From the NCBI RefSeq assembly GCF_014217805.1, contig NZ_CP055156.1, forward strand, positions 4,222,585 through 4,286,584: a DNA stretch of 64,000 nucleotides. Reading direction: 5' to 3'. Numbering within the stretch: position 1 is the stretch's first letter; each line of letters opens with the position of its first letter. Below, in pieces: positions 1 through 64,000 of the stretch. A model generated the notes under the pieces. The model saw nothing but the letters and a program-made list of their open reading frames with translations, was not told where the DNA came from and did not search any database. Origin of the DNA: Adhaeribacter swui (GTDB lineage: Bacteria; Bacteroidota; Bacteroidia; Cytophagales; Hymenobacteraceae). The translations under genes and the position numbers were made by a program.

Positions 1-837
1 TTAAGCAGATAATATTAGTTCTAATTGTTTTTTTCTGGCGTACTCACTGGGTGGCATTCCGGCTAAAGCATCATGTGGTCGTTTATGGTTATAGTCGTTT
101 ACCCAAGTAGAAGTAATTTCTCTTACTTCCTCCAGGTTTTCAAACATGTAGACATCTAGCACCTGCCTCCGGAAAGTGCCATTAAAGCGTTCCACAAAAG
201 CATTCTGGGTCGGCTTGCCGGGTTGAATATAAATCAACTCAATGCCTTGCATCTGGCTCCATTCCGTCATTAAGCTAGCAATAAACTCTGGTCCATTATC
301 CATTCGAATCTGTTTTGGTTTTTCCCTTCGCCTGATCAAATGATTAAGTACCCAGACTACCCGATTGCTCTTCAACGAAAAGTCTACCTCCATGTGCAGT
401 GCTTCTCGGTTAAAATCATCTAGGACATGGAAGGAGCGGAACTTTCGCCCGTTTTCCAAAGCATCACTCATAAAATCAATCGACCAAGTGTGGTTCAACG
501 ACTCTGGTACTTGCAAGGGCTGTTGAGTGCGGGCGGGTAAGCGCCTTTTCGCTTTGCGCCGGATATTCAATCCAATAGCCTTGTAAATGCGATAAACCCG
601 TTTATGATTCCAGAGATAACCTTCTTGGCGCAACCGCCTGAAAGCTTTCCAAAAGCCTTCGCGGGGATGCTGCTCGGCTTTCTGCCGTAAAGCTTCTTCC
701 AGCGGCTGGTTATCTTTAACAACTTGATAGTAGTAAACCGACTTACTTAAGTTCAATACCCGGCACGCCCTACTGATGCCGGCTTGTGGTTGCTGGTACA
801 CCTCTTCCACGAGCTGTCGCTTTTGGCAGGGCTTCAA
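1..837 (-). CDS. IS3-family transposase OrfB (DDE catalytic domain)
   Basis: This is the integrase-like half of the transposase. A helix-turn-helix_21-type N-terminus (roughly residues 5-90) is followed by the retroviral-integrase core. The catalytic triad is visible as Asp121 (in WSIDFMSD), Asp180 (in RMDNGPEF) and Glu216 (in NAFVERFNG), with the family-typical N-x-x-RPH near the end. About 278 aa is the normal length. The nominal start is a TTG at 837, but the natural product is probably an OrfA-OrfB fusion made by -1 frameshifting at 840-846. The stop codon is at the first bases of the window, so the coding region is complete. Confidence 0.93.
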
Positions 838-1100
838 AGCTTTTTTTCAATGATTTCTTTGGCTAGCTTTAGATCCAAGGCTAGTTCGGCGTACATGGCT
901 TTCAGCCGTCGGTTCTCTTCTTCTAAGTCCTTGAGCCGTTTGAGTTCCGTGGCATCCATGCCATTGTAGCGCTGCCGCCATTTGTAAAAAGCTGCCTGGC
1001 TCAGGCCATGCTCCCGGCTAATCTCGGCGGCGCTTTTGCCTTCCTCAAACTCCTTAAGGATTTTGGCAATTTGTTGGGGACTGAAGGTTTTTCTTTTCAT
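834..1100 (-). CDS. IS3-family transposase OrfA (HTH)
   Basis: A short transposase subunit of the HTH_Tnp_1 type. It begins at the ATG at 1100 ([18 protein letters not shown]); an upstream GTG in frame at 1106 is less likely. The helix-turn-helix covers about residues 8-45 ([18 protein letters not shown]), followed by a leucine-rich coiled coil ([19 protein letters not shown]) that usually drives multimerisation. It overlaps orfB by 4 nt in another frame and ends just after the A6G slippage heptamer, so it is made alone when slippage fails and as OrfAB when it succeeds. Confidence 0.92.
840..846 (-). other. programmed -1 frameshift site (A6G heptamer)
   Basis: On the minus strand the end of orfA reads GAA AAA AAG CTT TGA. 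The heptamer A-AAA-AAG sits in the right phase for tandem slippage, and a shift of -1 continues through GCT TTG AAG CCC into orfB without a stop. This is the standard way IS3 elements make OrfAB. I did not identify a stimulating stem-loop or internal Shine-Dalgarno with confidence. Confidence 0.85.
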
Positions 1101-1152
1101 AAGCACTGTTCTAAGTTAAATTTTTTTCTCTTCTCAAACAGTTCTATTTTCA

Positions 1153-1808
<656 letters not shown>

Positions 1809-2687
1809 TTAACTGTAAATCTTTTCTATAAATTGTTTCACGCTGGTTGGCTTTCTGCCTAGTAAAGATTCTAAAGTGTTATCTTCCAAGTCCATCATCC
1901 CTTCTGCCACCGCAGTGCCCCACATAATAAACATACCTATGTACATTTCCGGCACACCTGCTTTTTCCAAGATGGCTTTAAACGCCTCCACATCAGGAGA
2001 AAGATATTTTACTTCTTTGCCCAAAGCTTCCGAGATAAAGGTAGCTATTTGCTCAAAACTTACCGATGTATTGTTGGTTAAAGCATAAGTCTTGTTTACA
2101 TGCCCTTGGGTAGTTAATATAGCAACGGCTGCTTCAGCAAGTTCTTCCCGCAGAACCCAACTTGCTTTACCAGCTTGTGCCGGAAATAAAATAGTACTTG
2201 TTTCAGTAACTTTATCGCCTATGAAGGCCAAGATCATTTCCTGATAAATGCCGTTTTGCAGAATAGTGTAGTTTATACCACTTTTTTTTAAAAACTTTTC
2301 GGATTCTACATGAGAATTCTGAAAACCAGCAATAGCAGAAGTTTCATGACCATTCTTTCTGACAAAAGAGGTATAAATAATATGCTTAACATTAGCTTGT
2401 TTAGCAGCTGTTATGGCATTGATGTGATGTTTTGTGCGGTTTTCAATTGCACCTCGGTCATTACTGGAAACTAATAATAGCTTATCCACTCCTGCAAAAG
2501 CTTTTACCATTGAATCAACATCAGCATAATCGCCTATTCTAATAATAACTCCTTGTTCTGCTAACACCTGGTAATTTTCTTCATTTCTTACCAAGGCTGC
2601 AATATTGGTTGCGGCTACTCCCTTTTTTAATAAATGGGCTATGGCTTTCGAACCATAGTTCCCTGTTGCACCTGTAACTAAAATCAT
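1809..2687 (-). CDS. NmrA/QorB-like NAD(P)-dependent reductase
   Basis: An atypical short-chain dehydrogenase of 292 aa with the N-terminal dinucleotide motif TGATGNYG at residues 5-12, a single Rossmann domain, and NmrA-like features (DKLLLVSSND, HIIYTSFVRKN). The closest well-known relative by feel is E. coli QorB (YtfG), an NADPH:quinone reductase. It stands divergent from an HxlR-family gene, the same arrangement as qorB and its regulator in enterobacteria, which supports a role in electrophile or quinone detoxification. The active-site Tyr of classical SDRs is not obvious, as is normal for this group. Substrate is inferred, not shown. Confidence 0.85.
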   Translation of the reverse strand: MILVTGATGNYGSKAIAHLLKKGVAATNIAALVRNEENYQVLAEQGVIIRIGDYADVDSMVKAFAGVDKLLLVSSNDRGAIENRTKHHINAITAAKQANVKHIIYTSFVRKNGHETSAIAGFQNSHVESEKFLKKSGINYTILQNGIYQEMILAFIGDKVTETSTILFPAQAGKASWVLREELAEAAVAILTTQGHVNKTYALTNNTSVSFEQIATFISEALGKEVKYLSPDVEAFKAILEKAGVPEMYIGMFIMWGTAVAEGMMDLEDNTLESLLGRKPTSVKQFIEKIYS

Positions 2688-2725
2688 AATTATTATTTTG
2701 ATGAAGTGCCAAAGCTATGGAGGTT

Positions 2726-2778
2726 ACTATACTTTTTATACTTTGTTATTAATAATAAGTAGTATACTTTTGTATAGT
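2726..2778. promoter_or_regulatory. candidate HxlR operator/promoter region
   Basis: Between the divergent starts (2687 and 2800) lies a cluster of related words: ACTATAC at 2726-2732, TATACTTT at 2737-2744, AGTATACTTT at 2761-2770 and GTATAGT at 2772-2778. The outer two form an inverted repeat. Repeated AT-rich words in a shared promoter are what an HxlR-type dimer autoregulating the pair would need. No footprint evidence; the site is inferred from repetition and position. Confidence 0.45.
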
Positions 2779-2799
2779 GGATTATATAAACTAATAAAG

Positions 2800-3168
2800 A
2801 TGAATGATTTTAAAGAAATTGTACAGCAAGCAGGAGCATCCGAGCGATGCCCGCAAAACTATGTATTAGCTTTAACAGATACGATGAACGTTATTAGCGG
2901 CAAGTGGAAGTTGCCTATTATTGCTTCTTTATTACGTGGCAAAATCCGGTTTAAAGATTTACTGGATAATATAGAAAAAATTACCCCCCGCATGCTTTCT
3001 AAAGAACTAAAAGAACTGGAGATAAATAGTATTGTGGTGCGTAAAGTATATAATCAAACCCCGGTTTTAATTGAATATCAACTAACAGAATCTGGTAAAA
3101 GTTTGCTTAATCTTATAGATACTATGATTGACTGGGGGTTGACGCATCGAAGGAATGTTTGGTATTAG
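2800..3168 (+). CDS. HxlR/DUF24-family transcriptional regulator
   Basis: A winged-helix regulator of about 122 aa. The reading frame is open back to 2698, but the extra 34 residues (hydrophobic, translated from the repeat-rich promoter) do not belong to the family, so I use the ATG at 2800 (MNDFKEIVQQ). The core shows ISGKWKLPIIASLLRGKIRFKDLL and ITPRMLSKELKELE, the recognition part of HxlR proteins. A Cys sits just before the domain (SERCPQNY), where QorR- and HypR-type members carry a redox- or electrophile-sensing Cys. It probably controls itself and the divergent NmrA-like reductase. Confidence 0.9.
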   Translation: MNDFKEIVQQAGASERCPQNYVLALTDTMNVISGKWKLPIIASLLRGKIRFKDLLDNIEKITPRMLSKELKELEINSIVVRKVYNQTPVLIEYQLTESGKSLLNLIDTMIDWGLTHRRNVWY

Positions 3169-3312
3169 AAACTTTTGTCGTTCGAAAATTGCAGCTAACG
3201 TTAAAGTGTTTATGAAGTTGTGGCAATTGAAAAACGCCTGTTTCAATTAATTACAAAAGCAAAATAACGATTTAAAGCCGAATGCCCATTCGTCCAGCCA
3301 CAATTTTATAAA

Positions 3313-3342
3313 GACACTGTTGGTGACAGTATTAACAGTGTC
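3313..3342 (-). terminator. candidate terminator of the Mrr-like gene
   Basis: A perfect 9-bp stem (GACACTGTT / AACAGTGTC) with a 12-nt loop overlaps the stop codon at 3341 and is followed on the minus strand by a T/A-rich tail (TTTATAAAATT). Position and shape fit a Rho-independent terminator. Confidence 0.55.
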
Positions 3343-4369
3343 AAGGAGTTGTATTATGAAAATAGGTGAACGCATTTCCATCAATCAACTTGCTCAGTTT
3401 TGATATTAGTTCTTTTCCTTCAATTAGTTCTATTGTTACAGGAGCCAAATTTAATTTCTTCTGTAGCCATCTTTTTGCATCACGGGTAAACACAGAAGAT
3501 GTTACAAAGTAGCCTCTATTTGTTTCATCTCTTATTACGCCATAAAATTCTCTTACTTGTTCAACTTTAATTTTATTTTTATCCGGTTTTTTAGCTTCTA
3601 TGTAAGCCATAATTTTCTCACCGCTGTCAGTAATTTTCGTGGCTATCAAATCCTTTCCGCCATCTCTTGTTTTCTTTGTTCTCTTAATCTTCCAGCCTTC
3701 ATTTTCATATACAACTCCAACCAATTCTTCAAATTGATTAGCATTTAATAATTTATCAAAAGATTGTTGGCTGTTAAGTAGATAGTTGGATAAAAAGCCG
3801 GAAGGAAATTGATTTATTGATATTCCTCCCTTCAAAGCACTGCCGATTCCTACTTTCTCTTCTACTACTACACCAAATTCACTTGATGCAGGAAAGGGCA
3901 TAGTCCAAACTATTTTGTTCTTCGTCCGTAAATCTTGATAACTCAAATCATGAAACTCACTCTTAAATTTGTCAATTTTGTCTTTCAGAAGTGTTCTTGT
4001 TGCTGTCGCATACGGGCTGAAAACGTATCCAATTTTAACAGGTAAAACCTCGTTTAAAACTACTTGCCATAACTTTTTATAAAAAGACTGTTCTGATGTG
4101 CCTAAATAATTATGCAATTCTGGAAATAATTTTAGATACAATTTCGCGGTTTTTATATAGTCTAAATCAACTTTTGAATTAATTATTTCAGTATGATTAA
4201 CCAAAGATAAAAATGAGAATATCTGCCGTTCTTCTCGTTCAGTCAGCATTCTTTTTTCAAAAGGATGAAAACCAGTAATTAACTCAAACCTTTGCGTACT
4301 GTTTTTCTCCATGGCAAAAGCTACGTACATTTCATTGTACGTCGAATTAGAGTTTGTTACATTTTTCAT
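3341..4369 (-). CDS. solitary Mrr-like restriction endonuclease
   Basis: The C-terminal third (about residues 205-325) is a Mrr_cat-type PD-(D/E)xK nuclease: FEELVGVVYENEGW, then RDGGKDLIA with an acidic residue at 236/240, YIEAKK giving Glu258-x-Lys260, and VEQVREFYG with the helix Gln that follows the core in this family. The N-terminal 200 residues I do not recognise; they may bind DNA or sense a target. No methyltransferase or specificity subunit is nearby, which suggests a type IV-like (modification-dependent) or other defence role. The gene sits alone between spacers with short repeats, and its AT-rich sequence differs from its neighbours, a sign of possible transfer. Biochemical target unknown. 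Confidence 0.75.
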   Translation of the reverse strand: MKNVTNSNSTYNEMYVAFAMEKNSTQRFELITGFHPFEKRMLTEREERQIFSFLSLVNHTEIINSKVDLDYIKTAKLYLKLFPELHNYLGTSEQSFYKKLWQVVLNEVLPVKIGYVFSPYATATRTLLKDKIDKFKSEFHDLSYQDLRTKNKIVWTMPFPASSEFGVVVEEKVGIGSALKGGISINQFPSGFLSNYLLNSQQSFDKLLNANQFEELVGVVYENEGWKIKRTKKTRDGGKDLIATKITDSGEKIMAYIEAKKPDKNKIKVEQVREFYGVIRDETNRGYFVTSSVFTRDAKRWLQKKLNLAPVTIELIEGKELISKLSKLIDGNAFTYFHNTTP

Positions 4370-4412
4370 TTATTAAGAAGTTTAACGTCTCACAACAAAT
4401 TGCCACCAACTA

Positions 4413-4443
4413 GCAGATAAACGGAGTTGTTCCGGTTATCTGC
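4413..4443. repeat. 13-bp imperfect hairpin upstream of the Mrr-like gene
   Basis: GCAGATAAACGGA and TCCGGTTATCTGC pair over 13 positions with one mismatch around a 5-nt loop. The word GATAAACGGAGT recurs at 4489-4500, and CACAACAAATTGCCACCAAC at 4391-4410 resembles, in reverse, GAAGTTGTGGCAATT at 3215-3229 on the other side of the gene. Similar words are common in spacers of many Bacteroidota. Role unknown. Confidence 0.5.
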
Positions 4444-4618
4444 ATTATATTTTACTTGATTATTCCACATATACTCCATAAGTGGCGGGATAAACGGAGT
4501 ATTGCCGTTTTCTAATGTTTTATTTTTAGTTTAACAAAGCAAAATAAATCTGTAATTAACTACTAAAACCTAATCTCGGAAACCGATACAATAGCAAGTC
4601 GTGAAATACTATCAAATT

Positions 4619-5683
4619 TTAAACCCGTTCCAGTTTAACTGGGTAGGTTTTTTTAGAAGCCCATTGGGGTACGTAGATGTTTTCGTCGTTGTCTACGCAA
4701 ACGTCGTGGGGGTGCATGAAGGTGGTAAAACTGCGGTCTTTTTGCTGTTCCTGTAATACGTTTTTCACGTATTTGGGCTCGGTGCCACCCGGGGTGGAAA
4801 TTACCCGGTCTTTCTCGTCGAAAATGGTGATGTAGCCGGAATTAGGGTAATCCTGGGAAGTGCTGCGGTACACGGCAGCGTACAAGTTTTTGCCTTTGAT
4901 TATGGGCCGGCAGATAAATGAACCGGGCACCGGAATGGTAGCTAGGTATTTACCATCCAGGGTAAAGCGCTTTAAGCTGGTATGCGACCGGTCGGTAATG
5001 AGCAAGGTGGGGTTTTTCGCGTCGCGGTTATCGTAAAGTACCCCGTGGCAACAATCAAATTGCTCGTTGGCGGTGCCTTTGCCGCCAAAATGCCGGATGT
5101 ATTCGCCTTTGGCATTGTATTGGGTAATAAAATTTAAGCCGTAGCCGTCAGCCACGTAAATATCGCCGTTAGTAGGATTAATGGCGGTTTCGGTGGGTTT
5201 AAATTCGCCCGGATGATTGTAGCTTTTATTCTCGCGCGGATAGTCTAATTTTAAAATTTCTTTGCCTTTCAGGTCGGTTTTAATTACCTGGTTGCGGTCG
5301 GTGTCGGTGAGAAACAAAAACTGCTCGCCGCCTTCGTTGCTCAAGGTCAGGCCGTGCCCGCCAGGGTAACTAGTGCCCCAGCTTTCGAGCAGCTTACCCG
5401 ATTTATCATAAATTAAAACGTTGTTGCGGGTTTCGTTGGTGAGCAAAATTAAACGGCCCTGGGCATCCTGCACCATTTCGTGGCAATCGTTTACCGGGTT
5501 TTTGCCGGCATCCAGAACACCCCAACCTTCTACTACCCGGTACCGGTGCGAGTTATGCCCAATGGTTACCGCCGTAGTTTTAGCTAAACTTTTTTTTACC
5601 CAAATAGTCGGGAATAGGGTGCTGGCCAGCAAAGCAGAACCGGTTTTTTTCAGGAAGGTACGACGGGTGTTATCCAGGCTCAT
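4619..5683 (-). CDS. Tat-exported NHL/six-bladed beta-propeller protein
   Basis: The N-terminus carries a Tat signal (RRTFLKKTGSALLAS, twin Arg at 7-8). The rest is built of NHL-type blades with repeating phrases such as YDKSGKLLESWG, TDRNQVIKTDLKGKEIL, DIYVADGYGLNFITQYN and HPHDVCVDNDENIYVPQW, giving a propeller of about six blades. Such proteins resemble the lyase domain of peptidylglycine amidating enzymes but are mostly uncharacterised. It stands 123 bp downstream of the DUF1501 gene on the same strand and may be exported with it. Its substrate, if any, is not evident from sequence; a binding or scaffold function is equally possible. Confidence 0.8.
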   Translation of the reverse strand: MSLDNTRRTFLKKTGSALLASTLFPTIWVKKSLAKTTAVTIGHNSHRYRVVEGWGVLDAGKNPVNDCHEMVQDAQGRLILLTNETRNNVLIYDKSGKLLESWGTSYPGGHGLTLSNEGGEQFLFLTDTDRNQVIKTDLKGKEILKLDYPRENKSYNHPGEFKPTETAINPTNGDIYVADGYGLNFITQYNAKGEYIRHFGGKGTANEQFDCCHGVLYDNRDAKNPTLLITDRSHTSLKRFTLDGKYLATIPVPGSFICRPIIKGKNLYAAVYRSTSQDYPNSGYITIFDEKDRVISTPGGTEPKYVKNVLQEQQKDRSFTTFMHPHDVCVDNDENIYVPQWASKKTYPVKLERV

Positions 5684-5806
5684 TTTTTTAAATTTTTAAT
5701 TTTTAGCGGATTGATTTAAGAGGCTATTACCAGGTTCATGGGTTCACCCGGCATTTCTCACCAAACTAGTGTACAAAGAATTTTTAATTTACCGAATGGG
5801 CCGGTA

Positions 5807-7273
5807 TCAAGCAAATAATTCCATCACGGGTTTGCCTAAACCGTCGGGGGTGGTGTAAAAAGGCCGTTCTTCCACAATGGCGTGGGCATCTTCGGCAATG
5901 CCCAAGGCATGGTAAATGGTTTGGTGCACCTGATCAATCTTAACCGGTTTTTCGATGGTTTTGCACGGACGTTCGTCGGCGGTTTTGCCGTATACGTTGC
6001 CTTGTTTTATGCCGCCCCCAAACATTAAAATAGAGCAACCATCGGTAAAATGGCGGTGCATGCCGTAATTCTTCATGTCGTTGATTACCGTGGGCTGGTC
6101 TACCTGGTGTTTTACTTCGGCGCCGGGCCGGCCTTCCAGCATCATATCGCGACTAAATTCACTGGCCAAAATAACCAGGGTACGGTCGAGGTGACCGGTT
6201 TTATCTAAATCTTTGATGAGTTGCGCTACGGGGCCGTCAATTTCTTTTTTCATGTCGCGCAGGCGGGTGTGGCCGTTTTCGTGCGTGTCCCAGCCCATAA
6301 AAGGAACGTACTCGGTGGTAACACTAATAAATCGGGCCCCTTTTTCGGTGAGGCGGCGGGCCAGCAAACATCCCAAACCAAATTTACCGGTATTATATAC
6401 CTGGTACGATTCGCGCGGCTCGGTGCTCAGGTCAAAGGCTTTGGCTTCGGGCGAGTTTAACAGCATGTACGATTGCTCCATGGCACTTTTAAGTGATTCT
6501 TTTTGGTAATTGCTGCCAAACTCACCAAAAGCACTCTCGCTGATTAAATCGTTGTACAATTGATTCCGCTTTTCGAAACGTTTGTACGACATACCTACGG
6601 GTGGCTTCACACTATCCAAACCGCTAGTAGGGTCCGGAATCATGAAGGGACCAAATTCATTACCCAGAAACCCAGAAGTATGAAAGGCTTTTAATTCTTC
6701 GCCTTCGCCCAAAGTTAAGCGTTGGCCGATGTCAATAAAGGCCGGAATAACCGGATTTTTCGGACCTAGTTCCTTCGCAATCCAGGCGCCCAGATGCGGT
6801 GCCGCCACCGATTGCGGTGGTTCGTAGCAAGTATGCCAATGGTACTGGTGCCGCGAATGCAAGATAAAACCCAGATCTGCCGCCACGTACGACCGGATTA
6901 AGGTACCTTTGTCCAGTACCTGCCCAATAGACTCCAGACCCTCCGAAAAATGAATGCCGTCCAGCACCGTAGGCACCGATTTAAAAGTACTCAGCACCCG
7001 GTTCGAGTCCATGCCTTTCTCGAAGGGCGTGTAGCGTTTTGGGTCAAAGGTATCGGTGTGCGCCATGCCGCCAGCCATCCACAATAAAATGACGGTGTCG
7101 GCTTTAGAATGACCGATCTGGTTTTTTACCGCTTCGGATTCCAGTACTTGTTGGTTTTTGTCGCTTTTACAGGCAGTTAGCAACCCGGATACCGGGGCAC
7201 CCGCGGCTAAGGCGCCGAGGGTTGCGGCGCTGGCGGTTTTTAAAAATTCGCGTCGGTCCCATTTTGCTTTCAT
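5807..7273 (-). CDS. DUF1501 protein (sulfatase/phosphatase fold), Tat signal
   Basis: A 488-aa DUF1501 member, related to the alkaline-phosphatase superfamily. It has a twin-arginine signal (DRREFLKTASAATLGAL) ending in a lipobox-like LLTAC, so it may be a Tat-exported lipoprotein. Recognisable blocks are ILLWMAGGMAHTDTFDPK near residue 60, the central YVPFMGWDTHENGH, and LVILASEFSRD towards the end. DUF1501 genes are found next to DUF1549/DUF1553 cytochrome genes in Planctomycetes and Bacteroidota, exactly as here (upstream gene at 7934-10417). The joint function is not established; export of a large oxidative or hydrolytic complex is plausible. Confidence 0.9.
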   Translation of the reverse strand: MKAKWDRREFLKTASAATLGALAAGAPVSGLLTACKSDKNQQVLESEAVKNQIGHSKADTVILLWMAGGMAHTDTFDPKRYTPFEKGMDSNRVLSTFKSVPTVLDGIHFSEGLESIGQVLDKGTLIRSYVAADLGFILHSRHQYHWHTCYEPPQSVAAPHLGAWIAKELGPKNPVIPAFIDIGQRLTLGEGEELKAFHTSGFLGNEFGPFMIPDPTSGLDSVKPPVGMSYKRFEKRNQLYNDLISESAFGEFGSNYQKESLKSAMEQSYMLLNSPEAKAFDLSTEPRESYQVYNTGKFGLGCLLARRLTEKGARFISVTTEYVPFMGWDTHENGHTRLRDMKKEIDGPVAQLIKDLDKTGHLDRTLVILASEFSRDMMLEGRPGAEVKHQVDQPTVINDMKNYGMHRHFTDGCSILMFGGGIKQGNVYGKTADERPCKTIEKPVKIDQVHQTIYHALGIAEDAHAIVEERPFYTTPDGLGKPVMELFA

Positions 7274-7348
7274 TGTGGTAAAGAAGTTTGATTAAAAAGC
7301 TACTTTCTTAATTTAAATTATACCTACTAGGGAGTTAATTTGCCCTGC

Positions 7349-7600
7349 TATGGCGCGGGTTTACTTCCGTGCCTTTCGAATTAATGGCAGATAAGCTTAA
7401 AAGTTCTCGTTCGCATAGCCACTGTCCTAGCTTTGATTGCCAATTGAAGTTGTTTCATAGCTGAGGTTCTGTTCTTTTTGTCTTGACACAAAAAGAACCA
7501 AAAAAGTCAAGACGCTAAAAACTCGCTGAACGCTCGAACAGTTTAGCGTCGTTTTCTGCACCTGGCTGAAGCTATTTATTGCATAGCTAGATAGCAGAAT
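7349..7600. repeat. dispersed hairpin repeat, module A, copy 1
   Basis: About 250 bp shared with 19460-19657 and 42581-42870. It contains nested inverted repeats: TTCTTTTTGT/ACAAAAAGAA (10 bp, 6-nt loop), CTTGAC/GTCAAG, and GACGCTAAA/TTTAGCGTC (9 bp). A common lead-in is TTCTCGTTCGCATAGC. No reading frame is conserved between copies, so it looks like a non-coding mobile repeat or structured RNA. Confidence 0.8.
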
Positions 7601-7628
7601 TTTAAAAAATTAAATTATAAAATATACT

Positions 7629-7789
7629 ATCGCGGGCGTCTTCGCTCGTGATGATTATCGTCCGACCTCTGGCCGATGGTAGATTGCGTGTATTTTCGTT
7701 TTTTGCTTTCGTGTAACTCTTCGTTATTGTATTTCGGTTCACCCGGCCAGAGGTCTACCGGATAGTAGACACAAGCGTGGACGCTCGAT
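7629..7789. repeat. dispersed fold-back repeat, module B, copy 1
   Basis: A 161-bp imperfect palindrome. The left arm starts ATCGCGGGCGTCTTCGCTCG and runs to GACCTCTGGCCG; the right arm is its imperfect reverse complement (CGGCCAGAGGTC ... GCGTGGACGCTCGAT). A second copy lies at 42893-43033, again directly after module A in the same orientation. Confidence 0.8.
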
Positions 7790-7837
7790 CCAGCAGAAAC
7801 AGCCAAATTTTAAAAAATTTCAATCTTAAACTCTTCT

Positions 7838-7932
7838 AACCTGCAACTTGTAACCTGCAACCTTCCAACCTGCAACCTTCCAACCTGCAACCTGCAACTT
7901 TTAAACCTTTCAACTTTCCAACTTTCCAACTA
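7838..7932. repeat. degenerate tandem repeat next to a stop codon
   Basis: Variations on AACCTGCAACCTTCC and TTTCCAACTTTCC fill the 95 bp directly after the stop codon of the gene ending at 7934 (minus strand). Similar word-like repeats with other words lie at 19825-19848, 29097-29186 and 58068-58221. Confidence 0.7.
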
Positions 7933-7933
7933 A

Positions 7934-10417
7934 TTAATAAATAAACTGGAATTCCGGGAGCATCACGATGACCCAGAGGAAATCCTGTGTGGCTTCGGCG
8001 GAAGGTTGAGTGCCCAGCATGCGTTGGGCGGCTGACAGTTCCTGGGGCAAGGGGGCGCGGTTAAATGCTTTTTGGTATACTTCCCGGATTAAAATATTTG
8101 ATTGCGGGTAGCGGGTAAGCCAGTTTTGCGCGCCTTGTTGCAGTACCTGATTAAATTTTTTGCCGTTGGTAAGTTCCAGCGCTTGCAGCAGGTTGGCCTG
8201 GGTTTCGCGGCTGGTAATAACGGTTTCGCGGTTCGGGCGGCCTAAGGCAGTTAAAAAGCCGTCGTTTTTTACCAGCGAAGCCCGCACAAACGGAGTCTTA
8301 ATCGGGTTAGGTTTATCTTTCCCGGCAGGGTTGTATTGCACCGCCGAGTCGGCGTAAACCGGTTGAATTACGCTGCTCACGGCATCGGCAAATTGCTCCG
8401 CCGACATGCGGCGGCGCAGCATCCCTGTAAATTTAAAATCCGGGGAGTTTATCCAATTCACATCTTTTACGCCCACGGAGGGTAGCTGGTACGTTTTAGA
8501 CGTGGTAATCAGGTAAATCAGCTTTTTTACGTCGTAATCCTGGGCTGCAAAATCCGATGCCAGCCAATCGAGTAAATCCTGGTTCCAGGGTTCGTTGTCC
8601 ATCGCATCCACCGGAGTTACAATACCACGGCCCATTAACTGGCCCCATACCCGGTTCACGATGGTGCGGTACAAACGGCCGTTTTGGGGTTTGGCCAGGT
8701 TGTCGGCGAGTTGTTGCAGTTTTACTTTTACCGGGGCGTTTTTATCAATGGTACCCAGTTCTTCCCATAAGATTTTGGTGTCGGCCATTTTGCCGGTTGG
8801 TACGTCACAGCGGTTTATTTCCAGGGCCGAGTCGGCAAATACGTTAGCGAAAGCGTAGGCGTCGGCTAGTTTCCAGTCGCTTACAAAACTGTCGTGGCAC
8901 GAGGCGCATTTTAAATTTAAGCCCAGCAACACCTGCGATACGTTTTGGGCGGCTTGCATTTCTACGCGCTGGCTGGCATTTACCACGCCGCGCCACTGAA
9001 TGCCACTGATAAATCCTTTGGAGGCATCCGAAGGGTTTAAAAGTTCTTTTACAAACTGATTGTAAGGCTTGTTGGCTTCCAGGGATTTATACAACCAATC
9101 CGAAATATTATAACGGCCGTTGGTAATGTAACCGGTGCCGGAGTAATCGTTGCGCAGGGCATCGTTCCAGAAAGTAAGCCAGTGCAGGGTGTAATCCTGG
9201 TCGCGGTTTAGTAATTTTTGTACCCACTGTGCTCGTTTATCCGGCCGTTTATCCTGGGTAAATTGCTGCACTTCTTCCGGAGTGGGCACCATGCCGATTA
9301 TATCCAGGTAGATGCGCCGCAGATAGGTGCGGTCGCTTACGGGTTCGGGCCAGGAAATTTTATTTTTTAAAAAATACTGGTTTACCCATAAATCTACCGG
9401 ATTTTTTAAATTTTCGGTAGCTTGGGGTAAGGCTGGTGTGCGGGGTTTAAGTTCGGCTACCCGGAAAATGCTTTTCTGTCCTTTGTCGGGCCAGGGCGCG
9501 CCTTTTTTTACCCAATAAGTAATCAGGGCTATGTCTTCTGTGCTGAGGGCTTTGCCTTTGCCCGGCATGGATTCTTTGTGGCTGCGTGGCAAGGTAATGC
9601 GCCGGATTAGTTCGCTATTATCAGGTTGGCCCGGCACAATGATGGGGCCGGATTTACCGCCTTTAAAAACTAAATCCTTTTGGTCGAGCCGCAACTCACC
9701 TTTAATTTTATCGGCGCTATGGCATTTGTAGCAACTATGGGCAAAAATAGCCCGCACCTGCACGTTCAACTCCAGTTCTTTGTTGGCATCCAGGTTGCCG
9801 CTTTCCTGAATAGCTACGAGGTTAAATTTTTTATCCTGGGCCGGGGCAGCTTCGTAATCATCAGTCCAGGGCATCACGCTGGTTAAATAAACATCGCCGT
9901 GGGTTAAAGAAGCGCCGTAATGGCCGGCAGCGGTAACGGCTAGGGCGGTAAATATTAAAACACTTCGGTAAATCTTAATAAATGCCCAGCGTTCTTGTTT
10001 TTCGATGATGTACAAAAGCAAGGCTGCCAGAATGCCCAATACGGCAGTAGCCACGCCAGTCCAGCGGTGCCAGGCCAACAGTTCGCCGGCGTAATCTTCC
10101 TGACCGGCTAACAGCCACCCAAACAAAGCCGATATTACCGCGCCAATGGCTCCAATCAGTACCAATAAATCAATGCCGGGTCGCAAACGCGACGTAAAAT
10201 TGCGGAAGGTAGCTATTTCTAAAATTGCCGCCAGACACAGCAAGGTAACCGGAAAATGAACTGCCAGCGGGTGCAAGCGCCCCAGTAATTTCCAGAGCCA
10301 AAAACCTTCCGTAGTTGGAGTTGCAAATAAAGGCTCTGCGCCGGCCGGAAGCAGCAGGGCAGGGCCTAGTATAAAAGCAAACAAGAGCAGGAACAGCGCT
10401 GATTTTTTAAATTTCAT
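7934..10417 (-). CDS. DUF2231-cytochrome-DUF1549-DUF1553 protein (PSD1 family)
   Basis: A large multidomain exported protein of 827 aa. After a signal segment come several membrane helices with LHPLAVHFP, the mark of DUF2231 (about residues 45-170). A planctomycete-type cytochrome domain with CYKCH follows near residue 230, then DUF1549 (YLRRIYLDIIGMVPTPEEVQ) containing a second heme site CASCH, then DUF1553 (YRTIVNRVWGQLMGRGIV, FDLLDWLASDF-like and FADAVSSVI). Two CxxCH motifs mean covalent heme and electron transfer in the periplasm. It lies 55 bp downstream of the FG-GAP gene and upstream of its usual partner DUF1501. A redox role in extracellular substrate oxidation is inferred. Confidence 0.9.
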   Translation of the reverse strand: MKFKKSALFLLLFAFILGPALLLPAGAEPLFATPTTEGFWLWKLLGRLHPLAVHFPVTLLCLAAILEIATFRNFTSRLRPGIDLLVLIGAIGAVISALFGWLLAGQEDYAGELLAWHRWTGVATAVLGILAALLLYIIEKQERWAFIKIYRSVLIFTALAVTAAGHYGASLTHGDVYLTSVMPWTDDYEAAPAQDKKFNLVAIQESGNLDANKELELNVQVRAIFAHSCYKCHSADKIKGELRLDQKDLVFKGGKSGPIIVPGQPDNSELIRRITLPRSHKESMPGKGKALSTEDIALITYWVKKGAPWPDKGQKSIFRVAELKPRTPALPQATENLKNPVDLWVNQYFLKNKISWPEPVSDRTYLRRIYLDIIGMVPTPEEVQQFTQDKRPDKRAQWVQKLLNRDQDYTLHWLTFWNDALRNDYSGTGYITNGRYNISDWLYKSLEANKPYNQFVKELLNPSDASKGFISGIQWRGVVNASQRVEMQAAQNVSQVLLGLNLKCASCHDSFVSDWKLADAYAFANVFADSALEINRCDVPTGKMADTKILWEELGTIDKNAPVKVKLQQLADNLAKPQNGRLYRTIVNRVWGQLMGRGIVTPVDAMDNEPWNQDLLDWLASDFAAQDYDVKKLIYLITTSKTYQLPSVGVKDVNWINSPDFKFTGMLRRRMSAEQFADAVSSVIQPVYADSAVQYNPAGKDKPNPIKTPFVRASLVKNDGFLTALGRPNRETVITSRETQANLLQALELTNGKKFNQVLQQGAQNWLTRYPQSNILIREVYQKAFNRAPLPQELSAAQRMLGTQPSAEATQDFLWVIVMLPEFQFIY

Positions 10418-10472
10418 GTTAATGGGTCTGTTCGTTCTGGTAGTTGCGGAATTTTACTTAGCAATTAGTAAG

Positions 10473-11636
10473 TTACTCACTTCCTTGGTTATAAAAAACA
10501 TAAAGCCCATCTTTTCCGGCCACCACAATATCTTTGCGGCCGGAACCCGTCAGGTCGGCGACGCTGAAGTACAGGCCGGCGCCTTTGCCTTCGCCAAACG
10601 GACCGTAGCTGATTACTTGCTTGGTAAACGATTCGCCGTTCCATTTAAAGTAGTATAAACCCAGCGGGTCGGTTTCGCCGGGGTCGTTGCCGTTGTGGGC
10701 CCGGTAGCGTTTGCCGGTAATTAATTCGGGTAGGCCATCTTGGTCAATATCCACCCATTCCAGGGTGTGGTACTGGGAGTTAATTAAATCAATGGGATGT
10801 TTTACCCAGGTGGTTTTTTTAGATTTTTTATCTTTTTGTTGTTCGTACCAATGCAAGCCGTAGCCGTGTGCCTGGCCCACAATTAAGTCGGGGAGTTTGT
10901 CCTGGTTTACATCTACTACCAGGATGGGCACGCTGGCAGTACCGAGTTTAAAATCCGGGTGTAAGGTCCAGGCTTGAGTAAATGGTTGCGCCGGAGCCTC
11001 GAGCCAGCCGTTTTCTACTACTAAGTCGCCGCGCCCATCTCCGTTAATATCGCCGAAACCTAAGCCGTGGCCGTGTTTACCGGTAATGCGGTGTTTAGTA
11101 AACTTGCCCGGCGTATTGGCGCTTAATCGGTAGATGATCAACGAATCGTTGGGCGTATTGGGGATTATATCGGGTGTGCCGTCGCCGTCGATGTCCCAGG
11201 AACGGGTGGTTTCGATGTTGCCGGGTTTAGCAATCACGTGTTCGGGCCATTCTTTATCGTTGCCGGGGTTTTCGCGCCAGATTAAGGTTTTGCCAAACCA
11301 ACCGCCGGTTACAAAATCCAGACGACCGTCTTTATTCACATCCAGCGCTACCGTCGAAAAATCGTCCCAGTATTCGTTAATGCGCGTTACCGTACCAATA
11401 GTGTGGCGTTTAAAAAAATGCGGCCCTTCGTACCAATAGGCCCCTGAAACCAAGTCGGGAATTTTATCCTGGTTTACGTCAAACACGGCTACAGTTTCAA
11501 AACTTTCGGCAGCAATTTGTTTTTTTAAAAATTTAACGGGCCGGCTGCCCGGTTTAGCACTGTTTTCTTTCGTTTGGGCAGTGGTCTGAAAAGAAAAGTA
11601 ACACAGCAGAATACCGAGCAGAACCGTTTGGCGCAT
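10473..11636 (-). CDS. secreted FG-GAP/VCBS repeat protein
   Basis: A signal peptide (MRQTVLLGILLCYFSFQTTAQ) is followed by a seven-bladed-type propeller with calcium-binding FG-GAP/VCBS loops: DVNQDKIPDL, DVNKDGRLDF, DIDGDGTPDI, DINGDGRGDL, DVNQDKLPDL and DIDQDGLPEL. I use the ATG at 11636; a TTG two codons earlier (11642) is less likely. The repeats suggest a secreted binding protein; no catalytic residues are evident. It is the first gene of a run continuing into the PSD1, DUF1501 and NHL genes, and a tandem CAGGATA motif stands 144 bp upstream (11786-11802), shared with the divergent DUF1080 gene and with rhamnose genes. Confidence 0.85.
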   Translation of the reverse strand: MRQTVLLGILLCYFSFQTTAQTKENSAKPGSRPVKFLKKQIAAESFETVAVFDVNQDKIPDLVSGAYWYEGPHFFKRHTIGTVTRINEYWDDFSTVALDVNKDGRLDFVTGGWFGKTLIWRENPGNDKEWPEHVIAKPGNIETTRSWDIDGDGTPDIIPNTPNDSLIIYRLSANTPGKFTKHRITGKHGHGLGFGDINGDGRGDLVVENGWLEAPAQPFTQAWTLHPDFKLGTASVPILVVDVNQDKLPDLIVGQAHGYGLHWYEQQKDKKSKKTTWVKHPIDLINSQYHTLEWVDIDQDGLPELITGKRYRAHNGNDPGETDPLGLYYFKWNGESFTKQVISYGPFGEGKGAGLYFSVADLTGSGRKDIVVAGKDGLYVFYNQGSE

Positions 11637-11785
11637 GAACAAAATGTAGTTTAGTGGATTAACTTATAATTTAAAAAAAAGGGAACAGGACTGACTTAGC
11701 TATTTTCTGGTAAATTAATTTTTGCCATAAAATGGGGCAGCCTGTTTACTTGGTTTCTAAAATTGAGTACTAACCCATAAAATAT

Positions 11786-11802
11786 TATCCTGTTGTATCC
11801 TG
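11786..11802 (-). promoter_or_regulatory. tandem heptamer motif, copy a (upstream of FG-GAP gene)
   Basis: On the minus strand CAGGATA-CAA-CAGGATA, two perfect heptamers with a 10-bp period, pointing towards the gene starting at 11636. Unlike copies b, c, e and f, no good -7 box is seen exactly 20 nt on. See the finding on the shared motif. Confidence 0.6.
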
Positions 11803-11928
11803 CTTTGGTTGCCTTGGGCTTTTGTTTTGATTTGTAATTTTTAAAATTTTAAAAATAGAATTGCTTTTATTTTTACTGGCCGGCAATCTAACACACTACC
11901 AGAATATTAAGGGCAAATAACACCCAAG

Positions 11929-11973
11929 CAGGATAGGACAGGATAGAAATCCCTGGGTTAACAAATACATTAG
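11929..11973 (+). promoter_or_regulatory. tandem heptamer motif b with -7 box (DUF1080 promoter)
   Basis: CAGGATA-GGA-CAGGATA at 11929-11945, then 20 nt, then TACATTAG at 11966-11973, one base from TAnnTTTG. The start codon follows 118 nt later. A second possible -7 box, TAATTTTG, lies at 11991-11998. The rest of the 450-bp spacer (11643-12090) is AT-rich and holds no gene. Confidence 0.6.
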
Positions 11974-12090
11974 CAAAACATTCGGTTTATTAATTTTGTA
12001 AAATCCGGCGTTTTACCGGGTTTGGCGGCTTAATAAATACCGGATGGTTTGTCTAAAATTTAAAAATTTAAAAAATAAATCAATAGCAAT

Positions 12091-12870
12091 ATGTTTAAGA
12101 AAGCGTTTTTTACCGGAATTCCGGTAGCGGTATTGTGCGTAGGTTTACTTACCGGCAGTTGCCAAACGGCCCGGTCGGGCCGCCAAAGCGAAGCCGGATT
12201 TAAATCTATTTTTAACGGCAAAAATTTGCAGGGCTGGGATGGCGATACCAAATACTGGCGCGTAGAAGAAGGTACTTTAGTGGGTGAAATTACGCCGGCT
12301 ACTTTGTTAAAAACCAATTCGTTTATAATCTGGAAAGGCGGCACGCCCGCCGATTTTGAATTAAAAGGCTCGTTCCGGATAACCGAAGATGGCAACACCG
12401 GCATTAACTACCGCAGCGAACAACTCACCGATATTCCGTTTGCTTTAAAAGGGTACCAAGCCGATATTGACGGGAAGATTCGCTATACCGGGCAAAATTA
12501 CGAAGAGCGGGGCCGCACCACCCTGGCTTACCGCGGCGAAAAAGTAACGGTAAATACCCAACCCAATGCTTCGGATCCGGCATCTTTCCGGGCTAACGTA
12601 AAGAATAATGCCTGGCAAGCGCGCGAAGTTACCGGCTCTTTAGGAAAATCCGATTCTTTGCAAACTTTAATTAAATCTAACGATTGGAACGAGTTTCATT
12701 TAATTATAAAAGGTAACCGGCTGCAGCACTACGTAAACGGCGTTTTAATGAGCGACGTAACCGATAATGACACCGTAAACCGCAAAATGAAAGGTTTGCT
12801 GGGCGTGCAGGTACATGTGGGGCCGCCCATGAAAGTGCAATACAAAGACTTGCGTTTGAAACAATTGTAA
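12091..12870 (+). CDS. DUF1080 lipoprotein (3-keto-glycoside cleaving family)
   Basis: A 259-aa lipoprotein: signal and lipobox LLTGSC near residue 28, then one DUF1080 domain with the family marks FKSIFNGKNLQGWDGDTKYWRVEEGTLVGE, GGTPADFELKGSFRI, NTGINYRSE, GYQADID and WNEFHLIIKGNRLQHYVNGVL. The fold is a concanavalin-like jelly roll. Family members have been linked to cleavage of 3-keto-glycosides made by Gfo/Idh/MocA dehydrogenases; such a dehydrogenase and a TIM-barrel partner lie 4-7 kb away (17140-19373). The gene is divergent from the FG-GAP operon, has its own CAGGATA-type promoter and a strong terminator. Activity is inferred from the family. Confidence 0.88.
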   Translation: MFKKAFFTGIPVAVLCVGLLTGSCQTARSGRQSEAGFKSIFNGKNLQGWDGDTKYWRVEEGTLVGEITPATLLKTNSFIIWKGGTPADFELKGSFRITEDGNTGINYRSEQLTDIPFALKGYQADIDGKIRYTGQNYEERGRTTLAYRGEKVTVNTQPNASDPASFRANVKNNAWQAREVTGSLGKSDSLQTLIKSNDWNEFHLIIKGNRLQHYVNGVLMSDVTDNDTVNRKMKGLLGVQVHVGPPMKVQYKDLRLKQL

Positions 12871-12887
12871 AAGCAAAAAATTTAAAA

Positions 12888-12924
12888 AAAGGGCCAGATT
12901 CTAAAGTTTAATCTGGCCCTTTTT
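12888..12924. terminator. bidirectional terminator
   Basis: GGGCCAGATT (12891-12900) pairs perfectly with AATCTGGCCC (12910-12919) around a 9-nt loop, with A-runs before and T-runs after. It serves the DUF1080 gene (plus) and the convergent histidine kinase gene (minus), whose stop codon is at 12923. Confidence 0.9.
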
Positions 12925-15565
12925 ATTCCAGATTTGTTATCCGGGGCGTTTGCATGGGCAAGATAATGGTAATTAAAGTGCCCCGGCCCAACTCCGATTC
13001 AATGGACAGGGTACCGCCTAAAAGGTTTACGCGATCCCGGATGGTTTTTAAACCAATGCCTTTCCGGTGGGTAGTGTTTAAGTTAAGGCCTTTGCCGTTA
13101 TCCTGGGCTTCGATAATTAAGCTTTCGCCTTCCCGGAAAAGTTCTACCCGGCCCCGGGTGGCGCCGGAATGTTTGGCAATGTTGTTTACCAGTTCCTGAG
13201 TAATCCGGTAAATCGCTAATTCCAGGTGTTTTTCCAGTCGTTGCTCCAGTCCAATGCATGACAAATTCAACCCTGTATGCGAAAACCGTTCGCAGAAATT
13301 TTTCATAGCCGCATCCAGCCCAAACTCCTGCAACAACAGCGGTACCAATTCGTGCGATGCTTGGCGGGTTTCCCGGATGGCGTCTTTAATTAAGTTTTCG
13401 CTTTTATTTAAAATGCTTTTCAACTCGGCCCGGGTAGCCGGAATTGTAGCGGAAACGGCTTGTTCCAGGCTTAGCTGGGCCGCGTATAAAATCTGGGCCA
13501 CGCCGTTGTGCAACGATTCCGAAATTCTTCTTCTTTCTTCTTCCTGGGCTTCCAGAATGGCCAGCAGTAAATCTTTTTGTTGTTGTAGCCGGAGCACTAA
13601 ATTTTCTTCTTCCAGATTTTTAATTTCCGTAATATTTAAAATCAGGCCCAGCATTTTAACCGTTACCCCGGCTTCATCTTTCACCGCTATACCTTTTACT
13701 TTCAGGGTTTGGGTATGGTCATTAATATTAAACCGTAATGTTTCTTCGAAAGAATCGGCTTTTTGCCGGATTAACCGGATAATCTTCTCGGCTTTGGGCC
13801 GGTCTTTGGTTACAACATAATCCAGGTAGGTTTCCAGTTGCACGGGCGTGCCGCATTTTACCCGGAACAAACGGTACATGCCCTCCGACCATTTAAATTC
13901 CGCGTTTTCGGGGTTAAATTCCCAACTTCCCAAGCCTACCAGTTCTTCGGTTTGTTGCAGCAAGGTCAGGTTTTTAACCAGTTCCGCTTCGGCCAGCTTG
14001 CGTTCGGTAATATCCAGGTTACTCAGCACTAAGCCATCGTTAAGTTTTACAAACATGGCTGAGTACCAATTATTAAACCCATCGAAGGGGTAAAAATACT
14101 CCATCTGGTCTGGTTTACCGGTTTCTATTACCCGGAGCATGGCCGTATACAAACCACTGGTGCTCACCCCCGGAAATTCTTCTATTAAAAACTTTCCCAG
14201 CAGATCCGTACGACCGGTTACCTGTTCAAACTCTTTGTTTACAAACTTGATTTTAAAATCCGTGATATCCCCGTTTTCGTTCCGGACGGCTTCCAGAATA
14301 GACATGCTCAGCAGGGTAGTATCGAATACCGATTGTAACCGGTCGCGGTTTTCTTTTAGGGCCTGGGTGCGTTCGGTTACCTGTTGTTCCAATAAAGTAT
14401 TAAAATTGCGCAATTGCTCACCTGTACGCCGCACGGCTTCTTCGGCTTGCTTCCGGTCGTGAATATCAACGCTGGTGCCCACCCAATTTTCAATTTGGCC
14501 GGTTTGTGGGTTACGGTACGGCTCGCCCCGGTTAATAAACCAGCGGTACGCTCCGTTTGCGGATAAATTACGTTGTTCTACTTCAAAACCTTTACCGGTT
14601 TGCTGTGCCTTTTGGAAAGCGGCTTCTACTTTGGGCGCATCTTCCGGGTGAACAAAGCGGGAAGTAATCTCTGCCACACTAGTTGGTTTAAAAGGCGCCC
14701 CGGCATAATCGGTCCACCATTTATTAATGAACTCTACTTGGCCCTGCGCATCGGTAAGCCAAATGGCTTGCGGAACCGCGTCGGCCATTAACCGGAAACG
14801 GGCTTCGGATTGGCGTAGGTCTTCTTCGGCGCGGGCCCGCTCCACGGCGGCCCAGGTACGTTCGGCCAGCACTTCGGCCAAATCAACTTCTGAGTTAGTC
14901 CAGTTTCGTGGGTTGCAGTTGGTTATGCAAAGAATTCCCACCGGCTTACCGCTTTTAACTACCGGAATATCAATAAAGGAAATTACCTTTAATTGGCAGC
15001 ACAACTGCTTTAAGTCATCGTCCAGCAGGTTAGTAGTGTGTACGTCTGGCATTACAAACGGCTGTTTTTTTTGTAGCACCGCTTTAAAGATCGGAAAACT
15101 GCTAAGAGCATACGTACCACTTACAGAAGGTAAATTCCCCCGGAAAGCATCTTGCCGGATAATGGACTTATCGCCTTGTATTTCGCAATAATAGCAGCGG
15201 TCGGCTTTAAAATAATCCAGGGCCGCCTGAGCTGCTACTTCCTGGATTTTAACCGGGTCTTGTATTGACCGAAGCACATCGCTTAATTTAAGCAAGAATG
15301 TTTTTTGTTCCTCGCTTTGCCTAAGCGTTTCTTCTGCCTTTTTTTGAGATGTAATATCATTAAAAACTAAGGCAAGTTGCCGGGAATTTTCATCTCCGAG
15401 GCGGGTAGCATACATGGTAAACCACCGGTCTAAGCCAGCCAGATAATGATTAAACCGGGTTGCCTGGCCGGTTTTTATTACCTGTTCAAATTTATGCAAC
15501 CAATGTTCTTCCAGGTCTGGCATTATTTCCTTCGCCCGTTTCCCCGTTATATTGCCCAAGCCCAT
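12923..15565 (-). CDS. histidine kinase, C-terminal part (PAS-GAF-PAS-PAS-PAS-HisKA_3-HATPase)
   Basis: This is the kinase half of a gene cut by an in-frame TAG. It starts in the middle of a PAS domain (GLGNITGKRAKEIMPDLEEHW ... ALVFNDIT), followed by a GAF domain (about 95-240), a PAS (about 255-370, RFRLMADAVPQAIWLTDAQG), two further PAS-like domains with coiled coils, and a NarL-type kinase core: RRRISESLHNGVAQ carries the phospho-accepting His, and the ATPase has NNIAKHSG (N box), AQDNGKGL and GIGLKTIRDRV (G boxes). No membrane segments are seen, so it is a cytoplasmic sensor. The ATG at 15565 is preceded by AGGAAT, so reinitiation could make this part on its own. No response regulator is adjacent. 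Confidence 0.85.
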   Translation of the reverse strand: MGLGNITGKRAKEIMPDLEEHWLHKFEQVIKTGQATRFNHYLAGLDRWFTMYATRLGDENSRQLALVFNDITSQKKAEETLRQSEEQKTFLLKLSDVLRSIQDPVKIQEVAAQAALDYFKADRCYYCEIQGDKSIIRQDAFRGNLPSVSGTYALSSFPIFKAVLQKKQPFVMPDVHTTNLLDDDLKQLCCQLKVISFIDIPVVKSGKPVGILCITNCNPRNWTNSEVDLAEVLAERTWAAVERARAEEDLRQSEARFRLMADAVPQAIWLTDAQGQVEFINKWWTDYAGAPFKPTSVAEITSRFVHPEDAPKVEAAFQKAQQTGKGFEVEQRNLSANGAYRWFINRGEPYRNPQTGQIENWVGTSVDIHDRKQAEEAVRRTGEQLRNFNTLLEQQVTERTQALKENRDRLQSVFDTTLLSMSILEAVRNENGDITDFKIKFVNKEFEQVTGRTDLLGKFLIEEFPGVSTSGLYTAMLRVIETGKPDQMEYFYPFDGFNNWYSAMFVKLNDGLVLSNLDITERKLAEAELVKNLTLLQQTEELVGLGSWEFNPENAEFKWSEGMYRLFRVKCGTPVQLETYLDYVVTKDRPKAEKIIRLIRQKADSFEETLRFNINDHTQTLKVKGIAVKDEAGVTVKMLGLILNITEIKNLEEENLVLRLQQQKDLLLAILEAQEEERRRISESLHNGVAQILYAAQLSLEQAVSATIPATRAELKSILNKSENLIKDAIRETRQASHELVPLLLQEFGLDAAMKNFCERFSHTGLNLSCIGLEQRLEKHLELAIYRITQELVNNIAKHSGATRGRVELFREGESLIIEAQDNGKGLNLNTTHRKGIGLKTIRDRVNLLGGTLSIESELGRGTLITIILPMQTPRITNLE

Positions 15566-15568
15566 GAG

Positions 15569-15571
15569 CTA
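15569..15571 (-). other. in-frame amber stop inside the kinase gene
   Basis: Read on the minus strand the junction is GTT AAT CCG GCG CAG GAA TAG CTC ATG GGC TTG: one continuous frame across both parts. PAS domains of this type run through here (V-N-P-A-x-E-x-x-T-G-L). A single C-to-T change in CAG, or A-to-T in AAG, would give the TAG. Confidence 0.85.
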
Positions 15572-16621
15572 TTCCTGCGCCGGATTAACTTCTAAAATTT
15601 CATAATCATGCGCTTTCCCGTTGTCATCAAAAATGACTTCTATAATGTTAAAACCTTCATCTATGGCGTTGAATAAGGTAAGGTATTTATCTGTAGCCCG
15701 CCGGTTGATGGCATCTTTCAGCCGGAGTACTTCTTGCTCGGCGTTTTTGCGAGCCGTAATATTTTCGATGGCATTTAAAACATGAGTAACTTCGCCGGCA
15801 TTATTTCTCTGAAAAACTTTGCCTTGCACATGAAACCACATCCATTCGCTCAGGCTGTTCCGGGCCCGGTATTCTGCCATAATGGTTTCCTCTTCGGTGG
15901 CTTTGCTTAATTTTTTAAAATATTCGTGCAAAACCTGCCGGTCGTCGGGGTAAATTATTTCGGCACGTTCCCGGGCAGACGAGGTGCGCATTGCCTCCGG
16001 ATCAAAGCCGTGGTTAATAAAAGTTTCTTTATTTAAAAATTGTGCCTGCCCGGTTTGCAGTTCTATCACACTTACCATATCGGGCACGGTTTGGGTAATC
16101 CGGCGCAGGTAATGCGCTTGTTCCTGCAATTGCTGTTCTACCTTTTTTTGCGCAGTCAGGTCGTTTATCTTAAAAAGCAGGTATTCTACGGCTCCGGCAT
16201 GGTCGAGCACGACGCTAACGCTAAATCCCCAGTATTGCAAGGTAAAATTACTGTTAGCAGTTTCGGATGAGCGGATTTGAAAACTATCAGGAGCCACTTG
16301 CTGGGCCGTTTTAGTAGAAAGTGCCTGATCAAAAAGCGTTTGAAGATTGCCCAGTAACGCAGGAACCGGTTGTACCAACAGACCGGAAAAGGCCGTTAAA
16401 AAATTCTGATCTACCCAGTTATGCGGCTGAGTGCCGGTTATTTTAAAAAAAGCAGCAGATGCCACCACCCCCGTTAAATTTGGTTTTAGCAGCAGGTAAG
16501 GGTCCGGGAAAGCCGTAATTACTTTAGTTAAATGCGTGCTCGGCTCTGCTGGTACCGGTGGGGCAAGTCCATTTTCTGGCAGTTGGTTTTGGTACGTGGT
16601 ATTGGTTTTATTTACTGGCAT
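15569..16621 (-). CDS. histidine kinase, N-terminal PAS part
   Basis: A 350-aa product that ends at the premature TAG. It has a PAS domain at about residues 30-150 (TKVITAFPDPYLLLKPNLTG ... EYLLFKINDLTAQKKVEQQL), a second at about 165-290 (RRITQTVPDMVSVIELQTGQ ... HVLNAIENITARKNAEQEVL), a short coiled linker, and the first 40 residues of a third PAS (YLTLFNAIDEGFNIIEVIFD), which the next reading frame completes. Without kinase domains it could at best act as a separate sensor subunit. The undamaged protein would be 1,232 residues including the codon now read as stop. More likely this locus is a recent pseudogene, a phase-type mutation, or a sequencing error. Confidence 0.8.
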   Translation of the reverse strand: MPVNKTNTTYQNQLPENGLAPPVPAEPSTHLTKVITAFPDPYLLLKPNLTGVVASAAFFKITGTQPHNWVDQNFLTAFSGLLVQPVPALLGNLQTLFDQALSTKTAQQVAPDSFQIRSSETANSNFTLQYWGFSVSVVLDHAGAVEYLLFKINDLTAQKKVEQQLQEQAHYLRRITQTVPDMVSVIELQTGQAQFLNKETFINHGFDPEAMRTSSARERAEIIYPDDRQVLHEYFKKLSKATEEETIMAEYRARNSLSEWMWFHVQGKVFQRNNAGEVTHVLNAIENITARKNAEQEVLRLKDAINRRATDKYLTLFNAIDEGFNIIEVIFDDNGKAHDYEILEVNPAQE

Positions 16622-17139
16622 TAATTTTAAGCTGAAACAATTTTGTAATCTATTAAATTACAATAAAACTTAGCTATTGTTACAGGATTATATACTATAA
16701 AATTTGCTGTATTTTATACACCCTCCGGAGAAATACGGTAGGTGTTAGTTTTAAATTTTATGGAATTTTCGCCGGTTGATAGTTAAATTATACAGGAGAA
16801 TAATGGCTTAAGCCAGCCTAAAAGCTAAATTAGTAGGAGAAGAAAAGGGGATGAACCCAGTCCGGAATGAATGTTACAGCCGTAAATTTTAAATTTTCTT
16901 TATTTTAAAAAAAGCAATCTGGTTGTCTTGTTAAAGGCAAGTGATAATCAAATGTAAAAAGAACCTTTTATAGTGCAAACCCGGAAGGTATCAAAAACTG
17001 TCAGGTTTATACCATTAAGGTTTAACCTTCAGGTTCTTTGTATTAAATCAAAAATGGAGTAAAATTTAAAAAAACAGTCCGGATAAGTGCCTCTTAAAGG
17101 AAGCGCCTTATCCGGACTGTTGCTCTAAAATGTATTTCC
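16622..17139. other. 518-bp spacer
   Basis: AT-rich, without a gene. It should hold the promoter of the kinase gene. A 9-bp inverted repeat, AAAGAACCT/AGGTTCTTT, brackets 16959-17040 with a 60-nt interior that includes GGTAT/ATACC; its meaning is unclear. The strong terminator at 17073-17121 is listed separately. Confidence 0.5.
17073..17121 (-). terminator. terminator of the Gfo/Idh operon
   Basis: AACAGTCCGGATAAG and CTTATCCGGACTGTT form a perfect 15-bp stem with a 19-nt loop, followed on the minus strand by a T-run (TTTTTTTAAATT). It lies 19 nt after the stop codon of the gene ending at 17140 and closes the long minus-strand run that begins at susC. Confidence 0.9.
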
Positions 17140-18303
17140 TTATTTTACCAGTTCGTCCACTTCAATGCTTTTCCAACTGCGGGTGGCGGCCGATTCCAGC
17201 ACCGCTTCGCATACCTTTTGGGTTTCTAAAGCTTCCTGAAAAGTAGGGGAGCAAGGTTCGCCGTTCTCCAGACTTTTTAAGAAATCGGCTACCTGGTGCA
17301 CAAAGCTGTGCTCGTACCCAATGGATAAACCTGGTACCCACCACTTGTTCATGTACGGTTGATCGCCATCGGTTACGTGAATGGAACGCCAGCCCCGCAC
17401 TACGGATTCGTCGCGGTGATCAAAGTATTCCAGGCGGTTTAAGTCGTGTAAATCCCATCGGATAGAAGCTTCTTCGCCGTTAATCTCAAACGTATACAAA
17501 GCCTTGTGGCCACGAGCGTAACGGGTAGATTCAAACAAACCTAAAGAACCGTTCTCGAAATGGCAATGGAATATACAGGCATCATCAATACCTACTTTTT
17601 GCTTTTGACCGGTTAAAGCGTGGGTACGCTCTTTCACGAAAGTTTCGGTAACCGCCGACACATCGGTAATGCTGCCGTTGAGCCACAAAGCCGTATCGAT
17701 GCAGTGTGCCAGTAAATCGCCGGTTACCCCGGAACCAGCGGCTTCGGCATCCAGGCGCCAGGTGCCCGTTCCGCCTTGAGGAATATCCGCGCTAATGGTC
17801 CAGTCTTGCAAGAAGTTAGCCCGATAATGGAATATCCTACCCAGTTTACCCGAATCGATAATGTGCTTGGCCAAAGTTACGGCCGGTAAGCGGCGGTAGT
17901 TATACCAAACGGTGTTGGGTACGCCCGCTTGCTGAATGGCATCTACCATTTGCTGGCCTTCGGCTAAGGTGCGCGACAAAGGCTTTTCGCACAAAATCAT
18001 TTTACCGGCAGCCGCAGCGGCTATGGCTATTTCGGCGTGGGTATCGTTGGGCGTGCAAATATCAATGGCATCAATATCGTCGCGGGCAATTACTTTTCGC
18101 CAATCGGTTTCGTATGATTCGTAACCCCATTGCTCGGCAAAAGCTTTTACGCGGGCTTCGTTGCGGGTACATACGGCTTTTAACACGGGTTTATATTCTA
18201 GTTCCGGAAAAAAATCGCCTACCCGCTTGTAGCCGTTGGTGTGCGTGCGGCCCATAAAACCGCCGCCAATTAATCCAATTCTTAATTCTTTTTTATTACT
18301 CAT
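17140..18303 (-). CDS. Gfo/Idh/MocA-family oxidoreductase
   Basis: A 387-aa NAD(P)-dependent sugar or polyol dehydrogenase. The Rossmann motif [16 protein letters not shown] opens the protein, [11 protein letters not shown] at about residues 108-118 contains the conserved catalytic Lys of the EKP motif, and [14 protein letters not shown] carries the DxxxH-type active-site His region. The C-terminal part is the usual beta-sheet substrate domain. It is last in a run after a TIM-barrel isomerase-like gene 5 bp upstream, so the two are surely co-transcribed. Members oxidise at C1, C2 or C3 (for example inositol or 3-keto-sugar formation); which applies here cannot be read from sequence. Confidence 0.92.
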
Positions 18304-18308
18304 TTTAA

Positions 18309-19373
18309 TTATCCGATTAATGATTCTTCTTTCACTGCCACGGGTTCGTTCCAGCCGTGGGCTTGCCGTACTTTAATCATGGTGGCTAATATGTCGTTCC
18401 AGGTTTGTTGGTTGTTCATTACCTGATTCGGGAACATGCAACCATCCCAGCAGATGTGCTGGAAAGCCTTCGTTAACTGACCGTTTTCGTCGCGCAGCCA
18501 GTGGCCGGCATCTTCCACAATGTTTAATTTACCGTTTGGGTCGAGGGCCTGGCAATGGCGGCCGGTTTTATCGTGCGAGCCGGAGCCAAACACGGTGCCA
18601 TCGTTCTGGGCCACGTGGAAATCGATGGTCCAGGGGCGCAGCGCGGCGGTTAATTGTTTTAAACCGGCAGTTAAAGGTTCCCGGTCGCTCCAGTCGTAAT
18701 TTTCGGGTAAAATACGGTCTTGGGGGCTGTTATACCCCATCAGGTACAATAAAGTATGTGCCATATCTGCTTGGAAACCCATGTTGGGCCGGTTTACGGC
18801 TTCTAAGGTTTCGATCATGGCGCGCCAACTGTGCATGCCCGCCCAGCAAATTTCCCCTTCGGCGGCTAGTTTCTCGCCAAAGTCGGCGGCTACGTCGCAG
18901 GCTTGCTGAAACGTTTGCACAATCAGTTTGGAATTATTTACCGGATCAACGGCCCAGCTTTGCGGCGAACTAGCCGAGTCGATGCGGATTACGCCGTACG
19001 GCCGCACGCCTAAGTCGCGCAGTTTTTGGCCGAATACGCAGGATTTCCGCACACTTTCTACAAACTGTTTGCGGTCGGCCTCACTGCCCATAGCTGGCCC
19101 GCCCCAGATAGGAGCTACCATGCTGCCAATTACCAGGTTTAAATTACCCACTTTATCGGCCAGGCGTTTAATGTCATCATCGCTGCTGTCGATGTTAATG
19201 TGCGGGTCCATGAGACCAATGTCGATGCCGTCGAATTTCACGCCGTCTACTTCGGCGGCGGCCGTCATTTGCAACATGGTATCGAACGGAATTACCGGCT
19301 CGGAATCCGGACCTTTGCCTACCAGGCCGGGCCAGGTGGCGTTATGGAGTTTAGGAAAATTATTGTCAGTCAT
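18309..19373 (-). CDS. xylose-isomerase-like TIM-barrel sugar isomerase/epimerase
   Basis: A 354-aa AP_endonuc_2-type barrel (sugar phosphate isomerase/epimerase superfamily). Metal-binding positions are suggested by [36 protein letters not shown] and [12 protein letters not shown], and [10 protein letters not shown] near the end. Its 3' end is only 5 bp from the Gfo/Idh/MocA gene, a pairing common in pathways where a sugar is oxidised to a keto form and then isomerised or cleaved. The upstream neighbour in the run (cupin, 19855-21078) is separated by 480 bp of repeat-bearing spacer, so this pair may have its own promoter. Substrate unknown. Confidence 0.85.
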
Positions 19374-19459
19374 AAGGCTAATTTTTAAATTTTTGTAAGT
19401 TTTAATTTATTAATCCTTAATGGTTTATTCGCAAAGCGCTTTATAGAGCTTATGTGTTT

Positions 19460-19657
19460 TGCCAGTTGGTTCTCGTTCGCATAGCTGGCTGAGTTACTTT
19501 ATTTCTAAGTGGAGCTGTTTCATTGCTCGCTTCTTGTTCTTTTTGTCTTGACACAAAAAGAACCAAAAAAGTCAAGACGCTAAAAACTCGCTGAACGCTC
19601 AGACAGTTTAGCGTCGTTCCTTGCACCTGGCTGAAGCTGTTTGTTGCATCGCTGACG
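19460..19657. repeat. dispersed hairpin repeat, module A, copy 2
   Basis: Nearly identical to 7390-7595 through the nested hairpins (TTCTTTTTGT/ACAAAAAGAA; GACGCTAAA/TTTAGCGTC), but module B is missing. It fills the 480-bp spacer (19374-19854) between the TIM-barrel and cupin genes, which otherwise shows no gene. Confidence 0.8.
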
Positions 19658-19824
19658 AAGTAAATTCAAATTTTTAAAAATTTAAATTTCCATTCACAGT
19701 GTTTTCCAGAAGAAACCTATTTAGCTGCGCAGCAGAATCACTCTCCATCGGTATTGCTCTATTAAATCATCCTTGATGAAAGTCGAGCGTTACGTGACTT
19801 GCTCCAAGGATGATTTTTTAATAA

Positions 19825-19848
19825 TCTAGTGTCTAGTGTCTAACATCC
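19825..19848. repeat. short dispersed word TCTAGTGTCTAACATC
   Basis: TCTAGTGTCTAGTGTCTAACATC just after the cupin stop codon; the 16-mer TCTAGTGTCTAACATC returns at 29171-29186 between rhaI and the kinase gene. Confidence 0.6.
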
Positions 19849-19854
19849 AAAATG

Positions 19855-21078
19855 CTAAAGCACCAAGTCCGGATTGTTCGGGCCGAAGTGTTTCAGCATT
19901 ACAATGGGATCGTTGTTAGATGGGTTGGTGATAGTTACACCTTCTTGGGCGGCTCTTTCGCTCACGAAAAACTCGTCGTTGGTTAATTGGCCGTAGCGGA
20001 TTAAAGCCGGCGTTTCAATATCCCATACGCCCATTTTGCCGTGGCCTTGCATTACGATTAAGCCGTAAGCAGCGGCATCTTTAATGGTAACGGTTTGGCC
20101 GGGCAATACGGTTAATTCTTTGGCGCTGTAGGCTTCGTTTTTGTAGCAAATCCAATTTTCGATGTAGCCTTCGGCTTGCATTTCGGCTAGGTCTTTTACT
20201 GGTTTAGGCCGCATAAAATGGTTTTGCATGAAGTTGGGATCCACGTTGGCCTCCCAGTCGATTACTTCTACTAACAGGTCGTAATCGCCTTTGCGGTCTT
20301 CGGGAGTTCCTTTCCACAACAGTTCTTCCGGGATAATAGCTTCGTTTACCAACGACTGGTACATGGCAAAAATATCGGAGGCTTTTTGCGGCTCGTAGGT
20401 ACACAAACTGCCGGGCGCGTGTAAAATTCCCGGGGGCACGTCCCAACCGGTGCCGGGCTCTAGGCGGTAAGCCGAAGAATAATTGGTTATTTTGTTATCG
20501 CCTTTGGTAAAGTTCTGGAGGCATTCTTTGATTTGTTCTTTGGTAGTACCGGGGGCAAAACCAAAAAACGTATAAGGAAAATCGCCGCCGTGGTTATTCA
20601 GTTGCGGCGGGAAATAGTAGGCTTCGGGTTTACCGGCCTGGCCCACCATGGCCGCGTACTCGTCGCTGTGGTGAATGTGGTGGGGCAGGGGACCCATGTT
20701 ATCGAAAAACTTAGAATACATTGGCCAGGCCTGGTATTCGTTCCAGAGGCGCTCACCAATTACTTCGCCTTTTAACTCGTCAATTACATCTTTTAGTAAG
20801 ATTTGCTGGTCTTTGGAGCCATCGTTAAAAACCACGGCGCTTAAGCCTTCGTTTTCGCCGGTAAGCGGACCATTTTGCGCCGGGGTGGTAGACGATAACC
20901 AGCGTTCGTCAATGCCGCCCCGCTCGCCGCCGAGTACGTAATAATCATCGGGGTGCAATTTTATGCGGCGGCCAGGTACGCAAAACGAACGGGGTACCCA
21001 GGTGGGAGCTAACCGCAAAATGCCTTTTCCTTGCTCTAATGCTTTGGCTGCTAAACTTAATTTTTCCTTAGTTTCCAT
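19855..21078 (-). CDS. cupin protein, mannose-6-phosphate isomerase-like
   Basis: About 407 aa from the ATG at 21078 (METKEKLSLAAKALEQ); the frame is open to 21150, but that would overlap the upstream gene and adds no family sequence. The protein resembles large cupin sugar isomerases: GPLPHHIHHSDEYAAM gives a His-rich metal site, YRLEPGTGWDVPPGILHAPGS gives a second cupin motif, and the C-terminal half holds another cupin-like region (LTVLPGQTVTIKDAAAYGLIVMQGHG). It starts 10 bp after the DUF4432 gene and is clearly in the same operon. Likely an isomerase for the sugar released by the locus; the exact reaction is not evident. Confidence 0.8.
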   Translation of the reverse strand: METKEKLSLAAKALEQGKGILRLAPTWVPRSFCVPGRRIKLHPDDYYVLGGERGGIDERWLSSTTPAQNGPLTGENEGLSAVVFNDGSKDQQILLKDVIDELKGEVIGERLWNEYQAWPMYSKFFDNMGPLPHHIHHSDEYAAMVGQAGKPEAYYFPPQLNNHGGDFPYTFFGFAPGTTKEQIKECLQNFTKGDNKITNYSSAYRLEPGTGWDVPPGILHAPGSLCTYEPQKASDIFAMYQSLVNEAIIPEELLWKGTPEDRKGDYDLLVEVIDWEANVDPNFMQNHFMRPKPVKDLAEMQAEGYIENWICYKNEAYSAKELTVLPGQTVTIKDAAAYGLIVMQGHGKMGVWDIETPALIRYGQLTNDEFFVSERAAQEGVTITNPSNNDPIVMLKHFGPNNPDLVL

Positions 21079-21088
21079 TAAACTTAAT

Positions 21089-22156
21089 TTAATTAACTTG
21101 ATAATTCTGTATAAAAGGGGCAATAGATTCTGGGGTTGAGAGTACTTCAATTTCCAGGTAATACTGCCGGGATTCGCCGGGTTCCAGGTAAATTAACGTA
21201 TTTTGTTCCCGGGCTTTACCCTGACCAATGGGCGGGTTGGTGCCGGGTTCCAGGCCGGTTACGTATTCGTTTTTGCCCCAGTGTTGCCAGTTGGTTAACC
21301 AGGGCAGTTGACTCTTCGGGAATCGCAATGCCAGGGCAATACCCAGTTGGGCGTTATGCAAACCGGCGGTACAAACGCCCGCCTTATCGGCTTCTATCTG
21401 AATAAAAGCTACTTCTTCGCCAGTGCCGGCGTGCGCTTCTAAAGGGGCCAGGCATTTTTTAAAATTTTTGCCTTCTTGGAAGATCTTGGATTCGGTTACC
21501 TCCCCCGGCGATTCCCAATTACCCGACCAGATGAGGTCGGTGCCTTCGTCCACGAGGGGCCAGCCAAAATTGCAATGGTACAGCAGCATATGCGGTGCCG
21601 TTTGGTTACCCCGGTTAATAACCGTATCTTGAATTTGAATTTTAGCTTCGCCCAGGGTGCTGGTGATGGTGCGTTTCAGTTCCAGGCTGGGACCCAGTAC
21701 CTGGGTTTGTTTCATGCGGCCGGTAAGTTGCATCTGCAGTTGGCCGGTAAAAATATCGGGTTGAATAATCGATTCTATTTCGGCGGGGATATTACTAATC
21801 TGGCCGTGTAAGCCTAGTTCGCCGGCAGGGCTGTTTTCGGGGCCGCCAAAGTGCGATAATCCGCAAGTTGTAACTAAGCCACCGCCAAAAGTGCGGAGCC
21901 ATTCCAGGCCATGGTTCGAAAAAGGTTCCGGGGAGGTTACACCGGCGTGACTAATCCAGGCCAGACTGTGTTGGTTAAAAAAGGCATCGGCAATGTCCAT
22001 GGCGCGGTCCAGCACTACTTTATACCGTAATCCGGTGCCGGTATTTATCCAGGCGATGCGGGTGCCTTTGCCGGAGCCATTGTCCAGAATTGCGGTTTCA
22101 ATGCCGCCTAATTGCGTAGGGTTAGCTATTTTTTGATGCCAGGGTTGGAGTGCCAA
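21089..22156 (-). CDS. DUF4432 aldose-1-epimerase-like protein
   Basis: A 355-aa member of DUF4432, related to galactose mutarotases. Recognisable parts are KVVLDRAMDIADAFFNQHSLAWISHAG near residue 50, GGGLVTTCGLSHFG, ELGLHGQISNIPAE with the His expected in the active site, and MLLYHCNFGWPLVDEGTDL with a second His. No ATG is available upstream in frame (a stop intervenes), so the TTG at 22156 (TTG GCA CTC CAA) is the best start. It follows susD by about 180 bp that contains a strong hairpin, and leads into the cupin gene. Members probably interconvert anomers of an unusual or keto sugar. Confidence 0.85.
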   Translation of the reverse strand: MALQPWHQKIANPTQLGGIETAILDNGSGKGTRIAWINTGTGLRYKVVLDRAMDIADAFFNQHSLAWISHAGVTSPEPFSNHGLEWLRTFGGGLVTTCGLSHFGGPENSPAGELGLHGQISNIPAEIESIIQPDIFTGQLQMQLTGRMKQTQVLGPSLELKRTITSTLGEAKIQIQDTVINRGNQTAPHMLLYHCNFGWPLVDEGTDLIWSGNWESPGEVTESKIFQEGKNFKKCLAPLEAHAGTGEEVAFIQIEADKAGVCTAGLHNAQLGIALALRFPKSQLPWLTNWQHWGKNEYVTGLEPGTNPPIGQGKAREQNTLIYLEPGESRQYYLEIEVLSTPESIAPFIQNYQVN

Positions 22157-22276
22157 ATCTAGTATGCTTTAATGGGCTTATAAACTATAAAGATTACTTT
22201 ACAAATAAAAATTAAATCGGGAAATCCCTTTAAACGATTAAGCCAAACGGCCAAATGAGCTATTGGCATCACGGAA

Positions 22277-22315
22277 CAAAGCAACAAAATGAGGGAAGCT
22301 CACTTTGTTGCTTTG
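22277..22315. other. 17-bp hairpin between susD and downstream enzymes
   Basis: CAAAGCAACAAAATGAG pairs with CTCACTTTGTTGCTTTG (one G-T pair) around a 5-nt loop. There is no T-run after it on the minus strand, so it is more likely an mRNA-stabilising or attenuating hairpin that sets different levels of susCD and the enzymes than a full terminator. Confidence 0.6.
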
Positions 22316-22339
22316 TAGAAAAGTTGCAAATAAAAAATT

Positions 22340-23836
22340 TTAAAAATAGGGACTTAACGCAGCTTCATCGGCTGGTAAAGCATAGTATAATTTAATGTTG
22401 CTGAAGGCGTGGCTTCGGGGGGTGCTACCTTCCGGGTAATAATAAGCCTGCGGATCGGCTTTAATGCGATTACCGTAAGCTGTAATGGTTTCTATAGCCC
22501 GCCCGGTGCGCACTAAATCAAACCACCGTTTGTTTTCAAAAGCTAACTCTACGCGCCGTTCCTGGTAAATTGCTTCGCGCAAGTCGCCGGTGGCTTCGCC
22601 TAAGCCGGCCCGGCTGCGCACCTGGTTCAGGTAAGTGGCTGCTTCGCCGGTTTTACCTTGCTCATTCAGGGCTTCCGCTAAAAATAACAATACTTCGGAG
22701 TACCGGTAAACCGGCCAGTTGGTACCCGTATTGTTGTGTAAAGCATGGGTTTTAGCGTATTTTTTAATATAAGGATACACTTTGTTGCTGCGGGCGCTGC
22801 CACTTAAAGTAATAAAACCTACAGAAACATCTTTGCGGAGGTCGCCAGGTTCGTAAGCCGCAATAATATCCGGAGTAGGAATATTGTTACCTTCAGCATC
22901 CAGGGGTTGCGGATTGGAAGTTCCTGTAATAGTTACCAACTCAACGGCTGCCATGGGGCGCGGCAAAAACTGGTAGATAAAGTTACCGTTTAAGCCCGCA
23001 GAACCTTCCAGGAACTGTACTTCAAAAACCGATTCTTTATTGTTTTTATTGCTGGTAGAAGTAGAAAAAACATCGGCATAATTCGGAATTAAGGCGTATT
23101 CGCCGCTTGTAACTACTTCCCGTAGTAAAGTTTCGGCTTCGGGCCAATTTTTTTGTACCACGTACACATTAGCCAGTAAAGTACGGGCTGCCCCCGAAGT
23201 TACCCGGCCAGCTTCTTGCTTCGATTTAGGCGGTAACATAGGAATGGCCTCGGTTAAATCTTTAACAATCTGCGCGTACACTTCTTCTTCCGAAGCAAGC
23301 GGCAAGGCAGCTTCTTCGCGGTTGGTTACCGGCGTTAAGTGCAACGGAACTTTGCCAAAGTAACGGGCCAGTTCAAAATAGGCAAAAGCTCTTAAAAACA
23401 AAGCCTGGCCTTTTATATTATTCTTAGACTCGGCCGCAAATTCTATGTTATCAATGGTAGATAAAATTTGGTTAGTCCGGGCAATAATTAAATAATCTTG
23501 CCGGTACTGGTTTAATACGTGCGTGTTAGAAGTAACTCCATTGGCTTCCGGGATAGCAAAATCGGCAATATCTTCTTGTTGCTCCGTAGCCCCGAATAAA
23601 GGATTCCGGCCATAGTAGGTATTATCGGAATGCATTTCGCCCAAAAGCCAGGCCCGATCGTTAAAAATAGTACGTAAAGGCACGTAAGCAGCATTAACGG
23701 CCTGTTGGAAATCGGCCTCTTTGGTAAAGAAAGTTGCCGAACTTAGTTGGGTTTTAGGTACAATGGTTAAGAAATCATCCTTGCAACTGCTCAGCATGGA
23801 ACCTACCAGCAAGGTGAATATGACTGTTTTTTTCAT
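22340..23836 (-). CDS. SusD/RagB-family outer-membrane lipoprotein
   Basis: A 498-aa SusD-like glycan-binding lipoprotein with signal and lipobox MLSSCKDDFL at residues 14-23. TPR-like helices and family phrases are seen: TFFTKEADFQQAVNAAYVPLR, IKGQALFLRAFAYFELARYFGKVPL, and near the end AEALNEQGKTGEAATYLNQVR and IYQERRVELAFENKRWFDLVRTG. It forms the lid on the SusC barrel encoded 55 bp upstream. It belongs to the group whose pairs usually import oligosaccharides; the ligand cannot be named from sequence. Confidence 0.95.
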   Translation of the reverse strand: MKKTVIFTLLVGSMLSSCKDDFLTIVPKTQLSSATFFTKEADFQQAVNAAYVPLRTIFNDRAWLLGEMHSDNTYYGRNPLFGATEQQEDIADFAIPEANGVTSNTHVLNQYRQDYLIIARTNQILSTIDNIEFAAESKNNIKGQALFLRAFAYFELARYFGKVPLHLTPVTNREEAALPLASEEEVYAQIVKDLTEAIPMLPPKSKQEAGRVTSGAARTLLANVYVVQKNWPEAETLLREVVTSGEYALIPNYADVFSTSTSNKNNKESVFEVQFLEGSAGLNGNFIYQFLPRPMAAVELVTITGTSNPQPLDAEGNNIPTPDIIAAYEPGDLRKDVSVGFITLSGSARSNKVYPYIKKYAKTHALHNNTGTNWPVYRYSEVLLFLAEALNEQGKTGEAATYLNQVRSRAGLGEATGDLREAIYQERRVELAFENKRWFDLVRTGRAIETITAYGNRIKADPQAYYYPEGSTPRSHAFSNIKLYYALPADEAALSPYF

Positions 23837-23891
23837 TCTATTTAAAAGTTTGAAATTTTAAAATTTAAATCATTTAAGCTTCTGATAGGGC

Positions 23892-26800
23892 TTAGAAATT
23901 AACGTTGATACCAATGGTGTAAGTGCGCGGTACCGGATAGTTCGAAAAGTCGATACCCTGGCTTAAGTTACCGCCGCTACCATCTCCGGAGCCATTACCG
24001 CTGGTTTCAGGGTTAGGGCCGCCTTTGTATTTGGTAAACACGTAAGCTTGCTGAATGGAGGTGTAAAGGCGGGCTGAACGGAACACATTTTTCCACTCAC
24101 CCAAAGTATAACCCAGGGTAATGTTCTTGATAGTAAAGTAAGAGGCATCTTGTATAAAGTGCGTGCTCATCCAATCGCGTTCGATACCAGTTACGTTACC
24201 ACCACCTACAGTTGTACCAAACACACCTTTACCCGGATTTTCTGGGGAACGGAAACGGTCTTTTACGCCTTTTACCATGTTAAATACGCCATCCAGGTTA
24301 GCGGTGCTGTATAAGTGGCGAACCAGTAAATCATTACCGTAAGAACCAGAACCTACAATAGAGAAATCGAACTTGCCGTAGCTTAAATTATTGGTAATGC
24401 CGTAAGTAAAATCCGGGAAGGGGTTGCCAATAATGGTGCGGTCGTCGTTGTCGCCGCCGTTGGTGATAATGCCATCGCCGTTAATATCTCTTAATTTAAT
24501 GCTACCTACCGTAGAACGGCCGGGAACCTGCGGCGAGCTGTTCAAGTCTTCTTCGTTCATGTACAAGCCTTCTTTAATTAAGCCGTAGAACTGACCAAAA
24601 GGCTCGCCTACTTTGGTAATGTGGAAAGTACCGTACACCCGGTCGATGCCTTCAGCTAAGGCAATAACTTTATTGCGGTTAAAAGAAATGTTAGCATTGG
24701 TCGTCCAAACCAGTTTACCTTGAGTGTTACGGGTATTTACCGCAAACTCATGGCCCCAGAAGTCAATTTCACCAATGTTGTCGTTAAAGTTGCTAAAGCC
24801 GGCTTCCTGCGCAATCTGCACGTTGTACAACAGGTTGGTAGTTTTCTTTTTGTAGAAATCGTACATGAAGGTAATGCGGTCTTCGAACAAACCTAAATCT
24901 AAACCGGCATCAAATTGCTTGGTGGTTTCCCAGCTTAAGTTCGGGTTAGCCAAAGAAGTTACCGCCGAGCCAGGAGCTACATTATTACCGAAAGCGGCAT
25001 TTACTGTATTGTTAATAAGGGCATATGGCGTATAGTTACCGATGTTATTATTACCGGTTATACCGTAGCTGGCCCGAACTTTAGCGAAAGATATTTTGGG
25101 AATACTTTTTAAAAATTCTTCATCCGACACTACCCAGCCCACGGAAGCTGAAGGGAAAGTTCCCCAGCGGTTAGCCGAACCAAAACGCGAAGAACCATCG
25201 CTCCGAACGGCCGCGGTGAACAAATATTTGCCTTTAAAATTATAAGTAAGGCGTGATAACAATGAAGTTAAACTCCATTCTTGCACATCGTTAGAAGTAC
25301 CACCCCGGTTAATATTTAAACCACCCTGAATTGTGGGCAAGCGGTCGTCGGCGTACGTATCGGCCTGAATGCGGCTGCCCTCGAACTGGAATTGTTGGTT
25401 GGTATAACCAGCTAAGAGTTCAAAGTTATGATCGTTAAAGCTTTTAGAATAAGTAGCCAGGTTCTCGTTTAGCCAGGTAAATACCTGCACATTGTTCCGG
25501 ATAGAAACAGCCGTGGTAGGTATGGGGGTATTAATGGCGCTGGTAGCCGTAGAGGGGTTAAAGAAAAAGAATTTTGAATTATATAATTCGGCGTTAAAAG
25601 TAGTTTTTAATACTAAATCTTTAATAGGCCGGAACTCCAGGAAGGTATTGCCCAGGATGTTTACGTTTTTATTTTCATTTACTAACTCTTTCGCCGACCG
25701 AACCCAGTTCGGGTAGTCAAAGATGTTACCGGTATTGGCCGGGAAGCGGTTAAATTTCGTTAATTCGCCGTTTTCGTCGTAAATGGGCATTACTGGCCAA
25801 GTGTGCAGGGCGTTAAACAAAATCCCGGTACCCCGGTCGCCGTCGGTGCGGGGCGTATTATCAAAAATGTAGGAAGGCGCCAGGTTAAAACCTAACCGGA
25901 ACTTATCCGATACATCGTAAGTAGTGTTTAAACGCAGGGAGTATCTTTTATACTCGTTGTTTAAGACTACCCCTTGTTGATTAAATACCCCGGCCACTAC
26001 CGCCGTATTTACTTTTTCTTTGTTAGAGGTAATGGTTAAGTTATAGCTCTGCATGGGCGCGGTGCGCAGTAAAGCATCGTACCAGTCGTTGTTTTTACCC
26101 CGGTATTCCGCAGGGTTCTGGAATGCTTCAGGCACGGGTTGGCCGGCATCTTCGTAGTATTCTTTTTTAAATTGGGCAAATTCTTCGGCATTCATCATTT
26201 CAATGCGACCGCGTTGCGGTACTTTCTGGATACCCACAAAGCTATTAAAGCTCACATTGGTCTGGCCGTTCTTGCCCCGTTTGGTAGTAATTAAAACCAC
26301 CCCGTTGGCTGCCCGCGAACCGTACAACGAAGTAGAAGCAGCGTCTTTTAAAATGGAAATATCTTCGATTTCGTCGGGGTTCAGGGTGCTGATGTTACCG
26401 GTAATCGGGAAACCATCAACCACGTACAATGGATCGCTACCACCTAATACCGATAATTGCCCCCGGATACGAACCGAAATGCCTTGGCCTGGTTTACCGG
26501 TGGCCTGGGTAATTTGTACGCCGGCCAAACGGCCTTGTAACTTTTGCGTAACCTGCGACACCGGTACGTCTTTAATTTCTTTGGCCGTAACGGTTTGTAC
26601 GGCGCCGGTAACTTCTTTTTTAAGCTGGCTGCCGTAACCCACTACTACTACTTCTTCTAAAGCTTTGGTATCGGGGGCTAGCGTTACATTAATGTTGGTT
26701 TTGTTATTAATGGCTACTTCCTGGGTAATGTACCCGATAAAAGATACTACTAAGGTGCCATTGCCGTTCGGTACGTTTAACGAAAATCCGCCGTTTGCAT

Positions 26801-26981
26801 CGGTAGCCGTACCAGTAGAGGTTCCTTTTACCAATACAGTTACTCCGGGTAAGCTTTCGCCGGTGTTACTAGATACTTTGCCGGTAACCTGTAAACCCTG
26901 CGCCCAGGCACTCGTAAGAGTAAAAAATAACAAATGCAGAACGCCTAAGTACTGCATTGTTTTTAGTAGTTTGTGTTTCAT
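23892..26981 (-). CDS. SusC/RagA-family TonB-dependent transporter
   Basis: A 1,029-aa outer-membrane transporter. After the signal peptide comes a carboxypeptidase-regulatory-like domain (LQVTGKVSSNTGESLPGVTVLVKG, residues 30-105), a TonB box region EEVVVVGYG, the plug (VRIRGQLSVLGGSDPLYVVDGFPI, then DAASTSLYGSRAANGVVLITTKRG) and a 22-strand barrel ending in TYTIGINVNF with the terminal aromatic residue. It is the first gene of the run SusC-SusD-DUF4432-cupin-(TIM barrel-Gfo/Idh). A CAGGATA-type promoter lies 123-167 bp upstream (27104-27148). Confidence 0.96.
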   Translation of the reverse strand: MKHKLLKTMQYLGVLHLLFFTLTSAWAQGLQVTGKVSSNTGESLPGVTVLVKGTSTGTATDANGGFSLNVPNGNGTLVVSFIGYITQEVAINNKTNINVTLAPDTKALEEVVVVGYGSQLKKEVTGAVQTVTAKEIKDVPVSQVTQKLQGRLAGVQITQATGKPGQGISVRIRGQLSVLGGSDPLYVVDGFPITGNISTLNPDEIEDISILKDAASTSLYGSRAANGVVLITTKRGKNGQTNVSFNSFVGIQKVPQRGRIEMMNAEEFAQFKKEYYEDAGQPVPEAFQNPAEYRGKNNDWYDALLRTAPMQSYNLTITSNKEKVNTAVVAGVFNQQGVVLNNEYKRYSLRLNTTYDVSDKFRLGFNLAPSYIFDNTPRTDGDRGTGILFNALHTWPVMPIYDENGELTKFNRFPANTGNIFDYPNWVRSAKELVNENKNVNILGNTFLEFRPIKDLVLKTTFNAELYNSKFFFFNPSTATSAINTPIPTTAVSIRNNVQVFTWLNENLATYSKSFNDHNFELLAGYTNQQFQFEGSRIQADTYADDRLPTIQGGLNINRGGTSNDVQEWSLTSLLSRLTYNFKGKYLFTAAVRSDGSSRFGSANRWGTFPSASVGWVVSDEEFLKSIPKISFAKVRASYGITGNNNIGNYTPYALINNTVNAAFGNNVAPGSAVTSLANPNLSWETTKQFDAGLDLGLFEDRITFMYDFYKKKTTNLLYNVQIAQEAGFSNFNDNIGEIDFWGHEFAVNTRNTQGKLVWTTNANISFNRNKVIALAEGIDRVYGTFHITKVGEPFGQFYGLIKEGLYMNEEDLNSSPQVPGRSTVGSIKLRDINGDGIITNGGDNDDRTIIGNPFPDFTYGITNNLSYGKFDFSIVGSGSYGNDLLVRHLYSTANLDGVFNMVKGVKDRFRSPENPGKGVFGTTVGGGNVTGIERDWMSTHFIQDASYFTIKNITLGYTLGEWKNVFRSARLYTSIQQAYVFTKYKGGPNPETSGNGSGDGSGGNLSQGIDFSNYPVPRTYTIGINVNF

Positions 26982-27103
26982 GTGCTTGTTTTATTTATAT
27001 AAAAAGTAGTTTGATTAAAACTTACATGTATGAAATCCTGGTAAAAGCCGTTAACCTCCAAAACCAAGTTATCTAGAGGCTACTCAGCTTTATTTAAGAT
27101 TTT

Positions 27104-27148
27104 TAAATTTACCGGCAAAAAAATGTCAGACTATCCTGCACTGTCCGG
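27104..27148 (-). promoter_or_regulatory. tandem heptamer motif c with -7 box (susC promoter)
   Basis: On the minus strand CCGGACA-GTG-CAGGATA (27148-27132), exactly 20 nt, then TAAATTTA (27111-27104), which differs from TAnnTTTG only in the last base. The susC start codon is 122 nt further on. Confidence 0.6.
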
Positions 27149-27687
27149 GCTTAATCGATTCAATTTTAAAAATTTTATAATTATGCCATTTTTACTTAAA
27201 AAGAAGGTTGCTCTGGCTTTACTTTCTAAAGAATTTTAAACGGATAGATTTTAAATTTTTAACTTTTCTAAATCTAATTCCTTAGATACAAACCGAATAA
27301 AATCAATATTGAGTTTACCTATTTAAAGGTTCTGGATTAACCTCTGTGGAACAGAATCAAACTTATGGCCATAAAACAGTAAGCTGCTGTGCCGGTAAAT
27401 ACAAGCGAAAGTATTAGGTTAAGTATAAGAAGCGTAAAAGCCAGAGTGATGGCTTAATTATCAAATGCTTACAGGTTAATAAACCTCGTAAACTTATAAG
27501 GCGACTGGAAAGGCAGCCAAAAACAAGGAGCTACCCGGGACTGGCTTACCTGAACTAGGAAACAAAACCCGCAGCGGTTTTCAAAAATTAATTTTTAACA
27601 TTATTGTTAACTATGGGTTAGCAGGTTATAAAAGTAAGTCCTTGAGTTAAAGAAATACCTACTATCCTGGGGTTTAAATTTTTTTTA

Positions 27688-27704
27688 CAGGATAGGGCAG
27701 GACA
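27688..27704 (+). promoter_or_regulatory. tandem heptamer motif d (orphan orientation)
   Basis: CAGGATA-GGG-CAGGACA on the plus strand, with an extra inverted half-site CTATCCTG at 27662-27669. It does not face a gene start: downstream on the plus strand is the 3' end of the kinase gene. It might drive an antisense transcript, act in looping with copy c, or be a relic. Confidence 0.45.
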
Positions 27705-27758
27705 CCAGCTTACCGCCAAAATTTTAAAAATTCAGGTGCGTTTAAGCTTGCTGCCAGG

Positions 27759-29090
27759 CTATTGCCATATTTGTAAGGCCATGGCTGCACCCAGCGCCGT
27801 ACCTTGCGAATTTTCTGCAACAATGATTTGCAGGGTAGGAAATGCTTCTTGCAGCAAAGCCATAAAAATTTTGTTTTTACTAAATCCGCCGTCCACTAGT
27901 AAGTATTTAAAGGCAGCTAAGCGGTATTCGCTAGCCAGGTGTATCGCCTTAATCTGGGGCGCCAGGAGTTGCCGTATTAAAGCATGGTAAGCTTCTTCGT
28001 AGGTTTGGTAAGCGCCGCCATCAAACTGCTTGGCAATTTGGTAGTTAAAGATAATTTTAGCGGAAGCCTCCCCCGATTCCGGCATTCCCGAGCCAGCTGG
28101 CACCATACTGGGCGTAAACTCGGGTTGGTATACCACAGTTTTAAAATAATCTAGCGGTTTATTAAAATGCGCCGCCAGTTTTTTGGTTTGTACTTCGTGC
28201 TCGTTACCAATAAATACCCGCGAAGCCCGTACCGGATTGCCATTGTAGGTTAAATAATTCAGACAGTCTTGTTGCAGCATTTCTTCGGTGAGCGGCTCTT
28301 GGGCAAACGGGTTGAGCGTAATGCCCCAGGTGCCGGTAGAAAGTAATAAAAAAGGCTCCTGGTATTTTTGTAAATACGGAATTAAAGCCGCCGAACTGTC
28401 GTGGAGGCCAATGCCCACTGGAATTTGCTTATTCCGAAACTTAATGCTGAAAGTAGTATTATAGTCGGTAATACGGGGTAGCAGCGAAATAATATCTTCC
28501 TGATAAACCCAGTTGTGGTACTGATTTTTAGTAAAATCCCAGAGGCCGGTGTGGCACCCAATACTGGTATATTCCGACACGCGCTGCCCCGAAAACTGAA
28601 ATGCGCAGAATTGAGGCAAATGCAACGAACATTTAATCTGGCTAAATAGATGTGGTTTTTTGTATTTAAGCCAGTAAAGTTGTTTTCCTGAGTTAAGCAT
28701 GCCTAAATCCGGCGAGGCCGTTTGGGCAGAAAACGTCAGCTTAGAGCCGTACTGCGCGTGGAACTGCTGGTCTAAGTCTTCAGGAAAAGGTTTTAAGTAA
28801 GAGTATAAGGGAGTAGCTGGTTTATTTTGCGCATTTAAGTGCACAAAACTGGCCCCGTAGGTAGTAAAATTAAGCCCCCGAATATCAAATTGGGTGTTGT
28901 TTTCGAGATGTTGCCAGGTTTGTTGTAACCAGTTAATCAAGGAATTTAAATCTTCGCTTGGTTCGCCGTCGTCGTCGGTAATTTCAGGAAAGCGCGTTTC
29001 TATTTCGTGGATAATCCGATATTCCGGGTCAAAAAGAACGCATTTCTTGTTGGTTTTACCTATATCAAATACCGCTACGCAAGGAACCAT
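27759..29090 (-). CDS. FGGY-family sugar kinase, probable L-rhamnulokinase
   Basis: A 443-aa FGGY kinase. The N-terminal phosphate-binding loop is AVFDIGKTNKKCVLFD (residues 6-21), LLLSTGTWGITLNPF marks the second ATPase lobe, and LLVDGGFSKNKIFMALLQEAF with GTALGAAMAL near the end is the FGGY C-terminal lobe. It would phosphorylate L-rhamnulose to rhamnulose-1-phosphate with ATP. The assignment to rhamnulose rather than another ketose rests on the neighbours: rhamnose isomerase upstream (114 bp), the rhamnulose-phosphate aldolase fusion and RhaT on the same strand. Kinases of this subgroup also act on fuculose, so that is the main alternative. Confidence 0.85.
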   Translation of the reverse strand: MVPCVAVFDIGKTNKKCVLFDPEYRIIHEIETRFPEITDDDGEPSEDLNSLINWLQQTWQHLENNTQFDIRGLNFTTYGASFVHLNAQNKPATPLYSYLKPFPEDLDQQFHAQYGSKLTFSAQTASPDLGMLNSGKQLYWLKYKKPHLFSQIKCSLHLPQFCAFQFSGQRVSEYTSIGCHTGLWDFTKNQYHNWVYQEDIISLLPRITDYNTTFSIKFRNKQIPVGIGLHDSSAALIPYLQKYQEPFLLLSTGTWGITLNPFAQEPLTEEMLQQDCLNYLTYNGNPVRASRVFIGNEHEVQTKKLAAHFNKPLDYFKTVVYQPEFTPSMVPAGSGMPESGEASAKIIFNYQIAKQFDGGAYQTYEEAYHALIRQLLAPQIKAIHLASEYRLAAFKYLLVDGGFSKNKIFMALLQEAFPTLQIIVAENSQGTALGAAMALQIWQ

Positions 29091-29096
29091 TAGAAT

Positions 29097-29186
29097 TAAG
29101 AGTTAGGAGTTAAAAGTTATGTGTTAAAAGTGGTGGAATTTTAAAATTTTAAAAATCTGATTTTCTAAAATCTAGTGTCTAACATC
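29097..29186. repeat. degenerate repeat between isomerase and kinase genes
   Basis: Variants of AGTTAGGAGTTAAAAGTTA at 29100-29130 and the 16-mer TCTAGTGTCTAACATC at 29171-29186 (also at 19833-19848) fill the short spacer in front of the kinase start. Confidence 0.6.
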
Positions 29187-29204
29187 TATAATTTAAAATC
29201 CAAC

Positions 29205-30488
29205 CTACAAACCGGTAGTGTAAGTTTTAAGACCACGTTGTTTAATAAGCTGCTGCCGGATTTTTTGTTCGCGGTAAAACGCTAAGGGCTGCAAGGCCGC
29301 TCCGCTTTGTAACCGGGCTTGCGCCAGCAAAGGCCGTACATCTGTCCGGAAGGCTTGTTGCAGAATTTCCTGGGCCTGGGTGGCATCGTTTTGTTCCTGG
29401 GCTTTTTCCAGCGCTTGCCGGTCGATGATTAAGGCTTGGGCATACGCTATTTTTATGGCTTCTACCGATTGCAGTAAATCTTCCAGCGGGTCTTTTACGT
29501 TGTGGCTGGCGTCAATCATCCAGCTTAAAGGCGGGTTTTTTACTTCGGCGCTGATCATGCCTTCTACCAGTTCGTTAAAAATTAAAAATAACTGGAAAGG
29601 CCGCATGGCGCCCACGGTTAAATCATCGTCGCCGTATTTAGAATCGTTAAAGTGAAAACCGCCCAGTTTGCCTTCCATCATAAACCGCGACACAATTTGT
29701 TCGATGTTGGTATTGGGTAAATGATGGCCTAAATCAACCAAACCCAAGGCTTTCTCGCCGAGTTTCTGGCAGAACAGGAGGGAAGTACCCCAGTCGGCAA
29801 CTACCGTGGAGTAAAAATGAGGTTCGTAGGGTTTGTATTCAATAAATACTTTCCAATCATCGGGCAATGTTTCGTAAATCTGCTGAAACGAATCCAGGGT
29901 ACGCTGAAATGCACGCCGGAAATTTTGCTGCCCCGGAAAATCCGAACCGTCCGATAACCAGATCGTTAACGCTTTGGAACCTAACGCCACGCCGTGTTTA
30001 ATTACTTCTACGTTATGGGCAATAGCCTGGTCGCGCACGTGCTTATCGGTGTGCGACAAAGAACCGTATTTATAGGAATGCGCCTGGTCTTCCTGGTCTT
30101 GAAAAGTGTTGGAATTGACGGCATCAAACTGCAACTCAAACGAAGCCGCTAATTGTTTAATGGCTGTTGCATTCTGCGGGATGTCCCAGGGAATGTGCAG
30201 CGAAATAGCCCCACTCGATTGATTTAAAGCGTGCAGTAACCCGACATCCTCAATTTTTTCTTCTAAGCTCCGCGGTTCCCCGCCACCCGCAAAACGGCCA
30301 AACCGGGTGCCGCCCATTCCTAAAGCCCAACTGGGAATGGCTACTTGAAAGGCAGCGAGTTGCTCCAGAATAGCGTTTACGTTGTGGCCTTCGTCTTGTA
30401 AAACACTTTGCAGGTACTTAAACTTTTTATCCTGGCTCGAGGCTAAAGTTTGGTTATGTTGGTCAATCAGCGATTTATCCAGGATCAT
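29205..30488 (-). CDS. rhaI: L-rhamnose isomerase, RhaI type
   Basis: A 427-aa TIM-barrel isomerase of the Pseudomonas-type RhaI family rather than E. coli RhaA. Visible blocks include WALGMGGTRFGRFAGGGEPR near residue 55, SLHIPWDIPQ, KALTIWLSDGSDFPGQQNF, VFIEYKPYEPHFYSTV with the metal-binding Glu, GLVDLGHHLPNTNIE with Asp/His, and GGFHFNDSKYGDDDL with His and Asp ligands. It converts L-rhamnose to L-rhamnulose. It stands between the aldolase fusion upstream (243 bp) and the kinase downstream, completing the pathway. Both spacers carry repeats but no extra promoter that I can see. Confidence 0.92.
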   Translation of the reverse strand: MILDKSLIDQHNQTLASSQDKKFKYLQSVLQDEGHNVNAILEQLAAFQVAIPSWALGMGGTRFGRFAGGGEPRSLEEKIEDVGLLHALNQSSGAISLHIPWDIPQNATAIKQLAASFELQFDAVNSNTFQDQEDQAHSYKYGSLSHTDKHVRDQAIAHNVEVIKHGVALGSKALTIWLSDGSDFPGQQNFRRAFQRTLDSFQQIYETLPDDWKVFIEYKPYEPHFYSTVVADWGTSLLFCQKLGEKALGLVDLGHHLPNTNIEQIVSRFMMEGKLGGFHFNDSKYGDDDLTVGAMRPFQLFLIFNELVEGMISAEVKNPPLSWMIDASHNVKDPLEDLLQSVEAIKIAYAQALIIDRQALEKAQEQNDATQAQEILQQAFRTDVRPLLAQARLQSGAALQPLAFYREQKIRQQLIKQRGLKTYTTGL

Positions 30489-30649
30489 GGCAGCAGGTTT
30501 TTAAAGATAAACTCAACCAATTTTTAAATTTATACTTTTTAACAGATTACAGCTTTAGCGCATTAAGTGCGGTTAGCGCCGGAAGTAAAGCCGCACCAAT
30601 AGGATGCAACTAGTCTGTTATAATTTAAAAAACAGAAACGTATGATATC

Positions 30650-30698
30650 GGCAATACCTGTTGGCACGAGCTACAAACTCGCACCAGCGGGTATTACC
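30650..30698. repeat. short hairpin repeat in the rha operon
   Basis: GGCAATACC ... GGTATTACC encloses an inner stem GGCACGAG/CTCGCACC with loop CTACAAA, 49 bp in all. It sits between the aldolase fusion and rhaI. Its palindromic build resembles REP-type elements, and the inner stem recalls the GCTCGTG/CACGAGC words of module B. Confidence 0.6.
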
Positions 30699-30730
30699 AA
30701 TATTTTAAAAATTTTAATTTTAAGAAAAGA

Positions 30731-32857
30731 TTAACGCACAAATGCGGCTGGTACGCCACCATCCACGTTCAATACGTTGCCGGTGCTCTTGTTGAGTAAG
30801 CCACCCACGTATAAGAACACGGCATTCGCCATATCTTCGACCAGTAATTCTTCGTTTAATACCGTACGTTTGGCGTAATAAGCTGGCAGTTCAGCCACGG
30901 AAATGCCATAAGCTTTAGCCCGACCTTCGGCCCAGCCGCTTTCCCAGATTTTGCTGCCCCGGATTACCGCATCTGGATTTACTACATTTACCCGTATCTT
31001 ATCAGAACCCAACTCGGCAGCCATTAACCGCGACATGTGTAATTGAGCCGCTTTGGCAGTACCATAGGCAATGTTATTAGGCCCGGAAACCAAGGCATTT
31101 TTACTCACAATGTTTACAATATCACCACCCAGTTGTTGCTTGCGCATTATTTTAACACCTTGCTGCGATACTAAGAATTGGCCTTTTACCAGTACATCCT
31201 GCAGTATATCGTAATCAGCTTCGGTGGTTTCCATCATGGGCTTAGAAATAGATAAACCGGCGCAATTCACCACAATATCTACGCCGCCAAAAGCTAGATT
31301 TGCCGTTTTAAAAGCTTCAGCAATGGCTTGCGAACTGGTAACATCTACAATCGCGGTGGCGGCGGTATCGCGGCCAAACTTTTTATTAAATTCCGCTTGC
31401 GCTTCCTGAATATCAGCTTCGCGCATATCAACCATTACCACGCAGGCACCTTCCTGAGCCAGTTTATCGGCAATAGCTTTGCCAATGCCGCCGCTACCAC
31501 CGGTAATTAAGGCAATTTTGCGCGACAAAGGTTTTTCTTTGGGCATGCGTTGCAGTTTGGCTTCTTCTAATAACCAATATTCAATATCAAACGCTTCTTG
31601 TTCCGGCAAACCCTGGTACTCCGAAATAGCTTCGGCACCCCGCATTACGTTAATGGCATTTATGTAAAACTCGCTGGCTACGCGGGCCGTTTGCTTGTCT
31701 TTGGCGAACGAAAACATGCCTACGCCGGGGTAAATAATTATTACCGGATTCGCATCGCGAACCGCCGGGCTATTCGGGTGTTTGCTGCGTTCGTAATAAC
31801 CGGTGTAATCGGCCCGGTAAGCTTCAAACTGGGCAGTAAGTTGATTTTTTAAATTTTCAGCATCTGAGATGTCCGCATCCGGAGTTAAATTTAAAACCAA
31901 AGGCCGTATTTTGGTGCGCAAAAAGTGATCGGGGCAACTGGTACCCAGCGGCGCTAGTTTATCTAAATCGTGGCTGTTAATGTATTCCAACACGCGTTCG
32001 TCGTCGGTGAAATGCCCGATCATGCGATTTTGGCTGGAGCACAAACCCCGCAGCACCGGAATCATTTCGCTGGCTTTGGCTAGGCGTTCTTCAGCGGGCA
32101 AAGACTGAATTTTAGCGCCGCCAAATACCGGCCGATCCTTCCCATAGTTTTGTTGCAAATACTCCGATGCCTTCTCAATAGTTTCTAAAGTATTGATATA
32201 GCTTTCGTAGGCAGTATCGCCCCAGGTAAACAAACCGTGGCTGCCCAAAATAATGCCTGTAATACCCGGATTATCTTGTACGGCTTTTTCCATCTGTAAA
32301 CCTAAGTCAAAACCGGGCCGCTGCCACGGCACCCAGGCTACTTTACCGCCAAACAATTCGCGGGTAATTTGTTCGCCGTTTTTGGCGGCCGCAATGGCAA
32401 TAATGGCATCGGGGTGTAAGTGGTCGATGTGCTTAAAAGGTAAAAAAGCGTGTAAAGGCGTATCGATGGAAGGCGCTTTGGAATCTAAATCATAAATGCA
32501 ATGATTAAACAAGGCTACCATTTCGTCTTCGTGGGCTAAACCACGGTAGCGGTTTTTCAGGCTGTGCAATTTATCGACGTACAATGCCGCCAGGCCACTT
32601 TTCTTTAAAGTGCCCAGGTCGCCGCCGGAACCTTTTACCCACATTACTTCTACATCCTGGCCGGTTAAAGGGTCGGGCATATCTACTTTGCAACTGGTGT
32701 TGCCTCCGGCGTAATTGGTTAAGCGTAAATCGGCGCCCAATAAATTAGAACGATAAATTAAAAGCGCTACCTCATCATCCTTTAGAGAATTGGCTACTTG
32801 CTCGTCCCAGAGATAACTTACGTATTTAAATGTGGTGGTTGCAGTCGAATTATCCAT
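30731..32857 (-). CDS. rhamnulose-1-phosphate aldolase / lactaldehyde dehydrogenase fusion
   Basis: A 708-aa two-domain enzyme (RhaE-RhaW arrangement). Residues about 20-340 are a class II aldolase/adducin domain with metal-binding histidines in FKHIDHLHPD (His143, 146, 148) and SHGLFTW (His207). Residues about 446-708 are a short-chain dehydrogenase with TGGSGGIG at 452-459 and the catalytic Tyr598-x3-Lys602 (YGTAK). The first half splits rhamnulose-1-phosphate into dihydroxyacetone phosphate and L-lactaldehyde; the second oxidises (or reduces) the lactaldehyde. The gene has its own CAGGATA-type promoter at 32996-33040 and follows rhaT. The length is normal for the fusion. Confidence 0.93.
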   Translation of the reverse strand: MDNSTATTTFKYVSYLWDEQVANSLKDDEVALLIYRSNLLGADLRLTNYAGGNTSCKVDMPDPLTGQDVEVMWVKGSGGDLGTLKKSGLAALYVDKLHSLKNRYRGLAHEDEMVALFNHCIYDLDSKAPSIDTPLHAFLPFKHIDHLHPDAIIAIAAAKNGEQITRELFGGKVAWVPWQRPGFDLGLQMEKAVQDNPGITGIILGSHGLFTWGDTAYESYINTLETIEKASEYLQQNYGKDRPVFGGAKIQSLPAEERLAKASEMIPVLRGLCSSQNRMIGHFTDDERVLEYINSHDLDKLAPLGTSCPDHFLRTKIRPLVLNLTPDADISDAENLKNQLTAQFEAYRADYTGYYERSKHPNSPAVRDANPVIIIYPGVGMFSFAKDKQTARVASEFYINAINVMRGAEAISEYQGLPEQEAFDIEYWLLEEAKLQRMPKEKPLSRKIALITGGSGGIGKAIADKLAQEGACVVMVDMREADIQEAQAEFNKKFGRDTAATAIVDVTSSQAIAEAFKTANLAFGGVDIVVNCAGLSISKPMMETTEADYDILQDVLVKGQFLVSQQGVKIMRKQQLGGDIVNIVSKNALVSGPNNIAYGTAKAAQLHMSRLMAAELGSDKIRVNVVNPDAVIRGSKIWESGWAEGRAKAYGISVAELPAYYAKRTVLNEELLVEDMANAVFLYVGGLLNKSTGNVLNVDGGVPAAFVR

Positions 32858-32995
32858 ATCCGATTATGTTTAAGTTTTTTTATTCTAAAGATGATTTGGT
32901 TTTTAAATTTTTGCGTTTGCTATTATTAAGGTGAAGCGGGAGAAAGTAATAAATTTAAAAAATGGGTTTGTTGCCTTTTCCGGTTTTACCATTAT

Positions 32996-33040
32996 CAAAT
33001 GTAGTTATTATACCCCTTTAGGCCATCCTGTGCTATCCTG
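32996..33040 (-). promoter_or_regulatory. tandem heptamer motif e with -7 box (aldolase fusion promoter)
   Basis: On the minus strand CAGGATA-GCA-CAGGATG (33040-33024), 20 nt, then a perfect TAnnTTTG box, TACATTTG (33003-32996). The start codon is 138 nt further on. Confidence 0.7.
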
Positions 33041-33111
33041 TCGGGGTTTTTATATCTTGCAGAAGGTCGGTTTAAGTTGATTGTTTGTTACTGTAAACGC
33101 GGCAGTTTTGT

Positions 33112-34182
33112 TCAGGAGGCCAGGTAATTTCCGTAGCCCACTACCATCGTAGAAATAATTACCGTAACAATGCCCAGAATAATAACCCGCATGGTGCGGG
33201 CACTGGCGCCTTTCCATTCGTTAAAATAAATGCCCCAGATATTACTCACGATAATAATAAAGGCCATGTGTAAGGTCCAGCTACTAAAACCTAGGCCGTT
33301 GGCCGAAAAAAGGCTTTCGCCCATGCCGTAAAAAAAGAACTGCAAATACCAGGTGGTACCGGCAATGGCCGAGAAAAGATAATTGCGGACTAAAGGCGTG
33401 GCTTTGTTTACGTAATCGCCGCCGGTTTTATTTTTGATATTTAAATACAAACACCAGATAATGTTGGTAGTTAAGCCGCCCAGTAAAATAACCACCAGGG
33501 TAGGATTGTTTTGCCATAACGGATCGATGCCGCGGGCCACGGTGGCTTCGGCGATGGGTTTGCCGGTTTCGTACCCAAACGACATAAAGGCGCTGAGCAC
33601 CCCTGAGAATATGGCCACCAGAATACCTTTCGGGAAATTAAACTCCTTGATGTTTTCGGTTTTTTGTTCCGGCGATAATTCTTTTTCTTTTAAAGTGCCG
33701 GCTTTGCCGCAAATGCCAATACCCACTAAACACAGTAAAACCCCGGCAAAAATAATTAGTCCGGAAGTAGTGCTGAGCAGTTCGGTAATGGTTTTGGCGT
33801 TACCGGACCGGCCAAAAAACTCGTAAAATATGGGTGGTATAAGCGTGCCGAAGGCCGCACAAAAACCCAAAACAATAGCCATACCCAACGACAAACCCAG
33901 ATACCGCATGGTTAAACCAAAGGTTAAACCACCTATGCCCCACAGTAAACCCATTAAATAGGTGTAAAACAAAGTAGAAAAAGGCGTGTGGGTTAAGGTT
34001 TCTAAGTAGCCGGGTGCTGTAAGGGCGGCGCCAATGGGCGGCACAATTAACCACGAAAAAATACCTCCCACCAGCCAGTAACTTTCCCAGGCCCATTGTT
34101 TTACGCGATTAAACGGTATGTAAAAACTGCCGGAGGCAAAGCCCCCGATAAAATGGTAAAATAATCCCAGAATGACCTGCAT
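33112..34182 (-). CDS. rhaT: L-rhamnose/H+ symporter RhaT
   Basis: A 356-aa inner-membrane protein with about ten hydrophobic helices, of the drug/metabolite transporter-like RhaT family. The start LGLFYHFIGGFASGSFYIPFNRVKQWAWESYW is typical for RhaT, as are GLLWGIGGLTFGLTMRYLG and GETWYLQF-like AGTTWYLQFFFYGMGES. It imports L-rhamnose with protons. It is the first gene of the rha run, with the rest on the same strand downstream, and its CAGGATA-type promoter lies at 34337-34381, in front of a 155-nt leader. Confidence 0.93.
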   Translation of the reverse strand: MQVILGLFYHFIGGFASGSFYIPFNRVKQWAWESYWLVGGIFSWLIVPPIGAALTAPGYLETLTHTPFSTLFYTYLMGLLWGIGGLTFGLTMRYLGLSLGMAIVLGFCAAFGTLIPPIFYEFFGRSGNAKTITELLSTTSGLIIFAGVLLCLVGIGICGKAGTLKEKELSPEQKTENIKEFNFPKGILVAIFSGVLSAFMSFGYETGKPIAEATVARGIDPLWQNNPTLVVILLGGLTTNIIWCLYLNIKNKTGGDYVNKATPLVRNYLFSAIAGTTWYLQFFFYGMGESLFSANGLGFSSWTLHMAFIIIVSNIWGIYFNEWKGASARTMRVIILGIVTVIISTMVVGYGNYLAS

Positions 34183-34336
34183 AGAGGAATAGTTGGTTTA
34201 GAAAAGTAAATTTTTTTTGGAAAAATTGAAATACAAATGGCAATGGAAAATTTTAAAAATTTGCCGGCTAATTCATGATTTTAGCTGTCTATAAAGCCGT
34301 TTTTTAAAAATTTTTAAAATTAATCTACTATATTGG

Positions 34337-34381
34337 GAAATGTAGTTGTAAAAACAAGAGAAACTGTCCTGCACTATCCTG
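34337..34381 (-). promoter_or_regulatory. tandem heptamer motif f with -7 box (rhaT promoter)
   Basis: On the minus strand CAGGATA-GTG-CAGGACA (34381-34365), exactly 20 nt, then TACATTTC (34344-34337), one base from TAnnTTTG and seven of eight bases equal to the box of copy e. TAATTTTG directly before the motif (34389-34382) could be a second box. Confidence 0.65.
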
Positions 34382-34463
34382 CAAAATTACTTTAGCGAAA
34401 AGTAAAAAAATTGTGAAAAAAAGGTTTGATAAATTATTGGATTAAAAAGTTAACTTCAGTTTG

Positions 34464-35066
34464 TTAGCTTGGAAGCGTTTTTCTTTAGAGCCGGTTCCCG
34501 CCTCCAGGCTGAGGTTCCATCTTACTGGATACAGCTGAGTTTGCCTCATGGCCGGCGGGCCTCGTTTGGCTCTCTCGCACTCGCTAGTCTTCCTTTCCTC
34601 GACTCCGTCTGCGGAATTTTGCTGCGCAAAACCGGAACCCTATCAGGTGCTCCATAGCCAAACTGGTGTCAGTGGCGTTTAGCTACGGATTTTACTTACT
34701 CCTGAATTCTCGAATAATAATGGTATTGACATCCTTCAAGTATATCCTTTTAAGCTTTGTAAACAGAAATATGGATTTTAGTAGATTTTCTTTGATGCAG
34801 TTTGTTATTAAAGTCAATGCTTATATTTCATTATGCTTAATTTAAGAAAAGCCGTAGCTACTCGCCACTGACACCAGTTTGGCTGTTGAGGGCCTTCTAA
34901 GGTTCCGGTGCGTAGCATTCCGACGTAAGGAGGAAAGGAAGCTTAGACCAGCCCGAGAGAGCCAAACGAGGCCCGCCGGCCATGAGGCAAACTCAGCCTG
35001 TTACAATGTAATGGAACCAATACATGGAGACGGGAACCGGCTCCAAAGAACAACTTCCTAGTCTAA
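34464..35066. repeat. 600-bp fold-back element with 200-bp arms
   Basis: Two long inverted arms, about 34464-34688 and 34852-35066, surround 163 bp of AT-rich DNA. The arms agree almost perfectly over GCTGAGTTTGCCTCATGGCC and the 25 bases after it (34534-34577 against 34954-34997) and over GCCAAACTGGTGTCAGTGGC (34657-34676 against 34864-34883), and more loosely elsewhere. Short reading frames in the arms are not conserved between them. No transposase is inside. It fits a MITE-like or fold-back element, or two inverted copies of one dispersed repeat. The whole spacer 34183-35344 holds no gene. Confidence 0.85.
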
Positions 35067-35344
35067 TTCTTATTTTTAAGATAACTTAGGTATAAAATTT
35101 TATAATTTCGGTGCCCGAAGGTTTTAAAACAACTCGCCTGGGCTTTAAAAAAGAAGAAAACCTAACCTGATAAAGCAGAATTTTAAAAATTTAAAAATTG
35201 GCAGGTTTTAACATTGAAACTTACCTTCAAGATTAAGCTTTTAATGTAACCAGTTTTCCGGCTGAGGTAACTGCAAAATTCTTGTACCGCAGGGTAAATC
35301 TATTCGGGTAATCTTGCGTAATCGTACTAAAAATAGATACGATC

Positions 35345-35908
35345 ATGAAGCTCCTCGTTACTTTACTGTTTAGTTTGTTTTTGTTGGTTGGCTGCACCAC
35401 CAATCAGTTTTTAACCTCTAACCAATACTCCAACACCGAAATACCACTTTCCATCGTTTTGCCCGAAAGTAAATCGCCTTTAACGCATACGCAGGCTTTG
35501 CAGCGGGCTTCTGATAAAAAATTTAAAAAATACGCCGCTCAGCTTACCGACCAACCACCGCAAAAAATCTTGTTTTACAGCGGCGGTGCCGACAACCCCG
35601 ACCAGGTACCTTATACCGCCGTGGGCAGTGTTATTAGCTTAGCCGATACCGTAAAAATTAAAAATTCGGGCTTTGCTAACCGTAGAGTAAACGAGCAGTC
35701 CTATCTGCACAAAACTACCATCGATAAAGCCAATAAGGTGGTATCGTCGGAGTACATTGTAAAAATGCCGACCGATTATTTTTACCTTTTTGCTTCGGCG
35801 CCCATAACTAAAGCTATCCGGCAAAACGAAGAAGCCATGATTATTGTGCAGGATAGTTTAAACCGGAAATACTCAGCGGCGATTAGCACTTTAAAATTTA
35901 CAAAATAA
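35345..35908 (+). CDS. small lipoprotein of unknown function
   Basis: A 187-aa protein with a clear lipoprotein signal (MKLLVTLLFSLFLLVGCTTNQ, Cys17). The mature part is mixed alpha/beta with repeated Ser/Thr-rich strands (KILFYSGGADNPDQVPYTAVG, VVSSEYIVKMPTDYFYLFASAP) and no motif that I recognise. It may be periplasmic-facing in the outer membrane, a common fate of such lipoproteins. It converges on the LacI-type regulator with only 10 bp between stop codons, and its own promoter region lies beside the fold-back element. I cannot assign a function. Confidence 0.75.
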   Translation: MKLLVTLLFSLFLLVGCTTNQFLTSNQYSNTEIPLSIVLPESKSPLTHTQALQRASDKKFKKYAAQLTDQPPQKILFYSGGADNPDQVPYTAVGSVISLADTVKIKNSGFANRRVNEQSYLHKTTIDKANKVVSSEYIVKMPTDYFYLFASAPITKAIRQNEEAMIIVQDSLNRKYSAAISTLKFTK

Positions 35909-35918
35909 AAACCAACGT

Positions 35919-36992
35919 TTAGAACTGCGGCAGCGCCGAACCTAGGTACGAGTTTAAGTTTTCGCGGGAAATTATTTCCAGGGGTAATAAATTAGTAGCG
36001 GGCGGTTCTTTTTTTAAAAAAAGATAATTTGCCAAATGCTGAATGCCCAGAAAAGTTTGGTGCCGGGAATTTTGATTGATTAAAAAGTCGATGGTGCCGG
36101 CTTGTAAATGTTGAATATTTTCGGGCAACAAATCGTAGCCAATTAACCGGATATCCGTCCGGTTTAATTTTTTTAAAATGGCGGCAATAGCGGCCGTGCC
36201 TTTAGATGTGGTTACAAACAAGCCTTTTATTTCCGCATCGCTTAACAGGATTTGTAAGTGTTCCTGCAGTTGGTTTTCTTCAGTTTCGTTAATATCTAAA
36301 GCCGAAATTTTAAAATCGGGTTGGTTTTTAACTTTAAAGAAATGTTCAAAGCCTTTTTGCTTATCTAATAAATGGATGGAGTTTTCGCTGGCTTCGTTTA
36401 CGTGCAATACGGTAAAGGCGCCCGGTGCAGTTTGGCCCAAACTCATTAGTTCGGCGGCTACCCGGCCGCTATCAAAAAGGTTCTGCCCAATAAAGCTTAA
36501 AGGATGAATTTCCGGCAGGTTGGTGTTAAAAATTACAAACGGAATTTTGCTGGCCTGGCATTGGTGCAAAAAGTGTAAAGCTTCGTGGTAAAATATAGGA
36601 GCCAGCACAATGCCGTCGGGTTTATTTACATGGGCCGCTTGGGTAAGCTGCAGGAAAGATTCGTGGTGGTATAAATCAAAAAAGTAAGTTTCTACTTTTA
36701 CATCGTACTGGTTCCATTCAACGGCAGCGTGCTGAATGCCCAGGTGCGCCTGCGCCCAATATTCGTCCTGGGCCGGGTCCGGAATAATAACCGCAATCCT
36801 AAACACTTTTTTAGTGCCCAGGGTGCGGGCAATTAAATTAGGTTTGTAATCTATTTCGCGTAGGGTACTTAATACTTTTTGCAAAGCTTCTTCCGATACT
36901 TTACCCCGGTTATGCAAAACCCGGTCTACGGTGCCAATAGAAACGCCGGCTAATTGCGCAATATCTTTAATCCTGATGTTTTTCTTTTCCAT
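35919..36992 (-). CDS. LacI-family transcriptional regulator
   Basis: A 357-aa regulator. The N-terminal helix-turn-helix is IRIKDIAQLAGVSIGTVDRVLHNRGKVSEE (residues 6-35) with a hinge up to about 60, followed by a periplasmic-binding-protein-like sensor domain (IAVIIPDPAQDEYWAQAHLG ... GYDLLPENIQHLQAGTIDFLINQNSRHQTFLGIQ). The GTVDRVL form of the recognition helix is typical of members that bind sugars such as D-allose or ribose relatives in Bacteroidota, but the ligand is unknown. It is divergent from susC at 37508, with two operator-like sites in between, so it probably regulates itself and the SusCD system, and perhaps the fucosidase locus with the same sites. Confidence 0.93.
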   Translation of the reverse strand: MEKKNIRIKDIAQLAGVSIGTVDRVLHNRGKVSEEALQKVLSTLREIDYKPNLIARTLGTKKVFRIAVIIPDPAQDEYWAQAHLGIQHAAVEWNQYDVKVETYFFDLYHHESFLQLTQAAHVNKPDGIVLAPIFYHEALHFLHQCQASKIPFVIFNTNLPEIHPLSFIGQNLFDSGRVAAELMSLGQTAPGAFTVLHVNEASENSIHLLDKQKGFEHFFKVKNQPDFKISALDINETEENQLQEHLQILLSDAEIKGLFVTTSKGTAAIAAILKKLNRTDIRLIGYDLLPENIQHLQAGTIDFLINQNSRHQTFLGIQHLANYLFLKKEPPATNLLPLEIISRENLNSYLGSALPQF

Positions 36993-37218
36993 TTCTGAGG
37001 AGCTGCCTGGGAGTCCAATTTAAGAGAGAATCTATTACATTATAAAGGCCGTGAGGATTATTTTTTAAAAAAAGCAAATAGAAGCAATCCAAACTTTTAT
37101 TTAAAATCAAAAAGGCAGGACAAACATACTTTCTTTGCTGCATTTTAGGCTTAATAAAGCCGAAATAAGGAATATTTCGGGAGAGTATAATTTAAAAAAT
37201 TTAAAAAACAATAAACAT

Positions 37219-37253
37219 TGTTGCCGTACACAATAAAAGTGTTGCCGCACACA
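37219..37253 (+). promoter_or_regulatory. paired operators for the LacI-type regulator
   Basis: TGTTGCCGTACACA (37219-37232) and TGTTGCCGCACACA (37240-37253) are direct copies 21 bp apart, two turns of the helix. Each is a near-palindrome with the central CG pair LacI proteins like. They sit between the regulator (start 36992) and susC (start 37508) and resemble the perfect palindromes at 48705-48750. Confidence 0.7.
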
Positions 37254-37278
37254 TATTATTTTTATGTTAAATTTTTAG

Positions 37279-37286
37279 TAAGTTTG
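37279..37286 (+). promoter_or_regulatory. candidate -7 box of the susC promoter
   Basis: TAAGTTTG matches the Bacteroidota -7 consensus TAnnTTTG and lies 25 nt after the second operator. A clear -33 TTTG is missing. It would leave a leader of about 215 nt. The remaining spacer (36993-37507) shows no gene. Confidence 0.45.
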
Positions 37287-37507
37287 CCTCAGCTTTTAGC
37301 CCGATAAAAACCTTCTTTTGTGTTTACTAAAATCAGAAGTTACGCTACTCTTCCATCCGGCATCACCCCGGAAAAGCAAACCTTCCATTTTTTCGATACA
37401 ATCAAATATTCTGACTCTCCGCCTATGATTTTTTTAAATCATATCTTTTTTACTGCTACCAGCATATTCCGGTATGCTACCACCCATTCACTAATCAATT
37501 ACACAAC

Positions 37508-40500
37508 ATGAAAAAAAAGTACAGTTTAATGTTATTCGGTGCTTTGCTCCTGTGCTGCCAGGTAAGCTGGGCACAACTCGTAGTAAAAGGCCTGATAACC
37601 GACGAAGCAAAACAGCCCATGCCGGGCGTAACTGTGTTACTTAAAGGAACTTCCACGGGTACCGCTACTAACGCCGAAGGAACTTATTCGTTACAGGTTC
37701 CTAACGGAAACGGAACTTTGGTGTTTTCTTTTATTGGTTATGTTACCAAAGAAGTAGCCATTAACAACCAAACAGTTATTAATACCAGTTTAGCCTCCGA
37801 TGCACAAGCATTAAATGAGGTTGTAGTTACCGCTTTAGGTATTAAGCGGGAGCAAAAAGCGTTAGGTTATTCCGTTAGCACTGTTTCGGCGGAGCAGATT
37901 ACCCAGGCAGGTAATACCAATTTTGCTTCGGCCTTGTACGGCAAAGCAGCCGGGGTAAAAATCACTACGGCTCCCGGTGGTGCTACCAGTGCCGCCAACG
38001 TGCAAATTCGGGGGATTAACTCTTTAAGTGGCAATACCCAGCCTTTATATGTGGTAGATGGTATTGTAATCCGGAACACCAGCGAAACCGGCGCCACTAA
38101 TTTTAACAACGGCGGCTACTATAGCGATACTAAAATCCGCGGTAACGGGGTATTGGATATTAATCCGGCCGATATCGAATCTTTGAGTGTGTTAAAAGGC
38201 GCCAGCGCATCGGCTCTTTATGGTTCTGAGGCATCTAACGGGGTAATTGTAATTACTACCAAACGTGGAGCCAAAAACAAAGGCTTAGGCGTAGACCTGA
38301 ACTACGTTTTCAACACCGAAGAAATAGCTTTCGGGCCAAAATACCAGAATGTTTACGGCCCAGGTTACGACCGCGAAACCAACTTGCAAAACGGTGCTAC
38401 CGAAGAAGGCTGGATTCCGGTAGATTTAGATGGTGATGGCGTAAACGAAAGCCAGCGCCCTTATTTCCGGGCTTACGGTCAGTTTGGTCCTAAAATGGAA
38501 GGCCAACTGGTACCTTGGTGGGATGGCAGTATGAAAACGTACTCGGCCCGTCGGGATAATTACAAAGATTTTTATCGTAGGGGTTACAACTCGTCTATCA
38601 ACCTGGCTTTATCGAACCAAACCGATAAATCGGCTTACCGCTTTTCTTTTACCCGTTTAGATAACGAAGGCATTCAGCGGGGTGGTAAATTAGAGCGGAA
38701 CACCTTTAACCTGAACAGCAATTTAAAGCTGAACGATAAAATTAATACCGACATTATTGTTAATTACGTAAACTCTAAGGTACATAACCGGCCAGAGCAA
38801 ATTAACCGCGTAACTGCTAACTACGGTGGCTTCTTTAGCCGTGCCGATGATATGCAAACTTACCTGGATAAATTCCAGACTTCTGCCGGTTATAAATATG
38901 TGCCTTACGATCAGCCGCAGCGCAATCCTTCTGAAGCCTTAAAATATAACATCCGGGCTACCGATTTAATGGATTTCTTATGGCGCCAAATTAAAAATAA
39001 CGAAGACGAATACCAGAACCGCTTAATCTCCAGCGTTACCTTAAACTACGAAATCACGAAGAACCTGCGTTTCCGTGGCCGGGTTGGTAACGACTTTACT
39101 AGTATTAACATCGAGAACGAACAGTTTAATGAGTATCCATTGGCTTTTAATGGTACCAACAGCACCGGTTATTACGGGTTAAACAGCGGTCGTTACTCTA
39201 TATTATATACTGATGAATTATTAACCTATTCTAATAAATTTTCTGATGATTTTGACTTCTCCGTGAGTGGCGGTTTTCAGGGTCGGCAGGAAACCCACCG
39301 GTATCAGTCTTCCGGAACCAACGGCGGTTTATTAGTCGAAAACTGGTTTAATTTAAATAACTCGCAAGGTTTTGTTACTACATCGGCCTGGCGCAAAGAA
39401 TTAGTAAAATATGCCTTTTTAGGAATTGCTAATTTTGGCTTTAGAGAATACTTGTTTTTAGAAGCCACCGCCCGTAAAGAATACTCATCTACCTTGGCCC
39501 CTAAAAACAACAGCTATTTTTACCCATCGGTGAATGGTAGCTTTGTATTCTCGCAAGCCTTTAACATGCCTAAATTTTTAAGTTTTGGTAAGTTACGGGC
39601 CGGTTACGGCGTAGTAGCCAATGCCCCGGAAATTTATGCGGCTAATATTGCTTACAACCAAAATACCATTCAGTTCAACGGCAGCGGGGTTCCGGTTTTA
39701 AGTTCCATGACCTCTTACGGTAATAACGAAATTCGTCCGGAAGAAAAAAGAGAACTTGAGTTTGGTCTGGAAACCCGGATTTTAAACAACAAACTGGGCG
39801 TAGATTTAACCTACTACAACAGCCGGATGATTGACCAGATATTGCGGATGCAGTTACCTACAAGCACCGGTGCCAACGATGTATTAGCTAACCTGGGCGA
39901 GTTGCGCAGCTACGGTTATGAGCTGGCTTTAAATGCCACACCAATTGAAAAAAACATTAAATGGGACACCCGCTTTAACTTTGCCTTAAACCGCACCAAG
40001 GTGCAAAAATTAATGCCCGGTTTAGATCGGTTAACGTATTACGATGCGGATGGTGGTGCTATAAAAATGTACGCCGAAGTAGGCCAGCCTTTAGGTGATA
40101 TTTACGTGCACCCCCGCGAAACCGATGCTAACGGTAACTTTATCATCGACGGCGATGGTTACTATACCCTAAGCACCGATTACGTGAAAGTAGGCAATAC
40201 CTTACCAAAAATTGTAGGTGGTTTAGCCAATACCGTTTCTTTTAAAAATCTGTCTTTAAACTTTTTAGTAGACTATCGTTTAGGCGGTAAATTAGTTTCT
40301 ACTCCTTTATTATATGGTAAAGGTTCTGGTTTATACGAAGAAACTTTGCAGCACCGCGATGCCGAACACGGCGGTATTCCTTACTACATTAACGAAGGCG
40401 GTGACAAAGTACGTTTACCTGACCACAACGCTACGGCGCCGAACAACGCCAAAGTGTACCACGATGGCGTATTGCTAGAAGGCGTTACTACCGATGGAAC

Positions 40501-40837
40501 GCCAAACCAAACCATTGTTGATGCGGCCAACTATTACCTGAACACGTACGGTTGGAGCACCGGTTGGTACGAAAACGGTGCGGTCTTTAAAAATTCTTAC
40601 GTTAAAATGCGGGAACTTACTTTAAGCTATAATCTGCCGCAAGCCTTAGCTTCTAAACTTCGCTTCCAGAACATGTCGGTGTCGTTGATTGGCCGTAACC
40701 TGTTCTACTTCTGGAAAACAGTACCACATTTAGATCCAGAAACGGGTATTGGTACTTCCTGGAACCGCCAGGGCGTGGATGAAGGCTCTATGGCTCCAAC
40801 CCGTAGCTATGGCGTTTCGCTGCATGTTTCGTTTTAA
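37508..40837 (+). CDS. SusC/RagA-family TonB-dependent transporter
   Basis: A 1,109-aa transporter, the longest of the three in the window. Signal peptide to about residue 22, then the regulatory-like domain (LVVKGLITDEAKQPMPGVTVLLKG), TonB box region NEVVVTALGIKREQKALGYSV, plug (VQIRGINSLSGNTQPLYVVDGIVI, SASALYGSEASNGVIVITTKRG) and barrel ending SYGVSLHVSF. The phrase TALGIKREQKALGYSVS sets it and the third SusC (45016-48090) apart from the 24-27 kb one, so these two are closer relatives. Downstream is its SusD partner (41 bp). Expression is probably under the divergent LacI-type regulator. Confidence 0.96.
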   Translation: MKKKYSLMLFGALLLCCQVSWAQLVVKGLITDEAKQPMPGVTVLLKGTSTGTATNAEGTYSLQVPNGNGTLVFSFIGYVTKEVAINNQTVINTSLASDAQALNEVVVTALGIKREQKALGYSVSTVSAEQITQAGNTNFASALYGKAAGVKITTAPGGATSAANVQIRGINSLSGNTQPLYVVDGIVIRNTSETGATNFNNGGYYSDTKIRGNGVLDINPADIESLSVLKGASASALYGSEASNGVIVITTKRGAKNKGLGVDLNYVFNTEEIAFGPKYQNVYGPGYDRETNLQNGATEEGWIPVDLDGDGVNESQRPYFRAYGQFGPKMEGQLVPWWDGSMKTYSARRDNYKDFYRRGYNSSINLALSNQTDKSAYRFSFTRLDNEGIQRGGKLERNTFNLNSNLKLNDKINTDIIVNYVNSKVHNRPEQINRVTANYGGFFSRADDMQTYLDKFQTSAGYKYVPYDQPQRNPSEALKYNIRATDLMDFLWRQIKNNEDEYQNRLISSVTLNYEITKNLRFRGRVGNDFTSINIENEQFNEYPLAFNGTNSTGYYGLNSGRYSILYTDELLTYSNKFSDDFDFSVSGGFQGRQETHRYQSSGTNGGLLVENWFNLNNSQGFVTTSAWRKELVKYAFLGIANFGFREYLFLEATARKEYSSTLAPKNNSYFYPSVNGSFVFSQAFNMPKFLSFGKLRAGYGVVANAPEIYAANIAYNQNTIQFNGSGVPVLSSMTSYGNNEIRPEEKRELEFGLETRILNNKLGVDLTYYNSRMIDQILRMQLPTSTGANDVLANLGELRSYGYELALNATPIEKNIKWDTRFNFALNRTKVQKLMPGLDRLTYYDADGGAIKMYAEVGQPLGDIYVHPRETDANGNFIIDGDGYYTLSTDYVKVGNTLPKIVGGLANTVSFKNLSLNFLVDYRLGGKLVSTPLLYGKGSGLYEETLQHRDAEHGGIPYYINEGGDKVRLPDHNATAPNNAKVYHDGVLLEGVTTDGTPNQTIVDAANYYLNTYGWSTGWYENGAVFKNSYVKMRELTLSYNLPQALASKLRFQNMSVSLIGRNLFYFWKTVPHLDPETGIGTSWNRQGVDEGSMAPTRSYGVSLHVSF

Positions 40838-40878
40838 TTCCTGTTTTATTTAACAGATTTAATTTTGCTATTATCATC

Positions 40879-42468
40879 ATGAAGAAAATAATAATAAATA
40901 TCGGTTGCGCCGTAACGCTGTTAACTGGATTAGGCGCCTGTACCGATAAGCTGGAAGAATTGTACGTTGATCCGGGAACCACTTCGGTACCCGCTATCGA
41001 TAAGTTTTTTACCCGGATGCTCAACAACGGACGGGTACGACCCGACTACTGGGAAATCCGGACCTTTGCTTTACCGCACACCGTTAAATATACTCAAACG
41101 GCCAGCTATGTAAATGGTACTAAAATGTACCAGCAACAGCTTTCGTATTTGCAAAATCGCTGGGACGATTATTACACTCCCGGTACCAACGGTGGTGGCA
41201 TTATGGCTCAGTACCGCGAAATTGAAAAAAACTACGCGGGTTTATCGGATGCAGATAAGAAAAATTTTGAAGTAATGGTGCAGGCAGCCAAAGTGGTGTT
41301 CCTGGATCAAACTTCGCAGATGGTGGACCTATGGGGCGATATTCCGTTCTCCGAAGCTGGATCAATTAATGCTACCGGCCAGGTTGTACGCCCGAAGTTT
41401 GATGATGCCAAAGCAATTTATGAAATTGTTTTAACCGGTTTAAAAGAAGCATCGGATTATTTCGCTACCGCCCAGTTAGAATCTTTAGCAAAAGCTACTT
41501 TTCAGAAGCAGGATATTTTGTTGGGCGGCGATGTGGACAAATGGCGCCGTTATACAAATTCCTTGCGCTTGCGGTTGTTAATGCGTACCTCGTTTGTAGA
41601 TGAAACCCGGGCTAAAGCCGAAGTAGCCGCTATTTTGGCCGATCCAGTAAAATACCCTCTGGTAGACGATGCGAAATATGATGTATTGTTAAAACCATTG
41701 GATAGCAATACCGGTAGCTTGGAAAGTTCGCTGAATGATTTATCGGGTTATGCAGCCCCGGCTACTTTGCTGGAAGGCGTTTTAAAACCAGCCAACGATT
41801 TACGTATTCCAGTATTGTACGATAAAGGCGTTCGGCGGGAACAAGGTAAATCTATCCGGAACGAAGATTACTTTGGCATGCCGGTAAATTTACCATCAGC
41901 GGAACAAGAAGCAAACATTAGCCAAGGCAAATACGCCGTTCTGGACTCAGCTACTTTTATCCGGAACAGCAAGTTACCCGGTATTGTATTTACTTCTTCT
42001 GAGGTATCTTTCCTGAAAGCCGAAGCTTTTGAGCGGTGGGGTGGGGGCGATGCCAGCACCGCTTATCAGAATGGAGTTCGCCAGTCGGTTAATTTTTATT
42101 ATAATTTAAATAGTACCAGTAATGCCGGCCGAAACGCTGAAAAAGCGCCTGCCGATACCACCATCGCCAAGTTTTTAGCAAATCCGGCTATGGAGTACAC
42201 CGGTGGACAGGAAGAAAAACTAGCTAAAATCTGGACGCAAAAGTGGGTGCATTTGGGCTTACTGCAATCGGTACAAAACTGGGCCGAAGTAAGAAGAACA
42301 AAAACCCCAGCCTTACCATTCCAGGAAGATTCCAGTACGCCAGCGGAAAAATTACCTCCGTCGCGCTTGCTTTATCCAGCTACGGAAAAAAGTTTGAACA
42401 CGCAAAATTATAACCAGGTAGCTGCCAAAGATCTGCCTACGGTTAAAATTTTCTGGGACGTGAAGTAA
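40879..42468 (+). CDS. SusD-like nutrient-binding lipoprotein (SusD-like_2 type)
   Basis: A 529-aa lipoprotein with lipobox LGAC (Cys15; GACTDKLEELYVDPG). It belongs to the SusD-like_2 subgroup, to judge from RQWDDYY-like NRWDDYYTPGTNGGG, DQTSQMVDLWGDIPFSEA, YTNSLRLRLLMRTSFVD and the C-terminal WTQKWVHLGLLQSVQNWAEVRRTKTP. It pairs with the SusC encoded 41 bp upstream and is followed by a strong terminator, so the unit is a two-gene operon with no enzymes attached. Enzymes for its cargo are most likely in the fucosidase cluster or elsewhere. Confidence 0.94.
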   Translation: MKKIIINIGCAVTLLTGLGACTDKLEELYVDPGTTSVPAIDKFFTRMLNNGRVRPDYWEIRTFALPHTVKYTQTASYVNGTKMYQQQLSYLQNRWDDYYTPGTNGGGIMAQYREIEKNYAGLSDADKKNFEVMVQAAKVVFLDQTSQMVDLWGDIPFSEAGSINATGQVVRPKFDDAKAIYEIVLTGLKEASDYFATAQLESLAKATFQKQDILLGGDVDKWRRYTNSLRLRLLMRTSFVDETRAKAEVAAILADPVKYPLVDDAKYDVLLKPLDSNTGSLESSLNDLSGYAAPATLLEGVLKPANDLRIPVLYDKGVRREQGKSIRNEDYFGMPVNLPSAEQEANISQGKYAVLDSATFIRNSKLPGIVFTSSEVSFLKAEAFERWGGGDASTAYQNGVRQSVNFYYNLNSTSNAGRNAEKAPADTTIAKFLANPAMEYTGGQEEKLAKIWTQKWVHLGLLQSVQNWAEVRRTKTPALPFQEDSSTPAEKLPPSRLLYPATEKSLNTQNYNQVAAKDLPTVKIFWDVK

Positions 42469-42494
42469 GATGGAGATTTAAATTTATTTGAAGT

Positions 42495-42529
42495 AAAAAA
42501 GAGGCCGTGTTATCCGGCCTCTTTTTTTT
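42495..42529 (+). terminator. strong terminator after susD
   Basis: GAGGCCG and CGGCCTC with a 7-nt loop, A-run before and eight Ts after: a textbook Rho-independent terminator 26 nt after the stop codon at 42468. Confidence 0.92.
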
Positions 42530-42580
42530 ATTTTTTAAATTTCTGTTGCATCATCCAATTTGTTCTATTACCTGGTCTAA

Positions 42581-42870
42581 CTATGGCTCGAATTTACTTC
42601 TGTGACTTACGAATAATAAAGTAGATTCTTGTTCGCATAGCTGCTGCCAGTGCTTTAAGCTGTTTCATTGCTTGCGTATTTGCTCTTTTTGTCTGGCTAT
42701 AAATACCCTTCCGCCTACGGCACCTTCCCTAAAAACAGGGAAGGAGATGCGGTTAGTCCGGAATGATATATCCTAACGTTAAGAACTCGCTGAACAACGG
42801 AACAGTTTAGCCTCATTGCTTACATCTGTCATTGGCTATCATTTACAGAGCTGGCAAGTAGAATTTTAAA
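42581..42870. repeat. dispersed hairpin repeat, module A, copy 3 (interrupted)
   Basis: The lead-in (TTCTTGTTCGCATAGC) and tail (AACTCGCTGAAC ... ACAGTTTAGC) match copies 1 and 2, but the middle hairpins are replaced by about 85 bp (42700-42778) holding another hairpin, CCTTCCCT/AGGGAAGG. This looks like one repeat landing inside another. Confidence 0.7.
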
Positions 42871-42892
42871 TTTTTAAAAATTTAATAAACTC

Positions 42893-43033
42893 GATGGCGC
42901 GAGAGTTCCGCTCGTGTCTAGAATGAGGCCTCTGGCCGGGCGAACCGATAAACAATAATTAAAAGCCAATCAGCATCAAACTCTCACCGGCCAGAAGCCG
43001 GACGATTAGCATCACGAGCGTAGATGCTCGCGA
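42893..43033. repeat. dispersed fold-back repeat, module B, copy 2
   Basis: A 141-bp imperfect palindrome: CGCGAG ... CGCTCGTG ... CCTCTGGCCGG on the left, CCGGCCAGAAG ... CACGAGCGTAGATGCTCGCG on the right. It follows module A in the same order and orientation as at 7.3-7.8 kb. Confidence 0.75.
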
Positions 43034-43074
43034 AAGACTGGGGACATTCAGTTTTTTCTTTGGATGGAGTAGGA

Positions 43075-43287
43075 TTAATTTCTACTAAAGGATGTTGGTA
43101 AAACCAAAAAGCTCTCCGCCTTAGATAAGGAGGGGTTAGGGATGGTTGATTTGTGGGGAGTGCTGTTAATTTTTTCAAAATCATTTATCACGGTACAAAG
43201 CAACTTTAGTAAAGCGTGCCAGCCACCCGAAAAGCTATTGAACCTATTGGGTTTAGAAGTACCTTCCTGCATTTCACTTTCATCCAT
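43075..43287 (-). other. 70-codon reading frame, doubtful gene
   Basis: The frame begins MDESEMQEGTSKPNRFNSFS and continues through GGWHALLKLLCTVINDFEK. Its second half runs through a palindromic repeat (CTCCGCCTTAGATAAGGAGG). It lies in the repeat-filled spacer 42469-43415. The N-terminal half has a protein-like composition, yet no family is recognised; it may be the translation of another dispersed repeat. Confidence 0.25.
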
Positions 43288-43360
43288 TTACTATTAGCAA
43301 AGAATAGCCTATCTTTTTGAATTGGTCGTTAGAGTGATAAACTATATGGATGGTACTAAC

Positions 43361-43394
43361 AAAAAAAAGACTACTGATTTCAGTAGTCTTTTTT
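43361..43394 (-). terminator. terminator of the third susCD operon
   Basis: AAAAGACTACTG and CAGTAGTCTTTT with a 4-nt loop, A- and T-runs on both sides. It lies 22 nt after the susD stop at 43416 and could work in both directions. Confidence 0.92.
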
Positions 43395-43415
43395 AATAAA
43401 ATAAAAAACAGGTAA

Positions 43416-45008
43416 TTATTTATCCCACCAAACCCGGGAGGTAAGTAAATCGCCACCTTGTAAGCTGGCAACGCCCGATTGCAAACCGGCTGGGTTGTTA
43501 GAAATTTCTGAGGCCGGATAAATCATGCGGCGCGGAATGGTAGCATTGGTAATATTACCAGGATAGTTTACCGGGGTTAACTCAGGGTAACCAGAACGGC
43601 GCCAGTTAAACCAGCCCTCGATAAAGTTAAAGGTAGTAGAGGTTTCGAGCCAGTATTGTTCGTTAATCTGCTTCAGTGGATTTTCGGTGCCCAATGGATT
43701 GGCCGTTACGTATGTAGAAATAGCTGCGTCGTTAATGGTAGCCGCGGCATCTAATTGCGCCAGCGACTGCATGGCACCACGTAAACCATTAGCGTAATGT
43801 TCGCCTGCTGTACTACCTACATTCCAGCCCCGGGTAGCTGCTTCCGCTAATAAGAACTCGGTTTCGGCGTAGGTCAATATAAAGTTAGCCCCATTCCGTT
43901 TCATGTAAACGTTTACCCGCGGGCGAGAATAGTTACCTAATGGAGCAACGTCACTGCCCGTACCGGTAGCGCCAGGATAATTCGGGTGTTTCCGGATATC
44001 GAAAGCGCCACCAGATAAATCATAACCGTTGGGCATACCTACCTGTACTGCGGCACTGGTATTGCCAGTTAAGCCTTGGTTCGCGTTGTTAATGGCACCT
44101 GCTTGCGGAATTTCACCAATTACCCCTAAACGTGGGTCATTTTGCGCCCGTAAGTAGTCAATTAACGTCTTGCTCCATCTTACTTCCCGAAAATCATCGG
44201 GAGTCAATAAAGCGCCGGTGGTGCTGTTTTGAGTATCGCCGTTTGCCGCATCGGTAATTACAAAACCGTTGTCGGCGGTGCTGGCGAAGGTGCCGGCCGC
44301 AGCAGCTTTCTCGGTCCAGGATTGGGCCGTAGCCGGATCAACTTTTGTTAAGCGCATGGCTACCCGAACCATTAAAGAATAACCAAACTTTTTCCATTTG
44401 GCTACATCGCCGGCATAAATCAGGTCGCCGGTAGGTTTAGGGGCTGCTGCATCCAGGCTGTTAATGGCCGCTTCCAGTTTCGGCAGCAAGTCCATGTAAA
44501 TATCCTGTTGCTTGTCGTATTTCGGGGTAGTAATACCTTCGGCGGCTTGTAACGCTTCGGTATACGGAATGTCGCCGTAAGTATCGGTAATGCGTTGGAA
44601 AATCAATACCCGCATGATGTTACTGATAGCAATCACATTTTTAAAACGGGCCGGATCCTGGGTGTTCGCAATTAAAATGGCTTGATTTAAACGGCTTAAT
44701 GAGGTATAACCATCATTAAAAATACGACCCTGGTAATCGGTAAAGTTACCGGCGTTAATGTATTTGTCGCCGTTGCCGTAATAATTGTAGGTGCTGGCTA
44801 AAGCTTGAATGCCGGTAGCCTGGTACAATAACTGCGCGTAACCGGTATTGGAGAAACCTAATTGTGCATCAGCCAGCAAAAAGTTAGGGTTAAACTGGCT
44901 AGCATTAGCCGCATTTGGATTGGTATTTACTTCGTCTAAGTGGTCCTCGGAGCAAGCCGGGGCCAATAGTACGGAAGCAAGAGCTAAATATAGAAAAGTC
45001 TTTTTCAT
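43416..45008 (-). CDS. SusD-like nutrient-binding lipoprotein (SusD-like_2 type)
   Basis: About 530 aa from the ATG at 45008 (MKKTFLYLALASVLLAPACSED, Cys19 as lipid site); the longer frame to 45074 would overlap the preceding susC and lacks a signal, so I reject it. SusD-like_2 marks are present: NTNPNAANASQFNPNFLLADAQ, NIMRVLIFQRITDTYGDIPYTEA, KWKKFGYSLMVRVAMRL, ILTYAETEFLLAEAATRGWN and FNFIEGWFNWRRSGYPEL. It pairs with the SusC that ends 7 bp before it. The operon is convergent with the 37.5-42.5 kb SusCD pair. Confidence 0.94.
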   Translation of the reverse strand: MKKTFLYLALASVLLAPACSEDHLDEVNTNPNAANASQFNPNFLLADAQLGFSNTGYAQLLYQATGIQALASTYNYYGNGDKYINAGNFTDYQGRIFNDGYTSLSRLNQAILIANTQDPARFKNVIAISNIMRVLIFQRITDTYGDIPYTEALQAAEGITTPKYDKQQDIYMDLLPKLEAAINSLDAAAPKPTGDLIYAGDVAKWKKFGYSLMVRVAMRLTKVDPATAQSWTEKAAAAGTFASTADNGFVITDAANGDTQNSTTGALLTPDDFREVRWSKTLIDYLRAQNDPRLGVIGEIPQAGAINNANQGLTGNTSAAVQVGMPNGYDLSGGAFDIRKHPNYPGATGTGSDVAPLGNYSRPRVNVYMKRNGANFILTYAETEFLLAEAATRGWNVGSTAGEHYANGLRGAMQSLAQLDAAATINDAAISTYVTANPLGTENPLKQINEQYWLETSTTFNFIEGWFNWRRSGYPELTPVNYPGNITNATIPRRMIYPASEISNNPAGLQSGVASLQGGDLLTSRVWWDK

Positions 45009-45015
45009 CAGAAAA

Positions 45016-48000
45016 TTATTTGAATTTAACGTTAACAGTAAAACCGTACGTTCTGGCAAATGGCAGCGAACCACCTTCTACACCGGCGTAGGTTACTAAG
45101 GAAGAAATGGTGTTTTCCGGATCGATGTTATCGGTATGCTTCATGATCGTAAATAAGTTACGACCAACTAAAGACAGACCAATCGACTGGAATGGTGTTC
45201 TGGTTAACAAAGTAGGAGTAAAGGTGTAACCCAACGTTAACTGACGGAATTTAATAAAGCTACCATCCAGTACCGAAACGGCAGAAACGTTATTGGCTAA
45301 TTGCGGATAGTAAATGTAAGCCGGAACTACTGTTTCGTTTACGCTACCATCCTCTTTTACGCCTTCAGCTACCACGCCATTTTCACGACCTACTAAAGTT
45401 GCTTTGTTTAAGCCCCGAACGTAAGAATAATGCTCGGTTGCCGAAAGCACTTTATTGTTGTATTTAAAGTCGATTAAGAACGACAGGTTGAAGTTTTTGT
45501 AAGAGAAATCGTTATTCCAGCCACCGTACAGGTTTGGTAAACCAGATCCCATTGGTTTTAAATCGCCGCGTAATGGTACACCGTTGGCGCCAACAATAAC
45601 GTTGCCATTGGCATCGCGCTTGTAATCATAGGCCATAACCTGAGCAATAGGTAAACCTTTTACGATAGAGATATTACCGTTTAATGGACGGTAAGTACCG
45701 GTTTGCAACGGCGAAGGATTTTCAGACTGGTCAATGTCTAATACTTCGTTCTTCAGTTTGGTAAAGTTAAAGGAAGTATTCCAGTTGAAGGCTGACCGGA
45801 TTGGGTTACCCGATACCATTAACTCAATACCGCGGTTAGAAGTAGAACCTAAATTAACGGAACGGCTGTTAAAGCCAGTAGAAGATGATAAGCTGGCCGA
45901 AACAATTTCTCCTTCGGTTTTGCGGTCAAAGTAAGTTACATCTAATCCCAAACGGTTATCTAGAAACTTCATTTCAGTACCAATTTCAATTTCGTTCAGG
46001 CTGAAAGGTTTTAAGTTCGCGTTTGGCAGTTTTGAATCGAAAGAACCGCGGGCTACACCGTTGATTGGGTTATTAACGTTGTAGTAAAAAGCAGTTTGGT
46101 AAGGCTGCGCTGGCTCACCGCTGGTTTCGGCGTAAGAAGCCCGTATTTTACCGTAGTTCAAGGCTGGGGTGTTCAACAGATCAGAGAATACAAAGCTAGT
46201 TGAAACCGATGGCGTAAATAAGCTCCGGTTGCCCCGTGGTAAAGAAGAAAAAGTATCGTAACGGCCGGTAGTGCTTAAAGTTAAATATTTGTAGCTGAAA
46301 TCGGCGGTATAATATACTGAAGGGGTTTCTAAAGCGGTATACAAATACTCGGAGTTCCTGGTACGGGTATTGGTTGGCGTATACAAATAAGGCACGATAA
46401 ACTGACCTCCGTATAAACGAGTGCTTTCGGTGTTGTTACGACGGAAGTTACCACCCACACTGGCATCAATCGAGAAATCATCGTTGATGTTTTTGCTGAA
46501 TGATAATAACGCATCGGTGTTTAATTCTAAGCGGGTTCCTTGGTATAAAGCTTCCAGAGAGCCTTCGCCGTTAGAAGAAAATAACGTTCCGTAAGGGTTA
46601 ACGGTGAATCTACGGTCGCTGGAAAAATCGTAACCAACCCGGGCTTGTAACGAAAGAAAATCAAAGAATTGATAACGGGCCGAGATAGCCGAAATTAAAC
46701 GACGACGAGAGATATCATTTTTAAATTGATTTACCACGAACCAAGGGTTAGTAGCGTAAATATCATCGCTCCAAGCGGTTTCTAAACCATTATTCGAAGC
46801 ATCGTAACCTGGAGCCAGGCTAGCCTGATCAACGTTAGTAGCCAGGAAAACAATGTTGTTGGCGTTCATCGGGGCATCGCTCAAATACGGACGGTTTTTG
46901 TCTTTTTGGTCGATGTAGTTCGCCATTAAGTTAAAGCTTAACTTTTTGGTGATTTCGTAAGAGGTATTAAAGTTTACGGTTTTACGATCTAAACCGCTGT
47001 TGCGCAAAATAGACTGGCCATCCAGGTTAGAAAGCGATAAACGGTAAGTTCCGCGGTCGCCACCACCCGAAATAGCTACAGTATTGGTCCAGCTGGCAGC
47101 AGTGCGGTAGAAATTTTCGATGTTATCTTTCACTGCAGAGTAAGGGTGCAATTGACCATCAGACTGAATAGTAGGAACACCATCCAGGCGCTCACCCCAG
47201 GAGTTACGACCAGATAAAGCCGCCGAAGCTACGTCAACGGGTCTTACACCTTGCGTTCCCTGGCCATATTCGTATTGCCAATCGGTATTATCAACCGCTT
47301 TGTCGAACTGTAAGTTGGTATTGTATTCAATGGTAGTTTTGCCTTTTACGCCACTTTTAGTCGTAATTTGAATAACACCATTAGCGGCCCGCGAGCCGTA
47401 CAAAGCCGAAGCAGTAGATCCTTTTAAAACGGTCATGGTTTCGATATCGTCCGGGTTGATGTTACCAATACCATCGCCTTGGTCGGCACCGCCCCACTCA
47501 CCGGAGCTACCCCGGTTGCTGTTATCCATGGGCACACCATTAATAACAATTAAAGGAGAAGAACTACCGGAAAACGAAGTTACCCCCCGAATGTTAATCC
47601 GGGCAGAAGAACCAGGGCCACCGCTGGTACCAGCCACGTTTAAGCCAGAAACCCGGCCTGACAAAGAGTTGGCTACGTTGGCTTCGCGGGCAACGTTTAA
47701 TACTTCGCCGCCTACTTTAGAAACTGAATAACCCAGTTTACGCTCTTCTTTTTTGATACCCAAAGCGGTAACTACCACTTCTTGTAGCGCAGTCGCATCG
47801 CTTTCCAATACCACATTTATTACTGAGCGGTTATTAACTGGAACAGTTTGGTTTTTGTAGCCAATGTAAGAGAAAATAAGACTGCCGTTACCTGGCACTT
47901 CCACGCGGTAATTGCCATCTACATCTGTAATAGCACCTTGCGTGGTACCGCTAATCTGGATACTAACTCCGACCAACGGCGAATTATCAGAACCGGTTAC

Positions 48001-48090
48001 CTTGCCGGTAACCTGGTTACTCTGCGCAAAGCCATATAGTTGGCTCAGTAGCAGCAGTAATGTTAAAAAGGGTAAAGCTTTTTTTAGCAT
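45016..48090 (-). CDS. SusC/RagA-family TonB-dependent transporter
   Basis: A 1,024-aa transporter with signal peptide, regulatory-like domain (NQVTGKVTGSDNSPLVGVSIQISG), TonB box region QEVVVTALGIKKEERKLGYSVSKV, plug (ARINIRGVTSFSGSSSPLIVINGVPM, then STASALYGSRAANGVIQITTKSG) and barrel ending TYGFTVNVKFK. The plug region contains NSNRGSSGEWGGADQGDGIGNINPDDIETM, a short Gly/Asp-rich insert also seen in peptide- and glycopeptide-type SusCs. It is divergent from the fucosidase cluster with about 1 kb between; two palindromic operators lie in that gap. Confidence 0.95.
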   Translation of the reverse strand: MLKKALPFLTLLLLLSQLYGFAQSNQVTGKVTGSDNSPLVGVSIQISGTTQGAITDVDGNYRVEVPGNGSLIFSYIGYKNQTVPVNNRSVINVVLESDATALQEVVVTALGIKKEERKLGYSVSKVGGEVLNVAREANVANSLSGRVSGLNVAGTSGGPGSSARINIRGVTSFSGSSSPLIVINGVPMDNSNRGSSGEWGGADQGDGIGNINPDDIETMTVLKGSTASALYGSRAANGVIQITTKSGVKGKTTIEYNTNLQFDKAVDNTDWQYEYGQGTQGVRPVDVASAALSGRNSWGERLDGVPTIQSDGQLHPYSAVKDNIENFYRTAASWTNTVAISGGGDRGTYRLSLSNLDGQSILRNSGLDRKTVNFNTSYEITKKLSFNLMANYIDQKDKNRPYLSDAPMNANNIVFLATNVDQASLAPGYDASNNGLETAWSDDIYATNPWFVVNQFKNDISRRRLISAISARYQFFDFLSLQARVGYDFSSDRRFTVNPYGTLFSSNGEGSLEALYQGTRLELNTDALLSFSKNINDDFSIDASVGGNFRRNNTESTRLYGGQFIVPYLYTPTNTRTRNSEYLYTALETPSVYYTADFSYKYLTLSTTGRYDTFSSLPRGNRSLFTPSVSTSFVFSDLLNTPALNYGKIRASYAETSGEPAQPYQTAFYYNVNNPINGVARGSFDSKLPNANLKPFSLNEIEIGTEMKFLDNRLGLDVTYFDRKTEGEIVSASLSSSTGFNSRSVNLGSTSNRGIELMVSGNPIRSAFNWNTSFNFTKLKNEVLDIDQSENPSPLQTGTYRPLNGNISIVKGLPIAQVMAYDYKRDANGNVIVGANGVPLRGDLKPMGSGLPNLYGGWNNDFSYKNFNLSFLIDFKYNNKVLSATEHYSYVRGLNKATLVGRENGVVAEGVKEDGSVNETVVPAYIYYPQLANNVSAVSVLDGSFIKFRQLTLGYTFTPTLLTRTPFQSIGLSLVGRNLFTIMKHTDNIDPENTISSLVTYAGVEGGSLPFARTYGFTVNVKFK

Positions 48091-48704
48091 GAGTAAAATA
48101 TTAAGATAGAGAAATGTGTGGTAATAAGGTGTTAAGAAACCAAATTGAACCTTTTACAAGATTCCGGTAGAAGAAATTTAAAGCTGTTTGTACTTATAGC
48201 TTATAAACATGGATGTTTTTGTAGTTTTAAATTTACGAGTAATCAATTATTTTTATCATAGTGTTGTGTTAAAATAAAAGTTGGTTGGTGTGAAATGTAA
48301 GAGTAGGTTAGTAGTAAAAATCAATTAAACCGGATTATAAACCGGCAGACTAGGTTTCTTGTTTTAAGAAGTTTTCATGCTCCGGATGTTAAATAAAAAG
48401 CGGCCTATTTAAAACATAAGCTAAAATGAACACGCGAATTTTATTCAATATTTAGGTTTTTGGATGTGCTGTTAATTTTTTAAGTCGGTTTGGCTAAATG
48501 ATAGTGGCTTTCTGGTAAAAGGCATTCTATTTTCATATTGATTTTTAAAAATAACTGTTTTTACCCGGAATGTTGCTGCACAATTTAACAGCCTTTGGTT
48601 AAGCAAATAAAATAATAATTACTTAACCTTTAAAAGTTTTTTTAAAAATAATTATAAAAATAGAATTGTAAAAGCAAAATATTGGGAATAAAATTAATTT
48701 AGTA

Positions 48705-48750
48705 TGTGTGCGCACACACTTAAATCAATAAAATCATGTGTGCGTACACA
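48705..48750. promoter_or_regulatory. two palindromic operators between susC and the fucosidase operon
   Basis: TGTGTGCGCACACA (48705-48718) is a perfect 14-bp palindrome; ATGTGTGCGTACACAT (48736-48751) is palindromic except at the centre. Their centres are 32 bp apart, three helical turns. They share the ACACA half and central CG with the sites beside the LacI gene. The rest of the 1-kb spacer (48091-49115) is AT-rich without a gene; TAGCTTTG at 48930-48937 is a possible -7 box for the fucosidase gene. Confidence 0.72.
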
Positions 48751-49115
48751 TTTTTAGATTAAATAAGTTTTGTGCTGTTATTTTTTTAAGTAAGTTTAAC
48801 CCGAATTTTAAAGCCATATAAGCAAAATTCAATTTAGTATTTTGCTCCATCCTATTCGTTGTTAATCAAACTGTTTAATGGGAACTGCCTCGTTGGTGGT
48901 AAGTTTTTATATTAAATTATAGATAGGTTTAGCTTTGAATTTCTGTAGTTTAAGGTTGAATTCTACGGGCTTGTAATATTTTACATTCCATTAAGTTCGC
49001 GGGCTGTTGCGCAAGGTAATGGATGGCTTTTGTGGTAAAGAAAGCCGGCTTTCAGCCACCTATTACCTCTGTCATTAAACGGTTATAAAGCACGAAACAG
49101 TTTACCTATTTACTT

Positions 49116-50555
49116 ATGCGCCTATTTTTTACTTTTTTACTGGTAACTTTTTGTTTAAATCTGAGTTGGGGGCAGCAGCATAATACCTCTAAAACTTACG
49201 TAGCTCCTACCGATGCCAAGGTACAGGCCAAACTGGCTCAATGGCAGGATTTAAAATTTGGTTTATTTATGCACTGGGGTACCTATAGTCAGTGGGGCAT
49301 TGTAGAAAGCTGGAGCATTTGCCCCGAAGATGAAGGCTGGACGCAACGCCGGGGACCTTACGCGAGCGATTACAATACCTATAAAAAAGCCTACGAAAAC
49401 ATACGCACCGAATTTAATCCGGTAAAATTTAATCCGGAAAAATGGGTGATGGCAGCCAAAGCAGCCGGCATGAAGTACATGGTATTTACCACCAAACACC
49501 ATGATGGTTTTGCCATGTTCGATACAAAAGAATCGGATTATAAAATTACCGACCCCAAAACTGCTTTTGCCGCTAACCCCCGCAGTAATATTACCAAAGA
49601 AGTATTTAACGCTTTCCGGAAAGAAAATTTTTTATTAGGAACCTATTTTTCTAAACCCGATTGGCACAACGAAAATTACTGGTGGCCTTACTTCCCGCCC
49701 AAAGACCGCAACGTAAACTACGATCCGGCTAAATACCCCGAGCGTTGGCAAAAATTTAAAAATTTTACTTATAACCAAATCAGTGAGTTGATGTCGGGTT
49801 ATGGCCCGGTGGATATTTTGTGGTTGGATGGAGGCTGGGTACGGCCTAAAAACACCATTGATCCTAGCGTAGATTGGCAAAAAGCCATCACTTTTGAGCA
49901 GGATATTGATATGGCCCGCATCGCCAAGATGGCCCGCGAAAAACAACCCGGCTTAATTGTAGTGGACCGCACCGTAGCCGGCGAATTCGAAAATTACACG
50001 ACGCCCGAACACACCGTACCAGACCAACCACTGGATCACCCTTGGGAAACCTGCATGACCATGGGCGATTCCTGGAGTTATGTACCCAACGATAAGTATA
50101 AATCAACCAATCAGCTTATTCAATTGCTTGTTAAAATAGTATCCCGCGGCGGTAATTTCCTATTAAATATTGGCCCCAGCCCGGAAGGCGATTGGGCGCC
50201 GGATGCATACCAGCGGCTGGAACAAATTGGAAATTGGATGAACGTAAACGGAGAAGGCATTTATAACTCCCGCTCGGTGGCCCCTTACGCTTATAAAAAC
50301 ATTTACTACACGCAGTCAAAAGATCAATCCGTTATTTACGCTTATTATTTATCCGATAAAGAACAGGTAAACTTACCCGCTACCCTGGAGATTCCTCTGG
50401 ATAAAATTAATCAGGTAAAAAAGGTTAGTTTGTTAGGCTCTCCGGAGAAATTAAAATGGCAATATCAAGGTAATAAATTGCGGGTGCAAATACCCGGTAA
50501 GTTGCAGAAAAACAACAACCTAAAACAAGCCGCCGGCTTTAAAATTGAATACTAA
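49116..50555 (+). CDS. alpha-L-fucosidase, GH29
   Basis: A 479-aa secreted glycosidase. Signal peptide MRLFFTFLLVTFCLNLSWGQ, then the GH29 barrel: KFGLFMHWGTYSQWG near residue 47, MVFTTKHHDGFAMFDTK (122-138) with the substrate-binding His pair, and VDILWLDGGW with Asp238 as the likely nucleophile. The C-terminal 110 residues form the beta-sandwich domain common in the family. It releases alpha-L-fucose from glycans. It leads a plus-strand run with ROK, CBM9-like and glycosylasparaginase genes, which points to fucosylated N-glycans; the linkage (alpha-1,2/3/4/6) is not readable from the sequence. Confidence 0.94.
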   Translation: MRLFFTFLLVTFCLNLSWGQQHNTSKTYVAPTDAKVQAKLAQWQDLKFGLFMHWGTYSQWGIVESWSICPEDEGWTQRRGPYASDYNTYKKAYENIRTEFNPVKFNPEKWVMAAKAAGMKYMVFTTKHHDGFAMFDTKESDYKITDPKTAFAANPRSNITKEVFNAFRKENFLLGTYFSKPDWHNENYWWPYFPPKDRNVNYDPAKYPERWQKFKNFTYNQISELMSGYGPVDILWLDGGWVRPKNTIDPSVDWQKAITFEQDIDMARIAKMAREKQPGLIVVDRTVAGEFENYTTPEHTVPDQPLDHPWETCMTMGDSWSYVPNDKYKSTNQLIQLLVKIVSRGGNFLLNIGPSPEGDWAPDAYQRLEQIGNWMNVNGEGIYNSRSVAPYAYKNIYYTQSKDQSVIYAYYLSDKEQVNLPATLEIPLDKINQVKKVSLLGSPEKLKWQYQGNKLRVQIPGKLQKNNNLKQAAGFKIEY

Positions 50556-50647
50556 TTTAACTTAAATAATTATTCATTAACTATTTAAATTGTAGAGTGG
50601 GCAGTTAAAGCTGATTAGTGCGGCCAGCTGCTCGATTGGTTTATAGA

Positions 50648-51529
50648 ATGGAAAGAATTATACCCGAAGAAAAAATTATTGGCGTGGATATTGGCGGCAC
50701 CAAAATTCACCTGGGATTAGTGCAGCACGGTACCGTTATCCGGGAAATGAAAATTCCGACTTCTGCCCAATCCGGCAGAGAACAAATTTTAAACGAACTT
50801 ATTCAGGGCATCCAACAATTTATAGAACCAGACGTGCTGGGGATTGGAGTGGGAGTTCCGGGCCTGGTTGACGAAGGGAATGGAGTCGTTTTTGACGTGC
50901 AAAATATCCCGGATTTTACCCAGGTGCCTTTAAAAAAATGCCTGGAGGATTACTTTGCTAAACCTACTTATCTCACCAACGATGCTAATAGTTTTATTCT
51001 CGGCGAAAAACTCTACGGGCGCGCCCAGCCATTTCAGAATGTGGTGGGTTTAACCTTGGGTACAGGTTTAGGCGGCGGAATTATTACCAACAACCAATTG
51101 TATTCCGGCGCTTTTTCTGCTGCCGGCGAATTTGGTTGCATTCCGTACCGCGATAAAACCCTGGAAGATTATTGCAGTGGTAAGTTTTTTATTAATCAGT
51201 TTGGTATTTCCGGACCCGAGATACACGCCCGGGCCATTAAGAACGACCCCAAAGCTTTAACCATTTTGCACCAATTTGGCGAGCATCTCGGCGAAGCCAT
51301 CAAAATAATTATGTACGTGTTAGCTCCTGAAGCCATTTTTTTAGGTGGTTCGGTAAGTACCTGTTATCCTTATTTTAAAGCCGGTATGCAGCTTAGCGTG
51401 GCCCGGTTTCCGTTTGCGCAAATCAAAAAACATGTAATAATTGAACGGTCGCGGATGAACAACGGCGCTATTTTGGGAGCGGCGGCTTTAGTGTACATGA
51501 AAAGCAAAGCGGAAGCCGCTAAAATTTAA
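50648..51529 (+). CDS. ROK-family sugar kinase
   Basis: About 293 aa from the ATG at 50648 (MERIIPEEKIIGVDIGGTKIH); a GTG at 50618 in frame is less likely. The ATP-binding IGVDIGGTKIHLGLV opens it, GIGVGVPGLVDEGNG and LTNDANSFILGEKLYG (with the catalytic Asp in the ND pair) follow, then LTLGTGLGGGIITNNQLYSGAFSAAGEFGCIP. The full Cys-rich zinc motif of many ROK proteins is reduced here: EDYCSG is present but the CxCGxxGC cluster is not. No DNA-binding domain, so it is a kinase, plausibly for GlcNAc, ManNAc or glucose released from glycans by this locus. 92 bp after the fucosidase gene. Confidence 0.85.
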   Translation: MERIIPEEKIIGVDIGGTKIHLGLVQHGTVIREMKIPTSAQSGREQILNELIQGIQQFIEPDVLGIGVGVPGLVDEGNGVVFDVQNIPDFTQVPLKKCLEDYFAKPTYLTNDANSFILGEKLYGRAQPFQNVVGLTLGTGLGGGIITNNQLYSGAFSAAGEFGCIPYRDKTLEDYCSGKFFINQFGISGPEIHARAIKNDPKALTILHQFGEHLGEAIKIIMYVLAPEAIFLGGSVSTCYPYFKAGMQLSVARFPFAQIKKHVIIERSRMNNGAILGAAALVYMKSKAEAAKI

Positions 51530-51596
51530 AATTTTTAAAAGTTACCTGTTCAACCGATTTTATGAAAGTAAGAGTGGACTTTATGCTAAGTAAAAA

Positions 51597-52721
51597 ATGC
51601 GGATTTTAAAGTTATTGCTGTTGAGTTTGTTTGCGCTACCAAGCCCATGGGTGCGCGCTCAAACCTTTTTTAAAGATAAAGAAGCGCTTTTTACCGAACC
51701 TAAACAATACGTAACTTACTTTACGGCACAGCCGCCGCTTATTGATGGTAACCTGAACGAACCAGTCTGGCAGGCCGCACCCTGGTCCGATACATTTATG
51801 GATATTGAGGGGGAGGCCAAACCCAAGCCGACTTACCAGACCCGTTTTAAAATGCTATGGAACGATACCTGTTTGTTTGTGGCCGCCGAATTACAGGAAC
51901 CACAGGTATGGGCAACTTTAAAAAAACACGATGCCATTATTTACCACGACAACGATTTTGAGATTTTTATCGATCCGGATAACGATGGCCGGCATTACTA
52001 CGAAATAGAAGTAAACGCCTTTAACACCCTATTTGATTTATTCCTGGATAAACCTTACCGCAACGGCGGCATAGCGGTAATTCCGTGGCAGGCCGAAGGT
52101 TTACAATCCAGGGTGCAGGTGCAAGGCACCATTAACCAACCCCAGGACACCGATAAAAGTTGGACAGTGGAAATGGCAATTCCTTTTCGGGCCATTGCCA
52201 AAAACAATAAATCCTTTACCCCCCAAGACAAAGACTTTTGGCGGATTAATTTCTCGCGGGTGCAGTGGGATGTATTCGTAAAAAATAACGCTTACGTAAA
52301 AGTAACCAATGCGCAAGGCAAAGTTAATCCGGAGCATAATTGGGTTTGGTCGCCGCAGGGTGTTATTAACATGCATTTTCCGGAACGCTGGGGTTATTTA
52401 TTCTTCAGTCGGCAAGCAGTGGCAGAAGAAACTACCCCTGCATTTGCTTTGCCTTACGCCGAGAAACAAAAAAAATATTTATGGTACCTGTATTACCAGC
52501 AGCGGGAGTACTACCAAAAACACCAGCACTATGCCCGTTCTTTTTCGGATTTAGGGCTGCCGCAAAATTCATCCATCAAGATTGATGATAAATTAAATTA
52601 CTTTAAATTAGAGACCAGCACGCACCAGTTTATGGCTTATGTAACCGGCCCGGATGCCGTTACTTACACCATTAATCAGGACGGGTACATTCAAAAACTT
52701 TCCCCTAAAAAAGGACCATAA
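51597..52721 (+). CDS. secreted CBM9-like carbohydrate-binding protein
   Basis: A 374-aa protein with a signal peptide (MRILKLLLLSLFALPSPWVRAQ) and one CBM9/DOMON-like domain at about residues 40-245: AQPPLIDGNLNEPVWQAAPWSDTFMDIEG, KMLWNDTCLFVAAELQEPQ, HDNDFEIFIDPDNDGRHYYEIEVNA and WTVEMAIPFRAI. The last 100 residues are basic and Tyr-rich with no recognised fold. Such proteins bind sugars or sugar-like ligands without known catalysis. It lies 67 bp after the ROK gene and 116 bp before the asparaginase, all on one strand, so it is probably part of the same glycan operon. Confidence 0.85.
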   Translation: MRILKLLLLSLFALPSPWVRAQTFFKDKEALFTEPKQYVTYFTAQPPLIDGNLNEPVWQAAPWSDTFMDIEGEAKPKPTYQTRFKMLWNDTCLFVAAELQEPQVWATLKKHDAIIYHDNDFEIFIDPDNDGRHYYEIEVNAFNTLFDLFLDKPYRNGGIAVIPWQAEGLQSRVQVQGTINQPQDTDKSWTVEMAIPFRAIAKNNKSFTPQDKDFWRINFSRVQWDVFVKNNAYVKVTNAQGKVNPEHNWVWSPQGVINMHFPERWGYLFFSRQAVAEETTPAFALPYAEKQKKYLWYLYYQQREYYQKHQHYARSFSDLGLPQNSSIKIDDKLNYFKLETSTHQFMAYVTGPDAVTYTINQDGYIQKLSPKKGP

Positions 52722-52837
52722 TTTTGAATTTTTTAAATTTTAGTTCGGCCAGGTCATTCCGGAAGTTTAATTGCTTGCCAAAGGCTGGTGTTAGTGTAAA
52801 ATCTTGTTTTGTTTTCTGGCTTTAACCTTTTTGTATT

Positions 52838-53869
52838 ATGTATTTAGATAGCCGCCGTAAATTTTTAAAAGCCTCGTCGTTGGGCATGTCGCTGTTTGCC
52901 CTGGACCGGAGTGCTCTTGGCCGCACTTTAGCCGAAGAATCCGCAGCGCCCACCCAACCCATTGTAATATCTACCTGGGATTTCGGGATTCCGGCGAACC
53001 AGGCTGCCTGGAAAATTTTAAACAATGGCGGGCGTGCTTTGGATGCCGTAGAAGCCGGCGCCCGCGTACCCGAAGTTGATTTAAATAACCACAGTGTAGG
53101 GCGCGCAGGTTACCCCGACCGCGATGGCCACGTAACCCTGGATGCCTGCATCATGGACGAACAAGGTAACTGCGGAGCGGTAGCGGCTTTAGAATACATT
53201 GATCATCCGATATCGGTGGCCCGTTTGGTGATGGAGAAAACCCCGCACGTGTTTTTGGTTGGCGAAGGGGCTATGCAGTTTGCTTTGGAAAACGGATTTA
53301 AAAAAACAAAGCTACTCACCCCCGAATCGGAAAAAGCCTGGAAAGAATGGTTAAAAGATGCCAAATACAAACCCACCATTAACGTAGAAAATAAATTATA
53401 CCAGCCCGTTGATAAACTGCCCGGCAATAAATTTAACCACGATACCATTGGCATGTTGGCTCTGGATGCCCAAGGTAACTTGTCGGGGGCTTGTACTACC
53501 AGTGGCATGGCTTTTAAAATGCGGGGCCGGGTAGGCGATAGCCCCATTATAGGCGCGGGCCTTTACGTAGATAACGAAGTAGGCGGCGCAACCTCTACGG
53601 GAGTAGGCGAAGAAGTAATCCGGAATGTAGGCAGTTTTCTGGTGGTAGAATTAATGCGGCAAGGCTACTCTCCCGAAGCTGCTTGTAAAGCCGCCGTTGA
53701 CCGGATCATTAATAAAAAGCCAGCTAAAGCCAAAGAAATTCAGGTTGGGTTTTTAGCTCTGAACAAAAAAGGGGAATACGGCGCTTACGCTATTCAAAGC
53801 GGTTTTTCGTATGCCGTGTGCAATGGGCAAAAGCAAGATTTGCTTCTTAAGAGTAAAAGCACTTATTAA
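52838..53869 (+). CDS. N4-(beta-N-acetylglucosaminyl)-L-asparaginase
   Basis: A 343-aa Ntn hydrolase of the glycosylasparaginase family. Export by Tat is suggested by SRRKFLKASSLGMSLFAL. Family blocks are ISTWDFG, NGGRALDAVEAGARVPEVD, SVGRAGYPDRDGHVTLDACIMD, and the self-cleavage site NHDTIGMLALDAQG, where Thr203 becomes the catalytic N-terminus of the beta chain; GRVGDSPIIGAGLYVDN and GATSTGVGEEVIR complete the active site. It splits the GlcNAc-Asn link left at the end of N-glycan breakdown. With the fucosidase upstream this makes N-glycoprotein or glycopeptide use the best reading of the locus. Confidence 0.93.
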   Translation: MYLDSRRKFLKASSLGMSLFALDRSALGRTLAEESAAPTQPIVISTWDFGIPANQAAWKILNNGGRALDAVEAGARVPEVDLNNHSVGRAGYPDRDGHVTLDACIMDEQGNCGAVAALEYIDHPISVARLVMEKTPHVFLVGEGAMQFALENGFKKTKLLTPESEKAWKEWLKDAKYKPTINVENKLYQPVDKLPGNKFNHDTIGMLALDAQGNLSGACTTSGMAFKMRGRVGDSPIIGAGLYVDNEVGGATSTGVGEEVIRNVGSFLVVELMRQGYSPEAACKAAVDRIINKKPAKAKEIQVGFLALNKKGEYGAYAIQSGFSYAVCNGQKQDLLLKSKSTY

Positions 53870-54054
53870 TTATAAAGGATTACTTTTAAGCCTAGGTTGG
53901 ATGCTCTAATTCATGCGTACTTTTAGCTCAAAGTAAACTTAAAATTGAAATGTTTTATGATTAATTTTAAAAAATAACCTTTTTGAATATAATTTGTTCT
54001 TACTTATTCATTTATTTACCATTCTATTCTCCAATTAAAACAGGCCGGTAGTGT

Positions 54055-54456
54055 ATGAGCAAGATAAATTGCGTATTACTGATTGATGACAACGAAACAA
54101 CTTCTTTTATCAACCGCTTACTCATTGAACGATTAAATATTACGGATCAGTTATTATCGGTGCAGGATGGTCGGGCGGCATTAAGTTTACTGCAAGACCG
54201 TTTAAACAACGGCGAGGCTTTACCCGATTTAATTTTATTGGATATTAAAATGCCGGGCATGGATGGCTTCGAGTTTTATTCTACGTTTAAACAACAACCA
54301 GAATATGCGTCTTGCTTTACCGTAATGCTTACTACGTCGCAAAATGCCCGGGATCTGGAGCAAGCAAAGGCTTTAGGTATTCCATATTTTTTAACTAAGC
54401 CGTTAACCCCGCAAAAGTTAAACGATATTATTAATCTGCACACGAGTAGAAAGTAA
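54055..54456 (+). CDS. single-domain response regulator (CheY-like)
   Basis: A 133-aa receiver domain and nothing else. The acidic pair is Asp11/Asp12 (LLIDDNETT), the phospho-acceptor Asp63 (LILLDIKMPGMDG), the switch Thr in LTTSQ near residue 93, and Lys115 in FLTKP. All catalytic residues are intact. The insertion NNGEALPDL before the acceptor is common in Bacteroidota PAS-kinase partner regulators. No kinase is adjacent; the nearest is the broken one at 12.9-16.6 kb, too far away to assume pairing. Without an output domain it probably acts by protein contact or phosphotransfer. Confidence 0.93.
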   Translation: MSKINCVLLIDDNETTSFINRLLIERLNITDQLLSVQDGRAALSLLQDRLNNGEALPDLILLDIKMPGMDGFEFYSTFKQQPEYASCFTVMLTTSQNARDLEQAKALGIPYFLTKPLTPQKLNDIINLHTSRK

Positions 54457-54477
54457 GCCGTTGTAAAAGCAAAAATT

Positions 54478-55377
54478 TTAAAATTTTAAACCGGCTTTAC
54501 TTAAGTGCTGTTGCAGCGCCTGGTAATAGTTATCCAGAGAGTTTTGGTGCGTAAATAAAAACAAGAATGGCTCAATCAGTTCTAATTCCATTAGCATAAA
54601 AGAGCCGTTTACTTCTAAGCAATCCACGCGGGCATACAAACAGTTGGCGGCAAATTGTTGCACAATGCCGCTGGCCTGAAGTAGTAAGTGCGGCGGCGCA
54701 TCCTTCGGAAAAATGCTGCCACCCAGGTAATGTTGCACCCGAAAATCACCTTCCTGCGGTGTTTTAAGTAAGCAATGGCTAAATTGGCCGTTAAAGAAAA
54801 TAAAAGACCATTCTCCCTGGGTTTGCACTTCCGGCAAAAAAGGCTGCGCCAGAAAAGATTCCTGCGCAAACAAAGCATTTAATTTAATGGCTTGCTCTTC
54901 GGCGTTGTCGCGCGATATGGCAAAGGTGTTTTTGGCGCCGCCGCTCACGCAAGGCTTTATAATTATTTTTTCGGTGCCGTAATGCCGGAAAATTTGTTCC
55001 AGTTTAAAAGCTTCGCCGGGTTCAATCCAAAGGGTAGGGGTAATGTTAAAGCCAGCAGCCTCTATATCGCCCAAGTAATGTTTGTCGGTGTTCCAACGCA
55101 CAGTTTTGAGCGGGTTCAGCATGGGAATGTTTTTCTTTTCGATTACATCCAACCATTCCCGGAAATCAATAATGTAATCAAAATAATCCCAGGGCGATTT
55201 TAAAAGCAGCAAGTCGTACTTATCCCAATTTACCTTAGGGTCGTTCCAAATCTCGAAGGTAAGATCTAACCCTTTCTCTTTTAAAAAATTAAACAAAACC
55301 GTATCCTCGTCTTCTACGGTAGAGGTGTATTTACCATAATCCTGGTAAGTGATAAAGGCTATTTTGGGTTGAGCCAT
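54478..55377 (-). CDS. ATP-grasp ligase-like protein
   Basis: About 299 aa from the ATG at 55377 (MAQPKIAFITYQDYG); a TTG two codons upstream is unlikely. The build is a pre-ATP-grasp domain (DLLLLKSPWDYFDYIIDFREWLD, residues 50-80; then PMLNPLKTVRWNTDKHYLGDIEAAG) and an ATP-grasp fold (EKIIIKPCVSGGAKNTFAISRD, QPFLPEVQTQGEWSFIFFNGQ, CLEVNGSFMLMELELIEPFLF with metal-binding acidic residues). The SPWDY and NTDKxYL words are those of a group that includes DcsG-like and RimK/glutathione-synthetase-like ligases. Substrates are unknown. It converges with the response regulator (22 bp between stops). Confidence 0.8.
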   Translation of the reverse strand: MAQPKIAFITYQDYGKYTSTVEDEDTVLFNFLKEKGLDLTFEIWNDPKVNWDKYDLLLLKSPWDYFDYIIDFREWLDVIEKKNIPMLNPLKTVRWNTDKHYLGDIEAAGFNITPTLWIEPGEAFKLEQIFRHYGTEKIIIKPCVSGGAKNTFAISRDNAEEQAIKLNALFAQESFLAQPFLPEVQTQGEWSFIFFNGQFSHCLLKTPQEGDFRVQHYLGGSIFPKDAPPHLLLQASGIVQQFAANCLYARVDCLEVNGSFMLMELELIEPFLFLFTHQNSLDNYYQALQQHLSKAGLKF

Positions 55378-55448
55378 GAACAATACTTAGAATTTAATTA
55401 GCGGATCTTACCGTAATAAAGAGAGAATTTTTTTAAAAATTTAAAAAA

Positions 55449-56234
55449 TTAAAAACCGTATACCGAAAAACCGCCGTCGATGGCTAAACATTGCCCGGTG
55501 ATATAACTGGCGGCGGGCATACACAAAAAGGCGGCGGCCGCAGCTACTTCAATGGGTTCGCCTACCCGGCCCATGGGCGTTCGGGAAAGCACATCGTTCA
55601 GGTAGTCGGGGTTCTGCAATACGGCATCGGCCAAAGGAGTGCGAATATACCAGGGGGCTAAAGCATTTACCCGGATGTTATCTGGGGCCCATTCTACCGC
55701 CAGGTTTTTGGTTAACTGAATCATGGCGGCTTTGGTCATGCCGTAAATGGCGCCGGTACGCAAATGGTTTAAACCCGACACCGAAGAAATTTGAATGATA
55801 TTGCCTTGACCGGATTGTTTTAGCAATGGATGTAAAAGCTGGCATAAGTGAAAAGTAGAGGTAAGATTGGTATCCACCAGCAATTGGTATTCTTTTTCGG
55901 AATAAGCCGTGGTTTTTTTCCGGATGTTGGTGCCTACGTTATTTACCAATATATCCAATTTGCCCCAACGTTCCGTAATTTCGGTAGTTAAGTTAATGCG
56001 GTCCGTAGAGTGGCTTAAGTCGGCGGCGTAGCCGCTGGCGGGTAATTGTTGCGCTTGCCACTCCGATAGCAACGCATCTATTTCCAGTTGTTTACGCGCT
56101 ACAATCAGCACCTCAGCCCCTAAATTTAAAAATTCTTCGGCAATGGCCCGACCAATGCCTTTAGTACCGCCCGTAACTAAGGCGCGTTTACCAGTTAAAT
56201 TCCACCGGTTTGCTGTATTTGTTATCTGGTTCAT
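55449..56234 (-). CDS. SDR-family oxidoreductase
   Basis: A 261-aa classical short-chain dehydrogenase: TGGTKGIG at residues 21-28, NNVGTN in the NNAG position, the catalytic Ser in ISSVSG, Tyr-x3-Lys as YGMTK, and the C-terminal [26 protein letters not shown]. The sequence resembles tropinone-reductase-like members in plants and bacteria, whose real substrates are mostly not known. Its neighbours (ATP-grasp gene downstream, unknown gene upstream) give no pathway, so only the class is safe. Confidence 0.92.
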
Positions 56235-56408
56235 TTATTTGATTCTGAAAAAGCCACTAAGCTGGTTTACAAAGCAGCCAAATAGTTTAACCTTATTGCT
56301 CCAACTACTCCGTTTAAAAATACTTTATTTTTAAAAACTGATAGAATAAGCTTGTACGGATACTTAACAGGCTAAGCTTAAATTTTGAAATTTTTTAAAA
56401 TTTTTAAT

Positions 56409-56879
56409 TCAGGCTTGTTGATTTCTATTATGCTCTTTTAGCCGCAATAGTAAATTTTTCGGGTTTATTCGGCCGAATTGATCATCGTAGAGCTGATAAT
56501 GGATAAAAGTTACGTGTAGCTCTCCGGCTTCTATCTGTTTTGAGGAATTGCAGTATAAAATAAGCTTATGGGAGTTTACCAGGGTAGCGCCTTGTAAAGT
56601 TAAGTTATGCGCAACAATTTTACTGGGCTCCGATAGGGGTATGCGGTTGGCTGTAGTTGCAGTATAACTCAGGTAATAAATTTCGGGTTTGCCATGCAAA
56701 ACCAGCCGAAGTACATCTGTGAGCCAGGGCGTAGTATTGGTAGCAAAGGTTTGCCAATCGATCCGCACATTAGAACTATCCGGATTTGCCACCATCGCCA
56801 GAAGCGGGCAACCCGTTAAGTGTTCCAATATAGCTGGCAGCACCAATTCGGGATTTGTACATAGTTCAGGTAAGTCCAT
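56409..56879 (-). CDS. conserved-looking protein of unknown function
   Basis: A 156-aa soluble protein without signal or membrane segment. It looks alpha/beta with a hydrophobic centre (WLTDVLRLVLHGKPEIYYLSYTAT) and strand-rich second half (KIVAHNLTLQGATLVNSHKLIL, GELHVTFIHYQLYDDQFGRINP). I recognise no domain. The codon use matches its neighbours. It sits on the same strand as the men genes, 87 bp downstream of menE, and could be read from the same transcript, but nothing ties it to menaquinone synthesis. Confidence 0.6.
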   Translation of the reverse strand: MDLPELCTNPELVLPAILEHLTGCPLLAMVANPDSSNVRIDWQTFATNTTPWLTDVLRLVLHGKPEIYYLSYTATTANRIPLSEPSKIVAHNLTLQGATLVNSHKLILYCNSSKQIEAGELHVTFIHYQLYDDQFGRINPKNLLLRLKEHNRNQQA

Positions 56880-56966
56880 AATTTAAAAAAATACGCTCCA
56901 GCTGGGTTGTTTACGGTTCTGTTGCTTACCAAAAACAAAACCTGAAAATTTCGTTATACGCGTTTT

Positions 56967-58067
56967 CTATAAAATTCGGGCTACGGTAGCCGACTTATCA
57001 ATTTTGCCGGAGGCAGTGGTCGAAAAAGTCGCTGTGTACCGGATTTCCTTGGGGTTCTCGTATTTATCCAGCCGTTTTTTTAATTCTGCTGAAAGTAATG
57101 CTTCCTGTTCCGGATTTAATTTTTCACCCTCCAGCATGGCAATTACCCGTTGGCCTAATTTTTCGTCGGGCAGAGCCGTAATAAAAGATTTGCGGTCGAT
57201 TTGTTGCTCCACTAAAACCTGGGCCAGAATAACCTCCACTTTTTCCGCCTGAATTTTTACGCCGCCGCTATTAATGGTATTATCGATGCGCCCTAGCCAT
57301 TCAAATTCATGCCCTAAAATAAGGTTTACTAAATCGTTGGTGGTAATAAGTTCATTATTGGTGATGGCGCCTTGTATGGTTAAACAGCCACGTTGATCCT
57401 GACCCAAGTGCACTTGAGGTGCCGCCCGAAAGTATTTATTGGGTTGGTTGCCGTTTAATTTTTTTAACGCCACGTGCGAAGCGGTTTCAGTCATGCCGTA
57501 GGTATGATAAACCGGGGCTTTAATGGCCTGAATTTGCTTGAATAAATCAGCAGAAATTGGTGCGCCGCCCACCAAAATTCCTTTCATATTATCGAGCAGG
57601 GTTTTCTTTTCCGGTGACTCGGTTAATATGGTACTTAACTGCAGGGGCACAAAAGAGCCAAACGCAAAATTTTCCGGTTCATTGGGTGGCAAGTATTTCA
57701 ATGGATTACCAATCGGCTCTATAATGGTCAGATGCAAATTCCCGATTAATCCCCGCACCAACATCATCATGCCGCCTATGTATTCGGTATTTAAACAAAC
57801 CAGCGCCCGATCGTTTTCCTGTAAGTTTAAAGCCTGCAGCGTATAGCGGGCGCTAGCTTCCATTTGCTTACGGGTTAAAGTAATCAGTTTGGGGGCACCC
57901 GTAGAGCCGGAAGTATTTATGGTAATTTCCTGTACGCCTTTGAGCCAGTTGTGGCAAAATTCCAGGGTGGTAACCTCGTAGCCGTTTAAAGGAATACTAT
58001 TCCGGAAAGAATAATTAGCTATTTCTTCGTAGTAAAATTTTTTGCCATTCAGCAGCAGATGGTCCAT
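56967..58067 (-). CDS. menE: o-succinylbenzoate-CoA ligase MenE (short form)
   Basis: About 366 aa from the ATG at 58067 (MDHLLLNGKKFYYEE); upstream codons lie in a repeat and are not used. An AMP-forming ligase with the P-loop-like TINTSGSTGAPKLITLTRKQ near residue 52, VYHTYGMTETASHVALK, the acyl-adenylate motif WLGRIDNTINSGGVKIQAEKVE, and the terminal Lys region TTASGKIDKSA. It makes o-succinylbenzoyl-CoA from o-succinylbenzoate. At 366 aa it is shorter than the 450-490 aa of E. coli and Bacillus enzymes, as is normal in Bacteroidota. menB lies just upstream; other men genes follow on the same strand. Confidence 0.92.
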   Translation of the reverse strand: MDHLLLNGKKFYYEEIANYSFRNSIPLNGYEVTTLEFCHNWLKGVQEITINTSGSTGAPKLITLTRKQMEASARYTLQALNLQENDRALVCLNTEYIGGMMMLVRGLIGNLHLTIIEPIGNPLKYLPPNEPENFAFGSFVPLQLSTILTESPEKKTLLDNMKGILVGGAPISADLFKQIQAIKAPVYHTYGMTETASHVALKKLNGNQPNKYFRAAPQVHLGQDQRGCLTIQGAITNNELITTNDLVNLILGHEFEWLGRIDNTINSGGVKIQAEKVEVILAQVLVEQQIDRKSFITALPDEKLGQRVIAMLEGEKLNPEQEALLSAELKKRLDKYENPKEIRYTATFSTTASGKIDKSATVARIL

Positions 58068-58221
58068 GCGAGTATCAGGTAGCAAGTATCAAGTAACAAG
58101 TATTAAGAACGGAGAAATACGTGGAATGTATTAAGTCAACCTAAATTTTAAATTTTTAAAAATCTGGCTTCATACTACCTGCTACTTACTACATATTACC
58201 TACTACCTGATACCTGCTACT
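58068..58221. repeat. degenerate repeat between menB and menE
   Basis: GTATCAGGTAGCAAGTATCA-type words at 58072-58112 and CTACCTGATACCTGCTAC-type words at 58171-58221 are inverted to each other; the 11-mer GTATCAGGTAG (58072-58082) and its complement (58203-58213) match perfectly. The block touches both the menE start and the menB stop. Confidence 0.7.
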
Positions 58222-58227
58222 AAAAAA

Positions 58228-59052
58228 TTAAGGGAATTTTGGATACTTTGAGAAATCGGGTTGGCGTTTTTCCATGAAAGCGTTTTTGCCTTCTTTGGCT
58301 TCGTCAGATAAATAATACAGTAAAGTGGCGTTACCAGCTAATTCCTGGATACCAGCTTGTCCGTCGAGTTCGGCGTTAAAGGCTGATTTTAACATGCGTA
58401 GCGCCAGCGGACTTTTCTCCAAGATTTTTCCGCACCATTCCACGGTAGTTTCTTCCAGTTTTTCGAGCGGTACTACTTTATTCACTAGTCCCATATCCAG
58501 GGCTTCCTGAGCATCATACTGGTCGCATAAGAACCAGATTTCGCGGGCTTTTTTCTGACCAACAATCCGGGCCAGGTAAGACGCGCCAAAGCCACCATCA
58601 AAAGAACCTACCTTCGGGCCAGTTTGGCCAAAGCGGGCATTTTCTGCCGCAATAGTTAAATCACAAACTACGTGTAATACGTGGCCGCCGCCAATAGCCC
58701 AACCGGCTACCATGGCAATTACTGGTTTCGGAATTCGCCGTATTTGCATTTGTAAATCCAAAACGTTTAAACGCGGCACGGTATCCTGGCCAATGTAGCC
58801 GCCGTGGCCCCGCACGCTTTGGTCGCCGCCGCTGCAGAAAGCTTTGCCGCCTTCGCCGGTTAAAATAATAACGCCCACTTCCGGATTTTGACGGGCCAGT
58901 TCCATGGCGTCGCTCATTTCCTGGACGGTAAGCGGCGTAAAAGCATTATGCTTGTGCGGCCGGTTAATGCTTATTTTGGCGATGCCTTTATAGTAAGAAA
59001 AAATAATTTCTTGATATTCTTTTAGCGGTTGCCACGGATAATTACTTTCCAT
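58228..59052 (-). CDS. menB: 1,4-dihydroxy-2-naphthoyl-CoA synthase MenB
   Basis: A 274-aa crotonase-fold enzyme that closes the second naphthoquinol ring. Typical MenB segments are [35 protein letters not shown] (oxyanion loop and the flexible segment special to MenB), [29 protein letters not shown] and [35 protein letters not shown] with the conserved Gly/Ser/Asp. Length and C-terminus ([16 protein letters not shown]) are exactly those of the family. It follows the DoxX pair after a terminator, so it probably has its own promoter near 59053-59140. Confidence 0.96.
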
Positions 59053-59140
59053 ATGATAGGTATTTGCAGATTCAGGTTAAAAATGAGTTCGAAGGTAGAT
59101 TATACGGCCGAAAAATAAAAAATTCTACCTCTATAAAAAC

Positions 59141-59172
59141 AAAAGCCGTTACGGATAGGAGTAACGGCTTTT
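59141..59172 (-). terminator. terminator after the DoxX gene
   Basis: AAAAGCCGTTAC and GTAACGGCTTTT form a perfect 12-bp stem with an 8-nt loop and T-rich flanks (TTTTGTTTTTATAG on the minus strand), 48 nt after the stop at 59220. Confidence 0.9.
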
Positions 59173-59219
59173 AAGTTCTTACGCTAGAACAGATAAAATA
59201 TGGACACAAAAAATAATGG

Positions 59220-59735
59220 TTATTCTTCTTCGTAATGTTCCAGGTATTTATCCACGGACCAGGGTCCTGAACCAATAATAAACATACTGATTAGCAGTAT
59301 CAAAGTAATTAGCGCCGTCCACCATTCCACGGGGTTACTTGCCAGGTTTACCTCGGACCACACAAAGTTAATGCCGCCCTGGGCCAGATTATTTTCGGCA
59401 CTCATCCGGATGCCCGGCATAGTAAATAACACCGCCCCTAACAAAATGGGTAACTGAAAGAAAATAGCAATACGGGTTATAAACCCAAGTGCTATAAATA
59501 AACCTCCTATAATGTGGGTATAGGCAATAAATTGTACCAATGATTGGGCGCTCCAGTCGAGATTAGAGCCATTGAGTAAATTAATGTTGGTAATAAAGGT
59601 TTGTACCGCTTCTATCTGACTAAGCACAATAAAGCCTTTGGCAAACAGAAAAACGCCTAAACCCATCCGCACAAAATCAAACCAGGCCGGATAATGCAAG
59701 GCGGCCCAGTTTTCTATTCTCTGGGTAATTTCCAT
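59220..59735 (-). CDS. DoxX-family membrane protein (first of two paralogues)
   Basis: A 171-aa inner-membrane protein with four predicted helices: FVRMGLGVFLFAKGFIVL, LVQFIAYTHIIGGLFIALGFI, AIFFQLPILLGAVLFTM and WWTALITLILLISMFIIGSG. GPWSVDKYLEHYEEE closes it. DoxX proteins associate with quinol oxidases or with redox stress systems in other bacteria. Placement between menB and menD may be only chance, though both concern quinones. It is 45 bp downstream of its paralogue and shares N-terminal words (EITQRIENWA / EVTHKIEHWA), a tandem duplication. Confidence 0.88.
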   Translation of the reverse strand: MEITQRIENWAALHYPAWFDFVRMGLGVFLFAKGFIVLSQIEAVQTFITNINLLNGSNLDWSAQSLVQFIAYTHIIGGLFIALGFITRIAIFFQLPILLGAVLFTMPGIRMSAENNLAQGGINFVWSEVNLASNPVEWWTALITLILLISMFIIGSGPWSVDKYLEHYEEE

Positions 59736-59780
59736 AACGTTTACATTTTCGATTTTTTAAAATCGCGGTTAAAGCAATAG

Positions 59781-60218
59781 CTAACTTTCACGGTGAGTGC
59801 GCATGTATTGGTCAATGGACCAACGGCCGGAATCAAAAATGAAAAATACAACCAATAGAAATAAGGTTAAAACCGATACCCCCCATTCGGTATTAATAGA
59901 ACCAAAATCTATACCTGGGCGCACAAATAACACCGCTCCAATTAAAATAGGGAGCTGGAACAAAATGGCAGTGCGGGTAACCAGGCCCATAGTAATGAGC
60001 AACCCCCCGACTAAATGCGCAAAAGCAATGTAATGCGCGAACCAGAACGACGACCAATCCATGTTAATGTTGATCAGGAGCCTTTCTAAAACACCAATGT
60101 CGCTGATGAAAATCAGCCCTTTAACGAAGAGGAAGATTCCGAGGCCAAAGCGGATAAAGTCGAGCCAAATGGGATGATGCTGATCAGCCCAATGTTCAAT
60201 TTTGTGCGTAACTTCCAT
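59781..60218 (-). CDS. DoxX-family membrane protein (second paralogue)
   Basis: A 145-aa four-helix membrane protein closely similar to its neighbour: FIRFGLGIFLFVKGLIFI, WFAHYIAFAHLVGGLLITMGL, AILFQLPILIGAVLFVRPGID and VLTLFLLVVFFIFDSGRWSIDQYMR. It lacks about 25 residues in two loops compared with the other copy. It is 76 bp downstream of menD and may be read through from the men operon; no terminator stands between them. Function unknown beyond the family. Confidence 0.88.
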   Translation of the reverse strand: MEVTHKIEHWADQHHPIWLDFIRFGLGIFLFVKGLIFISDIGVLERLLININMDWSSFWFAHYIAFAHLVGGLLITMGLVTRTAILFQLPILIGAVLFVRPGIDFGSINTEWGVSVLTLFLLVVFFIFDSGRWSIDQYMRTHRES

Positions 60219-60294
60219 AATCCTGATTTTTTAAAAAACGTCTGTTTAAATATACGATTTTTAATGAAATCCGGAATAAGTTATTGACACAAAG

Positions 60295-61992
60295 TTACTT
60301 ACTTTTAAAAGGCGATTGATTTCGGTATGATTCAAAAAATGCAGCGTTTTGCTCGCTTTGCGTACATATTTCTAATATCCCCGGCCCATCGCTCCAGAAA
60401 GCAGGTAAAAAATTAGATAATTGTTGCAAATTCTCGCAGCGGAAATAAGCTAAATTAAATTCCAGCGCGGTTAATTTAGCTTCTAAAGGTTGATAGGTTT
60501 CAAAGAATTCGGCTAATTCGGGCTGTTGTTTGGGTCCATCGATGAGCCGGAAAATGCCACCTGCGTGGTTATTTAAAACGATAATCCGCAAATTAGCCGG
60601 CAAGTAATTATGCCACAAACCGTTACGATCGTAGAAAAATGCTAAATCGCCGGTAATTAAAACGGTTAATTTGTCGGTACTTAAGGCACTTCCCACTGTA
60701 GTGCTGGTGCAGCCATCAATCCCGCTGGTGCCCCTGTTGGCATAAACTTCTACGGTTTGCTCTGGCTCCAACCCGATAATGTTGGCGTAACGCACCGCCA
60801 TGCTGTTAGCCAAGTGTAATAAACTTTGCGCCGGTATATTTTTTAAAATTCGGGCAAAAACCGTGAACTCGTTAAAAGCATCCTGATTTAAAAACTGGTT
60901 TAAGTAAGCCTGAGCGGCAGCTTCTTTTTGTAACCATACTTGGGCGTACTTTAACGCTGGAGTTTGGTTCTGGAAAGCTAAATTTTTAAAAAAATAGATG
61001 GGGGCAACTCGGATTACACGGCTGACAGATTGAAAAGGATCGGCTACTTTACCGGCAACTTGCACGTGCCAATGTTCCCGGGGAGAGAACGCCCGTAAAA
61101 ACAATTTTAAATTTTTAGAAATATTCGACAAGCCAAAAGTAATCAGTAAGTCCGGTTGTAAAGCAGGCCCATCCAGAGTGGCTTTACCGTTTAAGAATAC
61201 ATCGTGGTGGCTAATAACATTGGGCACCGCATGCTGGTTGCTGATAATATCGGCCACTACAACCGCTCCCGTTTGTTGGGCAAAATGGTGTAATGCAATT
61301 TGTAATTCAGTTTGTAAAGGCTGCTGACCCGCTACAATTAAAATCCGGGAGAATTTCTTTAATTCCTGACCTAATTGTTCCGCCTGCGTTATACTTAAAT
61401 CATAAGTATTACTGGTTTCCCGGATTACTTTTACATTTTTTTTAAATACTATCGTTTCGCCAGGCTTCGGGTAAAACGGTTCCCGCAACGGCACATTCAA
61501 CTGTACTGGTCCTGCCGGGAAGGCCTGCGTTGCTAATATTGCTTCCGAAATAATCCGTTCGGCGAACCATTCTGTGTCGGGGTGCTGGGTATCTACCGGG
61601 AAAGAAAAACTTTGCTTAACGTGAGCACCGTACACATTTTCCTGCCGGATGGTCTGCCCATCTAATTGGTCGATCCATTCGGCGGGCCGGTCGGCGGTGA
61701 AAACCAAAAGAGGTACTTGCTGGTAAAAGGCCTCCGCAATGGCTGGTCCGTAATTTAAAGCCGCTGTTCCTGAGGTACATACCAGACCCACCGGTTGGCG
61801 GGTAGTAAGGGCAATGCCTAAACCAATAAAAGCCGCGGCTCTTTCGTCGCTGATCGTGCGTACCCGGATGGCGGGATGCCGCACAAAAGCCAAAGTAAGG
61901 GGAGCACACCGGGAACCCGGGGATAAAATTACTTCTTTAATGCCGTGCTGGGCACAGATTTCGGCAATGTTAAATACGGCGTGTAGGTTCAT
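60295..61992 (-). CDS. menD: SEPHCHC synthase MenD
   Basis: A 565-aa thiamine-diphosphate enzyme that joins 2-oxoglutarate and isochorismate in menaquinone synthesis. Visible are IKEVILSPGSRCAPLTLAF at the start, the catalytic-Glu region RTISDERAAAFIGLGIALTT, VGLVCTSGTAALNYGPAIAEA, FTADRPAEWIDQLDGQTIRQ, and the ThDP motif NRGTSGIDGCTSTTVGSAL ... LITGDLAFFYDRNGLW ending in VLNNHAGGIF. It overlaps menF by 4 nt (ATGA at 61989-61992), so the two are translationally coupled. Confidence 0.96.
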   Translation of the reverse strand: MNLHAVFNIAEICAQHGIKEVILSPGSRCAPLTLAFVRHPAIRVRTISDERAAAFIGLGIALTTRQPVGLVCTSGTAALNYGPAIAEAFYQQVPLLVFTADRPAEWIDQLDGQTIRQENVYGAHVKQSFSFPVDTQHPDTEWFAERIISEAILATQAFPAGPVQLNVPLREPFYPKPGETIVFKKNVKVIRETSNTYDLSITQAEQLGQELKKFSRILIVAGQQPLQTELQIALHHFAQQTGAVVVADIISNQHAVPNVISHHDVFLNGKATLDGPALQPDLLITFGLSNISKNLKLFLRAFSPREHWHVQVAGKVADPFQSVSRVIRVAPIYFFKNLAFQNQTPALKYAQVWLQKEAAAQAYLNQFLNQDAFNEFTVFARILKNIPAQSLLHLANSMAVRYANIIGLEPEQTVEVYANRGTSGIDGCTSTTVGSALSTDKLTVLITGDLAFFYDRNGLWHNYLPANLRIIVLNNHAGGIFRLIDGPKQQPELAEFFETYQPLEAKLTALEFNLAYFRCENLQQLSNFLPAFWSDGPGILEICTQSEQNAAFFESYRNQSPFKSK

Positions 61993-63242
61993 GAAGCTTC
62001 GTTACGGAATACCTGACGAATGGTATCCATTTTCATGCGGGTTTCCAGCCATTCTTTTTCGGGCTCCGATTCGGCGGTGATGCCGGCGCCCGCGTAAGTT
62101 AAGGCTACTTGTTCGAGTATTTGGGAACAGCGCAGGTTTACGTAAATATTAGATTCGCCGTCAATGTGCACGGGACCCAGAAAACCGCTAAAATAAGCCC
62201 GATCATAGCCTTCTTTTTCTAGAATAAATTGTGTGGCCGTTTCTTTGGGCATGCCGCACACCGCCGACGTAGGGTGCAAAAGTTCCAGCAACTGCGTACC
62301 CAATTTCGGAAATTCTTCTTTCTTCATGTCCACGCTAAAATCTGTGCGCAGGTGCATCAGGTTGCCGGCTACTACGGTTCGCGGTCCGGTTTCGGTATAA
62401 TCCCGCAAATGAATACGTTTAAAACAATTTAGTATGTAGCGTTTTACTAAGGATTGTTCCTCAATTTCTTTTTGCTGCCATGAGGCTTTCGCTGGGTTGC
62501 AGTCGGCGGTTAAAGCTTGGGTGCCGGCTAAGGCTACGGTTTTAAAAATCCGTTCTTTAGAAACCTGCACTAAAATTTCGGGCGAAGCTCCCATCCAGGT
62601 ACCTGTTTCTGGGATAGAAATTAAAGAAACAAAAGCATTGGAATAAACTTCCTGTAAGCGCAGGTAGGTATCCATTAAATCAAAACCGGCCACTAAATCG
62701 GTAGCCCGCACCCGCGAAAGAACCACTTTTTCAATTTGCCCGGCCTCAATAGCCGCTACGCTTTCCTGCACTAAGTTTTTAAATGAATCCTCGGAAGTTT
62801 GATGCGGTTTTACTTTGCGACTCACGTGCCAGTTATTGGTGGTAGCGGAGCCTTTAATTTTGTCGAAATACTCTTGCAGCCGCTGCACCAAGGCTACATA
62901 CTCCGGATTTTCGCTGAGTTTAAAGTTAAATTTTAACTTCGCCGATAAGCTGCTGTAGGTAATATCGGCTTTAATAAATTGCGCCGGGTATTTTTCGGAA
63001 ACCTGAAATGGATAAAACGCAAAACCGGAAACGCCGGATTCCAGTTGCGGCACGTCGCCGGAAGTTTGCGCCGGCCTTAAAGAAACGCACAGTTTAATTT
63101 CGCTGGTGGCCGGTAAACGCCAAACGGCTACTGGTAAATGAAAACGAATGGCAGTGGCGAATAAAGCCTTAAGTATTTGATTAGAATCACCTTCTAAATT
63201 CACCCGGTTATTCTCTATTGCTTCTGGTAAGGTGGAAATCAA
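61989..63242 (-). CDS. menF: isochorismate synthase MenF/EntC type
   Basis: A 417-aa chorismate-binding enzyme. The C-terminal core is clear: IEKVVLSRVRATDLV, GTWMGASPEILVQV, FKTVALAGTQA, HLRTDFSV, LHPTSAVCGMPKETATQFI with the catalytic Glu/His context and RAYFSGFLGPVHIDGESNIYVNLRCSQI. It turns chorismate into isochorismate, first step of menaquinone synthesis. No ATG is available in frame before a stop, so the TTG at 63242 is used. It starts the men operon (menF-menD). The family also serves siderophore synthesis, but the coupled menD settles its role. Confidence 0.94.
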   Translation of the reverse strand: MISTLPEAIENNRVNLEGDSNQILKALFATAIRFHLPVAVWRLPATSEIKLCVSLRPAQTSGDVPQLESGVSGFAFYPFQVSEKYPAQFIKADITYSSLSAKLKFNFKLSENPEYVALVQRLQEYFDKIKGSATTNNWHVSRKVKPHQTSEDSFKNLVQESVAAIEAGQIEKVVLSRVRATDLVAGFDLMDTYLRLQEVYSNAFVSLISIPETGTWMGASPEILVQVSKERIFKTVALAGTQALTADCNPAKASWQQKEIEEQSLVKRYILNCFKRIHLRDYTETGPRTVVAGNLMHLRTDFSVDMKKEEFPKLGTQLLELLHPTSAVCGMPKETATQFILEKEGYDRAYFSGFLGPVHIDGESNIYVNLRCSQILEQVALTYAGAGITAESEPEKEWLETRMKMDTIRQVFRNEAS

Positions 63243-63373
63243 GGGGTTGCTGTTTTTGTTTACTTATAAAACATTTTTTAACAATTAGTGTTTCAATCGC
63301 CTGCATTTACTTTTGTAAATCAACCCGAAATAACACTTACTGTAAGCTTCTAGAATTCGAAAAATTTAAAAAT

Positions 63374-63799
63374 TTAACCTTTGGCGCGGTCCAGTACGGC
63401 TAAAGTTAAGCGGCTAACGCACACCAACTCACCGCCTGCGGTGGTTATGCGAATGTCCCAAACCTGGGTTTTGGAGCCGATATGTACAGCGGTAGCTTTG
63501 CCGTATACATAACCGTTGCGGGCGCTTTTTACATGGTTGGCATTAATTTCAATACCCACGCAAGCTTGTTTGTCCGAGTCAACTTGCATCAGGCCGGCTA
63601 CACTGCCCAGGGTTTCGGCAAATGCGGCTGATGCGCCCCCATGCAACAAGCCCATGGGCTGGTGCGTACGATAATCCACGGGCATTTTACCGCACAAATA
63701 ATCATCCCCAATTTCTGTAAATTCCATGCCCAAATGGCCACCCATGGTATTCTGGTTCCAGGCGTTTAATATTTCGAGGGTGTAGTCGGCTTTTTTCAT
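63374..63799 (-). CDS. PaaI/YdiI-type hotdog thioesterase
   Basis: About 141 aa from the ATG at 63799 (MKKADYTLEILNAWNQNTM). The frame is open to 63871, but that would run over the start of the divergent gene at 63861. Hotdog marks: NTMGGHLGMEFTEIGDDYLCGKMPVD, THQPMGLLHGGASAAFAETLGS (active-site His-Gly-Gly and Glu), and ANHVKSARNGYVYGKATAVHIG. Standing just upstream of menF on the same strand it is a good candidate for the DHNA-CoA thioesterase that follows MenB, a step carried out by PaaI/YdiI-type enzymes in other bacteria. That link is inferred from position. Confidence 0.85.
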   Translation of the reverse strand: MKKADYTLEILNAWNQNTMGGHLGMEFTEIGDDYLCGKMPVDYRTHQPMGLLHGGASAAFAETLGSVAGLMQVDSDKQACVGIEINANHVKSARNGYVYGKATAVHIGSKTQVWDIRITTAGGELVCVSRLTLAVLDRAKG

Positions 63800-63860
63800 T
63801 AATTCCAATTCGCATTCTAACGGTTCTTCGTAATTTGCGCGAAACAAAAATAGACTAAAA

Positions 63861-64000
63861 TTGAGTATCAAAAAAGTTTACCTTGTCCGGCACGGACAAA
63901 CCGATTTTAACCTGCAAGGCATTATACAGGGTAGCGGGGTAGATTCATCGCTAAATAGCACCGGGCGCGAGCAAGCCCGCCTTTTCTTTGAAAGCTATAA
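63861..64000 (+). CDS. histidine phosphatase family protein (partial)
   Basis: The first 46 codons lie in the window and run off its end. Read from TTG at 63861 the product begins MSIKKVYLVRHGQTDFNLQG, with the RHG phosphohistidine motif at residues 10-12 and the following QTDFN usual in phosphoglycerate-mutase-like phosphatases (alpha-ribazole phosphatase, fructose-bisphosphatase and others). A stop in frame at 63831 and the absence of ATG make the TTG the best start. It is divergent from the thioesterase gene (61 bp). The exact phosphatase type cannot be told from this part. Confidence 0.85.
   Translation, partial: MSIKKVYLVRHGQTDFNLQGIIQGSGVDSSLNSTGREQARLFFESY

Follow-up and report, generated by a model that had tools for sequence, protein, structure and literature searches.

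Which protein reads a tandem heptamer that stands in several copies among rhamnose and susC genes of Adhaeribacter swui, and which genes are under its control? The motif, CAGGAYA-N3-CAGGAYA with a repeat period of 10 bp, was noticed in a first-pass annotation of the window (the whole stretch of 64,000 nucleotides analysed here). It was taken there as the mark of an unknown regulon and as the site of an AraC-type activator in place of the -33 promoter element. We propose that it is the site of a rhamnose-responsive regulator, presumably a GntR-LacI chimera, that acts as class II activator of one rhamnose regulon, and we put the probability of this reading at roughly 0.7.

Tandem heptamers in the window

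With up to two mismatches allowed, the window holds six matches to the motif, a number reached by none of 100 dinucleotide shuffles (mean 0.51, largest 4). All six lie where the first-pass annotation had placed them and all are intergenic, as it had said; its exact consensus fails at 27132 (CCGGACA...) and 33024 (...CAGGATG), which carry one mismatch each (Table 1). Five sites indeed share one orientation toward the next gene, with the start codon 144-183 bp away, and the TAnnTTTG-like boxes exactly 20 nt downstream are found as quoted for the DUF1080, susC, aldolase-fusion and rhaT genes.

The remaining site, at 27688 on the + strand, lies 54 bp past the rhaB stop and is directed into rhaB. 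A TAnnTT box 20 nt from it was looked for and is absent, and the next + strand ORF is 7.6 kb away (list of ORFs of at least 100 aa, overlaps removed). The regulon model leaves this site unexplained.

Table 1 Sites, boxes and genes in the window, with the candidate regulator gene elsewhere in the genome
Feature	Position	Strand	Remarks
DUF1501 gene	5807-7273		after FG-GAP gene, with PSCyt/PSD1 gene
PSCyt/PSD1 cytochrome-type gene	7934-10417		after FG-GAP gene
FG-GAP repeat protein gene	10473..11642	-	
Imperfect -7 box CAATTTTA	11758..11765	-	20 nt from FG-GAP site; CAAATTTA in same-genus genome G161
Divergent tandem heptamer site CAGGATACAACAGGATA	11786..11802	-	upstream of FG-GAP gene
Tandem heptamer site CAGGATAGGACAGGATA	11929..11945	+	upstream of DUF1080 (3-keto-disaccharide hydrolase) gene
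-7 box TACATTAG	11966..11973	+	exactly 20 nt past DUF1080 site; TAAATTAG in G161
DUF1080 / 3-keto-disaccharide hydrolase gene	12091..12870	+	PF06439
Likely susC operon	17140..26981	-	six genes; operon status inferred
Gfo/Idh/MocA dehydrogenase	17140-18303	-	likely susC operon
AP_endonuc_2-type TIM barrel	18309-19373	-	likely susC operon
431-aa protein	19855-21150	-	likely susC operon; no Pfam or NCBIfam match
DUF4432	21089-22156	-	likely susC operon
susD	22340-23836	-	likely susC operon
susC	23892-26981	-	likely susC operon
-7 box TAAATTTA	27104..27111	-	20 nt from susC site
Tandem heptamer site CCGGACAGTGCAGGATA	27132..27148	-	upstream of susC
Tandem heptamer site CAGGATAGGGCAGGACA	27688..27704	+	orphan, beyond rhaB stop; no -7 box; heptamers conserved in G161
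FGGY-type sugar kinase, probable rhamnulokinase rhaB	27759..29090	-	Pfam FGGY and operon position
rhaI, L-rhamnose isomerase gene	29205..30488	-	TIGR02629, 525 bits, below curated cut-off
Bifunctional rhamnulose-1-phosphate aldolase / short-chain dehydrogenase (rhaEW type)	30731..32857	-	NF006191, 1346 bits, over cut-off
-7 box TACATTTG	32996..33003	-	20 nt from aldolase-fusion site
Tandem heptamer site CAGGATAGCACAGGATG	33024..33040	-	upstream of rhaD-dehydrogenase fusion
rhaT, L-rhamnose/proton symporter gene	33112..34182	-	NF010024, over cut-off
-7 box TACATTTC	34337..34344	-	20 nt from rhaT site
Tandem heptamer site CAGGATAGTGCAGGACA	34365..34381	-	upstream of rhaT
LacI-family regulator gene	35919-36992	-	near rhaT
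GntR-LacI chimera gene (AraR-like)	G000:C3:5489772-5490785	-	GntR and Peripla_BP_3; beside rhaM and rhaM's site

Spacing between site and -7 box

The spacing was examined in 58 distinct exact sites, taken from 65 exact-motif places and chosen regardless of the box. TAnnTT stands exactly 20 nt downstream in 30 of them, against a mean of 0.67 and a maximum of 6 at 36 other offsets; the 28 sites without it count against the rule. For 55 sites upstream of rha genes (80 loci), the best box placement is 20 nt in 36/56, ties counted, and sites from distant families show this spacing too. The fixed spacing claimed from the window survives as a preferred one.

With the -7 box numbered -12 to -5 (PMC9723704, available text), the site is predicted to cover -49 to -33 with its centre at about -41, which agrees with the earlier assignment to the -33 place. 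A site centred near -41 at a fixed distance from the core box suits a class II activator, with the transcription start taken from the box position. TTG is absent 19-21 nt before the box in all 30 exact sites with a box at 20 nt. This is weak evidence, since a -33 TTTG is likewise reported as not found in Flavobacterium johnsoniae (PMC7366714, available text) and accompanies only 1 of the 12 intergenic TAnnTTTG boxes of the window.

A predicted rhamnose regulon

Thirteen sites with at most one mismatch occur in the whole genome, of which 11 are intergenic and two lie within genes. Ten of the 13 are correctly oriented before a gene and give ten predicted promoters, namely those of rhaT, the rhaD-dehydrogenase/rhaI/rhaB operon, rhaM, lutABC, two susC genes, the DUF1080 gene, the FG-GAP gene and two haem-binding proteins. 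Among these, rhaT, rhaEW-rhaI-rhaB, rhaM and lutABC are genes for the transport and catabolism of L-rhamnose. Up to two mismatches, 75 places match versus 17 for the backwards pattern. The 62 two-mismatch places were set aside: five of the seven examined with their surroundings (L014-L018) fall inside genes.

The genes that bear sites, the conservation described below and the CATGAYA form at rhaT together point to a rhamnose regulon, which gives the supposedly unknown regulon a known content. That rhamnose catabolism belongs to one regulon with the SusCD-Gfo/Idh operon and with the DUF1080/FG-GAP genes, as had been proposed, is borne out by the genome-wide sites and their conservation. As predicted from sequence, the sites define one regulon for the uptake and breakdown of L-rhamnose and of rhamnose-containing plant material.

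Recurrence in related genomes

Against the same-genus genome G161, the heptamers of eight site pairs are 99% identical, compared to 37% in the 60 nt upstream, 55% in the spacer and 42% in the 32 nt downstream; at the TA and TT positions of the box, all four letters agree in 7/8 pairs. Sites also recur before homologous genes in other genomes, being present upstream of 28/49 rhaT, 23/43 aldolase and 3/5 lutA homologues, and the CATGAYA variant stands before rhaT in Sphingobacteriaceae and Chitinophagaceae. Gene clusters of the rha loci were annotated individually when present in at least 18 loci. Reversed upstream regions, used as a control, match as well (5/49 rhaT, 11/43 aldolase). This control was judged poor because CAGGAC backwards partly matches itself, and its place was taken by the offset and footprint tests. 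One row of the upstream-site list, from Siphonobacter (L076; CTTCACAGAG...), is probably not a true site, as a CATGACAGCTCATT stretch comes after it; it was kept in the upstream-site and wing-residue counts.

All six exact sites of G151, which belongs to another genus of the same family, precede genes whose orthologues bear sites in this genome (susC, a second susC, two haem-binding proteins, DUF1080 and aldolase), and the gene order of the susC operon recurs behind one of them (L224). The site-bearing genes, lutABC and the regulator gene lie within one 45-kb cluster in G151, while the same genes are scattered over 2.16, 4.17, 4.23-4.26 and 5.49 Mb in this genome. This clustering confirms the gene set of the regulon. 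Genes were identified behind 10 of the 13 exact sites of a further relative, G171 (all but L215 and two at L221). They encode RGL11 lyases, GH43, GH88, GH28, DUF4861, DUF1080 and SusC-like proteins, and the predicted rhamnose regulon extends to rhamnogalacturonan lyases in this relative; one fasciclin-domain gene and one helicase-associated-domain gene also follow sites and count against it.

A GntR-LacI chimera as candidate binder

Beside rhaM and its site lies the gene of a GntR-LacI chimera, the only full-length protein of this make-up that turned up in the genome. Its N-terminal GntR winged helix-turn-helix scores 45.8 bits with PF00392 (cut-off 27) and its C-terminal LacI/GalR-type domain 35.8 bits with PF13377 (cut-off 26.5). 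The AraR DNA-binding domain is among its PDB matches, and the Algoriphagus orthologue (L123), modelled with a mean pLDDT of 85.2, resembles LacI/PurR/CcpA structures, with TM by target up to 0.71 among the matches listed.

The gene was found in 50/80 rha loci. A search covering 28 of the 30 loci without it nearby (all but L075 and L098) found it in 18/28 further genomes. The exact motif occurs in 19/48 genomes with the regulator and in 2/97 without (Fisher p = 5e-9, relatedness ignored), a control pattern having five matches in the 145 genomes; in 11 of the 19 genomes that have both, the regulator gene and a site are no more than about 6 kb apart. This association could run through the rha genes, to which the regulator as well as the sites are tied. 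The exact CAGG-type motif is missing from 29/48 regulator-bearing genomes, some of which may use CATG or mixed forms; in others the protein may be a paralogue with a different function. Three of the ten genomes in which the regulator was not found, all three metagenome-assembled, keep a site at rhaT or the aldolase gene.

Wing residue 72 is Pro where base 3 of the first heptamer is T (17/17) and Arg, Lys or Gln where it is G or A (16/16). This correspondence was dismissed as support, since it follows the family tree and proves little. The LacI-family gene near rhaT was disfavoured as the source of the binder, with a single weak homologue across the 80 rha loci; sites of LacI proteins are palindromes. 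GntR proteins are mostly repressors. They generally bind palindromes (PMC5320631, available text), whereas the site assigned here to the GntR-LacI protein is a direct repeat; in the CATG-N6-CATG forms the CATG cores alone are inverted as well.

Proposed mechanism and alternatives

Binding, sensing and activation are attributed to the GntR-LacI protein by inference. Its LacI-like domain would sense rhamnose or an early intermediate, and its two winged-helix domains would occupy two successive turns on one face of the DNA, from -49 to -33. The bound protein would then recruit RNA polymerase, standing in for the -33 element. Activation would be consistent with the preferred spacing, the centre at -41 and the lack of TTG before the box. 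The two-fold LacI-type core would need flexible links to fit a head-to-tail site, as in AraC.

The same regulator and regulon would be kept if the site were an operator, with -49 to -33 blocked until sugar is bound, as for AraR in Bacillus. We consider this unlikely. A fixed distance is needless for a repressor, yet about half of the exact sites keep exactly 20 nt, also across distant families, and none of the 30 with this spacing has a -33 TTG, though that element is weak in the phylum. On the other hand, the site overlaps with the position that RNA polymerase takes, the PDB lists AraR as a repressor, and in Firmicutes members of the AraR subfamily with like domains control the genes of arabinose and related sugars (PMC4494728, available text). 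It is distinctly improbable that the site is read by some other regulator of 10-11 bp direct repeats, such as a DeoR-family or OmpR/PhoB-type protein, the GntR-LacI protein being only a neighbour with another site. DeoR-type RhaR motifs of this form are described in four other lineages (PMC3870299, available text) and this genome has four DeoR-type HTH matches, but no intergenic site of zero or one mismatch has any of them within 100 kb, and a weak small DeoR profile (four sequences, one a wrong neighbour) found none in the 80 loci. It is a single GntR-LacI gene that adjoins rhaM and rhaM's site.

The AraC-type activator of the first-pass annotation, encoded elsewhere and placing its two HTH motifs on the two heptamers, has become very improbable. 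Such activators often bind beside or over the -35 region, but the two HTHs of a single AraC protein recognise different half-sequences, while the two heptamers here are equal. The genome holds 36 HTH_18 matches, none of them in the window, as had been noted, and the nearest 1.5 kb outside its left end; a profile from 12 AraC-type HTH domains of this genome finds a gene in just 5/80 rha loci, a tenth of the GntR-LacI count. RhaR of Bacteroides thetaiotaomicron is of the AraC type (PMC3870299, PMC3878776), but its family's sites in Bacteroides are direct repeats with a 21-bp period (PMC3870299, available text). The binder is probably a so far unnamed GntR-type switch protein and not one of the AraC type. 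There is very little to recommend the heptamer pair as a promoter element of an alternative sigma factor that acts with no activator: it would suit the preferred distance, but the box retains the main sigma consensus TAnnTTTG and the regulator co-occurs with the motif. We know of no -35 element that resembles a 17-bp direct repeat. Chance or an interspersed repeat is refuted by the shuffles and the intergenic bias, by conservation mainly in heptamers and box, and by recurrence in other families.

Returning to activation by the GntR-LacI protein, a wider form can be held only tentatively, at somewhat less than even odds. Here a Bacteroidota-wide chimera, of a domain composition known from repressors that bind palindromes, would act as class II activator on direct repeats, take over the -33 contact of the phylum's unusual main sigma factor, and switch on rhamnose catabolism, rhamnogalacturonan lyases and a 3-keto-glycoside route, which would consist of the DUF1080, Gfo/Idh and haem-binding proteins.

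Relation to known regulators

One close likeness is to the AraR subfamily (AraR of Bacillus subtilis and relatives), which combines an N-terminal GntR winged helix with a C-terminal LacI/GalR-type sensor and controls sugar uptake and breakdown (PMC4494728, available text). It differs in that the site proposed here consists of direct repeats with a 10-bp period, set at a preferred distance from the -7 box, and is not a palindrome, that the sugar is rhamnose and that an activator is predicted. RhaR of B. thetaiotaomicron controls rhamnose catabolic genes in the same phylum (PMC3870299, PMC3878776, available texts), but belongs to another family and has a motif of 21-bp period and a single target operon, versus ten predicted promoters in one genome here. 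DeoR-family RhaR proteins of Chloroflexus, Thermotogales, Rhizobiales and others share a rhamnose regulon and direct repeats of 10-11 bp, but are of another protein family in other phyla, the Chloroflexus one being a repressor on TCGAAA repeats (PMC3870299, available text). NanR, FarR, NagQ and the MocR subfamily (GabR, TauR, PdxR) place a GntR winged helix on direct repeats, and several MocR members activate (PMC4494728, PMC5320631, available texts); their sensor domains and sequences are different. FucR (BT1272) and ManR of Bacteroides are GntR-type sugar regulators in Bacteroidota (PMC3878776, available text), but, compared by description, for fucose and mannose instead of rhamnose. In the accessible literature searched, neither this motif nor any GntR-type regulator of rhamnose genes is reported for Bacteroidota, and the part found names no regulator or site for rhamnose control in Bacteroidota outside Bacteroides.

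The predicted set of regulator, site and promoter, with its exact geometry, makes promoter activation in this phylum testable on a single protein and some short DNA fragments. By shared control, the regulon points to the genes of DUF1080, haem-binding, DUF4432, FG-GAP and DUF4861 proteins as candidates for rhamnoside breakdown, and it supplies a candidate rhamnose-inducible promoter for these bacteria. Many Bacteroidota appear to use the genes marked by this motif for eating the plant sugar rhamnose.

A direct-repeat site at a preferred distance from the -7 box

The first-pass annotation had placed six copies of the tandem heptamer CAGGAYA-N3-CAGGAYA in the window, at 11786, 11929, 27132, 27688, 33024 and 34365. 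All six were found there, a number reached in 0 of 100 shuffles (mean 0.51); the consensus holds exactly at four, and the sites at 27132 and 33024 carry one mismatch each. As annotated, five sites are oriented toward a gene with its start 144-183 bp away, and at DUF1080, susC, rhaT and the aldolase fusion (rhamnulose-1-phosphate aldolase/dehydrogenase, first in an operon with rhaI and rhaB) exactly 20 nt separate the site from a -7 promoter box of TAnnTTTG type.

In the complete Adhaeribacter swui genome (6.2 Mb), 13 sites occur at ≤ 1 mismatch, of which 11 are intergenic and two lie within genes. The two in-gene sites are probably due to chance. When site, 20-nt gap and box are joined in one pattern, six places match perfectly (DUF1080, both susC genes, the aldolase fusion, rhaT and rhaM) and 26 match at ≤ 3 mismatches, versus 7 for a control.

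Sites and neighboring features in Adhaeribacter swui (all sites at ≤ 1 mismatch; L numbers denote loci of this genome)
Feature	Location	Sequence 20 nt past site or remark
Site before DUF1080	window	TACATTAG
Site before susC	window	TAAATTTA
Site before aldolase fusion	window	TACATTTG
Site before rhaT	window	TACATTTC
Site before FG-GAP	window	CAATTTTA
Orphan site beyond rhaB stop	window 27688-27704 (+)	no gene in its direction; no -7 box at 20 nt
Site before rhaM (L-rhamnose mutarotase)	5.49 Mb	intergenic
Site before 918-aa haem-binding protein, divergent from rhaM		intergenic
Site before second susC-susD pair	near 2.16 Mb	intergenic
Site before 1060-aa haem-binding PVC-type protein	near 2.16 Mb	intergenic
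Site before lutABC	4.17 Mb	intergenic
In-gene site	L011 9840	one mismatch; no box at 20 nt
In-gene site	L013 7748	one mismatch; no box at 20 nt
Divergent site pair	window 11786/11929	143 bp apart, between divergent FG-GAP and DUF1080 genes
Divergent site pair	L009 8898/9090	192 bp apart, between divergent haem-binding and rhaM genes
PSCyt1/PSCyt2/PSD1 and DUF1501 genes	window 5807-10417	adjoin FG-GAP gene
431-aa protein in susCD-Gfo/Idh operon	window 19855-21150	no match in Pfam or NCBIfam
Two nested inverted repeats	window 34477-35054, rhaT to next gene	101 nt (83%) and 63 nt (84%)

The nested inverted repeats resemble termini of a short non-coding mobile element. The PSCyt1/PSCyt2/PSD1 and DUF1501 gene set is more typical of Planctomycetes.

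Conservation and spread

Eight sites have counterparts in a same-genus genome (G161), in which seven exact sites correspond to seven of A. swui. Across the eight pairs (ungapped), identity amounts to 99% in the heptamers, 55% in the spacer, 37% in the preceding 60 nt and 42% in the following 32 nt, and the box letters in the TA and TT positions agree in all pairs but that of 27688, in seven of eight. The heptamers of this orphan site are fully kept (L230:2205-2221 of G161), its surroundings are not; it could act in a loop with 27132, in antisense RNA or in other binding.

A widened motif (≤ 1 mismatch) was sought in 201 usable regions upstream of rha genes, drawn from the 80 best loci among 593 in one scan for the aldolase fusion. 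In these best 80 loci, sites precede 28/49 rhaT, 23/43 aldolase, 3/5 lutA and 1/37 regulator genes, and none of the 67 rhaI, rhaB and rhaM genes. Opposite-strand sites in 15/37 regulator upstream regions reflect a shared divergent stretch. Reversed regions gave matches in 5/49 (rhaT) and 11/43 (aldolase), partly because the motif read backwards resembles itself. Cytophagales sites take the forms CAGGAYA, CAGTAYA and CAAGACA, and CATGAYA-GTN-CATGAYA lies ahead of rhaT in Sphingobacteriaceae and Chitinophagaceae. For 55 sites at rha genes, exactly 20 nt is the best box placement in 36/56 cases, ties counted.

The exact-site set from A. swui and genomes of its order comprises 58 distinct sites (58 of 65 places), selected without regard to the box and in part from near relatives. 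TAnnTT stands at 20 nt in 30 of the 58, and at the 36 other offsets the mean is 0.67 and the maximum 6. Four of the 58 sites fall well within an ORF of ≥ 150 aa.

A GntR-LacI candidate regulator

An AraC-type activator had been proposed as the binder. This proposal is not supported: AraC-type genes occur in 5/80 rha loci versus 50/80 for a GntR-type regulator of ~340 aa (best 80 of 593), the sole regulator among gene clusters common to ≥ 18 of the 80. The A. swui orthologue (338 aa, GntR and Peripla_BP_3 domains), the only full-length copy found in the genome, faces rhaM convergently, has a site about 0.7 kb away and is 95% identical to that of G161. NCBIfam gave HTH matches alone, far below cut-offs; a model of the Algoriphagus orthologue displays winged-helix helices and strands and matched LacI-type structures. 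A regulator tree was computed over 101 rows.

The regulator was found in 18/28 further genomes searched. In a set of 145 genomes from the order, 48 encode the regulator (E ≤ 1e-60), 21 carry the exact motif and 19 have both (Fisher p = 5e-9, kinship ignored); in 11 of these 19, the regulator gene and a site are no more than about 6 kb apart. The motif without the regulator (2/97 genomes) is about at the level of a control pattern (five matches in 145). The GntR-LacI protein is likely the regulator acting on these sites.

In Flavobacterium psychrophilum, the box is reported to span -12 to -5 (PMC9723704). With that numbering, the site is predicted to span -49 to -33, with its center at -41. This is the place of class II activators. 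A preferred site-box distance fits a repressor less well than a protein in contact with RNA polymerase. No TTG was found 19-21 nt before the box in the 30 promoters having a box at 20 nt, an absence that is weak on its own because the -33 element is described as poorly conserved in the phylum (PMC7366714). Judged from sequence, activation is more likely than repression. Direct-repeat binding is described for GntR proteins of the NanR, FarR, NagQ and MocR types (PMC4494728, PMC5320631).

Direct-repeat rhamnose regulons are described both for DeoR proteins of other phyla and for an AraC protein of Bacteroides (PMC3870299); the candidate here is a GntR-LacI protein. Our literature searches returned no GntR-LacI regulator whose direct-repeat site keeps a preferred distance from the Bacteroidota -7 box.

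Regulon content

In line with established biochemistry, lactate oxidation through LutABC can be placed in a single pathway with RhaT, RhaM, RhaI, the FGGY kinase and the aldolase-dehydrogenase. The proposed tie of rhamnose catabolism to the SusCD-Gfo/Idh operon and DUF1080 is supported by a same-family genome of another genus (G151), where most of the site-bearing set is clustered. All six exact sites there precede orthologues of A. swui site-bearing genes: susC of a SusCD-DUF4432-TIM barrel-Gfo/Idh operon, a second susC, both haem-binding proteins, DUF1080 and the aldolase-rhaI-rhaB operon. These genes, lutABC and the regulator all lie between C2:60000 and C2:105000, a stretch in which no FG-GAP, rhaT or rhaM was seen; their A. 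swui counterparts are dispersed over 3.3 Mb. Genes first grouped in A. swui solely by their shared motif are thus, for the most part, physically clustered in another genus.

A further same-family genome (G171) has 13 exact sites; the distance to the next gene exceeds 300 nt at some of them and is 1.2 kb at one. Next genes, named for ten sites, encode two rhamnogalacturonan lyases (RGL11), one GH43, DUF1080, three SusC-like proteins, one outer-membrane barrel protein, one helicase-associated-domain protein and, at one site, a fasciclin-domain protein followed by a SusC-like protein. Widened-motif sites also lie ahead of its GH88, GH28 and DUF4861 genes. Sites are followed by one GH88 and one DUF4861 gene in another scanned genome (G164), and by alpha-L-rhamnosidase and GH88 genes in Pedobacter ginsengisoli and one Cesiribacteraceae genome.

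The 3-ketotrehalose hydrolase BT2157 is presented as one of few characterized DUF1080-only proteins (PMC9007349). DUF1080, Gfo/Idh and haem-binding proteins together hint at an oxidative route for rhamnosides. That the regulon is real is near-certain; with sites at both rha and rhamnogalacturonan genes, it is therefore read as a rhamnose regulon that in some genomes includes rhamnogalacturonan genes.
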